Shown here one piece after another: positions 1-47,192 of a stretch of DNA of 47,192 nucleotides. Below the pieces are notes generated by a model. That model was not told the DNA's origin and did no database searches. It saw only the letters and a program-made list of their open reading frames with translations. Each line of letters begins with the position of its first letter. Position 1 is the stretch's first letter. A program made the translations under genes and the position numbers. This stretch comes from a virus: positions 1 through 47,192 of IMG/VR virus record IMGVR_UViG_3300012920_000066; one strand, 5' to 3'.

Positions 1-1
1 A

Positions 2-253
2 GTTCCAAGTGCAGAAGATGGTAATCCATTAGTTGTTTCAGATGTAAATCACATAAGAGAATTTTTAGAAAATGCTGATGCTAGTATAGGCACTCAATTA
101 GAATCATTTATTGAGGAACTATCCAATATTGGAATACAGAAAAAAATGCAACTTACATGTGTAAAATGCAGTGAAGAGTTGCCGGAAGGAGAAGAATACA
201 ACTTTGAATCAGTTGTAAACTTTAATACTGTAAATTTTTTCACGGCTTCCTAG
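2..253 (+). CDS. 26: gp26-like baseplate hub protein, 3' end only
   Basis: The frame is open from the window edge and ends at TAG 251-253, giving the last 83 residues. They contain a CxxC pair (Cys-Val-Lys-Cys) about 30 residues from the end and finish in a Phe-Phe-rich tail (NFFTAS). This is the arrangement expected of the C terminus of the T4 gp26 family, a baseplate hub assembly component. The gp51-like frame directly after it matches the T4 order 26-51. The call rests on this C-terminal pattern and on context, because the N terminus is outside the window. The 3' end carries a canonical slippery heptamer at 232-238, so part of the product may be extended into the next frame. Confidence 0.6.
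   Translation, partial: VPSAEDGNPLVVSDVNHIREFLENADASIGTQLESFIEELSNIGIQKKMQLTCVKCSEELPEGEEYNFESVVNFNTVNFFTAS
232..238 (+). other. Candidate programmed -1 frameshift site between gp26-like and gp51-like frames
   Basis: In the upstream frame the bases read A AAT TTT, a perfect X XXY YYZ slippery heptamer. It lies 12 bases before the TAG at 251. A slip of -1 continues ...NFF into HGFLARAEPEEVV and on through the 65-residue downstream frame to 474. The -1 frame is open from 226 and its residues between the slip site and the first possible start look protein-like. The upstream-frame product ends NFFTAS. I did not identify a clear stimulatory hairpin or pseudoknot. Confidence 0.6.
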
Positions 254-276
254 CTCGTGCAGAGCCTGAGGAGGTA

Positions 277-474
277 GTGGCATACCTTAGGAAGCTCAAT
301 GATGATTCAGATGCCATTAATAAAGAGATAACTGAAATGGTTATCTATGCTCAGGGTAGTCTGAGTTTCGATGACGTCTGGAGTATGAGTTTACCGCAAA
401 GACAATTGGTAGCAAAAACTATTAATAATTATTTCAAAGCAAAAGCAGGAAAACCAGTATCTGAAGATATGTAA
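277..474 (+). CDS. 51: gp51-like baseplate hub assembly protein (probably made as a frameshift fusion)
   Basis: This frame encodes a short acidic protein of the gp51 type, with a pattern of Tyr/Leu, a Ser-Leu-Asp-Asp segment and a Met-x-x-Pro-Gln-Arg segment, as in the marine-phage gp51 family. The only NTG start is GTG 277. A GAGGAGG at 268-274 ends two bases before it, which is too close for normal initiation. The same frame is open back to 226, and the residues before GTG (FFHGFLARAEPEEV) look like part of the protein. I therefore think the main product is a -1 frameshift extension of the gp26-like protein, with independent GTG initiation as a weaker alternative. The TAA overlaps the ATG of the next gene by one base. 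Confidence 0.6.
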   Translation: MAYLRKLNDDSDAINKEITEMVIYAQGSLSFDDVWSMSLPQRQLVAKTINNYFKAKAGKPVSEDM

Positions 475-896
475 TGAGTTGGTATTATAAAGACAAAGAA
501 ATAACAGAACTCCCAGATGATTGTGAGGCATTTGTATATTTAATCACAAACCTCACAAACGACATGAAATATGTTGGCAAAAAATTAGCAAAATTTAAAA
601 CAACCAAACCCCCATTAAAAGGCAGAAAGAACAAAAGACGTGGCACAAAAGAAAGTGACTGGAAAACTTATTGGGGTAGTAGCGATCATTTAAACAACGA
701 TGTAATAGAATTAGGAGAAGAAAATTTCCGTAGAGAAATATTATATTTTTGTCCTACTAGAGGAGTTGCAAGTTACTTGGAAGCCAGAGAGCAATTCGAA
801 AGGCGAGTACTTGAAACAGATGATTACTATAACGGAATCATCAACGTGAGGGTTGGTGGTTCGAAAATTCTTAAAGAGACCTTAAAAGACTACTAA
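474..896 (+). CDS. SegE-like GIY-YIG nuclease-family protein
   Basis: A 140-residue protein with a GIY-YIG core: FVYLIT at residues 20-25 stands for GIY and KYVGKK at 32-37 for YIG. They are followed by a basic stretch (about 49-58), the SDWKTYWGSS segment, Arg86/Arg87 and a YLEAREQFE helix that supplies the expected catalytic glutamate (about 103). It is close in size and pattern to the SegE-type family of T4-like phages. It is free-standing and starts one base inside the gp51-like stop codon, so it is translationally coupled to the baseplate genes. Whether it is an active homing endonuclease or has a domesticated role cannot be told from sequence. Confidence 0.75.
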   Translation: MSWYYKDKEITELPDDCEAFVYLITNLTNDMKYVGKKLAKFKTTKPPLKGRKNKRRGTKESDWKTYWGSSDHLNNDVIELGEENFRREILYFCPTRGVASYLEAREQFERRVLETDDYYNGIINVRVGGSKILKETLKDY

Positions 897-918
897 GTAG
901 GTGTGCTAGGCAAAAACT

Positions 919-950
919 AAGGCACACAAGGCAACACATCAAGGCACACA
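919..950. repeat. Direct repeat AAGGCACACA, two copies
   Basis: The 10-mer AAGGCACACA occurs at 919-928 and 941-950. The first copy can also pair with GTGTGC at 901-906, so both copies compete for the same partner at the 5' end of the gene-free stretch. Confidence 0.6.
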
Positions 951-1327
951 TAGGTCCATACACCACCCCATCGAGGCATAATAAAATCGATTACTTTGAC
1001 AATCCGGCAATGGCAACACCCGGTGCGAGATCTAGTATGTATGGCGGCAAATGAGATACAGAACACGACAAACAGTATTAAAAGATACAGGCTCTGAGAA
1101 CAAGCAACCTGTTAGCCACAGAACTGAACTCATCTAGGTTATGTGGTTCCCGTAAGAAACCAGTGACGGTAGTGTATGGGGGGACAAGGCTTACCGCCTC
1201 CTAGTAGCACCCGAGATTGAGATGATGAAGACATCACATGATGACATCATTGTTCACCTGTATAGGTGAATTATGACTCCAACATACATGATAACGGTCT
1301 TAAATAAAAAATTACAAACAAGTGAAA

Positions 1328-1376
1328 GAACGGAGTTTACGAAGTGATTGAACGTAGTTTGTAAAGACACGAAGTG
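1328..1376. repeat. Imperfect composite direct repeat
   Basis: GAACGGAGTTT (1328-1338) recurs as GAACGTAGTTT (1350-1360), and ACGAAGTG (1339-1346) recurs at 1369-1376. The order of the two modules is kept, and the second copy has 8 extra bases between them. The repeat abuts the 3' end of the minus-strand operon. Confidence 0.6.
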
Positions 1377-1379
1377 TCT
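1365..1379 (-). terminator. Possible hairpin terminator of the minus-strand operon
   Basis: AGACAC-GAA-GTGTCT forms a perfect 6-bp stem that overlaps the stop codon of the last minus-strand gene. On the minus strand it is followed by only a few T residues, so termination would be weak. Confidence 0.3.
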
Positions 1380-2181
1380 AGTAACATTTCCAACTATGTA
1401 GATATTTGTGCTTTTCCAGTATTTCCACTATATTATCAGGCATATTAATTGCTTCTCCCAACAATAAGTTTCCTATAGTTAATCTTTTATCATCAAAATC
1501 GTATGGCATTTTTTCCTGGACTTTCTGATAAAAGTTCATCATTCTACGCATTTGTGCATTGTGTTTACTGTCTGTGTCATAAACACCCTTTCCAAACCAC
1601 ATAAACAAAGTATTACGCATTATTGTTGTACACTCTATCTGGTCTGGAGTAATATCCAGGTCGTTGTCTAAAAACACAGAGTAAAATGATTTACCTACGT
1701 GCGGATATGACATATATAATTTTCCATGTTCTCTGGATATTGTGAAATCTTGTAGAGCAGATTCTGGTAGAGGGACACCTGCATCGCCATCGCTCATAAA
1801 AAATATAGCAGAACTTTCCAGTTTGTTTTGTAAAAATTCTAAGTGGTGTATTCTGTAGTTAAAGTCTCTGAGTACTTCATATAGTTCAGGATCGTTTTGT
1901 TCTGCATAATCATGAAGTTCCACAAACTCACTATGCAAAACATTTAAATCGTCTCCAAGTTTTTTATCTGGTAGCCTGTTAGCAACAAAACTTTTTATTT
2001 TTTCCAGTTCAGATAAAATATCCTGTTCTGTTTCCCCAAAACAGTAAAATTCATTTCTGCTGATTAAATCATTAGGCTGAGACTTCATTCTGTTATAGAA
2101 TAGTCTGCCGTGCTCTGTGTTGTAGATTTTATAGGTTAGTGTATAGGATTTATCTTTTCCAAAATGTACATCAATTAACAT
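1378..2181 (-). CDS. Conserved-type protein of unknown function, coupled to gp46
   Basis: A 267-residue soluble protein without signal peptide or membrane segment. The N-terminal half is charged and helical. The centre has a segment, YPHVGKSFYSVF, followed by a stretch ending FMWFGK, which I associate with an uncharacterised family of marine T4-like phages. No catalytic motif stands out. The ATG overlaps the end of gp46 by 11 bases, so it is translationally coupled as the last gene of the gp55-gp47-gp46 operon. By position it could act with the gp46/47 nuclease in recombination or host-DNA degradation, but that is inference only. Confidence 0.6.
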   Translation of the reverse strand: MLIDVHFGKDKSYTLTYKIYNTEHGRLFYNRMKSQPNDLISRNEFYCFGETEQDILSELEKIKSFVANRLPDKKLGDDLNVLHSEFVELHDYAEQNDPELYEVLRDFNYRIHHLEFLQNKLESSAIFFMSDGDAGVPLPESALQDFTISREHGKLYMSYPHVGKSFYSVFLDNDLDITPDQIECTTIMRNTLFMWFGKGVYDTDSKHNAQMRRMMNFYQKVQEKMPYDFDDKRLTIGNLLLGEAINMPDNIVEILEKHKYLHSWKCY

Positions 2182-3937
2182 AATCTGTGTCGGTATTGTA
2201 TGCTGTAAAACCGCCTTCTTTTACTACAGTTAATACATTATTTACACGACCAACAAGTTCTTCTTTGTGTGATATCAGCATGATGTTTTTGCCCTGTTCA
2301 CGATGCATTTTTTTCAGTACTGCCAGTGCATTTTCCACACCCATAGTATCCATTCCGGAATCTACTAATTCATCAATACATAATAAGTTCATAGGTCTGT
2401 TTAAACTCTCATACATATCTCTGAATGCCCAACTTAATCCTAATATAAGTCTGTTACGTTCACCTCTACTTAAATTATCAAAGTCTAAGTCTCTACCATA
2501 CTCAGTTATCTCTACACCCAAATCACTACTAAATTTAACATCATGTGGTAAGCCTAATTTTTCCAGATAATATGCTAGTCTGTGATTTAAATAGGCTATG
2601 TTTTGATCAATAATTTTCTTTCTGATAAAACTGTCTTTGCTTGTGAGCAACTTGTATAAAAAGTCCTGATGTTCTTGTAGATGTGTAAGCTCATTCATTG
2701 TCTCAAAACTGATTTCCTGAATACCTGTAGTTTGTAATCCTTCAATCTGTTCAATATAAGGATTGTCTTCTTGAGCTTTTTCTTCCAGTTGAGACATCAT
2801 TGTGTCCACATTATGTTTGTGTTGCAAAGCGTCTTCTATATTACTATATGACGTGTTAGGTTCTGCAGGTAAATCATCATAATCAGTAAGATTTTGCTCT
2901 AGTTCCTGAACTCTTTCGTATAGTTCATTATAGTATGTTTGTTCTGCTTCTATTTTGTCTTTTAATTCTTCTGTGTATTCTTCATGTGTGTCTAAATGTG
3001 CTGTATCTTGCCCACAGGCAGGGCATACACCTTCTTTTGCACTTTCCAAATTGCTTTTAAGTTCATTAATTTTTTCCATGCTCCTGTTTAAGGAAACATT
3101 TGATCTGCCAAGTTCTTGATCTATTGTCTGTTTTGCTTGTTGCTGTTCTTTTAAAGATGCTTTTACTTTGTGATTATCCAGTTCTTCATCAATATTAATA
3201 GTTTCCAGTTTCACAATAGCATTACCAAGCTCTTCTATCTTGGTGTTTTTATTGGCTTCCCAAGCCTTACTGCGACTTTCTATCTCTTTTATGTTTTTTT
3301 CTATACGTTTATTGCTTTCTTCTACAGCATTTATGCGTATTTCTTCCTCTTTTATTGCGTCTCTGGTGTGTTTTTGCCTTTCTTTTAACACTTCTGCTTT
3401 ACGAGATAACTCAGTTATACCCAGTAATTGCTCTATCATGTCCCTTTGATCATTGTTTTTCATGCTCAGGAAAGGCTCAGTATAGGTGTTTAATGCTATT
3501 AAATGCTTAAACATATTGTGTGGAAAACCAATAGTTTTCTCTATTTCTTTTTGTGTTTCTCTGCTGTCACCTTGTTGCTCATCGCTAAGTGCATCTTCTC
3601 CATCAATAGAAAATTTTAGTATATTAGGACGTCTGCCACGTTCTATTCTGTATTGTTTTCCTTTTATTTCAAACTCCACAGTAACAATCATGCCTTTACC
3701 GTTTGTTTTGTTTATTAGATTGTCTTTACGAATATTCGTTAAGGCATCTCCATAAAGAGCATAACTGAGAGCATTTATTATAGTAGTTTTACCTGTACCG
3801 TTTCTGCTACCGTCACCTCCCATGTCCAGGTTATGACCTAAAACAAGAGTCAGTTGGCAGTTATCAAAGTTTACTGCCTGAGTATTATTTCCAACACTCA
3901 TAAAATTCTTTGCTGATACGTTTTTAATCTTTAACAC
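2171..3937 (-). CDS. 46: gp46 recombination endonuclease, Rad50/SbcC-like ATPase subunit
   Basis: The Walker A motif GSRNGTGKT is at residues 43-51. A long coiled-coil-prone centre is interrupted by a zinc hook CPACGQ (Cys305 and Cys308), which dimerises two coiled coils through a metal ion. The C-terminal half carries the ABC signature LSRGERNRL (about 491-499) and the Walker B segment LLCIDEL (about 517-523). At 588 residues it matches the usual size of T4 gp46 (560). With gp47 it forms the phage Mre11-Rad50 complex, which resects DNA ends for recombination-dependent replication and degrades host DNA. Its start overlaps the gp47 stop by one base. Confidence 0.95.
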   Translation of the reverse strand: MLKIKNVSAKNFMSVGNNTQAVNFDNCQLTLVLGHNLDMGGDGSRNGTGKTTIINALSYALYGDALTNIRKDNLINKTNGKGMIVTVEFEIKGKQYRIERGRRPNILKFSIDGEDALSDEQQGDSRETQKEIEKTIGFPHNMFKHLIALNTYTEPFLSMKNNDQRDMIEQLLGITELSRKAEVLKERQKHTRDAIKEEEIRINAVEESNKRIEKNIKEIESRSKAWEANKNTKIEELGNAIVKLETINIDEELDNHKVKASLKEQQQAKQTIDQELGRSNVSLNRSMEKINELKSNLESAKEGVCPACGQDTAHLDTHEEYTEELKDKIEAEQTYYNELYERVQELEQNLTDYDDLPAEPNTSYSNIEDALQHKHNVDTMMSQLEEKAQEDNPYIEQIEGLQTTGIQEISFETMNELTHLQEHQDFLYKLLTSKDSFIRKKIIDQNIAYLNHRLAYYLEKLGLPHDVKFSSDLGVEITEYGRDLDFDNLSRGERNRLILGLSWAFRDMYESLNRPMNLLCIDELVDSGMDTMGVENALAVLKKMHREQGKNIMLISHKEELVGRVNNVLTVVKEGGFTAYNTDTDYVN

Positions 3938-4953
3938 TATTCAATCTCTATACTGTTATAAATGTCTATTAATTTTTCTTTTTCAACTGTCTTACTTTCT
4001 ATAGTTTCCAATTGCTGTATAACTATTTGATCAACACTTTCGAAACTTATTTCTCCGCCTTCAAATTCTTCCTCTTCTTTAACAGGCAGTAATTGAAGCT
4101 CACGGACTTTATATTGTTCTGCAAACTTTTCTCTGATAAAATTTGCTTCTTCATAACTGATACTAATGTCTAATTTTACTCTTGCATAAGTGTATTGGTC
4201 TAATAAATTTTGATGATTATCCAATAATTGTTTGAGTGTAAACACTCTGTACTTGGGGCATTCTGTCCAATTTACATACTGAGGTTCTTCTCCCCAAGTA
4301 AGGAACATAGCACCACGTTCATCGTCATCTACATCTGCGTAATTGTGTGGAAAAGCATTGCCAATATAATGTATATTATTTTTATATTGACGTTTATGAA
4401 AATGACCACTAAACACATATTCAGGACCACTTAACATTTTGTCATTTATGCCTCCATGGTCAGGCATCTCTACCATTGCATTCATTTTAAAGTATGGCAA
4501 TTCAAAATGACCAAACATATACTTGACTTGCATTTTTGCAACTTGTTTGTGTTCATCACCAACTAGCCAAGGTATAATTGCAACATCATCTTGTACAAAA
4601 TGTTCATCTACCATAACAAAGTTAGATAGGTCTCTTGCATATTCAATACTGTTTAAATCACGTTTTTCTCTGTAATATAAATCATGATTGCCTGTTATAA
4701 AGTAAACAGTTTCAAATGCTTCATTTATTTTTTTAAGATCTCTGATGGTTGCATTCATTGTTGCAACATTTACACTTGCTCTGTGATGATGCCAGTCGCC
4801 AAGGAATATACAGGTTTCTGCATTTCTGGCTTTTGCTTCAGCAATAAACCAGTCTACGTATCTGTGACAATCTTCTAAATGTAAACGGCTGTTCTGCTTT
4901 AATCCGTAGTGAATATCCGTGAAACATGCCGCTGTTTTAAACAGTTGGGACAT
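3937..4953 (-). CDS. 47: gp47 recombination endonuclease, Mre11/SbcD-like nuclease subunit
   Basis: All phosphodiesterase motifs of the Mre11 family are in order: DIH (13-15), GDWHHH (52-57), GNHD (88-91), GHFE (148-151) and GHFH (183-186). These bind two Mn ions in the active site. The 338 residues equal the length of T4 gp47 (339). The C-terminal part has no recognisable motif and should carry the gp46-binding region. It sits between gp55 (3-base gap) and gp46 (1-base overlap), so the three are made from one mRNA. Confidence 0.95.
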   Translation of the reverse strand: MSQLFKTAACFTDIHYGLKQNSRLHLEDCHRYVDWFIAEAKARNAETCIFLGDWHHHRASVNVATMNATIRDLKKINEAFETVYFITGNHDLYYREKRDLNSIEYARDLSNFVMVDEHFVQDDVAIIPWLVGDEHKQVAKMQVKYMFGHFELPYFKMNAMVEMPDHGGINDKMLSGPEYVFSGHFHKRQYKNNIHYIGNAFPHNYADVDDDERGAMFLTWGEEPQYVNWTECPKYRVFTLKQLLDNHQNLLDQYTYARVKLDISISYEEANFIREKFAEQYKVRELQLLPVKEEEEFEGGEISFESVDQIVIQQLETIESKTVEKEKLIDIYNSIEIE

Positions 4954-4956
4954 ATT

Positions 4957-5826
4957 TTAATCTGATAATGAATTTAAATCTGTTTGATCTGCTTGTTCAC
5001 GCATGATTCTCATTTCGTTCTCATGCTGTATTTGTCTACCATAACTTGGTAAATGACCTTGCTCAATCAGTATATCATCTCTGATAGTTTGATTTCTCTT
5101 TTCTAAATTTAAAATTCTTGTAAAACTATTATTAACTGCGGCAGTATAATAAGCAAATGGATTATCTGATTTCATTTCATTAAATTGCAATCCAATATAA
5201 CTTAATTGTACTAAAGCCTGTCCTCTCATTTCATCAATGTAGGTGTAGCCTCTCCAGTTTGCTCTGTGGCTGTATCTTTCTACAAGTTTTAAAAACATAT
5301 GACCTAACTTATTAGTAATTTTTCCATGCTTACAATTAAAGTGTCCATTACTAATACCACCTTCCCAATGACTTCTTGCAACTTCTTTAACTTCTTCTCC
5401 AACATAAGCATAATGCTTAAATGGAGGAAAATTTACCTTTGCTAAGAACTCTGCTTCTGTTTTAGGATTTTTCTTCCTGCCAGGCTCTTCTGGGATATGT
5501 TCCATAGTCATAATTCTAAAAACCAAATCTTCTACAGGAATACTTTTTGGGTCTACTGCAAATTGTTTTTGCTTAGGCTTATTTTTGTAATCCTTAGGGT
5601 CATGTAATGCCATTGCGGCCTGATAGGCCTCAGATTGCATTTTTGCGGCTTTGTTTTCTCTTGCGGCTTTTATACTGTTTCTGTTTATTTTTTTAACATC
5701 TTCCAGTATAATGTCGAATTCTGAATATTTGTCATCTGCTAACCAGCAAAATGACATTTTACTTTTGTGAATTTCTTTTAAAATATCTTTATTATTAAGA
5801 TAATTAACTTTCTTAGGCTGTGCCAT
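4957..5826 (-). CDS. 55: gp55-like late transcription sigma factor
   Basis: Residues about 190-270 hold the sigma region 2-like part of the T4 gp55 family: YTYIDEMRGQALVQLSYIGL, then NPFAYYTAAVNNSF and a basic helix (ILNLEKRNQTIRDD). gp55 directs host RNA polymerase to TATAAATA-type late promoters, and several such boxes lie in this window. At 289 residues it is about 100 longer than T4 gp55 (185). The extra length is an N-terminal region of unknown role, rich in Lys and Ala. The ATG at 5826 has a good Shine-Dalgarno (GAGGAG on the minus strand). It is the first gene behind a sigma70 promoter, so it is expected to be made before the late genes. Confidence 0.9.
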   Translation of the reverse strand: MAQPKKVNYLNNKDILKEIHKSKMSFCWLADDKYSEFDIILEDVKKINRNSIKAARENKAAKMQSEAYQAAMALHDPKDYKNKPKQKQFAVDPKSIPVEDLVFRIMTMEHIPEEPGRKKNPKTEAEFLAKVNFPPFKHYAYVGEEVKEVARSHWEGGISNGHFNCKHGKITNKLGHMFLKLVERYSHRANWRGYTYIDEMRGQALVQLSYIGLQFNEMKSDNPFAYYTAAVNNSFTRILNLEKRNQTIRDDILIEQGHLPSYGRQIQHENEMRIMREQADQTDLNSLSD

Positions 5827-5865
5827 TAACTCTCCTCAAAATTATCGTTCATTTATATTGTTAGT

Positions 5866-5893
5866 ATTATACACAGTCTTTTGTGTATGTCAA
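5866..5893 (-). promoter_or_regulatory. Consensus sigma70 promoter of the gp55-gp47-gp46 operon
   Basis: On the minus strand TTGACA (5893-5888) is followed after 16 bases by TATAAT (5871-5866). Transcription should start near 5859, giving a leader of about 33 bases with a GAGGAG ribosome site before the gp55 ATG. Confidence 0.85.
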
Positions 5894-5916
5894 TTAGTAT
5901 TTAGTAAAAGTGGCCT

Positions 5917-5945
5917 ATTATAATATGTTTTAATGAATATGATAA
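5917..5945 (-). promoter_or_regulatory. Possible second, overlapping sigma70-type promoter
   Basis: On the minus strand TTATCA (5945-5940) and TATAAT (5922-5917) are 17 bases apart. The -35 is a 4/6 match and is the reverse complement of TGATAA, which overlaps most of the late box on the other strand. The same pair with the same spacing exists at 14297-14325. Confidence 0.35.
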
Positions 5946-5948
5946 ATA
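5941..5948 (+). promoter_or_regulatory. T4-type late promoter box GATAAATA
   Basis: The octamer differs from the T4 late box TATAAATA at the first base only. Transcription would start near 5954, leaving a leader with AGGAG (5956-5960) before the ATG at 5967. It drives the tube-cap/gp53/hub/spike operon. Confidence 0.8.
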
Positions 5949-5966
5949 CCTATACAGGAGATTTGT

Positions 5967-6848
5967 ATGTCTAAATTTTTTAAATCTATAAACAGCAAGA
6001 TTAATAACAAAATCGGCAAGGAGATGGGTAAACTTGACCCCAGACTTCAATCCATTGTGGGTGCATTTTTCCCAGGTTTAGGCGGCGGCATAGAGAACTA
6101 TCAGGATAATGCTTTTCTAGATTTAATGGGAAACAGAGCAGTAGATTTAAATACGCAAGTATCAAATGCGGCGAAAGTACAAGTAAAAGAATCCAAAGGT
6201 TCCAAACCAGCAAACATAGACTGGAGAGCACGATTAAGACCAAAAAATGGTGGCAAAGACAAAGTATATCAATCAGACACTAATGGACTTTTAAATCCAC
6301 TCAAAAAAATGGGCGGGCTGGTGTGGCAAGAAACACCACTTATCTTCTTGGCTGGTTTGAATGAGTATAATGAGCATTTAGCACACGGTATGAATTTTCC
6401 TGTAGTAACATACAATTACAGTAGGCCTCCCACACTACCTATTACTGCAGACTTTTTTGCAAACGATGTTTACGAGGCACAATACCTTTTAGCAGTGATG
6501 CATTTTTGCAGAACAGTAACCAAAGCATATTTTGGTGAGGCGGCACTAGACGGGGAATCACCTAATCTAGGAACTCCTCCACCAGTATTACTTTTTGAAT
6601 ACATGGGAGAACATGGATTTAATAAAGTACCAGTTGTAGTTAGAGACTATAACTTACAGTTACCAAATGATGTAGACTATATACCAGTTAAATCACAAGT
6701 TGATGGCAAGGAACAAACAACCTATGTGCCTGTGAGATTTAATTTACAGATTAATTTAACACCAGCATACACACCTAAAAAGGTCAGAAAAGAATTTGAT
6801 GTTGAAGCATTTAGAAATGGTAAACTTTACAAGGACGGATTTATTTAA
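5967..6848 (+). CDS. 48: Baseplate tail-tube cap protein (gp48/gp54-like)
   Basis: A 293-residue protein with the shared architecture of T4 gp48 and gp54, the proteins that cap the baseplate hub and start tube polymerisation. Seen here: DWRARLRP (84-91), an LLNPLKKMGG segment, a YEAQYLLAVMHFCR helix (about 170-183), the TPPPVLLFEYMGEHGFNKVP block (about 203-222), a LPNDVDYIPV segment, and a C-terminal YTPKKVRKEF stretch. gp48 and gp54 are homologous and I cannot separate them with certainty; the symbol is the likelier choice. The late box and AGGAG lie directly upstream, and the stop overlaps the gp53 ATG by one base. Confidence 0.75.
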   Translation: MSKFFKSINSKINNKIGKEMGKLDPRLQSIVGAFFPGLGGGIENYQDNAFLDLMGNRAVDLNTQVSNAAKVQVKESKGSKPANIDWRARLRPKNGGKDKVYQSDTNGLLNPLKKMGGLVWQETPLIFLAGLNEYNEHLAHGMNFPVVTYNYSRPPTLPITADFFANDVYEAQYLLAVMHFCRTVTKAYFGEAALDGESPNLGTPPPVLLFEYMGEHGFNKVPVVVRDYNLQLPNDVDYIPVKSQVDGKEQTTYVPVRFNLQINLTPAYTPKKVRKEFDVEAFRNGKLYKDGFI

Positions 6849-7150
6849 TGGCCAAGTATAACAGAAATTCATTCATAACAAACCCAAGACTTTTTGATAA
6901 AAGATTTTTGGATTTAAACGACATACCTAAAATAACACCAAGAGTTAGCGATGTATTATATATTATAGAATCTGATTACGATGAAAGGCCAGATCTGTTA
7001 GCACACAAATTATACGGGTCATCAGAACTTTGGTGGGTGTTTGTTGTGAGAAATCCAGACCTAATTTATGACCCTATCAGAGATTTCAAAGCAGGATTAG
7101 AGATTGCATTACCAAGCGAAGATTCCATCACCAGACTAACTGGAGGGTAA
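6848..7150 (+). CDS. 53: gp53-like baseplate wedge subunit
   Basis: A 100-residue protein with the LysM-like gp53 signature DERPDLLAHKLYGSSELWWV at about residues 47-66, followed by RNPDLIYDP and a Phe-Lys-Ala-Gly-Leu segment. In T4 gp53 joins neighbouring wedges to the hub late in baseplate assembly. At 100 residues it is about half the length of T4 gp53 (196); the whole conserved core is present and the missing part is C-terminal. It starts with TAATG overlap from the upstream gene and is followed after 3 bases by the hub gene. Confidence 0.8.
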   Translation: MAKYNRNSFITNPRLFDKRFLDLNDIPKITPRVSDVLYIIESDYDERPDLLAHKLYGSSELWWVFVVRNPDLIYDPIRDFKAGLEIALPSEDSITRLTGG

Positions 7151-7153
7151 CAC

Positions 7154-10100
7154 ATGTCAGACTATTGGACAGGTAATATAACAGGTGCAGTAAATCAGGT
7201 AAATGCACAAATATCAGGCTCGCAAAGAGGTGATGTTATGTTTTCTGATGTTCAAGATGTTAAAGAATTTTACACAAATGCTAGAACAACTGTTTTTGAA
7301 GAATTTAAAAATGTAACAGACATGTCCAGTTATGATTCATTTTTGCAATCCCAGGCAGAAAATCTTTCACTCTTATCAAATAGTGACATAGAACAGTTAC
7401 AGCAAATATTTGACAATGAAAAAAGTCAAAGTTTTGAAGAGGCTCTAATGGAGGAGATAGGTGATCCTCATGTAAACGATGATGAAAAAAGTTATTATGA
7501 TGCTGTAATAGATGGCAAATACCTACCTAACAGAGTTATAGGAAACAGACTGGACAAATATCATACTCCCAATTATAATATTAAATTGTTTTTGATGGAC
7601 AAACAACATGTGATTGAAATGCACAATGATAATGGGGACGATGAAAGAAATCCTATTGGTTATGATGTGACATTAGCAGACCCAGATAGACAAGTGGTAT
7701 TGGCTCAGACAGGTGTAACAGATATTACAATAGATAATTTAAATATAGAACATTTTAGCAATGATGGCTCTGGAGCAGACCCAGATGCTAACAGAAGTGT
7801 TCCTGCAACTTTTAGTTTTACATTAACAGAACCTGGTAGTGTTACATTTTTAGACAGATTGGCGGCCGCCCAAGTATATTGTGGTTATACTGAACAACTT
7901 AATAGTGGAGAAGCAAGTACACAAACAGTAGTTGCAGGTGGTAGTCAGATTCCATTTTATTTACAAGTATCATTTCATGGCCATCCTGACAATGCTGACG
8001 AAAATGATGAATCAGTTAATGACCATCTTATAGGCAGACCTTTTGTGTATGAACTGGGTTATTTAAAATTTGATATGCAGATAACACCGGAAGGTGCTGT
8101 ATATAATTGTACGTCACATTCACATAATGATATTTCTGCATTTCCTGAATACCATACACTTAGAACTGAAATAATTATTAGTGGTGATAGCATAAGTCTG
8201 CTTATGGACAGACTTCAAAATGCATTAAACGATCAACTTAAAAAGAATAAAGATGCAGGGCAGGATTCAGGAAATGACGGACAGGAAACAGACGCTACGG
8301 AGAGTATAGCAAAAACTGAATATACCATAAATTATAACCATATTTTTAAATCAGCAGAAGAAGTAAAGGAAGTAATTGATGGCGAATCTGAAGATGGCTC
8401 TGTTTATCAGGAAGATGGCAGATTAAGTGATAGGATTTATTTAGATCCTGACAGAGTAACACCAGTAAGTTTAGCCAATACTCCAGAATGGTATCAAACA
8501 CCTAATCCAGAAGCAACTCAGGCACGTTCGGGTTCAGAAACTAGTTCTTTAGGCACACAATTTGGTACATACGATCTTCCAGGAGCGGCAGAAGGAGATC
8601 CCACTATAGTGGCAGGTGCAACAAATCCATCAGGACCTATGGGCGGTGTATCAGTAGATGGATCAGAAATGGATCAGGGAAATCAGGACAAGGTTAGACT
8701 CATACTTTCGGACAAGTCCATGGTAACATTAAGGTTTCCTGCAGGTAAAACTGTAAAAGATTGCCTGTTTACAATTTTAAGTTTAAGTTATGATTTTATG
8801 AAAGATGCAACCAGGCTTGTGGATTTTGAAGATCCTAGCAAAGGAGTAGACTATAAAAAAACTTTTGTTAATTGGTTTGATATAAATGGTGCAACCAATA
8901 TTGATTATAGTGTGTATGATAAAAAATTGAACAAATACAAAGCAAGGATAGAATACAGCGTCGATAAGGTAAAAAGTCCCAGAACTGATGTGGGTATTTC
9001 AGGTGAAGAATTTGAACCTCTTACAGATGCAGAAATTGTTACTAGCAGAGTCCAGGATTTGAATATTGTTAAAGAATATCTTTACATGTTTACTGGCTTA
9101 AATGATCAAATAATACAATTAGAGTTAAATTTTAATGAAGCATTTGCATTAAAAGTACCTTACTATGGAATAGGAAATCCAATAGCTCAATTGGCATACG
9201 CATCTGCAGGAGATTTAACACTTGATGAAGCCGAAGTAGCAAATCCTCTTATAAACAGTCCTAGTGACAAACTTTCTGAGGAGCAACGAAAATCTAATAT
9301 TTTAGATTTTTTTAAGGACTTGCAAAGTAATATTACAGCCGGAATAGACACATTAGAAGGCAGTTTGGGTGCATTACTAGATGAAAGTGCCACAGGAATA
9401 AGTAGGGAACTTATAGAAGATGCAATGGTTAAAAACGACGAAGGCGCCCAAGAATTATTATCACAAACCATAGCAAGTGACGATCAACTTAGAATTGCCG
9501 TAAATGCCGCAATTACAAAAAACAGAATTTCTGCACAAACAGGCACACCCACTGAAAGTGATGAAAACGGTCAAGACGAAACTGAAGATGAGGAAGCAAA
9601 ATCACTAATACCTGTTTTTGGTTCTCAAATAGTGCCAGGTCTAGAAGGCCCAGGTGATGACCCAAGAATAGCAGAACGTTTTGGCAGTATATTAGACGAT
9701 CAAATACAGGCATTTACAGACAAACCAGCACATAACAGACCCGTAATTAATTATGATACATTTTCAAGCACAAAATTTAAACCACGTCCTGTAGAACGTG
9801 GATCAATAAGATCCATGGCATTTGCTCATTTAATGAGTCAACATTCTGGAGCAGTTGCTACTCAAAAGTTTGATGTTTTACTAAGAGGTGATCCTTGGTG
9901 GTGGGGAAAAGGAAATTTTTACAAACAAGATAAAAGTCCAGACATAAATGAATATGTTAATGATTTAGAAGGTGCATATTATGACAGTGGTGGTCCTTTA
10001 GTTTTAATAATGATAGAGGCACCTAGGAAACTGGATTTTAATACTGAGGACGAAGACCAGAATACCGGCTTTTATGATTTTGGTCACATTAACTATACTA

Positions 10101-10477
10101 TGAGTGGAATATACAGAGTTGTAAGAACTGAATCTATTTTATCTAATGGTACATTTGAAACCTCAATGACTGTGGTAAGAGAACAAGGATATGATGTATC
10201 TAAAATAGAAAAAGTAAGAGAAATTGTAAGAGCCAGAATAGAAGAAAGGAAAGAACAGATTAAAAATAAAAATGATGGTATGATGGCACAAGTTGACAAT
10301 GCATTAGCAGGATTATTTAATACTGTAAATAGATTAACTGGAGGAAATTTGTCTATTCCAACAGCCAGTGAATTTTTAGGAAATGAAGCAAAATACTTTG
10401 ACCGTATTCCACCAGAGTTTTTAACACAAGAAATTTTAGATAGATTTTATTCAACATCAGGAATAGGATTCGAGTAA
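7154..10477 (+). CDS. Large baseplate hub protein (gp27-like role)
   Basis: An 1107-residue virion protein. The N-terminal third has hub-like segments (FTLTEPGSVTFLDRLAAAQ, then IPFYLQVSFHGHPDN). The middle has NIVKEYLYMFTGLNDQIIQL followed by LNFNEAFALKVPYYG, and the C-terminal third has an IRSMAFAHLMSQ / LLRGDPWWWGKGNF / MSGIYRVVRTESILSNGTFE series. This layout is typical of the large hub proteins of marine myoviruses, which bridge the tube and the central spike. The linkers between blocks are acidic and low in complexity. GGAGG (7142-7146) precedes the ATG. It is adjacent to the gp5-like spike gene (1-base overlap), as expected for hub and spike partners. The exact T4 counterpart (gp27) is inferred from pattern and position. 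Confidence 0.65.
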   Translation: MSDYWTGNITGAVNQVNAQISGSQRGDVMFSDVQDVKEFYTNARTTVFEEFKNVTDMSSYDSFLQSQAENLSLLSNSDIEQLQQIFDNEKSQSFEEALMEEIGDPHVNDDEKSYYDAVIDGKYLPNRVIGNRLDKYHTPNYNIKLFLMDKQHVIEMHNDNGDDERNPIGYDVTLADPDRQVVLAQTGVTDITIDNLNIEHFSNDGSGADPDANRSVPATFSFTLTEPGSVTFLDRLAAAQVYCGYTEQLNSGEASTQTVVAGGSQIPFYLQVSFHGHPDNADENDESVNDHLIGRPFVYELGYLKFDMQITPEGAVYNCTSHSHNDISAFPEYHTLRTEIIISGDSISLLMDRLQNALNDQLKKNKDAGQDSGNDGQETDATESIAKTEYTINYNHIFKSAEEVKEVIDGESEDGSVYQEDGRLSDRIYLDPDRVTPVSLANTPEWYQTPNPEATQARSGSETSSLGTQFGTYDLPGAAEGDPTIVAGATNPSGPMGGVSVDGSEMDQGNQDKVRLILSDKSMVTLRFPAGKTVKDCLFTILSLSYDFMKDATRLVDFEDPSKGVDYKKTFVNWFDINGATNIDYSVYDKKLNKYKARIEYSVDKVKSPRTDVGISGEEFEPLTDAEIVTSRVQDLNIVKEYLYMFTGLNDQIIQLELNFNEAFALKVPYYGIGNPIAQLAYASAGDLTLDEAEVANPLINSPSDKLSEEQRKSNILDFFKDLQSNITAGIDTLEGSLGALLDESATGISRELIEDAMVKNDEGAQELLSQTIASDDQLRIAVNAAITKNRISAQTGTPTESDENGQDETEDEEAKSLIPVFGSQIVPGLEGPGDDPRIAERFGSILDDQIQAFTDKPAHNRPVINYDTFSSTKFKPRPVERGSIRSMAFAHLMSQHSGAVATQKFDVLLRGDPWWWGKGNFYKQDKSPDINEYVNDLEGAYYDSGGPLVLIMIEAPRKLDFNTEDEDQNTGFYDFGHINYTMSGIYRVVRTESILSNGTFETSMTVVREQGYDVSKIEKVREIVRARIEERKEQIKNKNDGMMAQVDNALAGLFNTVNRLTGGNLSIPTASEFLGNEAKYFDRIPPEFLTQEILDRFYSTSGIGFE

Positions 10478-12771
10478 TGACACAAGATGTAACACAATCA
10501 CCTCTGACACCAGAAGGATTAGTAAACACAATTAAAGATGCAAAATACTCTGGAATACACCAGGGTGTAATTACAGATACCGCTGATTATCACAGACAGG
10601 GTAAAATAAAAGTTTTTGTTTCTAAACTAGGTGCAGAAATGAATGCCAAACCCTCAGAGGGAGAGACATTAGCACCTGGCGAAGTATTAGCAAAATGGTC
10701 TTCTCCATTTTTAGGAGTCACAGAAAAGGTTGGTGGTGACGATGTAGACCCTAAATCATATGAATACGCACAAAAAAGTTACGGTTTTTGGATGGCACCA
10801 CCTGATAGAGGCGTACTTGTTTTAGTAACATTCATTAATAATGATCCAGAAGACGCATATATTTTAAGTTGCATAGGTGGTCCAGAATGGAAAGGCCATA
10901 TGATGCCATCTATACCTGGAAGTTTATTAAATTATGGAAAAGGTGGTGCAGGATTAAATTTACCTGTAGTAGAGAAATCGCTTAAAGACCCAGTAAAAGG
11001 CCAAGAAGGCACTGATACACCAAGACCACCACATCACGATTTAGCAGAAGCCATTGTAACACAAGGTTTAATCACAGATAGTGTAAGAGGTACTGCAAGA
11101 TATGGATTACGTTCCAAAGACGTAAGCATGACTTATGGTATATCAACACCAGGGCCTTTGGTAGCAAATGCAGAAGAAGGCAAAGGCAATCCTAAACACA
11201 GAAAAGGCGGACATACATTTGTTATGGACGACACACCTAATGCTAGACACATAAGATTAAGGTCTGCAGGTGGTAATCAAATTTTAATGGACGACAATGA
11301 AGGCATTATATATTTGATAAACAAGCCTGGTACTGCCTGGATAGAACTCTCTAAAAATGGCAGTATTAATATTTTTGGTGAAGGAGACATGAATATCAGA
11401 TCTAAAGGAAACTTTAATATGAGATCTGACAGAAATGTAAACATTGAAGCAGGTAGAAATGTCAGAATAAAAGCCGCAGGTGATATGAAATCAGGCGAAT
11501 ATGTGGGAATGCCCAAAGGCTACAAAACAGGAATACACCAAGGTGCCGCAGGTGCTGGTGGTGATATTAGATTGGAAAGTACAAGTGGTACAACTATTAT
11601 GGCAGGAACAAATGCTGTTATAGATGCACAGAATGGAGATGCCAGTTTTAAAGGTGCAAACAAAGTTAAAATAGATGCTAGAAAAATTGACATTATGTCT
11701 ACTGTAAAACCTGCACCAGTAGGAGACCCAGATGTTTTTGGTGGAATCACAATAGAAGCATTGGGTGGTCCACTAGGATTACTAGGAACAACAGGACTTA
11801 ATTTAGTTGGCACAGCAGGAATAGGACTTACAGGTGTACCTATTTTGTTAAACTCGCCACCAGGTCTTGCAGGTATCCCGCCACTTAAAGGAATACCAGG
11901 GCCTTCATTAAAACCTTTAAGTATGCAGGATTTAACAGATTTATCCAGTACACCACCTGAATACGATAGAGATTCTGAAAACATATTACCAGGAGGTGGT
12001 ATAAGAGAAGATGGGGCAACTATTAGCACAATAGTTGGTGAAATGCTTACTGCTGAACCATATGCAGGACACTATAAATCAGATGCGGCCGCAGATGCTA
12101 ACCAATACGGTATGACAGAAGATTTAACAGCAGATTCAGATCCTAATGCACAGCCTCCAGCAGACAGCAACGATCCTGCCGCAGGGTATAAAGCACAAGT
12201 TAAACAAATAATGAACGAAGTTGTGCAAAAAAGAATACAAGATGATCAGAAAAAACTTGATGACTTGCTGGGCAGTTTGCCATTTCCTATACCAGGACTA
12301 GAAGCAATTAAGGCAGGAGCCAATGCGGCAGAATTAATGAGTAATTTTAATATTGCAGGACTTAAAGGAAACCTTACAGATCTATTAAATTATGAGCAAT
12401 ATCTAAAAGGACTAATTATGCCAAGTTTTAGTTTTAATATTCCTACACTTTCAGATCTGTTAGCAGGTAGATTTGGCTATGCACTAACTCTTCCTGATTG
12501 GATGTCTGATATGGAAATGATGATGTTAGATGTTCAAAATAGGTTGGCTGAGTTAGAACAATTCAAAGCAGATGCTCTTGGACAAATAACAGGATTGGCA
12601 GGCGATGCCATTGGACAAGTGGCAGGCGAGTTAGGCGTAGATAACTTAAAAAGTGTTGGTGACTTTAGCGGAGTTGTAAATAATTTAAAACAAGAGACAG
12701 GCTTAACTTCAGAACAATTAAATCAGAAAGTAAGTGATATTTCAAACAGTATTACTAGTGGAGGCGATTAA
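10477..12771 (+). CDS. 5: gp5-like central spike protein lacking the lysozyme domain
   Basis: The N-terminal region (about residues 24-150) looks like the gp5/VgrG OB-fold: GIHQGVITDTADYHRQGKIK near 27-46, then YGFWMAPPDRGVLVLVTFIN and EDAYILSCIGG. Residues about 255-410 form a beta-helix with short alternating repeats (GDMNIRSKGNFNMRSDRNVN and GRNVRIKAAGDM). The last third is helical and low in complexity. T4 gp5 has a lysozyme domain between OB-fold and helix; I see none here. The next gene encodes a lysozyme-like protein, so the activity may be split off. The protein should form the membrane-piercing needle beneath the hub. Confidence 0.8.
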   Translation: MTQDVTQSPLTPEGLVNTIKDAKYSGIHQGVITDTADYHRQGKIKVFVSKLGAEMNAKPSEGETLAPGEVLAKWSSPFLGVTEKVGGDDVDPKSYEYAQKSYGFWMAPPDRGVLVLVTFINNDPEDAYILSCIGGPEWKGHMMPSIPGSLLNYGKGGAGLNLPVVEKSLKDPVKGQEGTDTPRPPHHDLAEAIVTQGLITDSVRGTARYGLRSKDVSMTYGISTPGPLVANAEEGKGNPKHRKGGHTFVMDDTPNARHIRLRSAGGNQILMDDNEGIIYLINKPGTAWIELSKNGSINIFGEGDMNIRSKGNFNMRSDRNVNIEAGRNVRIKAAGDMKSGEYVGMPKGYKTGIHQGAAGAGGDIRLESTSGTTIMAGTNAVIDAQNGDASFKGANKVKIDARKIDIMSTVKPAPVGDPDVFGGITIEALGGPLGLLGTTGLNLVGTAGIGLTGVPILLNSPPGLAGIPPLKGIPGPSLKPLSMQDLTDLSSTPPEYDRDSENILPGGGIREDGATISTIVGEMLTAEPYAGHYKSDAAADANQYGMTEDLTADSDPNAQPPADSNDPAAGYKAQVKQIMNEVVQKRIQDDQKKLDDLLGSLPFPIPGLEAIKAGANAAELMSNFNIAGLKGNLTDLLNYEQYLKGLIMPSFSFNIPTLSDLLAGRFGYALTLPDWMSDMEMMMLDVQNRLAELEQFKADALGQITGLAGDAIGQVAGELGVDNLKSVGDFSGVVNNLKQETGLTSEQLNQKVSDISNSITSGGD

Positions 12772-13466
12772 TGGCAGGTCCTACTAAAATAGAAATAGTT
12801 GAAAAAGTAATTACTAAAATGCTTGAAAAAGGTATCACTCCTATATTTGATGGTCCAGGTTTGATATTAGTTGACGAGGCTGGAAACAAAGTTGTAGATT
12901 TTTCTCAAGGATTAGGACCTATTAGTGCTGATTTAACTATGATGACAAAACTAGAACAAGCAAACAGAACAGTTTCCAGTTTAGTAAGAGTTAGAATCAG
13001 TGACAATCAGATGTTGGCGTTGTGTAGTTTTTGTTCTCATATAGGCGATCAAAATTTTGCTAAAAGTGGTGTTTTGAGACAATTAAATAATGAAAACTAC
13101 CAACTTGTTCCTAGTGCTCTTTTAAGATGGAGAAAAGGTGCTCCAGAACCTGGGACAGAGCCTGAGGTAAGACTGGACTTTCAGCACAGAAGAGAATTTG
13201 AGGCAGAATTGTTTACAACACCAGACATTGTAAAAATAGAATTTGATATTGAAGGACAAAACCAAGCAACTTGGAAACAACTTACTGCTATGCTAAAGAA
13301 AAGAAAACAAGAAGCAATGGACGAAATTCTTGCTGGTCAGGCCAGAGGTGAATATTTAGATTTTGGAGATTTATCCAGATTAATTAATAATGGCGATCCT
13401 GCAGTAGGACGTCCTGTAGACCCAGATGAAAAACCATCTGGACCTGATATGCCTACTGCTTACTAA
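12771..13466 (+). CDS. Lysozyme-fold (GH24-like) tail protein with an unrecognisable catalytic half
   Basis: Residues about 76-147 resemble the C-terminal lobe of phage GH24 lysozymes: ISDNQMLALCSFCSHIGDQN, then SGVLRQLNNENY, ALLRWRKGAP and HRREFEAELF. The usual N-terminal catalytic segment (Glu-Gly, then Tyr-x-Asp and a TIGYGH-like loop) cannot be found in residues 1-75. Either the active site is very divergent or the protein is structural. The gene starts within the gp5 stop (TAATG), consistent with a lysozyme module separated from the spike. The C-terminal tail is rich in Pro, Asp and Gly and ends 14 bases inside the convergent coiled-coil gene. Confidence 0.55.
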   Translation: MAGPTKIEIVEKVITKMLEKGITPIFDGPGLILVDEAGNKVVDFSQGLGPISADLTMMTKLEQANRTVSSLVRVRISDNQMLALCSFCSHIGDQNFAKSGVLRQLNNENYQLVPSALLRWRKGAPEPGTEPEVRLDFQHRREFEAELFTTPDIVKIEFDIEGQNQATWKQLTAMLKKRKQEAMDEILAGQARGEYLDFGDLSRLINNGDPAVGRPVDPDEKPSGPDMPTAY

Positions 13467-13653
13467 GTCTTAATTCTTTTTTAAGATCTGCATTTTCAAC
13501 AAGTAACCTATATTTTTGTTCTTGTTCTTCTGCTACTGCTTTTTCCAATAATTCAATATGAGCTCTTAAAGAAGCACATTCATTATTTTTATCAACCAGC
13601 ATTACTCTAAGTTCTTCTTCAAGTGTATCATTTAATGTGGATATGTTTGACAT
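13453..13653 (-). CDS. Small coiled-coil protein
   Basis: I take the ATG at 13653 (MSNISTLND), giving 66 residues, instead of an in-frame TTG at 13665: a GAGGAA ribosome site lies just before the ATG. Nearly the whole chain is a charged heptad pattern (LEEELRVMLVDKN, ASLRAHIELLEKA, LLVENADLKKEL), so it should form a coiled coil. It is the second gene of a two-gene minus-strand cassette; its start overlaps the hydrolase stop region. Its 3' end overlaps the lysozyme-like gene on the other strand by 14 bases. Function unknown; it might be a partner of the hydrolase or a small regulator. Confidence 0.6.
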   Translation of the reverse strand: MSNISTLNDTLEEELRVMLVDKNNECASLRAHIELLEKAVAEEQEQKYRLLVENADLKKELRLSKQ

Positions 13654-13654
13654 A

Positions 13655-14260
13655 TTATTCCTCAAATATAATTTTTTCCAATAAATCTGTTACAGTATTA
13701 TTTAACAAAACTTCGCTGTGGCCTGCCTCTATTGTTATGTTCTGAGTATTTATGAAACCTGGTGGAGTTGCACCTTGGCTATCGCAAGATATCATTCCAT
13801 CGTTTGCTTTTCCTCCTAAACCTGCCACAGGATTAGAACCTCTTGTACACACAATATTAGTGTGTTTGCCTTTAAATGTTTTTTCTTGCAATAATGATAA
13901 AACTTCAGCACCTGGTTTAGTATTTTGAAATACTTTACCTGCAAAGAACATACCAAATATCCTAGCAACAGGTGTGCCTTCCCAAGGAGTAGCAATAGTA
14001 ACTAAGTGTTTTACACGTCTTGGATAAACACTAGCATACCAACTAGCAATTAATCCCCCAAAACTATGTCCCACAAGTACTACAGGTTCTTTACCGAACT
14101 CCCTTTCTTTACGAATTCTAAGTATTTCTACTATATCAAATGGGTCATCTTCCATATCATATGCTGGAGCCATAAACTTATGCTCAGGCAATTTTAGAGT
14201 AAAATAATTAAAATTCACTGGGCTGGCATTAGCACCATGTAGATAAATCACATTTTTCAT
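13655..14260 (-). CDS. Alpha/beta-hydrolase, lipase/esterase-like
   Basis: From the ATG at 14260 the protein has 201 residues. It starts with beta-strand 1 and the oxyanion segment VIYLHGA (4-10). The nucleophile elbow is GHSFGG (64-69, Ser66), the acid is probably Asp154 (KANDGMI) and the base His181 (EAGHSEVL), a complete catalytic triad. This is the pattern of lipases and esterases acting on acyl esters; the substrate is unknown. No signal peptide or membrane segment is seen. An upstream GTG at 14275 lies in the promoter -10 region and is rejected. The gene stands on the opposite strand inside the baseplate operons, with its own sigma70 promoter, like a moron. Possible roles are cell-envelope lipid cleavage at lysis or host metabolic change; neither is proven. 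Confidence 0.8.
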   Translation of the reverse strand: MKNVIYLHGANASPVNFNYFTLKLPEHKFMAPAYDMEDDPFDIVEILRIRKEREFGKEPVVLVGHSFGGLIASWYASVYPRRVKHLVTIATPWEGTPVARIFGMFFAGKVFQNTKPGAEVLSLLQEKTFKGKHTNIVCTRGSNPVAGLGGKANDGMISCDSQGATPPGFINTQNITIEAGHSEVLLNNTVTDLLEKIIFEE

Positions 14261-14266
14261 TACTCC

Positions 14267-14294
14267 ATTATACACGAATTTTATTTTGTGTCAA
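14267..14294 (-). promoter_or_regulatory. Consensus sigma70 promoter of the hydrolase cassette
   Basis: On the minus strand TTGACA (14294-14289), a 16-base spacer and TATAAT (14272-14267) repeat the layout of the gp55 promoter. The expected start, 7 bases past the -10, is 14260, the A of the hydrolase ATG. Confidence 0.8.
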
Positions 14295-14296
14295 GC

Positions 14297-14325
14297 ATTA
14301 TAACTTGTTTTAATTAATATGATAA
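14297..14325 (-). promoter_or_regulatory. Possible second, overlapping sigma70-type promoter
   Basis: TTATCA (14325-14320) and TATAAT (14302-14297) on the minus strand with a 17-base spacer, as at 5917-5945. The -35 overlaps the late box of gp25. Confidence 0.35.
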
Positions 14326-14328
14326 ATA
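14321..14328 (+). promoter_or_regulatory. Late promoter box GATAAATA, predicted leaderless start of gp25
   Basis: The last A of the box is 6 bases before the A of the gp25 ATG (14334). With T4 geometry the transcript would begin at the start codon. Confidence 0.75.
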
Positions 14329-14333
14329 AAGGT

Positions 14334-14708
14334 ATGGCAACAACATTCAGAGGATTTAATACTGTAGACAATATTAGAGCACCTTACTCATTGTATGATG
14401 TTGAGTTGGTTAAGAGAGATTTGCTAAACGAATTCTACACCAGGCAAGGGGAAAGGTTAATGAGACCTAATTTTGGATCTATTATTTGGGACCTTCTCAT
14501 GGAACCAGAAGATGTAACTACTGAACAAGATATCAGAGATGATATTGAACGTATTGTAGGCAAAGACCCAAGAGTAAAATTAAACGAAACAGTATTATAT
14601 ATTTCAGACCATACTATTAGAGCTGAAGTACATTTGAATTATGTTCAAGCAAATACAGACGATATTTTATATTTAGAATTCGTTAATAACAGTGGTGGTG
14701 ATGAATAA
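14334..14708 (+). CDS. 25: gp25-like baseplate wedge subunit
   Basis: The protein (124 residues from ATG 14334) shows the gp25/TssE signature: RDLLNEFYTRQGERLMRP followed by NFGSIIWDLLMEP, then a helix starting DIRDDIERIVGKDPRVKL. T4 gp25 (132 residues) links wedges to the tube/sheath initiation ring. An ATG at 14319 lies inside the late promoter and adds only MINKG, so I reject it as the start. AAAGG (14328-14332) lies next to the ATG but would be upstream of the predicted transcript start. The stop overlaps the gp6 ATG by one base (TAATG). Confidence 0.9.
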   Translation: MATTFRGFNTVDNIRAPYSLYDVELVKRDLLNEFYTRQGERLMRPNFGSIIWDLLMEPEDVTTEQDIRDDIERIVGKDPRVKLNETVLYISDHTIRAEVHLNYVQANTDDILYLEFVNNSGGDE

Positions 14709-17700
14709 TGGCATATTCAGATAGACAAAATAATTTATTTGCCGCAGAAGATTGGAAAATTGCGTACAAGGCTTTTAGTAATATAGATTTTACATCTTAT
14801 GACTTCAATACATTACGTTTGTCAATGGTGAATTACATAAAACAAAATTTTCCAGAAAACTTTAACGACTATATCGAAAGTTCAGAATTTATATCTATTA
14901 TAGAATTACTTGCATTTGTATCTCAATCTCTTGCATTTAGAATGGATATGAACAGCAGAGAAAATTTCCTCGAAACAGCAGAAAGAAGAGAATCAGTTTT
15001 TAAACTTGCAAGAATGTTAGGCTACTCGCCAAGAAGAAGAGTACCAGCATCAGGACTTGCAAAAATAGTATCTATAACAACATCAGAAAATATTTCAGAC
15101 AGTTTAGGAAATAACCTAGCAGGTAAACCAATTTTTTGGGCTGATGCCAACAATGCAGATGCATACGAGCAATTTATTACAGTATTAAATAGTGCTTTGG
15201 CTACATCAAATAGATTTACGTCTCCTGCTAAAGACGGCAAAGTAGGTGGAATACAAACTGAAATTTATAGAGTTTTAAAAACATTAAACAGTCCATTAGC
15301 ATTTACGTTTAATTCAAATGTAGCAGGAAGCCTTAGAAAATTTGAAGTTGTTGATGCAGACTTTTTTAATGAACAATATTTTTATGAAAGGCACCCTGAC
15401 CCAGTAAACAGTTTTGGATTAATTTATAGAAATGATGGTAAAGGCCAAAATAGTCCAAATTCAGGTTTCTTTGTAATGTTAAAACAAGGAGAATTAAAAT
15501 CTCAAGACTTTAACTTTACAGCACCTTTACCTAACAGGCAACAAGACCTGGGTGTAGTAGGTGTAAACCAAACAGACTTTTGGTTACAAGAAATTAGAGG
15601 CTCAGGTTCAGTAATAACAAAATGGACACAGATACCTAATACTATTGGGCAAACTGTAAATTTTAATGCTCAACAAAACAGAACAAGAAACTTATATGCC
15701 ACAGAATCGTTACCAAATGACGATATCAGAATTAAATTTACAGATGGTAACTTTGGAAGAATACCAACAGGAATTTATAGAGCATGGTACAGAACTAGTG
15801 ATAACGAAAATTATGCTATAAGACCAGCAGATATGGCAAATAAATCCATAACAATACCGTATGAAAATAGTTTAGGACAAGCACATAGGCTAACTGTAAC
15901 ATTTAGTTTACAAAGCACAATTAACAATGGTCTTCCTACAGAGTCTGTTGGTAACATTAAAAAGAATGCATCACAGGTTTACTACACACAAAACAGAATG
16001 GTATCAGCACAAGACTATAACGTGTTTCCATTTAGCAAAAGTAGTAACATACAAAAATTAAAAGCAGTTAATAAAACTCATGCAGGACATAGCAGATACA
16101 TTGACATAAATGACCCTACAGGAACTGTTCAAAATATAGATTTATACGGTGACGATGGGTATCTTTATAAAGAATATAATACGTCATCTTCAACTACAAC
16201 AATTAGTCCTAACAATACAGCAAATAATTTTGTAGAAACTGCAATACCTGAATTACTTAAAAATCAAGGACTTAATAATTTCTTATATGAAACAGCCAGA
16301 AAGAAATGGGTAGATTATAAAAATAATTCTTTTGATTTAGAAAGTTTAGACATTACATGGCGTCCTTTACCTGTATCAGATGAAGGCGCAACAGGTTATA
16401 TGACAGAAACTACCAGTGTAACTTCTGGTGGTTCAGAATCTGTATTAACAAATACATACTTAACATTTAAACAAATTCAGGAAAATAATTTTATTAAGTG
16501 GGTAAATCCTAATGATGTTGCAGATTATAAATGGGTAAGAATTACTAGAGAAGAAAATGCAGGTTTACTTACTAGTGGATTAAGTACAGCAGTAGGTCCT
16601 TGGACATTAAGTGCAAGTATCCCCACAGGTTGGAAAGCACATGAAGTAATTGTTACACTAAGGAAAAAATTACAAGGTACTGAAATATCAGCAGTACAAA
16701 GTCAAATAGAAAACAAAAAGACATTTGGTTTAGGATATGCACCAACTTTTATAAACAGTAATTTACTTGCTGATTCCTGGTTTATTATAGAAAACGAAAA
16801 TTTAGACAAAACATCTCCTTATGGAGTTGTTGATGCTGGTAAAACAACAGGTAATCCGATTGATAGTAGTTGGTTGTTATTGTTTACATTTGTACCAATT
16901 AATGAAACCTCATACAAATATGAAATAACTATTAGAGGCGAAAATTATATTATACAGAGTAACAGTGATATTAAATTTTACAATATTAATAATGTCAAAG
17001 TAGTAGATACTAATAACAAATCCAATATGGATAAAATCAGTGTTACCACACTAAACAACAAGCCTGGCAGTACAGAAAGATTTAGATGGTACAACAGCAA
17101 TCCTAGTGTTGACAGTTTAAACGATTCCTGGTACAGTGAAGAAACAGGAGCATTTACAACACCTGCATCAAGCTCATACAGTATAGGACTTCCTTTAAGA
17201 TCCAGAGATACTAAGTGGTTTGATGTTGGATTTGAATGGGAAAGTAATTTTGGTATATTAAGAACAGTAAGTCCAACGTCTAAGACACCAGCAGATATAA
17301 TTAATTTAGATACATTTGCAAATGATACAAAGGTAAGTGTAAACACTTATTTTGATGATGGAACAGCGGCCGCACTTACAAGTAATGTTACTATTGCAAA
17401 CAATGTAGGTAGAGTCAGCAAAATACCAGGAAATATAACTATACCATTTTCAAACACAACATTTGGATACGATATTATTAATAGTGAAGGTAATGTAATG
17501 TATAAGCAATATAACACTGGAACAGGTGTTGTGGAAATATACCATGCAAACAGTAGTGGTGTTACACATAGTTTTGGTGTAAATGGTGCTAGCCATAATG
17601 CAAGTTCACTAGGTAGACTTATACTTGCAAACGTAGATGTTGCAACACAGTCTGGTAATTTAGTATATACAGATTTAGAAAATCAAAATTATTTAGATGC

Positions 17701-19264
17701 TACAGACAGTAGTGGAAAAACATTTGTAGATAAAATTGTAATAAGTTATGAAAACTTTAAAGATAGACTGGATAAAAATATTGATTGGCATATTACAGGC
17801 ACTTACAAAGAACCAGATGGATATACTGATCCTTCAAAAGTTATAGTTGCTCCATTTGATACAGATAACGATTTAGTGCCAGATAGACCATTACAATTTT
17901 CAGAATTTGTGGACTCTAACGATCTAGTATTTTTTGAAAAATATGATGATTTCGATGGTTACACTTACGAAAGACCTTCTAAGGGACAAATTTTAGACTT
18001 TAGAGGTGAAACAGTTTTAGTAAGAGACGATTCTGCAGATACATTAAGTCCAGATAGTTATTACAATCCTGTAAAATTCCAGGATTCGACAACTGGTGTT
18101 GTTAATATATCTTGGATTGTTGTTGATACATATTCTATGGTAACAACATACTTACAGAACGATACAACAAAATTAAAAGGTGTTAAAGTTTATGTTTTAG
18201 ATGAAGAAAAAGTTTATATTATGACACCAAATAGTACAGCATTAAATCAGATACGACCAGTTGAGACTGACAAATATAGTGTTAAGCAAGGACGTGGAGA
18301 ATCTCAAAACACGTTACTTCCAGAAAGTTCGCAAATGGTATTTAAGTGGGAGCATGTTGCAGACAAAGATGTAAGAGTAGATCCTAGTATTAGTAATGTG
18401 ATAGAGATGACAGTTTTAACAAAAACATACAATGCTGACATACAAAAATTTATAAATGTTCCAGGATTAAGTTTTCCAGTACCACCTTCATCACAAGAGC
18501 TTGGCATACAATTTTCTGAATTAAATAGTTTCAAAAGTGCTAGTGACAGTTTAATATTTAAAAGTGCAAAATTCAAAAGACTTTTTGGTACAGATGCTAG
18601 TCCTGAACTACAAGCAAAATTCAGAGTTGTCAAAATATCAGAAACAGCAAGTGATAACGAAATAAAATCAAAAATCATTAAAGCATTTAATGAATATTTT
18701 GCTACAAGTAATTGGGAATTCGGAGAAACTTTTTATTTTACTGAACTAAGCAGTTATGTACATCAACAATTAAATGGCTTAATAGGAAGTATAGTATTAA
18801 TACCAAAAAGCGGAAATGCCAAATTCGGCGATATGTTTAGTGTAAAACCAGAATCAAATGAATTATTTTTAAGTACAGCAAAAGTTACAGATATAGAATT
18901 AGTAAGCAAACTTACAAGAACAACAATTGATATAGACAATGTTTCAAACGTGGTTGTTGCCAATGATGCAGTTGAATCTACAGGACCATATGCAATTAAC
19001 GGATATTATCCTTTATATGCTGATGAGGATCTTGCAAATGCGGCTGGCGATGGAACAAGCCACATACATAGATTTTACGGACAGGTATTTTACATGCCAA
19101 ATGGATTGGTAATGAATAAAACAATGTTCCATGGAAATTACACAGGAACAATAGGTGAGGATAGCAGTTCAACAGGTTCAGGTTCTACTGGAAGCTCAGG
19201 CTCTAGTGGTGGATCAGGATCAAGTGGAAGTGGTGGTTCAGGATCAAGTGGAAGTGGTTATTAA
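14708..19264 (+). CDS. 6: gp6-like baseplate wedge protein, unusually long
   Basis: The N-terminal 120 residues carry the gp6 signature: TLRLSMVNYIKQNFPENFND, then SSEFISIIELLAFVSQSLAF, RMDMNSRENFLETA and RMLGYSPRR. The C-terminal core of the family returns near residues 1240-1400. T4 gp6 has 660 residues; this protein has 1518, the extra length being a large central insertion of beta-rich sequence with many Asn, Ser and Thr. The last 33 residues are almost only Ser and Gly. gp6 forms the iris ring around the hub, and enlarged loops could contact the host or the giant neighbour protein. It lies between gp25 and the gp7-like gene, as in T4. Confidence 0.88.
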   Translation: MAYSDRQNNLFAAEDWKIAYKAFSNIDFTSYDFNTLRLSMVNYIKQNFPENFNDYIESSEFISIIELLAFVSQSLAFRMDMNSRENFLETAERRESVFKLARMLGYSPRRRVPASGLAKIVSITTSENISDSLGNNLAGKPIFWADANNADAYEQFITVLNSALATSNRFTSPAKDGKVGGIQTEIYRVLKTLNSPLAFTFNSNVAGSLRKFEVVDADFFNEQYFYERHPDPVNSFGLIYRNDGKGQNSPNSGFFVMLKQGELKSQDFNFTAPLPNRQQDLGVVGVNQTDFWLQEIRGSGSVITKWTQIPNTIGQTVNFNAQQNRTRNLYATESLPNDDIRIKFTDGNFGRIPTGIYRAWYRTSDNENYAIRPADMANKSITIPYENSLGQAHRLTVTFSLQSTINNGLPTESVGNIKKNASQVYYTQNRMVSAQDYNVFPFSKSSNIQKLKAVNKTHAGHSRYIDINDPTGTVQNIDLYGDDGYLYKEYNTSSSTTTISPNNTANNFVETAIPELLKNQGLNNFLYETARKKWVDYKNNSFDLESLDITWRPLPVSDEGATGYMTETTSVTSGGSESVLTNTYLTFKQIQENNFIKWVNPNDVADYKWVRITREENAGLLTSGLSTAVGPWTLSASIPTGWKAHEVIVTLRKKLQGTEISAVQSQIENKKTFGLGYAPTFINSNLLADSWFIIENENLDKTSPYGVVDAGKTTGNPIDSSWLLLFTFVPINETSYKYEITIRGENYIIQSNSDIKFYNINNVKVVDTNNKSNMDKISVTTLNNKPGSTERFRWYNSNPSVDSLNDSWYSEETGAFTTPASSSYSIGLPLRSRDTKWFDVGFEWESNFGILRTVSPTSKTPADIINLDTFANDTKVSVNTYFDDGTAAALTSNVTIANNVGRVSKIPGNITIPFSNTTFGYDIINSEGNVMYKQYNTGTGVVEIYHANSSGVTHSFGVNGASHNASSLGRLILANVDVATQSGNLVYTDLENQNYLDATDSSGKTFVDKIVISYENFKDRLDKNIDWHITGTYKEPDGYTDPSKVIVAPFDTDNDLVPDRPLQFSEFVDSNDLVFFEKYDDFDGYTYERPSKGQILDFRGETVLVRDDSADTLSPDSYYNPVKFQDSTTGVVNISWIVVDTYSMVTTYLQNDTTKLKGVKVYVLDEEKVYIMTPNSTALNQIRPVETDKYSVKQGRGESQNTLLPESSQMVFKWEHVADKDVRVDPSISNVIEMTVLTKTYNADIQKFINVPGLSFPVPPSSQELGIQFSELNSFKSASDSLIFKSAKFKRLFGTDASPELQAKFRVVKISETASDNEIKSKIIKAFNEYFATSNWEFGETFYFTELSSYVHQQLNGLIGSIVLIPKSGNAKFGDMFSVKPESNELFLSTAKVTDIELVSKLTRTTIDIDNVSNVVVANDAVESTGPYAINGYYPLYADEDLANAAGDGTSHIHRFYGQVFYMPNGLVMNKTMFHGNYTGTIGEDSSSTGSGSTGSSGSSGGSGSSGSGGSGSSGSGY
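19211..19258 (+). repeat. 24-bp tandem repeat in the Ser/Gly tail of gp6
   Basis: Two copies of a 24-base unit (19211-19234 and 19235-19258) differ at one position. Each encodes GSGSSGSG. A similar but more diverged unit precedes them. Confidence 0.8.
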
Positions 19265-22200
19265 TGGCTGACAAATTATATAAAAAGTTACCAGGAGTAT
19301 TGCAAACTACTGCGATAAAAAACTTCTTTGATAGTACTGTAGAGCAACTTTTTAGTCCTGCTAATGTTGAAGTTATAAATGGCTTCTTAGGTAAGCAGGA
19401 CAGCAATCAGTTTAATGTTAAAGGTAGTTTTTTAAGAGAGAGTACTGCAAATAGACATCATTACAGTTTAACACCAGCAGTAAATACACTAAACCTAGAA
19501 ACAGGCGAAAGTGAAAATTTTATTTTTTATGATGAGCTGGTTGATAAACTAAAAGTTTATGGTGTCGATACAAAAGATCATAATAGACTTTTTAGCACAA
19601 ATTATACATCATTCTTACCTCCTATAGATATAGACAAATTTGTAAACTATCAGGAATATTTTTGGAGCAACAATGATTTAAGAGCAATCACAGTTGCAGG
19701 ATCTTTAGAAAATCCTATAGACATAGATACTGACATTATAGGCAAAAAATCTTTTACTTCTGCAAACAATGTTACATTTAAAAATGGAATGGTGGTTTCC
19801 TTTTCAGGAGAATTTGTTATACCATCAAACAGATCTGGTATAGATTACTATGTTGAAGGTGTTGGAGAATCCATAAGACTAATACCTAGAAACCAAAACG
19901 TAGCAACAGGATATGCTACTGCTGTTTTAACAACATGGGATAATACTATTTTTACAGAGCTGGATAGTAATGTAAAACATACAGCAGGTAATATAACAAG
20001 TGTACAAATAGACAATGCAGGTATAGGATACTTAAATCCTACAGTAACATTTACTGGAGCAAATACAACACCTGCAACAGCAACAGCAAATGCTAATGCA
20101 TCTGGTAGCATCACAGATATTACTGTAACTGCAAATGGTACAGAATATAGTGCGCCTATAGGAATGGTTGTCACTGGTACAGAAGTATTTACAACACTTA
20201 ATGTTGCAAACACAATGGTATCATTTTATAATGCAGACAAAAGTACTAAAAAATATTCGTACAATAAATTAGCACTAGATGACAGCAGTAATATTTTTGT
20301 AGGACAAAATGTATTAATAAGTGGAACAGACAATGCAACAGTAGAAAGTTTAACAAATACTTCTATTGTTTCCATTAACAATATTACAAATAGTTTTGAT
20401 ACAAATAGAACACCTGGAATTTATACATCATCAGGTACTACAAGTGGTAGTGGTATAAATCAAAACTTTAGAGTTACAGTTTTTGATGAAACAGAAATTC
20501 AAACAATAGCAAACGTAAATGATAATAAATCTGTATGGGAAGGAAATGCTACTGTAGTTGCAATAAGAACAAACCTTACAAGAACAGGACTTACTGGTAA
20601 TGGAGGTTCAGGTACTGGAGCAACATTTGATGTTGAGTATGACGGGAGCCAAAATGTTACAGTTAGTGTTAATAATGCTGGTAGTGGATACCGTAGAAAT
20701 GATTTAATTAGTATTTTTGGTGACGACATAGATGGAATACCTGGAGGTGTTGATTTAACATTTAATGTTTTAGAGATAGAAAAACCTCAAGGCATATTTG
20801 AACTAGGAAATATCACACTTAGTAATGTGTCAGTTTCAGATACATCATTTTTAGTAGACATGTTAGACGTCCCCACAGCAGGAAACATAGCAACATCAGG
20901 TTCAGGTAATGATGCAATATTTAATGTTGTTATAAGTTCAGGTACTGTTAGTATTGATATTAATGATGGAGGTATTGACTTTTCAGAAGGAGATACTTTT
21001 ACAATTTATGGTAATCTTTTTGGAAGTGCAAACTCAGATACAATAACATTTACAATAGATAATGTTCTCGAACCAGGCGATAGTTTTATAGAATTACTTA
21101 ACGGTGGTACAGGACATGCTGTAGGTGATACAATTACAATTACTGACGCACAAATGGGCTCAGGTGGTGGATCAGATTTAACTTTTGGTATTGCTAGAGA
21201 AGGCGATATACTAGAAATTTCCGAGCAAGTATTACTAAATCAGGGTTCAAATTTAAGTGTAATATTTAATGGCACAGGATTTGAAGGCACAATAAGAACA
21301 GATATGTTCACATTTACTTCAAATGCTAGTGGTACATTTACCACTGGTATTTCAGATATGGCACTTAGTGGAGTTGACCCAAACACTGGAGACTTTTATT
21401 TAGGTGGTGCACCTGATAGCTCAACTAATTATGGTTGGGATTTAGATACAGATTTAGACGGTGATGGAGATGCTGTTTGGGGTGGTAAAACATCTCAAGG
21501 CAATCCAGACTATAATGTTATTAAAAGAGGTTCTGTAAACAGAAATATCTGGAGTAGGGTAAACTTTTGGCATCATAAACAAAATTATATTGATGCCGGT
21601 ATGGATGTACCTTCCAAAGAATTTAGAGCAAAAAGACCTATTATTGAATTTGACCATGATATTGAATTATATAATCATGGTACAAAATTTATAGGAGAAG
21701 TTTTAGTTGTAGAACCTGTAAAATCAAAATCAGAAATAGAAGGCTCTGCAGTAAGTATTTTGGTAGATGGTTCACCTTTACCAGTTGGTGGTACAATTAT
21801 ATTCCCTAACGAATCACCTAGTACAGCCAAATACATTTACAAAGTAGAACATGCAAACGCAGTAATAAATTTAACAAGAGTAGCAAACTTAAATGAAAAT
21901 CCTGTTAATTCTGTAGATGGTGATGCAGATTTTGTACCGTTAGAATTTACAGAAGGTTCAGTAGTTAATGTAAAAGCAGGTGAGCAAAACATTGGTTCAG
22001 AATGGTATTGGAAAAACAACCAATTAATAAAAGCACAAGAAAAATTAACATTACATCAGGCACCATTGTTTAATGCCTTTAATGATGAGGGAAATAATTT
22101 AGGTGATACAACAATATTTGCAAATAATGACTTTGCAGGTAGCAAAATATTTAATTATAAAATTGGATCAGGAACAAAGGATTCTGTATTAAACTTTCCT

Positions 22201-25200
22201 TTAACATTTAAACAATTTTATAAATCTAGTGAAATACAATTTGAAAATTTCTTAGAAACAGATAAAGTTACATATACAAAAGACAATACAAAAACTACTG
22301 TACCTGGTTATTTTTATTACAAAAAAGAAAAAACAATTCCCGAATATCATAATTTATGGAAAGAAGGAACAAATAAATCTAAGCAATCTGTAAAAACATT
22401 TTATTATATAGACAGGTTTGATTTAACAGACGAAAACTTGATTTATTTTATTGGCTGTATTCCAGAAGTGAACACAAATGCTCCTAGTGGATACGATATA
22501 AAAGTTAAAGTTAATAATGATATAGTTACAAACTATACTTACACAAATAATGGACTAATAAAATTTAACAGTTTTAATTTTAAAAATAATGATGTCATAG
22601 AAATTGAAGCTCATTCTAAAACTGGTTTAATATCTGAAAGAAGTATTAGTAAATTTGATGTACCACTTACATGGGATAGAAATACAGGTAAATTAGATAT
22701 AGAAAATATATCAAAGCCAGAGTACTTAGAGCATTTTTCAAACTTTATTAAAAATACTCCTGGGCTTACAGGTGAAGCATTGGGTAATAACAATGTAAAA
22801 GATTTGGTTACAAATCCTTCTAATGCTACAGATATTGTAAAAAGTGATGAAGATTTAATTTTAGGTTCTTTCCTAATAGATGATAGGCCTCATAATTTAG
22901 TAGATGCAATAAACTTTTCTCATAAAGAGTTTATAGGCTATAAAAACAGATTTAAATCAGAAATAGAAAGATATTATAATTCTACAGTAACAGAAGGTTA
23001 CTCTAATGAATATATTTTAGAAAAAGTTTTAAGAAATGTAATCTCATATAGTGTTGGAAAAGATGTGTTCCAAAGAACATATACAATACCTTTTGGTGAC
23101 AATTATGTTCAAGAAGAAAAAATTATAAACACATTAAATGATACTACTTATACACCAACAAAATATTTAGATCTAAGCAAAATAGAAAATAGTATATTAG
23201 TTTACAGAGTCAGAGGCGCACAAGTTGATTTGCTTGAAATAGACAGAGACTATAGTTTAACATCAACCTCAACAACTAATACATTTACGCCATCATCTGC
23301 ATTAGATTTACAATTAGCAGATAGACTTGTATTTAAAATTTATGATAAAGAACGTGATAGTGCTGAATGTCCTCCTACACCAAGTGTTCTAGGACTGTAC
23401 CCTCTTACACAACCAGAAATAATTACTGATAACTCGTTTCAAACTCCAATAGAAGTAATTGTTGGACATGACGGCAGTAAAACTCCTACAGTTGGTACTG
23501 AATTAGACCAAATTTTATTAGAATTTGAAACTAGAATTTATAATAGTGCAAAAAAAGAGTTCAGAGATGCAAACAGTTTACCAGAGTTAAGTGTATTCAA
23601 TGTAAGAGCTGGTAAATTTAGAAATACAAACTTCACAAATGATGAATGGTACGATTTAATGCGAAGTAATTTTAATACATGGAGCATTAAGAATAAAACA
23701 GATTTTGTTAAAAACGAATTTTATGATAGTAATAATGAATGGACTTGGAACTACCGAGGCAAAACAGGACTACCAGGACACTGGAGAGGCTGGTACGAAT
23801 ATTATTATGATACAGTAAGGCCACATACCCATCCTTGGGAAATGTTAGGATTTACAGAAAAACCAACTTGGTGGGACACCCAATATATTACAACTACATA
23901 TACAGATTACAGCAGTAGTAATATTCCCATGTGGGACGATTTAGAACTTGGTTTAATAAGACAAGGACCTAGAGAAAACTTGTCTGGTGACGAATATAAA
24001 GATTTAGAAAATAATCCATGTGCAAGACCAGGATTAAAAGATGTTATTCCTGTAGACAGCAGTGGAAATTTACTATCACCTTATGATATCGACTCTACAG
24101 GCTCAACAACTATTAGTAAAACTTATGTGGAAACGGTTGCTAATACAAGTCAAGGCTATAAAACTACAAGTTATCTATTAACGGATGGTTTGAACATAGA
24201 ATTTGACAGTTCAAACATTTATGTACATAGTAAAAATATACCAAATTATGATTTAAGTAAAATAAACACTTCTGACAGTGGACAACCTGTAAAAAATATA
24301 AATTCTGCTTATGGAATACCCATAGTAGATTTAAATACAATTAGTTTATCTAATACAAGCATGGTATCAGGTGCTATAGGTATTTTAATTAACGGCCAAC
24401 CATTAAATAACCCTAATAATGGCAATACATTTGAAAATCAGGGTGTTTGGAATTATAATTCAGGATTTTTATACAAAGATGAAAGAGATCAGGGCATTAT
24501 TGCTCATACTGACAGCAATGGATTAGCAACTGTAACAGTTCCAACTGCAGAAATGAGTAATACTGAAGTTTGGGGCAACAGTACTACACACTCTGGCATA
24601 GTTGGTTGGGCATTTGATGGATTACCAATATATGGTCCATATGGATACAGCACATATCATGCTAATGGTTTTGTAAATGACAATGCTATAACAAATATAA
24701 AAAGTAGTTTTGAATTAAAACCTGGTGTGAGAAGTAGCCATCCAGGAGGTAACCATACTGGTTTATTTTTAGAAGATTACCAATATAGTGCATCATTAGA
24801 AGCATTACCTGGGAGAACAAGCAAATATAACACAAGATACGGTGTTACTCCTGACTCTCCAAGCACACCTATAAGATTTTATGTAGTAACCATCGACGAT
24901 GAAGGCAAATCTATGTTTCCTTATGCAGTTGGTGGAGGTACACAAACAGACAATACATATAATAGCGAATTTTATGCAACACCATTTGAGATTTCTACAA
25001 ATAAAAATGGTACATTTAATAATGGTAGCACCACAACATCAGCAATTAGAAGTGTGTTTACCGAAACGCAAACTAACGATGGTACACAAGGTGCAGAATG
25101 GAGATTTGGTGACGGTGCTCCAGTAGAAAATGCTTGGAAATACAGTTCATCTTATCCTTATGCAGTTATATCTGCATTACTGTTAAGTAAACCAGGAAAA

Positions 25201-28200
25201 TTTGCAAGAGCATTTGCAGATCCTACAGCATTATTAAAAACAACACTTGGACCTAAGTCATTTAGGGTTGATAAAAATACAAGAAAAACTTGGAACTATA
25301 AAAATGCTGATCAATTTAAGATTCATGGTACTCTTGATACAGATAATAACTTTATAACTAATATAGGTTACTCACAATTCATAAGATCATGGTTAAAATT
25401 CCAAAATTATGAAATTACAGATTATTTTAAAGATATTTTATATACTTTAAACAGTAAAATTTCTCATAGAATGGCTGGATTTGTTGATAGTGACACAGCA
25501 ACTATAAAAACAGATCAATTTAGTACCACAGGTAATGCAACAAGCATTATTATCCCTGTAGAAAACAGAACAATTTCTATTCATGACAGTGGCGACAAAA
25601 CTAGAAACAATTACTCAGGTGTTATTGTAGAAAAAACTGAAAAAGGATATAAATTAAAAGGTTTCGATCCAACTTTATCGTATTTTAATATTTTAGAGAG
25701 TAATAAAGACAAAAATTCGCAGTCAATTACTAGAGGTGGTACTCCTGTAGCATATACAAATTGGGCAACAAATAAAGAATGGCCAATAGGGACTATTGTA
25801 AACTATTTAGGAGCATACTATCAGGCAAACATACGAGTTCCTGAAAGTGATACATTTACTGCATCACAATGGACTAGATTACCATCACTTCCGCAACAAG
25901 GTGGTGCTAAAGGTATTATATATTTAGAGTCAACAGGAATTATCAAACGTGTAGACTACAACAGAGAGTTTGAAACAGTACAAGAAGTATTTGATATACT
26001 TGTAAGTTTAGGAAGATATCAAGAATCTTTAGGATTCGATTTTGGAGAATACGATAATACCATAAATGCAGAAAAGAATTGGATTTATGCCGCAGAACAA
26101 TTTTTATTCTGGGTATCAGGAGGCTGGGAGATAGGAAATACACTAGAATTGTCTCCAGGTGCTGGAAAAATTAGTTTTTATAAAGAAAATGAAGCAATTA
26201 GTGAAATTAAAAGGGTATATAGAGACCAATTTAGTATTTTAGATCAAGATGGCTCTGCAATAGACCCTAAAGATTGTGAAATTATCAGAGAAGGTAACAA
26301 ACTAGAGATATCTCCTCCAATTGGAAAACAAATATTCAGTTTAACAGTATATACTAAACAAGTAGAACATATTTTAAGTGTAGATAGTATATCAGAATTT
26401 AATGATACTTACTATAACGATTTGCTTAACCAAAGAATTAGAAGATTAAACTTTAAAGGTAAACGTACATTAGGTTGGGAAGGAAGATTTAGCTCAGAAG
26501 GTTTCATAATTGAAGGTGGTGAGCTACAACCTAACTTAGACAATATTACATCAACTATGGCAAATTATCATACTATTGGTTTTGTGCCAGTTGACAAGCA
26601 AATTTACAATGCATCAAGACGATTAATTGGATTTGAGACTAAACCTTACTTGACAGAATTAGGAATTACTGATGATGAACAAGTAGAATTTTATAAAGGC
26701 GCTATCCAATCTAAAGGTACTTTAAATGCTATTGGCAAAATACTTAATAGTAACGCAATAGTACAAGGAAATGTAAGCATATTTGATGAGTGGGCTCTTA
26801 AAGCAGGCTCATTTGGTGATTTAGATAACAATCAAAGTATAGAACTAAAACTCTCTAAGCAAGATATTGTTCAAGATCCTCAATTATTCCAATTAGAGTT
26901 CCCTGAAGATACAACTGGCATAGTAAAAGAAATTGTTATAACAGAAAGAAAATCTAGTTACTATGAAACGCCACTTATTGAAATAAATGCTCCTACAAAG
27001 TCGCCTAAAAAACAGGCTACAGCAGTTGCTACTTTAAGTTCAGATGGTACAATAAATAGTATTTCAATTACAGAGCCAGGATCTGGATACGAGAAAGATG
27101 ATACAACACTTACTGTTCTTACATCAAATTTAAATGTAGCAAGTAACACATACACATTTAATTATGTGTCTGCTGTAAGTACATCATTGTTTGCTGATGC
27201 AAATGTCACAGGTATTGCAAATATTACAATTATAGACCATTTTGCTAGTAATGTATCTGCACAAAACATTGATTTAAGTTCAGTAACAGAAGTTGCAAAT
27301 ATAGTTACACAAATAAATCAAAATAGTGTAACAAATGCAAATATTACAGCATCGGCTATAGCAACATTTGACTCCAATGCAAATACTACTACACATGTTT
27401 TACAAATATCTGGTTCTGATTTTACATTAGGTGGTTCAGGTCTTGCAAATTTAAATTTAACAGCACAAAGATATCAACCAAGACAAAGATTTGGTTTTAA
27501 TATTGCTAATAATACAACTGTAAGCGATGTGGTTGTTGCTGTAGATGGTACTAATGTTCCAAGAGTAGATGGAAATGTAACTTATTGGGAATACGATCCT
27601 GGGGATAGATTCCAATATACAACATCAACACTTACAACAAGTGGTTCATTTGATGTAGATATAGCATCACTAACTGGACTAATAAACTCTAGTAGTGTAC
27701 TAGCAGATGAAAATACAACTTTAGTAGAAGGTTTATATCCATATGTTGATGTTTATGTAAACGGAACAAAATTAGAAAACACAGTAGACCAAAGTCAATA
27801 TTCTGTACCAAACAATACTACAGTTAGAATTTTAGATGTAACAAATCTTGAGGAAGGCAATATTGTACCTAACTCAAATATCTATGTTGTTGAAAAAGCA
27901 ACCATAGACTTTACAGATGACTATCAAGGTGACGTTCCAAGTAGCGAATTAAGTATTAAAGTACAAAGTAATGAAGGATTTAGTGTACAATTAAGCAGTA
28001 AAAGAATATTTGATATTACTCCAGATATAAAAAATGATGAAATAATTACAATAGATATAGACGACAAGCACAGGTTCCTTAAAAAGCCTACAGGTATTAG
28101 AACAAATGAGCTTTGGCCACTAGTATCAAATGTTGACTATACTGGTGTTAAAGATGCAGAATTTACAAAGTTACCAAATGCAGGTTATGTAGATAGAAAT

Positions 28201-31200
28201 CATGTAAATTATCAAAGTTTCAGAGTTGTAGACATGCCAGATTTATTTGGTGTTGACAGATTACTAAAACCAAGCAAAAATGAACTTATACATATTGCAA
28301 GAAGTGAAAACGATGACTGGAATGTTTATAAATTAAGAGAGCCTCAAGATGCAGGTATATCATTTATAGAACAAGACGGTACTGCATCGTCATATCTGTA
28401 CACTACAAAAGATTTATTTGAATATGTTGATAGTAATCAATTACAACAAACTGACCTATCCAGGTTCCTTGATTACACACTAGTAATAAAACGTGCAAGA
28501 ACATCAGAAGATGTTGTAATATGGACAAACCAAGAAGTTGTAGACAAAAAATCAGCAGTAATAAGAGACTTTGGTGCTATTACTATGTTACAAGCAAATG
28601 TAGAAAGTATAGGTGTATCAAACACATCTCCTTTTTACTTTGAATTCACTAATATTACCCCAGGTGTAAGATCAAAACTAGTGGGAGACATAGTAAAAGC
28701 AGATGCAAACGGCACAGTAACATTTGCTTCAGGTGGCGGAACTACTATTACTAATGGTGATCAAATAGAATTATTAGATCCTGATCATCAACCATATACA
28801 TTTACAGCAAGTTCATTAGCACATACTGATACTGCAAATGCTACAAGTGGTAGTGCAAATGCATTTCATGATAGTAAAATTACAATCACATCTTCTAATG
28901 TTGCAGATGTAAGTAATATAGTAAACAATATTACACCAATAGAAATATCATTTACAGGTGGTAATATAGATGTTGATACAACATCAGAATCGGTTACATC
29001 ATTGAGATATCTACCAAGTAATGTTGATTATGCTAACGGTACATTTGATATTCATACAGATGATTCCGATTTCCAATCTTATTTTGGTAATGTTGCAAAT
29101 ACAACCATAACAGCAGTTACAAGTAATATATCTAGTATATCGTTTACAACCTATACGCATAGTAACGTACATCTACAAACTGTTACAGCAAGTAATGTAA
29201 ATTTAAATAATGGAACATTTACATTTAACCAAAGTAATGTTACTGCTAATGCAACAAATATTGTAGGCAGATTACTTACAAAATGTGACTTAGAAGTTAT
29301 TGGTCACGGTTTATACACAGGTGAAATTGTTAAAGTACTTTCTAATAATATCAGAGGATACTATCAGGTTGAATCTGCAACCGAAGATTCTTTTACAATT
29401 AATGCACCTTATCATGCAAATTTAGATACTACAGGTTATGTACTTACAAGAGGTTTACATATAAAAACATCTGAAGATCATGAACTGCCAGTTGAATACA
29501 ATGGCAAAAGAGTGATGATTCACCAAGCAGATAACCCATATTATAATCAAACATATACTGTTGGATATGTAAAAAGTAATACAGAAATTATTGTAGAAGA
29601 TGTTTTTGCCTGGAATGCCAAAGAAGATGACGTAAGTCCTAGTTATACAGCAACAGTAAGTGGAAATGTTACTAACTCTAACAAAGTAATTTTAAGTAAC
29701 CCTCCAATACAAATTGGAAGAAAATTTATTGTAACAGGTACTGGAATCACAGATAGAGTAAGAGTTTCAGACATAAGCAAAATGAATGTTACAGGTGAAA
29801 TTACACTTGATAAAAAAGTTACTGTATCAGATACAACAGTTTTAACATTTGAAAAAGAATGTGTAATGACAACATTAGATCATGACATGGTTAGATTTAA
29901 TAATAGTGTTTTCAGAATAGATGATACAACTACACCACAAGGTATAGTAGAATCATTTAATAACACCCAAGCAATTAAGGCAGGTTTAATTAATAAAAGA
30001 GGTAATGACACATTTGGAATGAGTATTCCAATGCTAAAAAGACCTTACTTACCTGACGGTACCCCATACAGAAGTTATGCAGGTAAAACACCATATGTAA
30101 GAAATGAAGAATTATCTGGAGACGTAAGTTCAAATTTAACTAAGTCAGGGCATATTAGATTTAGAAATCCTAATAATGCAAATTACAAACCATTTAACAA
30201 AAATTCAGTTCAAAATTATATAGATCCTAACTCTCCAATGGGAGGATCATATGGTTCAGGTTCAAGATCACCATATGACAATTATGTAAGTAATCCTCAT
30301 TACTTTGGGTCAGGTGGTTCAGTATTTGGTGGACCTGATGTTGATATAGGAAAAACATATGGTAGTTTCAACAACGGGCTTGTTGATGTTCCAGTTTGGA
30401 CTAAGAATCCAGCACAAGGCGGACAAGACAGTTCACTAAACAATAATGGTCCAGGAGCACCAATATTTACAGGACAAGCATTACAAGGAGCACCTGAAAA
30501 AAGATGTGGACCAGATGCATGTGCTTCTACAAACAGAGCAGGTAGAGGTATTCCGCATAGTGTAATAAAAGGCAACGGACCAATTACATGGAGTTCGCAA
30601 AACTTTGCAATAGAAAGCACAGGAACTATAACCGTATCTGGAACTGTAACTGGTACTGGTGCAGGTGCTAGAAAATGGACTAGTGATTATAGTGGTTATT
30701 ACAGTCCTGCAGGTAAAACTGGTGGTAGTAAATTAGACTTTAAAAAGAGAGCCGCCGCAGGTGCTATAACATGGTCAGATAATGGCGGTACATCATCATT
30801 TAGCATACCTGTCAAGGTTAAAGAAGCAGGAAAAATATTCATACATGGTTTCCAGTCAGGTAAAAGAAGATATGATACAACAACTGTTAGTGTTTCAGTA
30901 GTATCAGGAAATGCCTCAATAGTTGGTACAAGCACAGTAACTTGTAGGTACATGGGCACAGGTTATAACCCACCTAGCGGTGCAGGTGCAGTTATAGAAG
31001 TTGAAATGGATGCCGATGCAGAAATTTTAGTAACAGGAACTTGTCTAGGTGGTGGAAACCACTGGCATTGTAATGAAATGCATGTATCAGGTTCAAGATC
31101 TGCTCTTAACAGGCAAAGTGAAAGAATTACAAAAGATGCAAATGGTGATCCATCTGGTAACACAGGTTCACAATCAGGTAATGGTGATTTTACAATTTTT

Positions 31201-34200
31201 GATTACTCAGATAAATTGGGTTGGAACAAAGTAGAAGAGTTTAATTTTGAATCACCTGGTTCAGGTACTGCAACACTATTATTTAATAACTACAGTGGTA
31301 ACGATGGTATCCAAGTGTTTAGTGGTCCTAGTAAAGGATCAGAAGATAATTTATTAATTGAATCAGTTTGGAGCAATTTAAGAAGACTTACAAATGAAGA
31401 AAGACAGGAATTAAGAAATACATTTGTTGTATCATCAACTGGTGCAACCAATCATAATTATGCAAAAATAAATTATGACGATAATGAGATTAGGAATTCT
31501 AATCCTAAATCTAAAAGAACAAATCAATTAATAGGTGTAAAATATGCAGGTGCTATGGACTTTGATATACCTGCAGGATCAGACAAATATATTAAGGTGG
31601 TTGTACCAAAAGCAAGTATGATATTTGATCATATTTTAAAATTACCAAATGCAACTCCTACACCAGATAATCCTGTTACAGATCCTAATCCAGTTGTAGC
31701 ATGTGGTCAACAAAACAGTATGCCTGCAGGCCCAGGTGATGGCACAACTCAACCTCCAGGAAGTAATACTTCAGGAACAGGTGGCTCCACAACAGGTGGA
31801 GGCTCAACAGGAGGAAATACAGGTAGTGGTAATGCTGGTGGCTCAGGAGGAAGTACTGGTGGGTCAGGTAACCAACAACAAAATACAGCAAGTAGTACAG
31901 CATCTGTAAATCCAGGTGGTAGCCCTGGTGGTGCTGGTGGCGGTAGTGCTGGAAAAAATTATAGCACAATGTATGGTAATCCAATCAAACAACAAGTTAT
32001 AGATTACTATAAACAAATAGGACAATATCCTGGTCCTAATAAGATTCCTCAATTTAATTTCAATACAATAGGACAAACATCAGGATTTTATAGATCTCCA
32101 ATGACAGGATTGGGCTTTATACCAAGCATTTATAGAAAACCAGTTAAAATGGTTACAAATAATAATTATGGTGTGCCAATTTCATTAGCAAGTGGTAGAT
32201 ATGTAAACAACCAAGTACAAAAAATTAGTGGCGGGTTTGTAGTACCACTAGCACAAAGATTAACAAAAAATATACCATTAAAATCTAGACCTTTAAGAAA
32301 TTTAGATGCATCAGAATTACCATATTACAATGTTTTAGATACAAACAGAACTGCTTTTGAAAAAGGCGGAATGTTTTACAACTTTGACCCTAAAAAAATA
32401 AGTGGTGATTATAAACTAGGTGACGGAACATTCTTAAGCATTACAGGAGCAGAACTAACTGGTGCTGATGTAGGATTTGGTTTAGGTGAAATGCTTTATT
32501 ATACAGATCCATATAATGGCTCAACAATTGACGATGATGCGCCGGTAGATACAATGCCTGTTACACCACCAGAAGAAATTGATGACATAATAGATTTAGA
32601 AGATGAAGATATAGTTTGGAATCCAAATTATCAAATCACACTACAACCTAAAATAGATGGAAGAAGAGCAGGTCCTAGAGTAATTGTACCACTTTACAAA
32701 CCAGTACCTGGATTTACAATAGACACTGGCAACATAGCAGGACTTAATCCAGAGGATACATTTACAATAAATGGAAGAACAATAGGACCATTTAAAGGTA
32801 GCAGTCCTGAAGCAATTTTAAAAGCAATTAATTGTGTAGATGCTACAGGGTTCGAAGCCAAGCCGTTAAGTAACGATCTAATCAGAATTAGTAGTTGTAG
32901 TAACGTACCATTAACAGTTAAAGAAGGTTGTTCTGGTGGACTATACAAAGAAGTATTAGACTTCCATATTAACAGAGCATTTGTGGCACAAGAAGTTAGT
33001 AATACTGCCACAGTATCTGCAACAATTATTCCAGATGCAAATACTGATTTCTCAGTATCATATGCTCATTTAGATGTTACAGGTGGTGTTAATGGATATT
33101 CAAATGTTAGTTCAACACAAGGTTTTGTAACATCTAGTAACGTAGTACAAACAGGTGGTAGTGGTTACTCAGTAGGTGATAGATTAAGAGTAGTTGGTGG
33201 TACACCAATTAAAGATCCATTCACTGGAGTCAAAGAAATTTGTATTAAAAACCCTGGAGCAGGTTATAGTTTACCTGAAAATGTTATTGTCACAGTAGGT
33301 GATGGTTCAACTCCAGGAAGAAATGCTTTAGTAAAAAATGTTGTGTTTGATAAAAATAATGGTATTAAAAAAGTAAACTTGTATGCTGGTGGTGAGGAAT
33401 ATGATGTAAACAGACCACCAAGAGTTACAATAATAGACACAGGCTCAATTGGCGTACCAACTGAATATTCAAATACACTAAGCAGAGGTGATTTTATAAA
33501 TTACATGGTCTATTCTATATCACTTATTGATACAGTAGGAACTGTAGCAAACAGCATACCTGTAGGCGAAACAATTATTACAGAAGAAACAAACGGTGTA
33601 ACTGTTTCAGAAAATGCAAATAAAATTACTGGTGTTGGAGCCAGATTAAAAGTTATTGTAACACAAAGTGATGCAGGTGTCAAGTCTGCAACAGTTGAAG
33701 TTATGAAAGGCGGAAAACACTATCAAGTAAATCAGGTATTTACAATAAGACCTGATGTTTTAGGTGGTACATTTAGTGATACTCCTTTAACATTCCAGGT
33801 TGGAAATGTTAATCCAAACATATTAAGATACGGACAATTAATTGCTGATAGTACTGATCACGATACATTAGGCGATGCTCTAGAGCATGGTATAATATCC
33901 TGGAAAAATGGTTTCTTACAACCACAACAAGCAGAATTAGAAGCAGTATTAGATAATAAACCAGGTGGAAGAGTACCAAGAGTTGCTAAATTTGAAGTTA
34001 CAAGTGTTGACTACTATGGTACCATTACTAGTGTACGAATTTTAGACAGGGGAATTTATAAAGTGTTCCCAAGTGATTTAACAAACGGTTTACCATTAGA
34101 ATATGACCATGTATTACTTGGAGATGAGGCAGGCTGGAATAATGAAGGTACAGAGTATGTTGGTGGTTCCGGTCTAGGACAATTTGATCCAATTACATTA

Positions 34201-37200
34201 GACAGTTTAGGATCACCTGGTGGTTACGATCCAATTAATAACCAATTACTAGGTGGTGCTGGTGCTAAAATATTCTTAACAGCAAGTGAAATACCAGATT
34301 GTTCACAACCAGGAAGTGCAAAAAGAGCTCTTGGATTACCAGACTTAATATCAGATGTTGATGCTGTAACTGATTTTGGATCAGCATTACAGGCCGCAAT
34401 AGGCGATGCAGGTTATGGACCAGATGACTTTAATGTAAGTATAAATCCTGTAAATGATTTAATATCAGAAATAGATATTTCAAGTCCAATATTTGATGGA
34501 ATAGAGATAGGAGAAACAACTCCAGGTGTACTTGATGCAATAGGTTTACCGCCCGGCGATTATAATGTGGCATCTTTATGTGTACATGCAATACTAGAAA
34601 CAAAACTAAAAGATGAAAATCCAGTTGTAACAAATAAAATGAACCAACTAGTTGATGATTTAGGATTAGGATTAGATACTTCAGGACCAATAGATGTTGT
34701 GAAACTAATCTGTGTGGAACAAATTGGAGATGAAGAAGATAATAGTGCAAACCCTGGAAATGGACAAGATGATGTAAGTATATTTGGAGACGGAACTGTT
34801 GAGTTTATTAAAGATTTATTCCAATACGAATTGAGAAGTTTAACTGGTGATCCTGTAAGATTATTATCATCCGGTGCATCACAAGAAGCAGATATACTTT
34901 ACTTAGAAAGTCAACGATACTCTGGTAATACCCAGATAAGCTCATCTAATACAAACTATCCTGAAATTCCAAGTAGCATAAGTTCATTTGGAAATATTTG
35001 GATAGACAATTACAATGATTCAGGTAAATGGGCATATTTAGAAAATGGAACTGTAATTAGAGAACAAGAAGATTTAACAGATACCAGAAATATAAACAAA
35101 ATTATAACTTATAATGACGAAACAGGATTAAAACAAAATGATATTCATATGTTTGATCCGTTTAAAGGTATATTACCAGGATTTTTAGAAAACGAAATAC
35201 ATTTTATAGGCGAAAATGACCCAGTTGTATATGACGTTGCAAGAAGTAATTTCTGTGATGAGAAAATGATTGGTAAAATTTGGTGGGATACAAGTACATT
35301 AGCATATAATTGGTACGAACAAGGTAGCTCAAGGGAAAGATGGCTAAATTGGGGTAGTGTGTTCCCAGGAAGTTCTATAGGAATATACGAATGGGTACGA
35401 TCTAATGTGCCACCTACATCTTGGGATTTAGAAGGAACACCAAGAAGTGCATATATTGTAAAATCAGAACCTAACCCACAGACTGGTAAAATAACAGATT
35501 ACTATTATTACTGGGTAAGAAACAACAAATTACTATTACCTTTTGTAAGAGAAAATCAAAACAGACAATTTAGTGCATTTGATATAGCAAAATACCTATC
35601 AGATCCTGTAGGCTATGGTTTAAACTTGATAAGTTTTATAGACAAAAAATCTTTTGTAATGAGTAATATTGCAAATATATTAAATGATGATAACGACAAC
35701 TTACAAATTAACTTTAGTAGAAACCAAAATACTAATAGCATTAAACACGATTCATGGTTACTAGCAAGGAAAAATGATAACAACAGTAAAATACCAGAAG
35801 ATTTATCACAAAAACTAATTGATTCATTATGTGGTTTTGATGCTACAGGACAACAAGTACCAGACAAAAATTTAAGTAATGTACAAAAATATGGTTCGTC
35901 CTTTAGGCCTAGACAAACATTCTTTAAAGATGTAAAAGGTGCAAGAAAAGTAGCATTTGATTATATTAATAATTTATTTAAATTATTAAAAATGAATACA
36001 GAATTTAAAGATTGGAACAGTAACCTTGTAAGTAGTAGAAATTATTTTAGTAATACAGACTGGTTTGCAGTAAAATCAATTGATTATACTACTGGTTTAC
36101 CAGAGTATTATGATGATTCATATAAACCTGTTTATAGAGTAAACAGTACAACAGAATTTAATTCATTAAAAAATATTAGAGACGGTGTAGTTGTACAAGT
36201 TAAAGGAAGTGAAACAGACAGAAGTAGACTTTACATGTATGATGGTAACCTTAGAAAATATAATCTTATTAGTATAGAAAATGAAAATATTCAATTACAG
36301 GATTCTTTATACACTGATAATTCAAACACACTATTAGATAAAGAATTAAGAAGTATCTTAAACACTATTAAAGATAATAAATTTAATAATACTGTACACT
36401 GGAATTCCTTATTCTTCTTAATGTTAGAATATGCATACGGTGAGCATAGTGGTTTAAGTTGGGCATTCAAAACAAGTTATGTTTTTGTAGAGAAAGAAGA
36501 AGAAGATTTAATTAAGTTTGCTGGATTTAAGCCAGATAACTTTGAAAAAGTTCTAGAATACATGAACGAATTTAAACCTTATTCAACTAAAGTAAGAGAG
36601 TATAAAGATGGTAAACGTCCGCCTTTAGAGTATATTAAAGATCAAATGATAAGTGATTTTGATAAACCTCCTTATGCAGATATTAATCAAGGTGTAATAA
36701 GAATACTTGACGAAAGTTCGTCTAGCGATCTTGCACTTATGGCCAATAATGATGCATATAAGAAATATTCAACTATTACCAATAAAGGTGAGCAACCTAT
36801 TAGACAGGCAAAAACAAGTTTAATATTTGATAGAACAAACTGGCAACCAACACAATTCCAATGGAACCCAAGTACTGAAAGTGCTAATAGCAGTATTGCA
36901 ACAAACATAGCATGGCTACAATCTGCAAGTAATTCAGATGTAAGTGCTAATGCAAATGTTAGAGCTATAGACAGAATAATTAAGTTTGATTCCGGTGTTT
37001 CATCTAAATTTACAAACGAGATGGAAGTATATTTAACAGGTCAAGGATATGTTGCAGGGTCTAGTGCAAATACTACACTTATTAGTAATGCAACAATATT
37101 GTTAAATGCCATTGAAGCAGGATCATTAGATGGCACATTAAATAGTGCAAGAAATAAAGTTGGCGGAAACTTTATAGGTGATATTTTAGATGCTAATGTG

Positions 37201-37995
37201 TTTAGTAAAGTTGTAGATGGATATGATCCTACATTAGATTATCAAGAATTCTTTGGTTATGATTCAGAAGCATTTGATACAGTATCCAACGATATAAGCA
37301 TTGAAGTAATAAACTATTCAGGTACATTTGATAGTTCATTAATAAACTTTAGAAGAAATGATATTACATATGAAGGATTTGACGGTGTAACATTTAGCAG
37401 AATGCTATACGGAGAAGATAGGCCAGAAGAGCTAGTACAAATAGACCCACAAGAAAACTTTGTACTTACTGTTACAACAAGTCCTTATGCAAATGCTGAT
37501 TCAAGTAGTAATATTGTAGTAGCGAATGCACAACCTGTTACTTACAGAGTACATAGAGCAATGGATGGAGAAAGCCATTTCCTAAGAGTAAGATCAAGCA
37601 CCACATTAAGTGCTAACCTTTTATTAAGTGATAGGAGCATTAGTGTAGCAAATGCTAGTGTACTTCCAAGACCAACATTGGGTACGCCTGGTGTTTTATG
37701 GGTAGAATCAGAAAGAATTACATATAAAGAAAGAGATACCGTTAATAATATTTTAAGTGGTATTACAAGAGGAACAAAAGGAACTACTGCAGAAAACTGG
37801 TATGTAACTGATGAAGCAGGAGCAAATGTAACATTAAATGTATATGATGGCTCCAGTGATCAAGAATTTACAGATTTAGTAGGTGCTCCAGAGTCTAATA
37901 CATTCTTAGACACAGGCGCAGTAAGTTTAGCAGATTACGATAGTGCTAATGCAAGTAGTGTTACAAGTATAATGAAGTTTTTACATGACAAATAA
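19264..37995 (+). CDS. Giant gp7-like baseplate/virion protein, 6243 residues
   Basis: One uninterrupted frame takes up 40% of the window. Residues 1-130 have the start typical of large gp7-position proteins of marine myoviruses (KLPGVLQTTAIKNFFDSTVE; later HNRLFSTNYTSFLPPIDIDK). Other landmarks are an Asp-rich calcium-type loop (DLDTDLDGDGD, about 727-737), a YHYH-domain-like segment (HSGIVGWAFDGLPIYG from 1776), a beta-sandwich region with six Cys (about 3740-3950), a Gly/Ser/Thr linker (about 4143-4234), and a C-terminal block near 5180-5600 (IGKIWWDTSTLAYNWYEQG; IYEWVRSNVPPTSW). Short G-x-G-Y-x-x-x-D repeats occur near 253, 472, 614, 2605 and 4631-4708. T4 gp7 has 1032 residues. Position after gp6 and the N terminus support gp7; other parts may replace gp8-gp12 functions such as host contact. 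Confidence 0.7.
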   Translation: MADKLYKKLPGVLQTTAIKNFFDSTVEQLFSPANVEVINGFLGKQDSNQFNVKGSFLRESTANRHHYSLTPAVNTLNLETGESENFIFYDELVDKLKVYGVDTKDHNRLFSTNYTSFLPPIDIDKFVNYQEYFWSNNDLRAITVAGSLENPIDIDTDIIGKKSFTSANNVTFKNGMVVSFSGEFVIPSNRSGIDYYVEGVGESIRLIPRNQNVATGYATAVLTTWDNTIFTELDSNVKHTAGNITSVQIDNAGIGYLNPTVTFTGANTTPATATANANASGSITDITVTANGTEYSAPIGMVVTGTEVFTTLNVANTMVSFYNADKSTKKYSYNKLALDDSSNIFVGQNVLISGTDNATVESLTNTSIVSINNITNSFDTNRTPGIYTSSGTTSGSGINQNFRVTVFDETEIQTIANVNDNKSVWEGNATVVAIRTNLTRTGLTGNGGSGTGATFDVEYDGSQNVTVSVNNAGSGYRRNDLISIFGDDIDGIPGGVDLTFNVLEIEKPQGIFELGNITLSNVSVSDTSFLVDMLDVPTAGNIATSGSGNDAIFNVVISSGTVSIDINDGGIDFSEGDTFTIYGNLFGSANSDTITFTIDNVLEPGDSFIELLNGGTGHAVGDTITITDAQMGSGGGSDLTFGIAREGDILEISEQVLLNQGSNLSVIFNGTGFEGTIRTDMFTFTSNASGTFTTGISDMALSGVDPNTGDFYLGGAPDSSTNYGWDLDTDLDGDGDAVWGGKTSQGNPDYNVIKRGSVNRNIWSRVNFWHHKQNYIDAGMDVPSKEFRAKRPIIEFDHDIELYNHGTKFIGEVLVVEPVKSKSEIEGSAVSILVDGSPLPVGGTIIFPNESPSTAKYIYKVEHANAVINLTRVANLNENPVNSVDGDADFVPLEFTEGSVVNVKAGEQNIGSEWYWKNNQLIKAQEKLTLHQAPLFNAFNDEGNNLGDTTIFANNDFAGSKIFNYKIGSGTKDSVLNFPLTFKQFYKSSEIQFENFLETDKVTYTKDNTKTTVPGYFYYKKEKTIPEYHNLWKEGTNKSKQSVKTFYYIDRFDLTDENLIYFIGCIPEVNTNAPSGYDIKVKVNNDIVTNYTYTNNGLIKFNSFNFKNNDVIEIEAHSKTGLISERSISKFDVPLTWDRNTGKLDIENISKPEYLEHFSNFIKNTPGLTGEALGNNNVKDLVTNPSNATDIVKSDEDLILGSFLIDDRPHNLVDAINFSHKEFIGYKNRFKSEIERYYNSTVTEGYSNEYILEKVLRNVISYSVGKDVFQRTYTIPFGDNYVQEEKIINTLNDTTYTPTKYLDLSKIENSILVYRVRGAQVDLLEIDRDYSLTSTSTTNTFTPSSALDLQLADRLVFKIYDKERDSAECPPTPSVLGLYPLTQPEIITDNSFQTPIEVIVGHDGSKTPTVGTELDQILLEFETRIYNSAKKEFRDANSLPELSVFNVRAGKFRNTNFTNDEWYDLMRSNFNTWSIKNKTDFVKNEFYDSNNEWTWNYRGKTGLPGHWRGWYEYYYDTVRPHTHPWEMLGFTEKPTWWDTQYITTTYTDYSSSNIPMWDDLELGLIRQGPRENLSGDEYKDLENNPCARPGLKDVIPVDSSGNLLSPYDIDSTGSTTISKTYVETVANTSQGYKTTSYLLTDGLNIEFDSSNIYVHSKNIPNYDLSKINTSDSGQPVKNINSAYGIPIVDLNTISLSNTSMVSGAIGILINGQPLNNPNNGNTFENQGVWNYNSGFLYKDERDQGIIAHTDSNGLATVTVPTAEMSNTEVWGNSTTHSGIVGWAFDGLPIYGPYGYSTYHANGFVNDNAITNIKSSFELKPGVRSSHPGGNHTGLFLEDYQYSASLEALPGRTSKYNTRYGVTPDSPSTPIRFYVVTIDDEGKSMFPYAVGGGTQTDNTYNSEFYATPFEISTNKNGTFNNGSTTTSAIRSVFTETQTNDGTQGAEWRFGDGAPVENAWKYSSSYPYAVISALLLSKPGKFARAFADPTALLKTTLGPKSFRVDKNTRKTWNYKNADQFKIHGTLDTDNNFITNIGYSQFIRSWLKFQNYEITDYFKDILYTLNSKISHRMAGFVDSDTATIKTDQFSTTGNATSIIIPVENRTISIHDSGDKTRNNYSGVIVEKTEKGYKLKGFDPTLSYFNILESNKDKNSQSITRGGTPVAYTNWATNKEWPIGTIVNYLGAYYQANIRVPESDTFTASQWTRLPSLPQQGGAKGIIYLESTGIIKRVDYNREFETVQEVFDILVSLGRYQESLGFDFGEYDNTINAEKNWIYAAEQFLFWVSGGWEIGNTLELSPGAGKISFYKENEAISEIKRVYRDQFSILDQDGSAIDPKDCEIIREGNKLEISPPIGKQIFSLTVYTKQVEHILSVDSISEFNDTYYNDLLNQRIRRLNFKGKRTLGWEGRFSSEGFIIEGGELQPNLDNITSTMANYHTIGFVPVDKQIYNASRRLIGFETKPYLTELGITDDEQVEFYKGAIQSKGTLNAIGKILNSNAIVQGNVSIFDEWALKAGSFGDLDNNQSIELKLSKQDIVQDPQLFQLEFPEDTTGIVKEIVITERKSSYYETPLIEINAPTKSPKKQATAVATLSSDGTINSISITEPGSGYEKDDTTLTVLTSNLNVASNTYTFNYVSAVSTSLFADANVTGIANITIIDHFASNVSAQNIDLSSVTEVANIVTQINQNSVTNANITASAIATFDSNANTTTHVLQISGSDFTLGGSGLANLNLTAQRYQPRQRFGFNIANNTTVSDVVVAVDGTNVPRVDGNVTYWEYDPGDRFQYTTSTLTTSGSFDVDIASLTGLINSSSVLADENTTLVEGLYPYVDVYVNGTKLENTVDQSQYSVPNNTTVRILDVTNLEEGNIVPNSNIYVVEKATIDFTDDYQGDVPSSELSIKVQSNEGFSVQLSSKRIFDITPDIKNDEIITIDIDDKHRFLKKPTGIRTNELWPLVSNVDYTGVKDAEFTKLPNAGYVDRNHVNYQSFRVVDMPDLFGVDRLLKPSKNELIHIARSENDDWNVYKLREPQDAGISFIEQDGTASSYLYTTKDLFEYVDSNQLQQTDLSRFLDYTLVIKRARTSEDVVIWTNQEVVDKKSAVIRDFGAITMLQANVESIGVSNTSPFYFEFTNITPGVRSKLVGDIVKADANGTVTFASGGGTTITNGDQIELLDPDHQPYTFTASSLAHTDTANATSGSANAFHDSKITITSSNVADVSNIVNNITPIEISFTGGNIDVDTTSESVTSLRYLPSNVDYANGTFDIHTDDSDFQSYFGNVANTTITAVTSNISSISFTTYTHSNVHLQTVTASNVNLNNGTFTFNQSNVTANATNIVGRLLTKCDLEVIGHGLYTGEIVKVLSNNIRGYYQVESATEDSFTINAPYHANLDTTGYVLTRGLHIKTSEDHELPVEYNGKRVMIHQADNPYYNQTYTVGYVKSNTEIIVEDVFAWNAKEDDVSPSYTATVSGNVTNSNKVILSNPPIQIGRKFIVTGTGITDRVRVSDISKMNVTGEITLDKKVTVSDTTVLTFEKECVMTTLDHDMVRFNNSVFRIDDTTTPQGIVESFNNTQAIKAGLINKRGNDTFGMSIPMLKRPYLPDGTPYRSYAGKTPYVRNEELSGDVSSNLTKSGHIRFRNPNNANYKPFNKNSVQNYIDPNSPMGGSYGSGSRSPYDNYVSNPHYFGSGGSVFGGPDVDIGKTYGSFNNGLVDVPVWTKNPAQGGQDSSLNNNGPGAPIFTGQALQGAPEKRCGPDACASTNRAGRGIPHSVIKGNGPITWSSQNFAIESTGTITVSGTVTGTGAGARKWTSDYSGYYSPAGKTGGSKLDFKKRAAAGAITWSDNGGTSSFSIPVKVKEAGKIFIHGFQSGKRRYDTTTVSVSVVSGNASIVGTSTVTCRYMGTGYNPPSGAGAVIEVEMDADAEILVTGTCLGGGNHWHCNEMHVSGSRSALNRQSERITKDANGDPSGNTGSQSGNGDFTIFDYSDKLGWNKVEEFNFESPGSGTATLLFNNYSGNDGIQVFSGPSKGSEDNLLIESVWSNLRRLTNEERQELRNTFVVSSTGATNHNYAKINYDDNEIRNSNPKSKRTNQLIGVKYAGAMDFDIPAGSDKYIKVVVPKASMIFDHILKLPNATPTPDNPVTDPNPVVACGQQNSMPAGPGDGTTQPPGSNTSGTGGSTTGGGSTGGNTGSGNAGGSGGSTGGSGNQQQNTASSTASVNPGGSPGGAGGGSAGKNYSTMYGNPIKQQVIDYYKQIGQYPGPNKIPQFNFNTIGQTSGFYRSPMTGLGFIPSIYRKPVKMVTNNNYGVPISLASGRYVNNQVQKISGGFVVPLAQRLTKNIPLKSRPLRNLDASELPYYNVLDTNRTAFEKGGMFYNFDPKKISGDYKLGDGTFLSITGAELTGADVGFGLGEMLYYTDPYNGSTIDDDAPVDTMPVTPPEEIDDIIDLEDEDIVWNPNYQITLQPKIDGRRAGPRVIVPLYKPVPGFTIDTGNIAGLNPEDTFTINGRTIGPFKGSSPEAILKAINCVDATGFEAKPLSNDLIRISSCSNVPLTVKEGCSGGLYKEVLDFHINRAFVAQEVSNTATVSATIIPDANTDFSVSYAHLDVTGGVNGYSNVSSTQGFVTSSNVVQTGGSGYSVGDRLRVVGGTPIKDPFTGVKEICIKNPGAGYSLPENVIVTVGDGSTPGRNALVKNVVFDKNNGIKKVNLYAGGEEYDVNRPPRVTIIDTGSIGVPTEYSNTLSRGDFINYMVYSISLIDTVGTVANSIPVGETIITEETNGVTVSENANKITGVGARLKVIVTQSDAGVKSATVEVMKGGKHYQVNQVFTIRPDVLGGTFSDTPLTFQVGNVNPNILRYGQLIADSTDHDTLGDALEHGIISWKNGFLQPQQAELEAVLDNKPGGRVPRVAKFEVTSVDYYGTITSVRILDRGIYKVFPSDLTNGLPLEYDHVLLGDEAGWNNEGTEYVGGSGLGQFDPITLDSLGSPGGYDPINNQLLGGAGAKIFLTASEIPDCSQPGSAKRALGLPDLISDVDAVTDFGSALQAAIGDAGYGPDDFNVSINPVNDLISEIDISSPIFDGIEIGETTPGVLDAIGLPPGDYNVASLCVHAILETKLKDENPVVTNKMNQLVDDLGLGLDTSGPIDVVKLICVEQIGDEEDNSANPGNGQDDVSIFGDGTVEFIKDLFQYELRSLTGDPVRLLSSGASQEADILYLESQRYSGNTQISSSNTNYPEIPSSISSFGNIWIDNYNDSGKWAYLENGTVIREQEDLTDTRNINKIITYNDETGLKQNDIHMFDPFKGILPGFLENEIHFIGENDPVVYDVARSNFCDEKMIGKIWWDTSTLAYNWYEQGSSRERWLNWGSVFPGSSIGIYEWVRSNVPPTSWDLEGTPRSAYIVKSEPNPQTGKITDYYYYWVRNNKLLLPFVRENQNRQFSAFDIAKYLSDPVGYGLNLISFIDKKSFVMSNIANILNDDNDNLQINFSRNQNTNSIKHDSWLLARKNDNNSKIPEDLSQKLIDSLCGFDATGQQVPDKNLSNVQKYGSSFRPRQTFFKDVKGARKVAFDYINNLFKLLKMNTEFKDWNSNLVSSRNYFSNTDWFAVKSIDYTTGLPEYYDDSYKPVYRVNSTTEFNSLKNIRDGVVVQVKGSETDRSRLYMYDGNLRKYNLISIENENIQLQDSLYTDNSNTLLDKELRSILNTIKDNKFNNTVHWNSLFFLMLEYAYGEHSGLSWAFKTSYVFVEKEEEDLIKFAGFKPDNFEKVLEYMNEFKPYSTKVREYKDGKRPPLEYIKDQMISDFDKPPYADINQGVIRILDESSSSDLALMANNDAYKKYSTITNKGEQPIRQAKTSLIFDRTNWQPTQFQWNPSTESANSSIATNIAWLQSASNSDVSANANVRAIDRIIKFDSGVSSKFTNEMEVYLTGQGYVAGSSANTTLISNATILLNAIEAGSLDGTLNSARNKVGGNFIGDILDANVFSKVVDGYDPTLDYQEFFGYDSEAFDTVSNDISIEVINYSGTFDSSLINFRRNDITYEGFDGVTFSRMLYGEDRPEELVQIDPQENFVLTVTTSPYANADSSSNIVVANAQPVTYRVHRAMDGESHFLRVRSSTTLSANLLLSDRSISVANASVLPRPTLGTPGVLWVESERITYKERDTVNNILSGITRGTKGTTAENWYVTDEAGANVTLNVYDGSSDQEFTDLVGAPESNTFLDTGAVSLADYDSANASSVTSIMKFLHDK

Positions 37996-38018
37996 TAAAA
38001 CTAGTTATTTGCAAAAGT

Positions 38019-38026
38019 GATAAATA
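38019..38026 (+). promoter_or_regulatory. Late promoter box GATAAATA, predicted leaderless start
   Basis: The box ends 6 bases before the A of ATG 38032, the same spacing as at gp25. No Shine-Dalgarno is present. Confidence 0.75.
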
Positions 38027-38031
38027 GTTAC

Positions 38032-38676
38032 ATGAGCAATGATATGAACCAAAATATAGAAAATGAAAACAACTCGTTAGAAAATCAAACAGTTGATAAT
38101 GCTGGCATTAATGTCAGCGGTCATATTGTAATAAAAGATTTAGACACAAACGAAGTACTAGTAAATAAACGTAATGCAATCCATTATGGAAACATGGCAT
38201 ATATTGTAGCACAGGCTTTAAATGCCTTTAATACAGAGAATGCCTTTATAGATAGAATTGCATTTGGTAATGGTGCTACAAGTGTTGATACAGCAGGAAA
38301 AATTTTATATAAAACGCCAAGAGTTTCAGAAAGTTACGAAAACTCAGCAGGCCTGTACAGCAGAACTTTTGATAAAAGATTGAATCCAGCAACAACGGAT
38401 ACATCTATTACAACGGTTGTAGGTTCCTCACACACAGACATTAAGGTTACATGTACTTTAGGATACAATGAACCAAGCGACGCAGACTTATTTGATACAG
38501 CAACTAATAACGAAGGTGATTATGTATTTGATGAATTAGGTCTATTTACATACCCAACAGATGGTAGTAGTATAGATACTAGCACAATGCTAACTCACGT
38601 GGTATTTCACCCTGTACAAAAAAGTCAAAACAGAAAAATTGAAATAGTTTATACTGTAAGAGTTCAGTTAAGTTAG
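38032..38676 (+). CDS. Putative virion protein, marine-myovirus type
   Basis: The protein has 214 residues from ATG 38032; a GTG at 38017 lies over the promoter and is rejected, and ATG 38044 is an alternative. After a polar N terminus it contains VSGHIVIKDLDTNEVLVNKR, then NAIHYGNMAYIVAQALN, FIDRIAFGNGA and VFDELGLFTYP. This pattern recurs in uncharacterised structural proteins of T4-like marine phages next to tail-fibre genes. It is mainly beta-strand. Its place between the giant baseplate protein and the fibre-like proteins suggests a wedge or fibre-attachment role. I see no relation to T4 gp8 or gp9. Confidence 0.6.
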   Translation: MSNDMNQNIENENNSLENQTVDNAGINVSGHIVIKDLDTNEVLVNKRNAIHYGNMAYIVAQALNAFNTENAFIDRIAFGNGATSVDTAGKILYKTPRVSESYENSAGLYSRTFDKRLNPATTDTSITTVVGSSHTDIKVTCTLGYNEPSDADLFDTATNNEGDYVFDELGLFTYPTDGSSIDTSTMLTHVVFHPVQKSQNRKIEIVYTVRVQLS

Positions 38677-38686
38677 AGGATAAAAG

Positions 38687-40531
38687 ATGGCATATACAAT
38701 AACAAATTCAGATAATAGTAGGACAATAACTGTCCAAGATACTACTGTCGATACCACCTATGCCTTAAAGTTAATCGGAAGAAACGTATCAGGATATGGA
38801 CAGTATTTTGTAGAAAATACAGTAAGACATCTTGAAAACTTCGCTAGTACCACATCACCATCTGGTGAGAAATTAACTGGGCAACTTTGGTATGATAAAA
38901 GTGAAAGTATCTTAAAATACTGGAATGGGTCTACATGGAAAAGAGCAACAAATATAATTGTAAACTCTAGTGCTCCAAGTACATCCAATACAGGTGATGC
39001 ATGGTTTGATACCGGAAATCAAAAGTTATACATTTATAATGGTACAACATATAAACCAGCCGCATACTCAGGTGAGGTTACAAATGAATACTCAAGTGAT
39101 TCAAGTGTGGGTTCTCCTAGTAATTACGGTACAAAATTAAGAAATATTTATTTAACAGACTCAGGTGGTAATCCTAAGCCTGTTTTAGGTTTAGTTTACG
39201 TCAGTGATGGTACAGTTAATGGTGGTGCAACAACTACAACTGACGGTAAAGAAACATTGATGGCGGTGTTCAGTGATCATCCAGAATTTGTTGCTGGAAG
39301 TACTGACAGTAAATCAGACGGTCAAAACATAAACTACTTTACAGAATTAGGATCAACAGGTGGTATAGGTACAACTATTAAGCCAGGTATGAACCTTAGA
39401 AGTGAATATGCCGCAACAGCCGTTGCATTGGCAGAAAGAGCATATAAGGCCGATACAGCATATAAAATTAATTTAGGTAATATAGGCTCCCCAGGCTCAA
39501 ACATTGATGCTGGATCTATAATTACAACATTAGGAAGTTATATACCAACAACTGACGATGCATTTACACTAGGTAGTGCAAGTTTTAAATTTGCTGAAAT
39601 GTACTCAGGTACTATCACAATAGGTGATGGTTCAACAGGTTTAATAAGTGCAAATGGTAGTGTTGATCTAGGTACATCAAGTACAAGATTTGCTAACGGT
39701 TATTTTACAAACATTGATGTAAGTGGTAATGTTACATTTGGTGCTGGTACACAAAATTTAGGTACAAGTGGAGCACCAGTTGAAAACTTCTTTACAGCAA
39801 ATGCAAGTATTACTACTAGCCTTTCATTAGGTTCAGGTGGTACAGCATTTACACTTCCAATTACTGACGGAAGTGCAGACCAGGCCCTTATTACAGACGG
39901 TTCAGGAACTGTAAGTTTTGGTAATGTTGCTTTAAGTACAACAACACTTACTGCAGGAGCCGGTCTTACAGGTGGCGGAGACTTATCTACAAATAGAACA
40001 TTTGACGTTGGAGCAGGTAGTTACATGATTGTAAATGCTGATAGTATAGAAGCAGATGCAACAACGGCCGCAACAGCAAACAAACTGGTTGCTAGAGATG
40101 GTGCTGGTAATGTGGCGGCAAATTACTTTGTAGGTACTGCTACACAGGCTCAATATGCTGACTTGGCTGAGATTTATGAAGCAGATGCAGAATATGAAGC
40201 CGGAACAGTTGTTAAATTGGGCGGAGAAAAAGAAATTACACAAACATCGAATCACGCAGATCCAGATGTATTTGGTGTTATATCTACAAACCCAGCATAC
40301 TTAATGAATAGTGATGCAAGTGGTTTACCAGTAGCATTACAGGGAAGAGTTCCTGTTAAAGTAATTGGTAAAATTGCTAAAAGCGAAAGATTAGTTGCTA
40401 GTGACGAGCCTGGAATGGCTTGGGCATTAGGCACAGACGAGTATGATGCTAGAGCAATTATTGGTAGAAGTTTACAAGATAAAGAAGACGGTGGCATAGG
40501 AATAGTAGAAGCAGTCATCGGTGCGAAATAG
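38687..40531 (+). CDS. Tail fibre-like protein with C-terminal G2-peptidase-like domain
   Basis: A 614-residue fibre-type protein. The N-terminal 100 residues contain the block LTGQLWYDKSESILKYWNGS (about 65-84), typical of marine-phage tail fibres. The centre has repeats of the type LGSASFKFAEMYSGTI / LGTSSTRFANGYFTNI (near 300 and 335). After a GLTGGGDLSTNRTFDVG segment, the C-terminal 150 residues (ATQAQYADLAEIYEADAEYE, then VFGVISTNPAYLMN and LQGRVPVKV) resemble the intramolecular chaperone/peptidase G2 type that trims or trimerises fibres. I did not identify a catalytic Ser-Lys pair with certainty. AGAGGATAA precedes the ATG. It is co-transcribed with the gene before it and is likely a receptor-contact protein. 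Confidence 0.7.
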   Translation: MAYTITNSDNSRTITVQDTTVDTTYALKLIGRNVSGYGQYFVENTVRHLENFASTTSPSGEKLTGQLWYDKSESILKYWNGSTWKRATNIIVNSSAPSTSNTGDAWFDTGNQKLYIYNGTTYKPAAYSGEVTNEYSSDSSVGSPSNYGTKLRNIYLTDSGGNPKPVLGLVYVSDGTVNGGATTTTDGKETLMAVFSDHPEFVAGSTDSKSDGQNINYFTELGSTGGIGTTIKPGMNLRSEYAATAVALAERAYKADTAYKINLGNIGSPGSNIDAGSIITTLGSYIPTTDDAFTLGSASFKFAEMYSGTITIGDGSTGLISANGSVDLGTSSTRFANGYFTNIDVSGNVTFGAGTQNLGTSGAPVENFFTANASITTSLSLGSGGTAFTLPITDGSADQALITDGSGTVSFGNVALSTTTLTAGAGLTGGGDLSTNRTFDVGAGSYMIVNADSIEADATTAATANKLVARDGAGNVAANYFVGTATQAQYADLAEIYEADAEYEAGTVVKLGGEKEITQTSNHADPDVFGVISTNPAYLMNSDASGLPVALQGRVPVKVIGKIAKSERLVASDEPGMAWALGTDEYDARAIIGRSLQDKEDGGIGIVEAVIGAK

Positions 40532-40538
40532 ATAAATA
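40531..40538 (+). promoter_or_regulatory. Late promoter box GATAAATA with leader
   Basis: It follows directly on the fibre stop codon. Transcription should start near 40544; the leader carries AGGAG (40559-40563) before ATG 40570. Confidence 0.75.
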
Positions 40539-40569
40539 CAGTTATAGATTACTTATTTAGGAGAACATA

Positions 40570-41619
40570 ATGGCATCAGGAAGTTCAGTTACAATAGACG
40601 GCGGAACAAATATGACGCAAGTCGTGGCGGGAGATATTATTGATGATGCAGATTTCAATAATGCCAGAACTAATGTAAACACATTATTAACCACAGCCGC
40701 AGACATTACTTTTAGTAGTGGAAGTACTATGGCCGCAGTAAATACTATCTTTGGTTATGGACAAGGCGGTGCAGGTGTTAATGCCGCAAGTGCAGGTGGA
40801 TTGGTTTATGCCGATAATGCCACAGGTGGTTTTAAAAGATTACAAGACGATGTACAGGCCCTTTGTGCATTTTTAGGTCAATCAGTAAGAACAAACGTTG
40901 GATCAGATGTAACATCAAGTACAATAATTGATGACACAACTTGGTCTAACCTCATGCTAAATGTTAAAGATTGTTGGGACAACAGATTTAGCCCAGCAAG
41001 TAGAACAAGCTCAACAGGCGATAGTGCTCAAAGAACAGCGGCATGGACAACAAGTTTAGAACAAGAAACAACTTATACATGGGCAAACGAAGGTTTATTA
41101 AGAGCCTTTTTTAATGGCGGTGGAAGAATTGGCATGAGTGCTAGTAGAAGTGGTGGTACAAGTTCATCACAAAATACAGACTGGACTAACTTACTAAGTG
41201 CTATGGGTGATGTTTATATTGATTACCAAACAGCAGGTGGTAGCTCAGGAACAAATGAAGGCAAAGGTGCTTATGAATTAGGTACAAGTTATCAATTACT
41301 TTGGACTAAATTAGGTTCAGGTGCTTATGCTTCAAACTATTTTAAAATGTATGGTAAAGTAAATTCAACAACTAACCCTACAGTTATTACACTTAAAGCA
41401 GAATTAAGCGACCCTTACACAGCGGCCGCGGCCGCGGCGGCAGATGGTGCCGTTGGTCCTGACGGTGTACCAAGTACTGGTGACGATGCGGCAGGATATA
41501 CAGACAGCATTGACGGAACATTAACAATATTTGGAAGACGTCATTTACCAGATGCAAGTGGTTCAGGATTTAGTTTTACTAATCCAACTACAAGCTCAGG
41601 TTCAATAAGCGGATCATAA
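40570..41619 (+). CDS. Virion/fibre-associated protein of marine-phage type
   Basis: A 349-residue protein with an N-terminal DFNNARTNVNTLL segment, a central FKRLQDDVQALCAFLGQ segment (about 89-105) and the characteristic ANEGLLRAFFNGGGRIGMSA block (about 171-190), followed by NTDWTNLLSAMGDV. These features occur in T4-like marine phage structural proteins of unknown exact position, often near tail fibres. The C-terminal half is beta-rich, with an eight-residue T-A7 run at about 283-290 encoded by a dense GC-rich tract (41421-41440) holding two overlapping NotI sites. It is alone behind its own late promoter and in front of a strong terminator, so it is likely needed in large amounts. Confidence 0.65.
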   Translation: MASGSSVTIDGGTNMTQVVAGDIIDDADFNNARTNVNTLLTTAADITFSSGSTMAAVNTIFGYGQGGAGVNAASAGGLVYADNATGGFKRLQDDVQALCAFLGQSVRTNVGSDVTSSTIIDDTTWSNLMLNVKDCWDNRFSPASRTSSTGDSAQRTAAWTTSLEQETTYTWANEGLLRAFFNGGGRIGMSASRSGGTSSSQNTDWTNLLSAMGDVYIDYQTAGGSSGTNEGKGAYELGTSYQLLWTKLGSGAYASNYFKMYGKVNSTTNPTVITLKAELSDPYTAAAAAAADGAVGPDGVPSTGDDAAGYTDSIDGTLTIFGRRHLPDASGSGFSFTNPTTSSGSISGS

Positions 41620-41636
41620 TAAAAATAAAACTTTTA

Positions 41637-41667
41637 AAAGCCAGTTCATAGTAACTGGCTTTTTTTT
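41637..41667 (+). terminator. Strong rho-independent terminator
   Basis: AGCCAGTT (41639-41646), loop CATAGT and AACTGGCT (41653-41660) form a perfect 8-bp stem that AAA/TTT extends, followed by eight T (41660-41667). It closes the tail-gene transcription unit. Confidence 0.9.
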
Positions 41668-41671
41668 GACT

Positions 41672-41679
41672 TATAAATA
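41672..41679 (+). promoter_or_regulatory. Late promoter box TATAAATA, predicted leaderless start
   Basis: A perfect T4 late consensus 4 bases after the terminator T-run. It ends 6 bases before the A of ATG 41685; there is no room for a Shine-Dalgarno. Confidence 0.8.
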
Positions 41680-41684
41680 TTGAC

Positions 41685-42044
41685 ATGAGTACACGTTTGA
41701 CAAAAGCATTAGAGTTTGCTAATTATCGTACCACTTTAAATAATCAGCAGGCTCAATTAAAAGCAAAAACTCAAAGCCTTTTGAGTTACAGTATTAATGG
41801 TGGAACATTTACCATTGATATTCCATTAATAACATTCTGCAAACAACTTTTGGATGAAGGTCAAAAACAGGTTGTACTCTTGGATATATACAATAATCCT
41901 ATTCAGATTGAAATAGAAAGTTTTTACGAAGAAATACAAAGTAGATATTTTGAAGTAACAAACGATTATTATGCTGAATATGAAAAGTTAAGAAAATCAA
42001 GAAAAGTACACAAAGTATTAGACCTCAATGAAGACGGAACTTAA
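41685..42044 (+). CDS. Conserved-type small protein of T4-like marine phages, unknown function
   Basis: A 119-residue protein beginning MSTRLTKALEFANYRTTLNN, with an NGGTFTIDIPLITFCKQL segment in the middle, a QKQVVLLDIYNNPIQIE strand pair and a C-terminal helix (SRYFEVTNDYYAEYEKLRKS). I recognise this layout from uncharacterised proteins of marine myoviruses, but no function is known to me. There is no signal or membrane segment. The ATG sits at the predicted transcript start of a perfect late box. Its 3' end overlaps the next gene by 17 bases, so the two are translationally coupled. Confidence 0.7.
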   Translation: MSTRLTKALEFANYRTTLNNQQAQLKAKTQSLLSYSINGGTFTIDIPLITFCKQLLDEGQKQVVLLDIYNNPIQIEIESFYEEIQSRYFEVTNDYYAEYEKLRKSRKVHKVLDLNEDGT

Positions 42045-42726
42045 TTATCTATTTGACGTAGACGGAACTCTTACACCTAGCAGAGGTGTAATAGATGACG
42101 ATTTTAAAAAATGGCTTATAAATTTTGCCTTAAAACACAACGTAGTATTAGTTACAGGCAGTGACAGATCCAAAACAATAGAACAATTAGGCACCACATT
42201 ATACAACAGATGTAGACGTGTTTATAATTGTAGTGGTAATGATGTCTACGAGAAAGATAGCCAGATAAAATTTAATGATTGGGCCTTGCCAATAGAGGCA
42301 CAGCAGTGGTTACAATTTAAATTAGACCATAGTCCTTTTGAGATTAGAACAGGATTACATTTTGAGCACCGAACTGGTATGTGTAATTTTAGTGTTGTAG
42401 GTAGAAATGCAAACACACAGGAACGAAAACAATATTATGACTATGATTGCAACACAAACGAAAGAACTAAAATTGCAACAGCCTTTAATGAAAAATTTGA
42501 AGGTATTGTAGCAAAAGTTGGAGGAGAAACTGGTTTAGATATTTTTCCTATTGGTTGTGATAAAAGCCAAGTAGTAAAGGATTTTGATATAAACAGTATA
42601 AGATTTTTTGGTGACAGATGTGATGAAGCAGGAAACGATTATCCTGTAGCAAGTCTTTTACAACCACATCAGGTGTATCATATAAAAGATTGGAAACATT
42701 GTTGGGAGTTATTAAAATATGTCTAG
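42028..42726 (+). CDS. Phosphomannomutase-like HAD phosphatase
   Basis: A 232-residue HAD-superfamily protein of the eukaryotic-type phosphomannomutase family. Motif I is FDVDGT (9-14; nucleophile Asp10, acid Asp12), motif II TGSD (43-46), the cap holds GMCNFSVVGR (117-126), and the C-terminal part holds DIFPIGCDKS (171-180) and FFGD (193-196) followed by GNDY (202-205). These match the PMM-specific blocks (FPxGxDK; FFGDxxxxxGND). The expected reaction is mannose-6-P to mannose-1-P, feeding GDP-mannose, but a plain sugar phosphatase is possible. It lies with three GT-A-like genes, which fits a glycan role. Overlaps of 17 and 8 bases join it to both neighbours. Confidence 0.8.
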   Translation: MKTELNYLFDVDGTLTPSRGVIDDDFKKWLINFALKHNVVLVTGSDRSKTIEQLGTTLYNRCRRVYNCSGNDVYEKDSQIKFNDWALPIEAQQWLQFKLDHSPFEIRTGLHFEHRTGMCNFSVVGRNANTQERKQYYDYDCNTNERTKIATAFNEKFEGIVAKVGGETGLDIFPIGCDKSQVVKDFDINSIRFFGDRCDEAGNDYPVASLLQPHQVYHIKDWKHCWELLKYV

Positions 42727-43606
42727 AGGTATATTAATGTTTGCTCATAACAATGAGGAAATAGATTATATTAAGTTGGCAGTAGTAAATGCATTACTAA
42801 TACAAAAGAATTTAGGCATAAAAGATATCACAGTAGTTACAGATCCGTTTAGTTTAAAACATGCTGAAAAAACACTGGGTAAAAGATTACTTAAAAAAGC
42901 AATTAGTAATATAATTGTAAACAAAAAAGATAAAAAATTTAAAAATACAAATGTTAGATTATACAAAGACACTAGCCATAGTGTAAAAAATTTACCATTT
43001 TATAATGTAAACAGGTGCGATGCCTACGATATCTCACCTTATGATGAAACCATATTACTTGATGTTGATTATTTAATATTAAGTGATACACTAAATCAAT
43101 GTTGGGGTCATAACAATGAACTTATGATGAACTGGAAATTTCAGGACATTATGTACGAACGAAAAGACCCTTCCCTAAACAGGTTAAACCATTTAGGTAT
43201 AACAATGTACTGGGCAACTGTGGTTTATTTCCGCAAAACAGAATATGCTGAAAGTTTTTTCAACTTCGTCAAACATGTAAAAAACAATCCGCAATATTAT
43301 CGTGACTTATACAAGTGGCAAGGTACTCTATACAGAAACGATTACAGTTTTAGTATTGCCGCTCATATGATGTCAGGTTTTACTGATAAAGGAATACCGC
43401 AGTTGCCTACTACTTTGTATAAAAGTTTTGATACTGACGATATACATAGTGCTGTAGATAAGAACACAATCATTATGTATTTGGAAAAACCTAAAAGTCC
43501 TGGAGACTTTATTTTAACAAAATGGCAAGATATAGATTTGCATGTTATGAATAAATGGGCAATAAATAGAATTAGTGATGAATTAATAGGATATGTAAAT
43601 GGCTAA
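42719..43606 (+). CDS. GT-A-like glycosyltransferase-family protein
   Basis: A 295-residue protein starting MSRGILMFAHNN, with a first strand and helix like those of nucleotide-sugar enzymes. DVDYLI (115-120), after YDETILL, stands where GT-A enzymes have the DxD metal site. The 43819 gene has the same start (MSRG..., then AxNN), the same YDET-x-LD-x-D core and almost the same length, so the two are paralogues. The substrate is not evident. It overlaps the PMM-like gene by 8 bases and the next small gene by 8 bases (ATGGCTAA). It could modify host surface glycan or phage structures; an exact role is not shown. Confidence 0.6.
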   Translation: MSRGILMFAHNNEEIDYIKLAVVNALLIQKNLGIKDITVVTDPFSLKHAEKTLGKRLLKKAISNIIVNKKDKKFKNTNVRLYKDTSHSVKNLPFYNVNRCDAYDISPYDETILLDVDYLILSDTLNQCWGHNNELMMNWKFQDIMYERKDPSLNRLNHLGITMYWATVVYFRKTEYAESFFNFVKHVKNNPQYYRDLYKWQGTLYRNDYSFSIAAHMMSGFTDKGIPQLPTTLYKSFDTDDIHSAVDKNTIIMYLEKPKSPGDFILTKWQDIDLHVMNKWAINRISDELIGYVNG

Positions 43607-43826
43607 AAAATATATACATGTAAACATGCACAAGATTCGTGCTAATAAAAAACACGGTACAAACGAGCCTGTGATTACGGTCAAGGAAGGACGTAGTAAT
43701 ACTTATGGACATAGTGTAGAGATACATGGACCAAGTAAAGTTCTATATGGCGGTAATGATAAACCTCTACTGTCATGTGGTGCAAGAGTTGTAATAGAAA
43801 CTGAAGCAGAGGTAACCATTGAGTAG
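43599..43826 (+). CDS. Small conserved-type protein between two GT-like paralogues
   Basis: A 75-residue basic protein (KYIHVNMHKIRANKKHG at the start, then PVITVK and a C-terminal LSCGARVVIETEAEV). It is beta-rich, with no membrane part. I recall similar short proteins in T4-like marine phages without known function. Overlaps with both neighbours (8 bases each) place it firmly in the operon. It may be a partner of the flanking enzymes. Confidence 0.65.
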   Translation: MAKKYIHVNMHKIRANKKHGTNEPVITVKEGRSNTYGHSVEIHGPSKVLYGGNDKPLLSCGARVVIETEAEVTIE

Positions 43827-44685
43827 AGGCTACATAGTTATAGCACAAAACAATGATACTGTGGATTATCTAGAACAGGCGTATGCCCTTGCCTTGAATT
43901 TAAAACTAACACAGAGCAAGGTCAACAATCTGACAGTATGTGTAGACCCTAAAACCAAAAAACTTATAAAAGCAAAACACAAAAAAATATTTGATAATAT
44001 TGTAGATATACCTTGGCAAGACGATGCCGCAGATGCTGATTGGAAGATAAACAACAAATGGAAATATTATTACATGACTCCTTATGATGAGACAGTAATA
44101 TTAGATACTGATATGATATTTCCTACAGATGTAAGCCATTGGTGGGATATAATGTCACAACGTGATGTGTGGGCAACTACTAAAGTTAGAACATACAGAG
44201 GTGATATTGCTAATAGTGACTACTACAGAACATGGTTTACAGCAAACGACTTGCCAAATGTATATACAGCATTTTTTTATTTTAAAAAGTCAGAACTAGC
44301 AAGTGAGTTATTTGCAATGACAGAAATAATTTTTCAGCATTGGCAAAGAATGTTTTACAAATACATGCCGGCAGGCAAACCAGATTGGTTAAGTGGAGAT
44401 GTAGCATTTGCACTTGCTATGAAAATTTTAGGTATAGAACATCAGTGTACTAGAGAAAATATAGATACAGTACCCACTTTTGTACACATGAAAAGTCATG
44501 TACAAAATATAGTTGGTGTTGCTGTAAGTGATACATGGACTGAAACTTTGCCTACATACTATAACAAATACAATGATTTTAAAATAGGCAATTTTAAGCA
44601 AACTTACCCTTTCCATTATGTGGAAAAAGATTGGCTCAGTGCTGATAAAATAAAACAATTTGAGAACGACTATGGCATTAAGTGA
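43819..44685 (+). CDS. GT-A-like glycosyltransferase-family protein, second paralogue
   Basis: A 288-residue protein paralogous to the one at 42719. The start is MSRGYIVIAQNN and the putative metal site is DTDM (96-99), after YDETVIL. A later segment (GKPDWLSGDVAFALAMKI) could form part of the acceptor side. The start codon is TTG (43819-43821), which keeps the MSRG start shared with the paralogue and has GAGG at 43808-43812. It overlaps the previous gene by 8 bases and the next by 14. Donor and acceptor are unknown. Confidence 0.6.
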   Translation: MSRGYIVIAQNNDTVDYLEQAYALALNLKLTQSKVNNLTVCVDPKTKKLIKAKHKKIFDNIVDIPWQDDAADADWKINNKWKYYYMTPYDETVILDTDMIFPTDVSHWWDIMSQRDVWATTKVRTYRGDIANSDYYRTWFTANDLPNVYTAFFYFKKSELASELFAMTEIIFQHWQRMFYKYMPAGKPDWLSGDVAFALAMKILGIEHQCTRENIDTVPTFVHMKSHVQNIVGVAVSDTWTETLPTYYNKYNDFKIGNFKQTYPFHYVEKDWLSADKIKQFENDYGIK

Positions 44686-45325
44686 AGCAGAAAAAAGACG
44701 TAGACGTTTTTTAAAAGAAAAAAATAAATTTAACAGTTTTAACGAATTAGTTAAACATCATCAAAACAGAGACCAAACTGTTTGGTTCGATTTAGAAGGA
44801 AATATTTTACAAATTAGTGCTGAGCAAAAACGAAAAAAATCTGTAAAAGAACGTAGTGTGGTGTTTACTGCTGAACAATTAGAAATATTAAAAGATAAAG
44901 ATGTAAATTTATACAGAATTGTACAAGATGCAGAAGTAGAAACTGTGTTTAGTATAGAGTTAAAACCACTTGAAAGTCCTTTTGTTGAGCATGAAAAAGA
45001 TTTTTTACAACTTATACCAGAGAGTAAAAGTAAAATATTTGACATAAGTGTAAAGTATAATAAAGGAAACTTTACAGTAAAACCTCACAATAAAATTTTA
45101 AAAAAATATAAAGATGTAGATAGTAATATTGCCACTGCTAATGGTAAAAAAGTATTAAAATTTTATTTCACAAGCAAGAACGACCCACACTTTATGATTA
45201 AAAGTGTTAATATATTACTATCTGATTTACTAGAAAACAAATCTGTTACTAAAAAATTAACAAAAAATCTTGATCAATGTAGCATATATACCATTAAATT
45301 ATTTGATAAATATGTGTGTATTTAA
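44672..45325 (+). CDS. Unknown protein, highly basic N terminus
   Basis: I choose ATG 44672 (MALSEAEKRRRRFLKEKNK), 217 residues; an in-frame TTG at 44660 would add four residues. The first 60 residues are strongly basic and helical. The rest has alternating strands, and the C-terminal part ends in DKYVCI. No recognisable domain, signal peptide or membrane segment. The gene overlaps the previous one by 14 bases, and its last codons contain the late box of the next gene. Confidence 0.65.
   Translation: MALSEAEKRRRRFLKEKNKFNSFNELVKHHQNRDQTVWFDLEGNILQISAEQKRKKSVKERSVVFTAEQLEILKDKDVNLYRIVQDAEVETVFSIELKPLESPFVEHEKDFLQLIPESKSKIFDISVKYNKGNFTVKPHNKILKKYKDVDSNIATANGKKVLKFYFTSKNDPHFMIKSVNILLSDLLENKSVTKKLTKNLDQCSIYTIKLFDKYVCI
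45305..45312 (+). promoter_or_regulatory. Late promoter box GATAAATA with leader, inside the previous gene
   Basis: The box lies in the last codons of the upstream gene. Transcription should begin near 45318 and give a leader of about 31 bases with AGGA (45338-45341) before ATG 45349. Confidence 0.65.
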
Positions 45326-45348
45326 GAATTTAAATTCAGGACACACAA

Positions 45349-46347
45349 ATGGCAAAAATCGATGTTACAGAACTAGACATATTCTATATTTCTTATGATG
45401 AACCCAACTGTGAAGAACATTGGGCAGACTTACTAAACAAAGTACCGTGGGCTAAACGAGTACACGGAGTCAAAGGCTTTGATGCCGCTCACAAGGCATG
45501 TGCTAATCAATCAGAAACAGATCGTTTTATTACTGTAGACGGTGATAATATTGTTATGGATGACTTTTTTGAGCAAGTACTTGAAGTACCAGAAACAGAT
45601 CATGACGGTAACGATATATCAGAAAGTATTTTCAGTTGGAATGCTAAAAATATTTTAAACGGATTAGTGTACGGCAACGGCGGACTTAAATGTTGGCCAA
45701 CACAATATGTATTAGATATGAAAACTCATGAAGCGGCTGATGACGAAGAAGGTATGGAATTTTGTTGGAAGTTAAATTACATTCAACTTAATGATACTTT
45801 TAGTGAAGTACATCAAACTGCATCACCATTCCAAGCCTTTAGAGCAGGTTTCAGAGAAGGTGTAAAAATGAGTTTGGATCAAGGCGCTCGTGTTAGAGCA
45901 GACGAATTTAAAGATAAAATTTGGTGGCAAAATTATAATAGATTGCAAACATGGTGTAATATAGGAAGTGATGTAGAGAATGGCTTATGGGCAATCTACG
46001 GAGCAAGGCTTGGTTGTGAAATGACTGTGTTAAGTGATTGGGACACTAACCAAATATCTGATTACGAGTGGTTTAAAGACTTTTTTGCAAATGATATACT
46101 TCCACGTTTTCCTGGAGAAACAGTTTGTAAATATTCTAAAGTTACCTATAGTCCTGAAATGCTTTACATAGGAATACAGGATATTGGATTACGTTTAAAT
46201 GAAAGCATTAATGAAATGATGTTATTTGATCCTAATGAACAAATGTGTAAATTCTTTAAAAAGACTTATGTAAATCCAAGACGTTGGGGTGTAATGATTA
46301 GAGAAAAGCAAATACAAGATTTGCTTGAAAAAGGATTAATACAATAA
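45349..46347 (+). CDS. GT-A-like protein of marine-phage type
   Basis: A 332-residue protein starting with strand LDIFYISYDEPNCEEHWADL (about 9-28). It continues with PWAKRVHGVKGFDAAHKAC and FITVDGDNIVMDDF, whose DGD (64-66) takes the place of the GT-A DxD. The C-terminal half has a GARLGCEMTVLSDW segment and a helical end. It resembles uncharacterised glycosyltransferase-like proteins of cyanophages and related viruses. It is not clearly a paralogue of the 42719/43819 pair. The stop codon is directly followed by the GTG of the radical SAM gene, so the two are co-transcribed from the late box at 45305. Confidence 0.6.
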   Translation: MAKIDVTELDIFYISYDEPNCEEHWADLLNKVPWAKRVHGVKGFDAAHKACANQSETDRFITVDGDNIVMDDFFEQVLEVPETDHDGNDISESIFSWNAKNILNGLVYGNGGLKCWPTQYVLDMKTHEAADDEEGMEFCWKLNYIQLNDTFSEVHQTASPFQAFRAGFREGVKMSLDQGARVRADEFKDKIWWQNYNRLQTWCNIGSDVENGLWAIYGARLGCEMTVLSDWDTNQISDYEWFKDFFANDILPRFPGETVCKYSKVTYSPEMLYIGIQDIGLRLNESINEMMLFDPNEQMCKFFKKTYVNPRRWGVMIREKQIQDLLEKGLIQ

Positions 46348-47192
46348 GTGAGCAATTATGATCAGGCCGCTGACAAGGCTAAGGAACAATTAGATGCCAT
46401 AAGTGAAACAATGTGCTATGCAAAATGGACACAGGTGTCCATGCATTTAACTAATGGTAAAACACATAGTTGCTATCATCCTCCAACACATGATATAGAT
46501 GTTGAGGAACTAAAAACAAATCCTTCTGCATTACACAATACAGCAGAAAAGAAAGAACAACGGGCTCAAATGCTAAAAGGTGAAAGACCTGAAGGCTGTA
46601 GTTACTGTTGGCGTATAGAAGATGTAGGCGGTAGAAGTGATCGTGTATATCGCAGTGGAGAATATTGGGCTCAAAATGCTAGAGAAGAAATTGCAGAAGC
46701 AGGTGCTGATGGTAACATAAATCCCAGATATGTTGAAGTAAATTTCAACCAAGCATGTAATTTAAAATGTAGTTACTGCTCACCGCACCTAAGCAATAGT
46801 TGGGAAAGAGAAATAAAACAATTTGGAGCATATCAAATTGTACAAGGAGAACATAACAATTTAGATAGTTTAAGTAAACAAAGATTATTACCAGAAAAAA
46901 TTGCACAAGACGAAAATCCTTATGTAAATGCTTTTTGGAAATGGTGGCCTGAGTTATATAAAAACTTAGAAGTTTTTCGTATGACAGGAGGTGAACCATT
47001 AATGGATAGTAATACATTTAAAGTGTTAGACTATGTGTATAAAAATCCAAATGCTTGGCTTGAGATGTCTATGACATCAAACATGTGTCCACCTAAACCA
47101 GTATTAATGGACATGTTTATTAAGTCGCTACAAAGATTAGAAGAGATACAAATATGGGAGGACCCGGAAAAGTTTAATCCAAACTCAGGGAA
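46348..47192 (+). CDS. Twitch-type radical SAM protein, 5' part
   Basis: The GTG at 46348 follows directly on the previous TAA, and the frame stays open to the window edge (281 codons). The radical SAM cluster motif is CNLKCSYC (Cys137, Cys141, Cys144), which binds a 4Fe-4S cluster and SAM. Then come VFRMTGGEP (the GGEP SAM-binding motif) and MSMTSNM. Before the barrel an N-terminal region has RPEGCSYCWRIED (Cys84, Cys87) and VSMHLTNGKTHSCYHPP, as in the twitch-domain radical SAM proteins of marine phages. The substrate is unknown; related enzymes modify peptides or sugars. It sits behind a GT-A-like gene. No ATG fits better: the internal ones come at residues 22 and 32. Confidence 0.75.
   Translation, partial: MSNYDQAADKAKEQLDAISETMCYAKWTQVSMHLTNGKTHSCYHPPTHDIDVEELKTNPSALHNTAEKKEQRAQMLKGERPEGCSYCWRIEDVGGRSDRVYRSGEYWAQNAREEIAEAGADGNINPRYVEVNFNQACNLKCSYCSPHLSNSWEREIKQFGAYQIVQGEHNNLDSLSKQRLLPEKIAQDENPYVNAFWKWWPELYKNLEVFRMTGGEPLMDSNTFKVLDYVYKNPNAWLEMSMTSNMCPPKPVLMDMFIKSLQRLEEIQIWEDPEKFNPNSG

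Follow-up and report, generated by a model that had tools for sequence, protein, structure and literature searches.

In the late promoters of phage T4 (gp55/gp33/gp45), the box spans positions -13 to -6 (PMC1524935), so that positions 12/13, counted in the register of the box, correspond to the T4 start site. The virus DNA analysed here, from a marine relative of T4, resembles this system in its 8-base box, its gp55-type sigma factor and its late structural genes. The late genes of T4 are leadered, whereas those genes in the relatives of our sequence whose ATG follows the box after exactly five bases (the N5 layout) are predicted to be leaderless. Gene 25 provides an example: in T4 it carries a split Shine-Dalgarno (SD) sequence with a hairpin (PMC3014915), whereas the gp25 gene of our sequence is predicted to be leaderless.

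Leaderless phage mRNAs as such are already known. The middle and late mRNAs of phage P23-45 are leaderless, like those of phiYS40. In the latter, a Thermus phage, most middle and late mRNAs are of this kind, and the levels of IF2 and IF3 are changed (PMC3594737). The likeness to phiYS40 lies in late phage genes being carried on leaderless mRNAs, here by prediction; the promoter system and the host differ, and one large relative of our sequence, G001, mixes predicted leaderless and SD-bearing late promoters, about half each among those recognisable. The cI gene of lambda is likewise expressed from a leaderless mRNA, and the translation of such mRNAs by 70S ribosomes has been reviewed (PMC9031893). 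Its AUG is also 5'-terminal, but cI is an isolated gene, whereas the fusion of promoter and start codon proposed here would be genome-wide. Among phages closer to the present subject, 15 late promoters have been found in Melnitz (PMC9004378), and in the pelagimyophages late promoters could not be predicted (PMC7029224); the N5 layout is unreported in both studies. Our literature search, which covered subscription journals only to a small extent, found no account of leaderless mRNAs arising from gp55 promoters; leaderless promoters of the gp55 type were thus not found described.

Late boxes and start codons in the window

The window, that is, the whole stretch of virus DNA that was analysed, comprises 47,192 nt (IMG/VR record IMGVR_UViG_3300012920_000066, positions 1-47,192). 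It contains six late boxes of the form KATAAATA, all on the plus strand, where 14.2 would be expected over both strands. At three of these six boxes an ATG begins 13 bases past the first base of the box. The resulting pattern, KATAAATA-N5-ATG, is confirmed by our counts: it occurs three times where 0.22 occurrences are expected, and none of 100 shuffles reaches three. The first-pass annotation had reported this spacing at 14321/14334, 38019/38032 and 41672/41685, and the coordinates are exact.

The first of these boxes, GATAAATA at 14321..14328 (plus strand), stands five bases before the ATG at 14334 of a gp25-like baseplate wedge gene (14334..14708, plus strand; phrog_261/43 baseplate wedge), so that its predicted +1 is 14334 itself; the start of the protein is conserved. 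The second, also GATAAATA (38019..38026, plus strand), stands five bases before the ATG at 38032 of a phrog_11259 gene (38032..38676, plus strand), after a giant ORF of 6243 aa. The third, TATAAATA (41672..41679, plus strand), is followed at the same distance by the ATG at 41685 of a gene whose protein begins with MSTRLTKALEFANY (41685..42044, plus strand). All three genes are predicted to be leaderless.

The other three boxes, each GATAAATA on the plus strand, had been described as having a leader and an SD sequence, and they do. The box at 5941..5948 has its predicted +1 at 5954, an SD of AGGAG and an ATG at 5967, which gives a leader of 13 nt; that at 40531..40538 has a predicted +1 at 40544, again AGGAG, an ATG at 40570 and a leader of 26 nt; and that at 45305..45312 has a predicted +1 at 45318, AGGAC, an ATG at 45349 and a leader of 31 nt. 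All six boxes of the window show a pyrimidine-purine (Y-R) step at bases 12/13 of their register.

The boxes are credible late promoters because the window encodes both a matching sigma factor, gp55, and T4-like baseplate genes. The gp55-type gene, whose product is the expected reader of the boxes, lies at 4957..5826 on the minus strand (phrog_12791, E 3.9e-95). Neither the gp33 coactivator nor the gp45 clamp was seen among the window genes scanned. By similarity of gp6 and gp55, PA5oct, RaK2, 121Q and Atu_ph07 are distant relatives. The genes for SbcC- and SbcD-like proteins and gp55 form a minus-strand run (1378-5826), divergent from the late promoter at 5941. The 6243-aa ORF (19264-37995) is flanked by a gp6-like gene and the 38032 gene, and in the matching position PA5oct and Atu_ph07 encode long structural proteins of the virion.

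An analogous placement had also been pointed out behind a sigma70 promoter, and it is conserved. An alpha/beta hydrolase (esterase/lipase) gene on the minus strand (13655..14260, ATG at 14260) is preceded by a sigma70-type promoter, TTGACA...TATAAT (14261..14294, minus strand), with six bases (GGAGTA) from TATAAT to the ATG. Among the 33 distinct contexts of the hydrolase orthologues, 27 repeat the arrangement TAnnnT-N6-ATG and a further three have N6-GTG. The hydrolase is thus predicted to be leaderless through an equivalent fusion with a sigma70 promoter, its ATG standing six bases past the -10 element. We do not take the sigma70 N6 arrangement for a broad class, the corresponding peak in our pooled set of related loci being mostly the hydrolase together with the homologue of the 41685 gene in three contigs; G001 and a second large relative, G002, contain a few further sigma70 N6 candidates.

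Conservation of the five-base spacing

The spacing was followed through the orthologues of the three N5 genes. It is found in front of gp25 in all 84 related loci, which represent 28 distinct upstream sequences. The 38032 family has 81 distinct orthologue contexts; 41 of them show the spacing, and several more have a gap of six or an ATT at the N5 position. In L129 and other 38032 homologues, and at 59714 in the cultured Pelagibacter phage HTVC008M, an ATT stands at N5 with an ATG immediately behind it, or the gap is six or eight; we regard these as near-leaderless variants. HTVC008M gp13 and Mosig gp25, where the ATG lies eight bases past the box, were rejected as strictly leaderless and are near-leaderless at most.

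Among close orthologues of the 41685 gene, the N5 spacing persists even with a box degraded to NNTAAATA. In distant orthologues the box is displaced from the gene and an SD sequence (CAGGA, GGAGG) is present instead. In L104, L113 and L114, a sigma70-like promoter replaces the late box of the 41685 homologue, with the ATG six bases past the -10 element. An intrinsic terminator, GCCAGTT...AACTGGC-T8 (41636..41667, plus strand; -9.8 kcal/mol, z -3.2), ends beside the box at 41672 and is present in most close orthologues. Because this terminator adjoins the promoter, read-through into the gene would be limited. Elsewhere, read-through from upstream late genes could add leaders without an SD; for example, the 38032 gene starts 36 nt past the giant ORF.

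We also counted the spacing genome-wide, the check that the first-pass annotation had proposed, and the outcome supports its leaderless interpretation: a sharp peak at exactly five bases is present in the pool, in both large relatives and in pelagic myophages from culture, with none in T4. The pool comprises 271 loci (4.46 Mb), that is, the window and its relatives around homologues of gp25, the 38032 gene, the 41685 gene and gp55. The counting rule admitted ORFs of 30-40 codons and used a simple SD pattern. Among 175 dereplicated GATAAATA sites of the pool, 44 have an open ATG at a gap of five, a set in which gp25 and 38032 homologues are over-represented, having served as search baits. Gaps of 6-15 are almost empty, and a second hump, with SD sites, lies at 16-40. 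Unrelated control octamers of similar composition give no five-base peak in the pool.

The counts in single genomes are without this bait bias. In G001 (IMG/VR 3300020360_000085, 250 kb) 26 of 101 NATAAATA sites have an open ATG at a gap of five, and in G002 (340 kb) 16 of 121 do, with seven more at a gap of six; either genome may be incomplete. The gap is five at 9 of 45 boxes in HTVC008M and at 5 of 145 in PA5oct, one of the latter belonging to the gene that starts at 49602. No open ATG stands at this gap in T4 (0/65 NATAAATA sites), RaK2 (0/66) or Syn9 (0/38). We rejected cyanophages as carriers of the layout, P-SSM2, P-SSM4 and Syn9 being at control level. Controls with the pattern reversed give no hit in G001, Mosig or Melnitz, a single one in HTVC008M and three in G002.

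The layout is present in the pelagimyophages HTVC008M and Mosig and in the Methylophilales phage Melnitz; it precedes gp2 in all three, and gp25 in HTVC008M. In these phages, 19 of 21 N5 ATGs match CDS starts annotated by independent annotators (9/9 in HTVC008M, 7/8 in Mosig, 3/4 in Melnitz).

Three of the window's boxes are preceded, at a distance of 15-16 bp, by a near-palindrome, TTAWAAC-nn-GTTWTAA, at 5918-5933 (box 5941), 14298-14313 (box 14321) and, as a weaker sequence match, at about 37998-38012 (box 38019); this element is conserved in relatives. It is possibly an activator site. The late promoters of T4 are without a conserved upstream (-35-like) element (PMC2988020). Since the near-palindrome is limited to a subset of promoters, we rejected it as a general part of the leaderless signal.

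Start-site signatures and alternative readings

A start-site signature independent of the spacing to the ATG is in agreement. At leadered, SD-bearing promoters of the relatives, position 13 of the box register is a purine in 88% of cases, and a Y-R step occurs at positions 12/13 in 55%, versus 25% at other positions. At N5 genes in five genomes, a pyrimidine immediately precedes the ATG in 53 of 54, compared with about 46% at SD starts, and the codon at N5 is ATG in 61 cases, GTG in one and TTG in one. The three N5 genes of the window had been described as having no usable ribosome site, and this extends to the class: SD-like motifs occur at 3 of 50 leaderless starts versus 81 of 100 leadered ones, the latter figure being somewhat favourable since leadered ATGs were picked with a preference for an SD. 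Predicted structure in the first 40 nt is weaker in the leaderless class (mean -1.1 versus -3.3 kcal/mol, p 5e-11), a difference due partly to composition and to over-represented families. In the second promoter mode the leader is 11 nt or longer and bears an SD; hardly any leader measures 1-10 nt, a length that leaves no room for an SD. This bimodality of leader length is informative in its own right.

The best reading of these patterns, and in our judgement a highly probable one, is that gp55 late promoters are fused to the start codon and give rise to leaderless mRNAs. T4-type late promoters would be read by an RNA polymerase equipped with the gp55 that the phage itself encodes, gene and motif both being present. 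At a large share of these promoters the A of the ATG would be the +1 base, as the spacing and the start-site signatures suggest. The mRNA would then begin with 5'-AUG and have no SD, and 70S ribosomes would bind the 5'-terminal AUG, an established route that we apply here by extension. A second class of late promoters would start at the same +13 position but possess a leader of at least 11 nt and an SD. Leaderlessness of the N5 class is a strong prediction, for which the +1 position was placed according to T4 and to the base bias of the sequences.

Four other explanations deserve consideration. Transcription might start a few bases away, for example at +12 or +14, so that the mRNA has a leader of 1-3 nt or begins inside the AUG. 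Neighbouring start bases are often used by RNA polymerases, and such near-leaderless mRNAs would fit the seven gap-6 sites of G002, as well as several orthologues of the 38032 gene that have the N6 spacing; but the main mode is exactly five, with a pyrimidine at -1, and we judge this account unlikely.

A second possibility is that translation starts at an in-frame NTG overlapping the box, on an mRNA from an upstream promoter, in which case the N5 ATG would be an internal codon. Two of the window's three sites do have an open frame there (ATG 14319, GTG 38017), but both codons lie upstream of the predicted +1, and such start codons are not conserved across N5 genes. No SD precedes any upstream in-frame start in the N5 genes of six sequences, and the N5 ATG is itself the first possible start in 19 of 19 genes of HTVC008M, Mosig and Melnitz and in 19 of 26 of G001. 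Moreover, leadered promoters, too, can have a T at -1 of the box, and there it is independent of the frame of the gene. We reject an upstream NTG start for most genes and consider it very improbable as an explanation of the class.

It is also conceivable that the fixed spacing reflects an A/T-rich, non-SD translation signal (such as S1 binding) within leadered mRNAs. Non-SD initiation exists, and the sequence before the ATG is A/T-rich; but the same box occurs 16-60 bases before SD-led genes, accompanied there by the +13 start-site signature. The window encodes gp55, T4 possesses boxes without the N5 spacing, and orthologues gain an SD where the box is displaced, all of which leaves this explanation with very little probability. 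Finally, chance or shared ancestry, that is, three coincidences in an A/T-rich window, might be entertained for the few sites of the window taken alone, but the shuffles, the peak over many unrelated genes in several genomes and the flat controls make it negligible.

Gene classes, dosage and significance

Assuming that promoter-codon fusion does produce leaderless mRNAs, the late promoters that can be recognised in G001 divide about equally into leaderless ones and ones with an SD. The predicted leaderless class of G001 includes the terminase large subunit, a gp13-like head-tail adaptor, gp25, PAAR, a thioredoxin-domain protein and many unknowns, and its leadered class the tail sheath, tail tube, portal and tail-fibre proteins. 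In HTVC008M the predicted leaderless genes are gp25, gp54, gp2, a putative tape measure and a baseplate wedge gene. A clear SD precedes the major capsid and sheath genes of HTVC008M, Mosig and Melnitz, and most of their tube, portal and scaffold genes. None of the capsid, sheath, tube, portal or scaffold genes of these three phages is leaderless by this measure; several low-copy proteins are.

Between G001 and G002, genes for the most part stay in their class, and a few switch. Among leaderless genes, eight remain N5 or N6 and one becomes box plus SD; among leadered genes, nine remain box plus SD, and three score as N5 or N6 (one of them probably spurious). The first-pass annotation had proposed that two initiation classes set protein dosage. 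That the leaderless class contains several low-copy or accessory proteins and none of the abundant virion proteins agrees with this proposal, and the correspondence of the leaderless class to low and the leadered class to high dosage is suggestive only, resting on few annotated genes. For two lineages, the jumbo relatives and the pelagimyophages, we tentatively put forward, as plausible if somewhat doubtful, that the fusion acts as a heritable switch between low-output leaderless and high-output SD expression, so that virion stoichiometry would be set by promoter spacing.

Ribosomal protein S21 and IF3 were rejected as candidate causes of the layout. S21 is encoded in 10 of 16 records (G002-G006, G008, PA5oct, SCTP-2, Atu_ph07 and HTVC008M) but is missing from G001, the genome richest in predicted leaderless genes. 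Four records (G005, G008, Atu_ph07 and RaK2) encode IF3, with no clear link.

The N5 layout makes it possible to predict the precise 5' ends of dozens of genes in cultured phages, and allows a simple test of protein dosage via leaderless translation. It may also bear on the failure of late-promoter prediction in pelagimyophages: if our reading is true, the distance to the ATG becomes a means of locating late promoters. A large share of the late genes in abundant ocean phages would then bypass the Shine-Dalgarno route.
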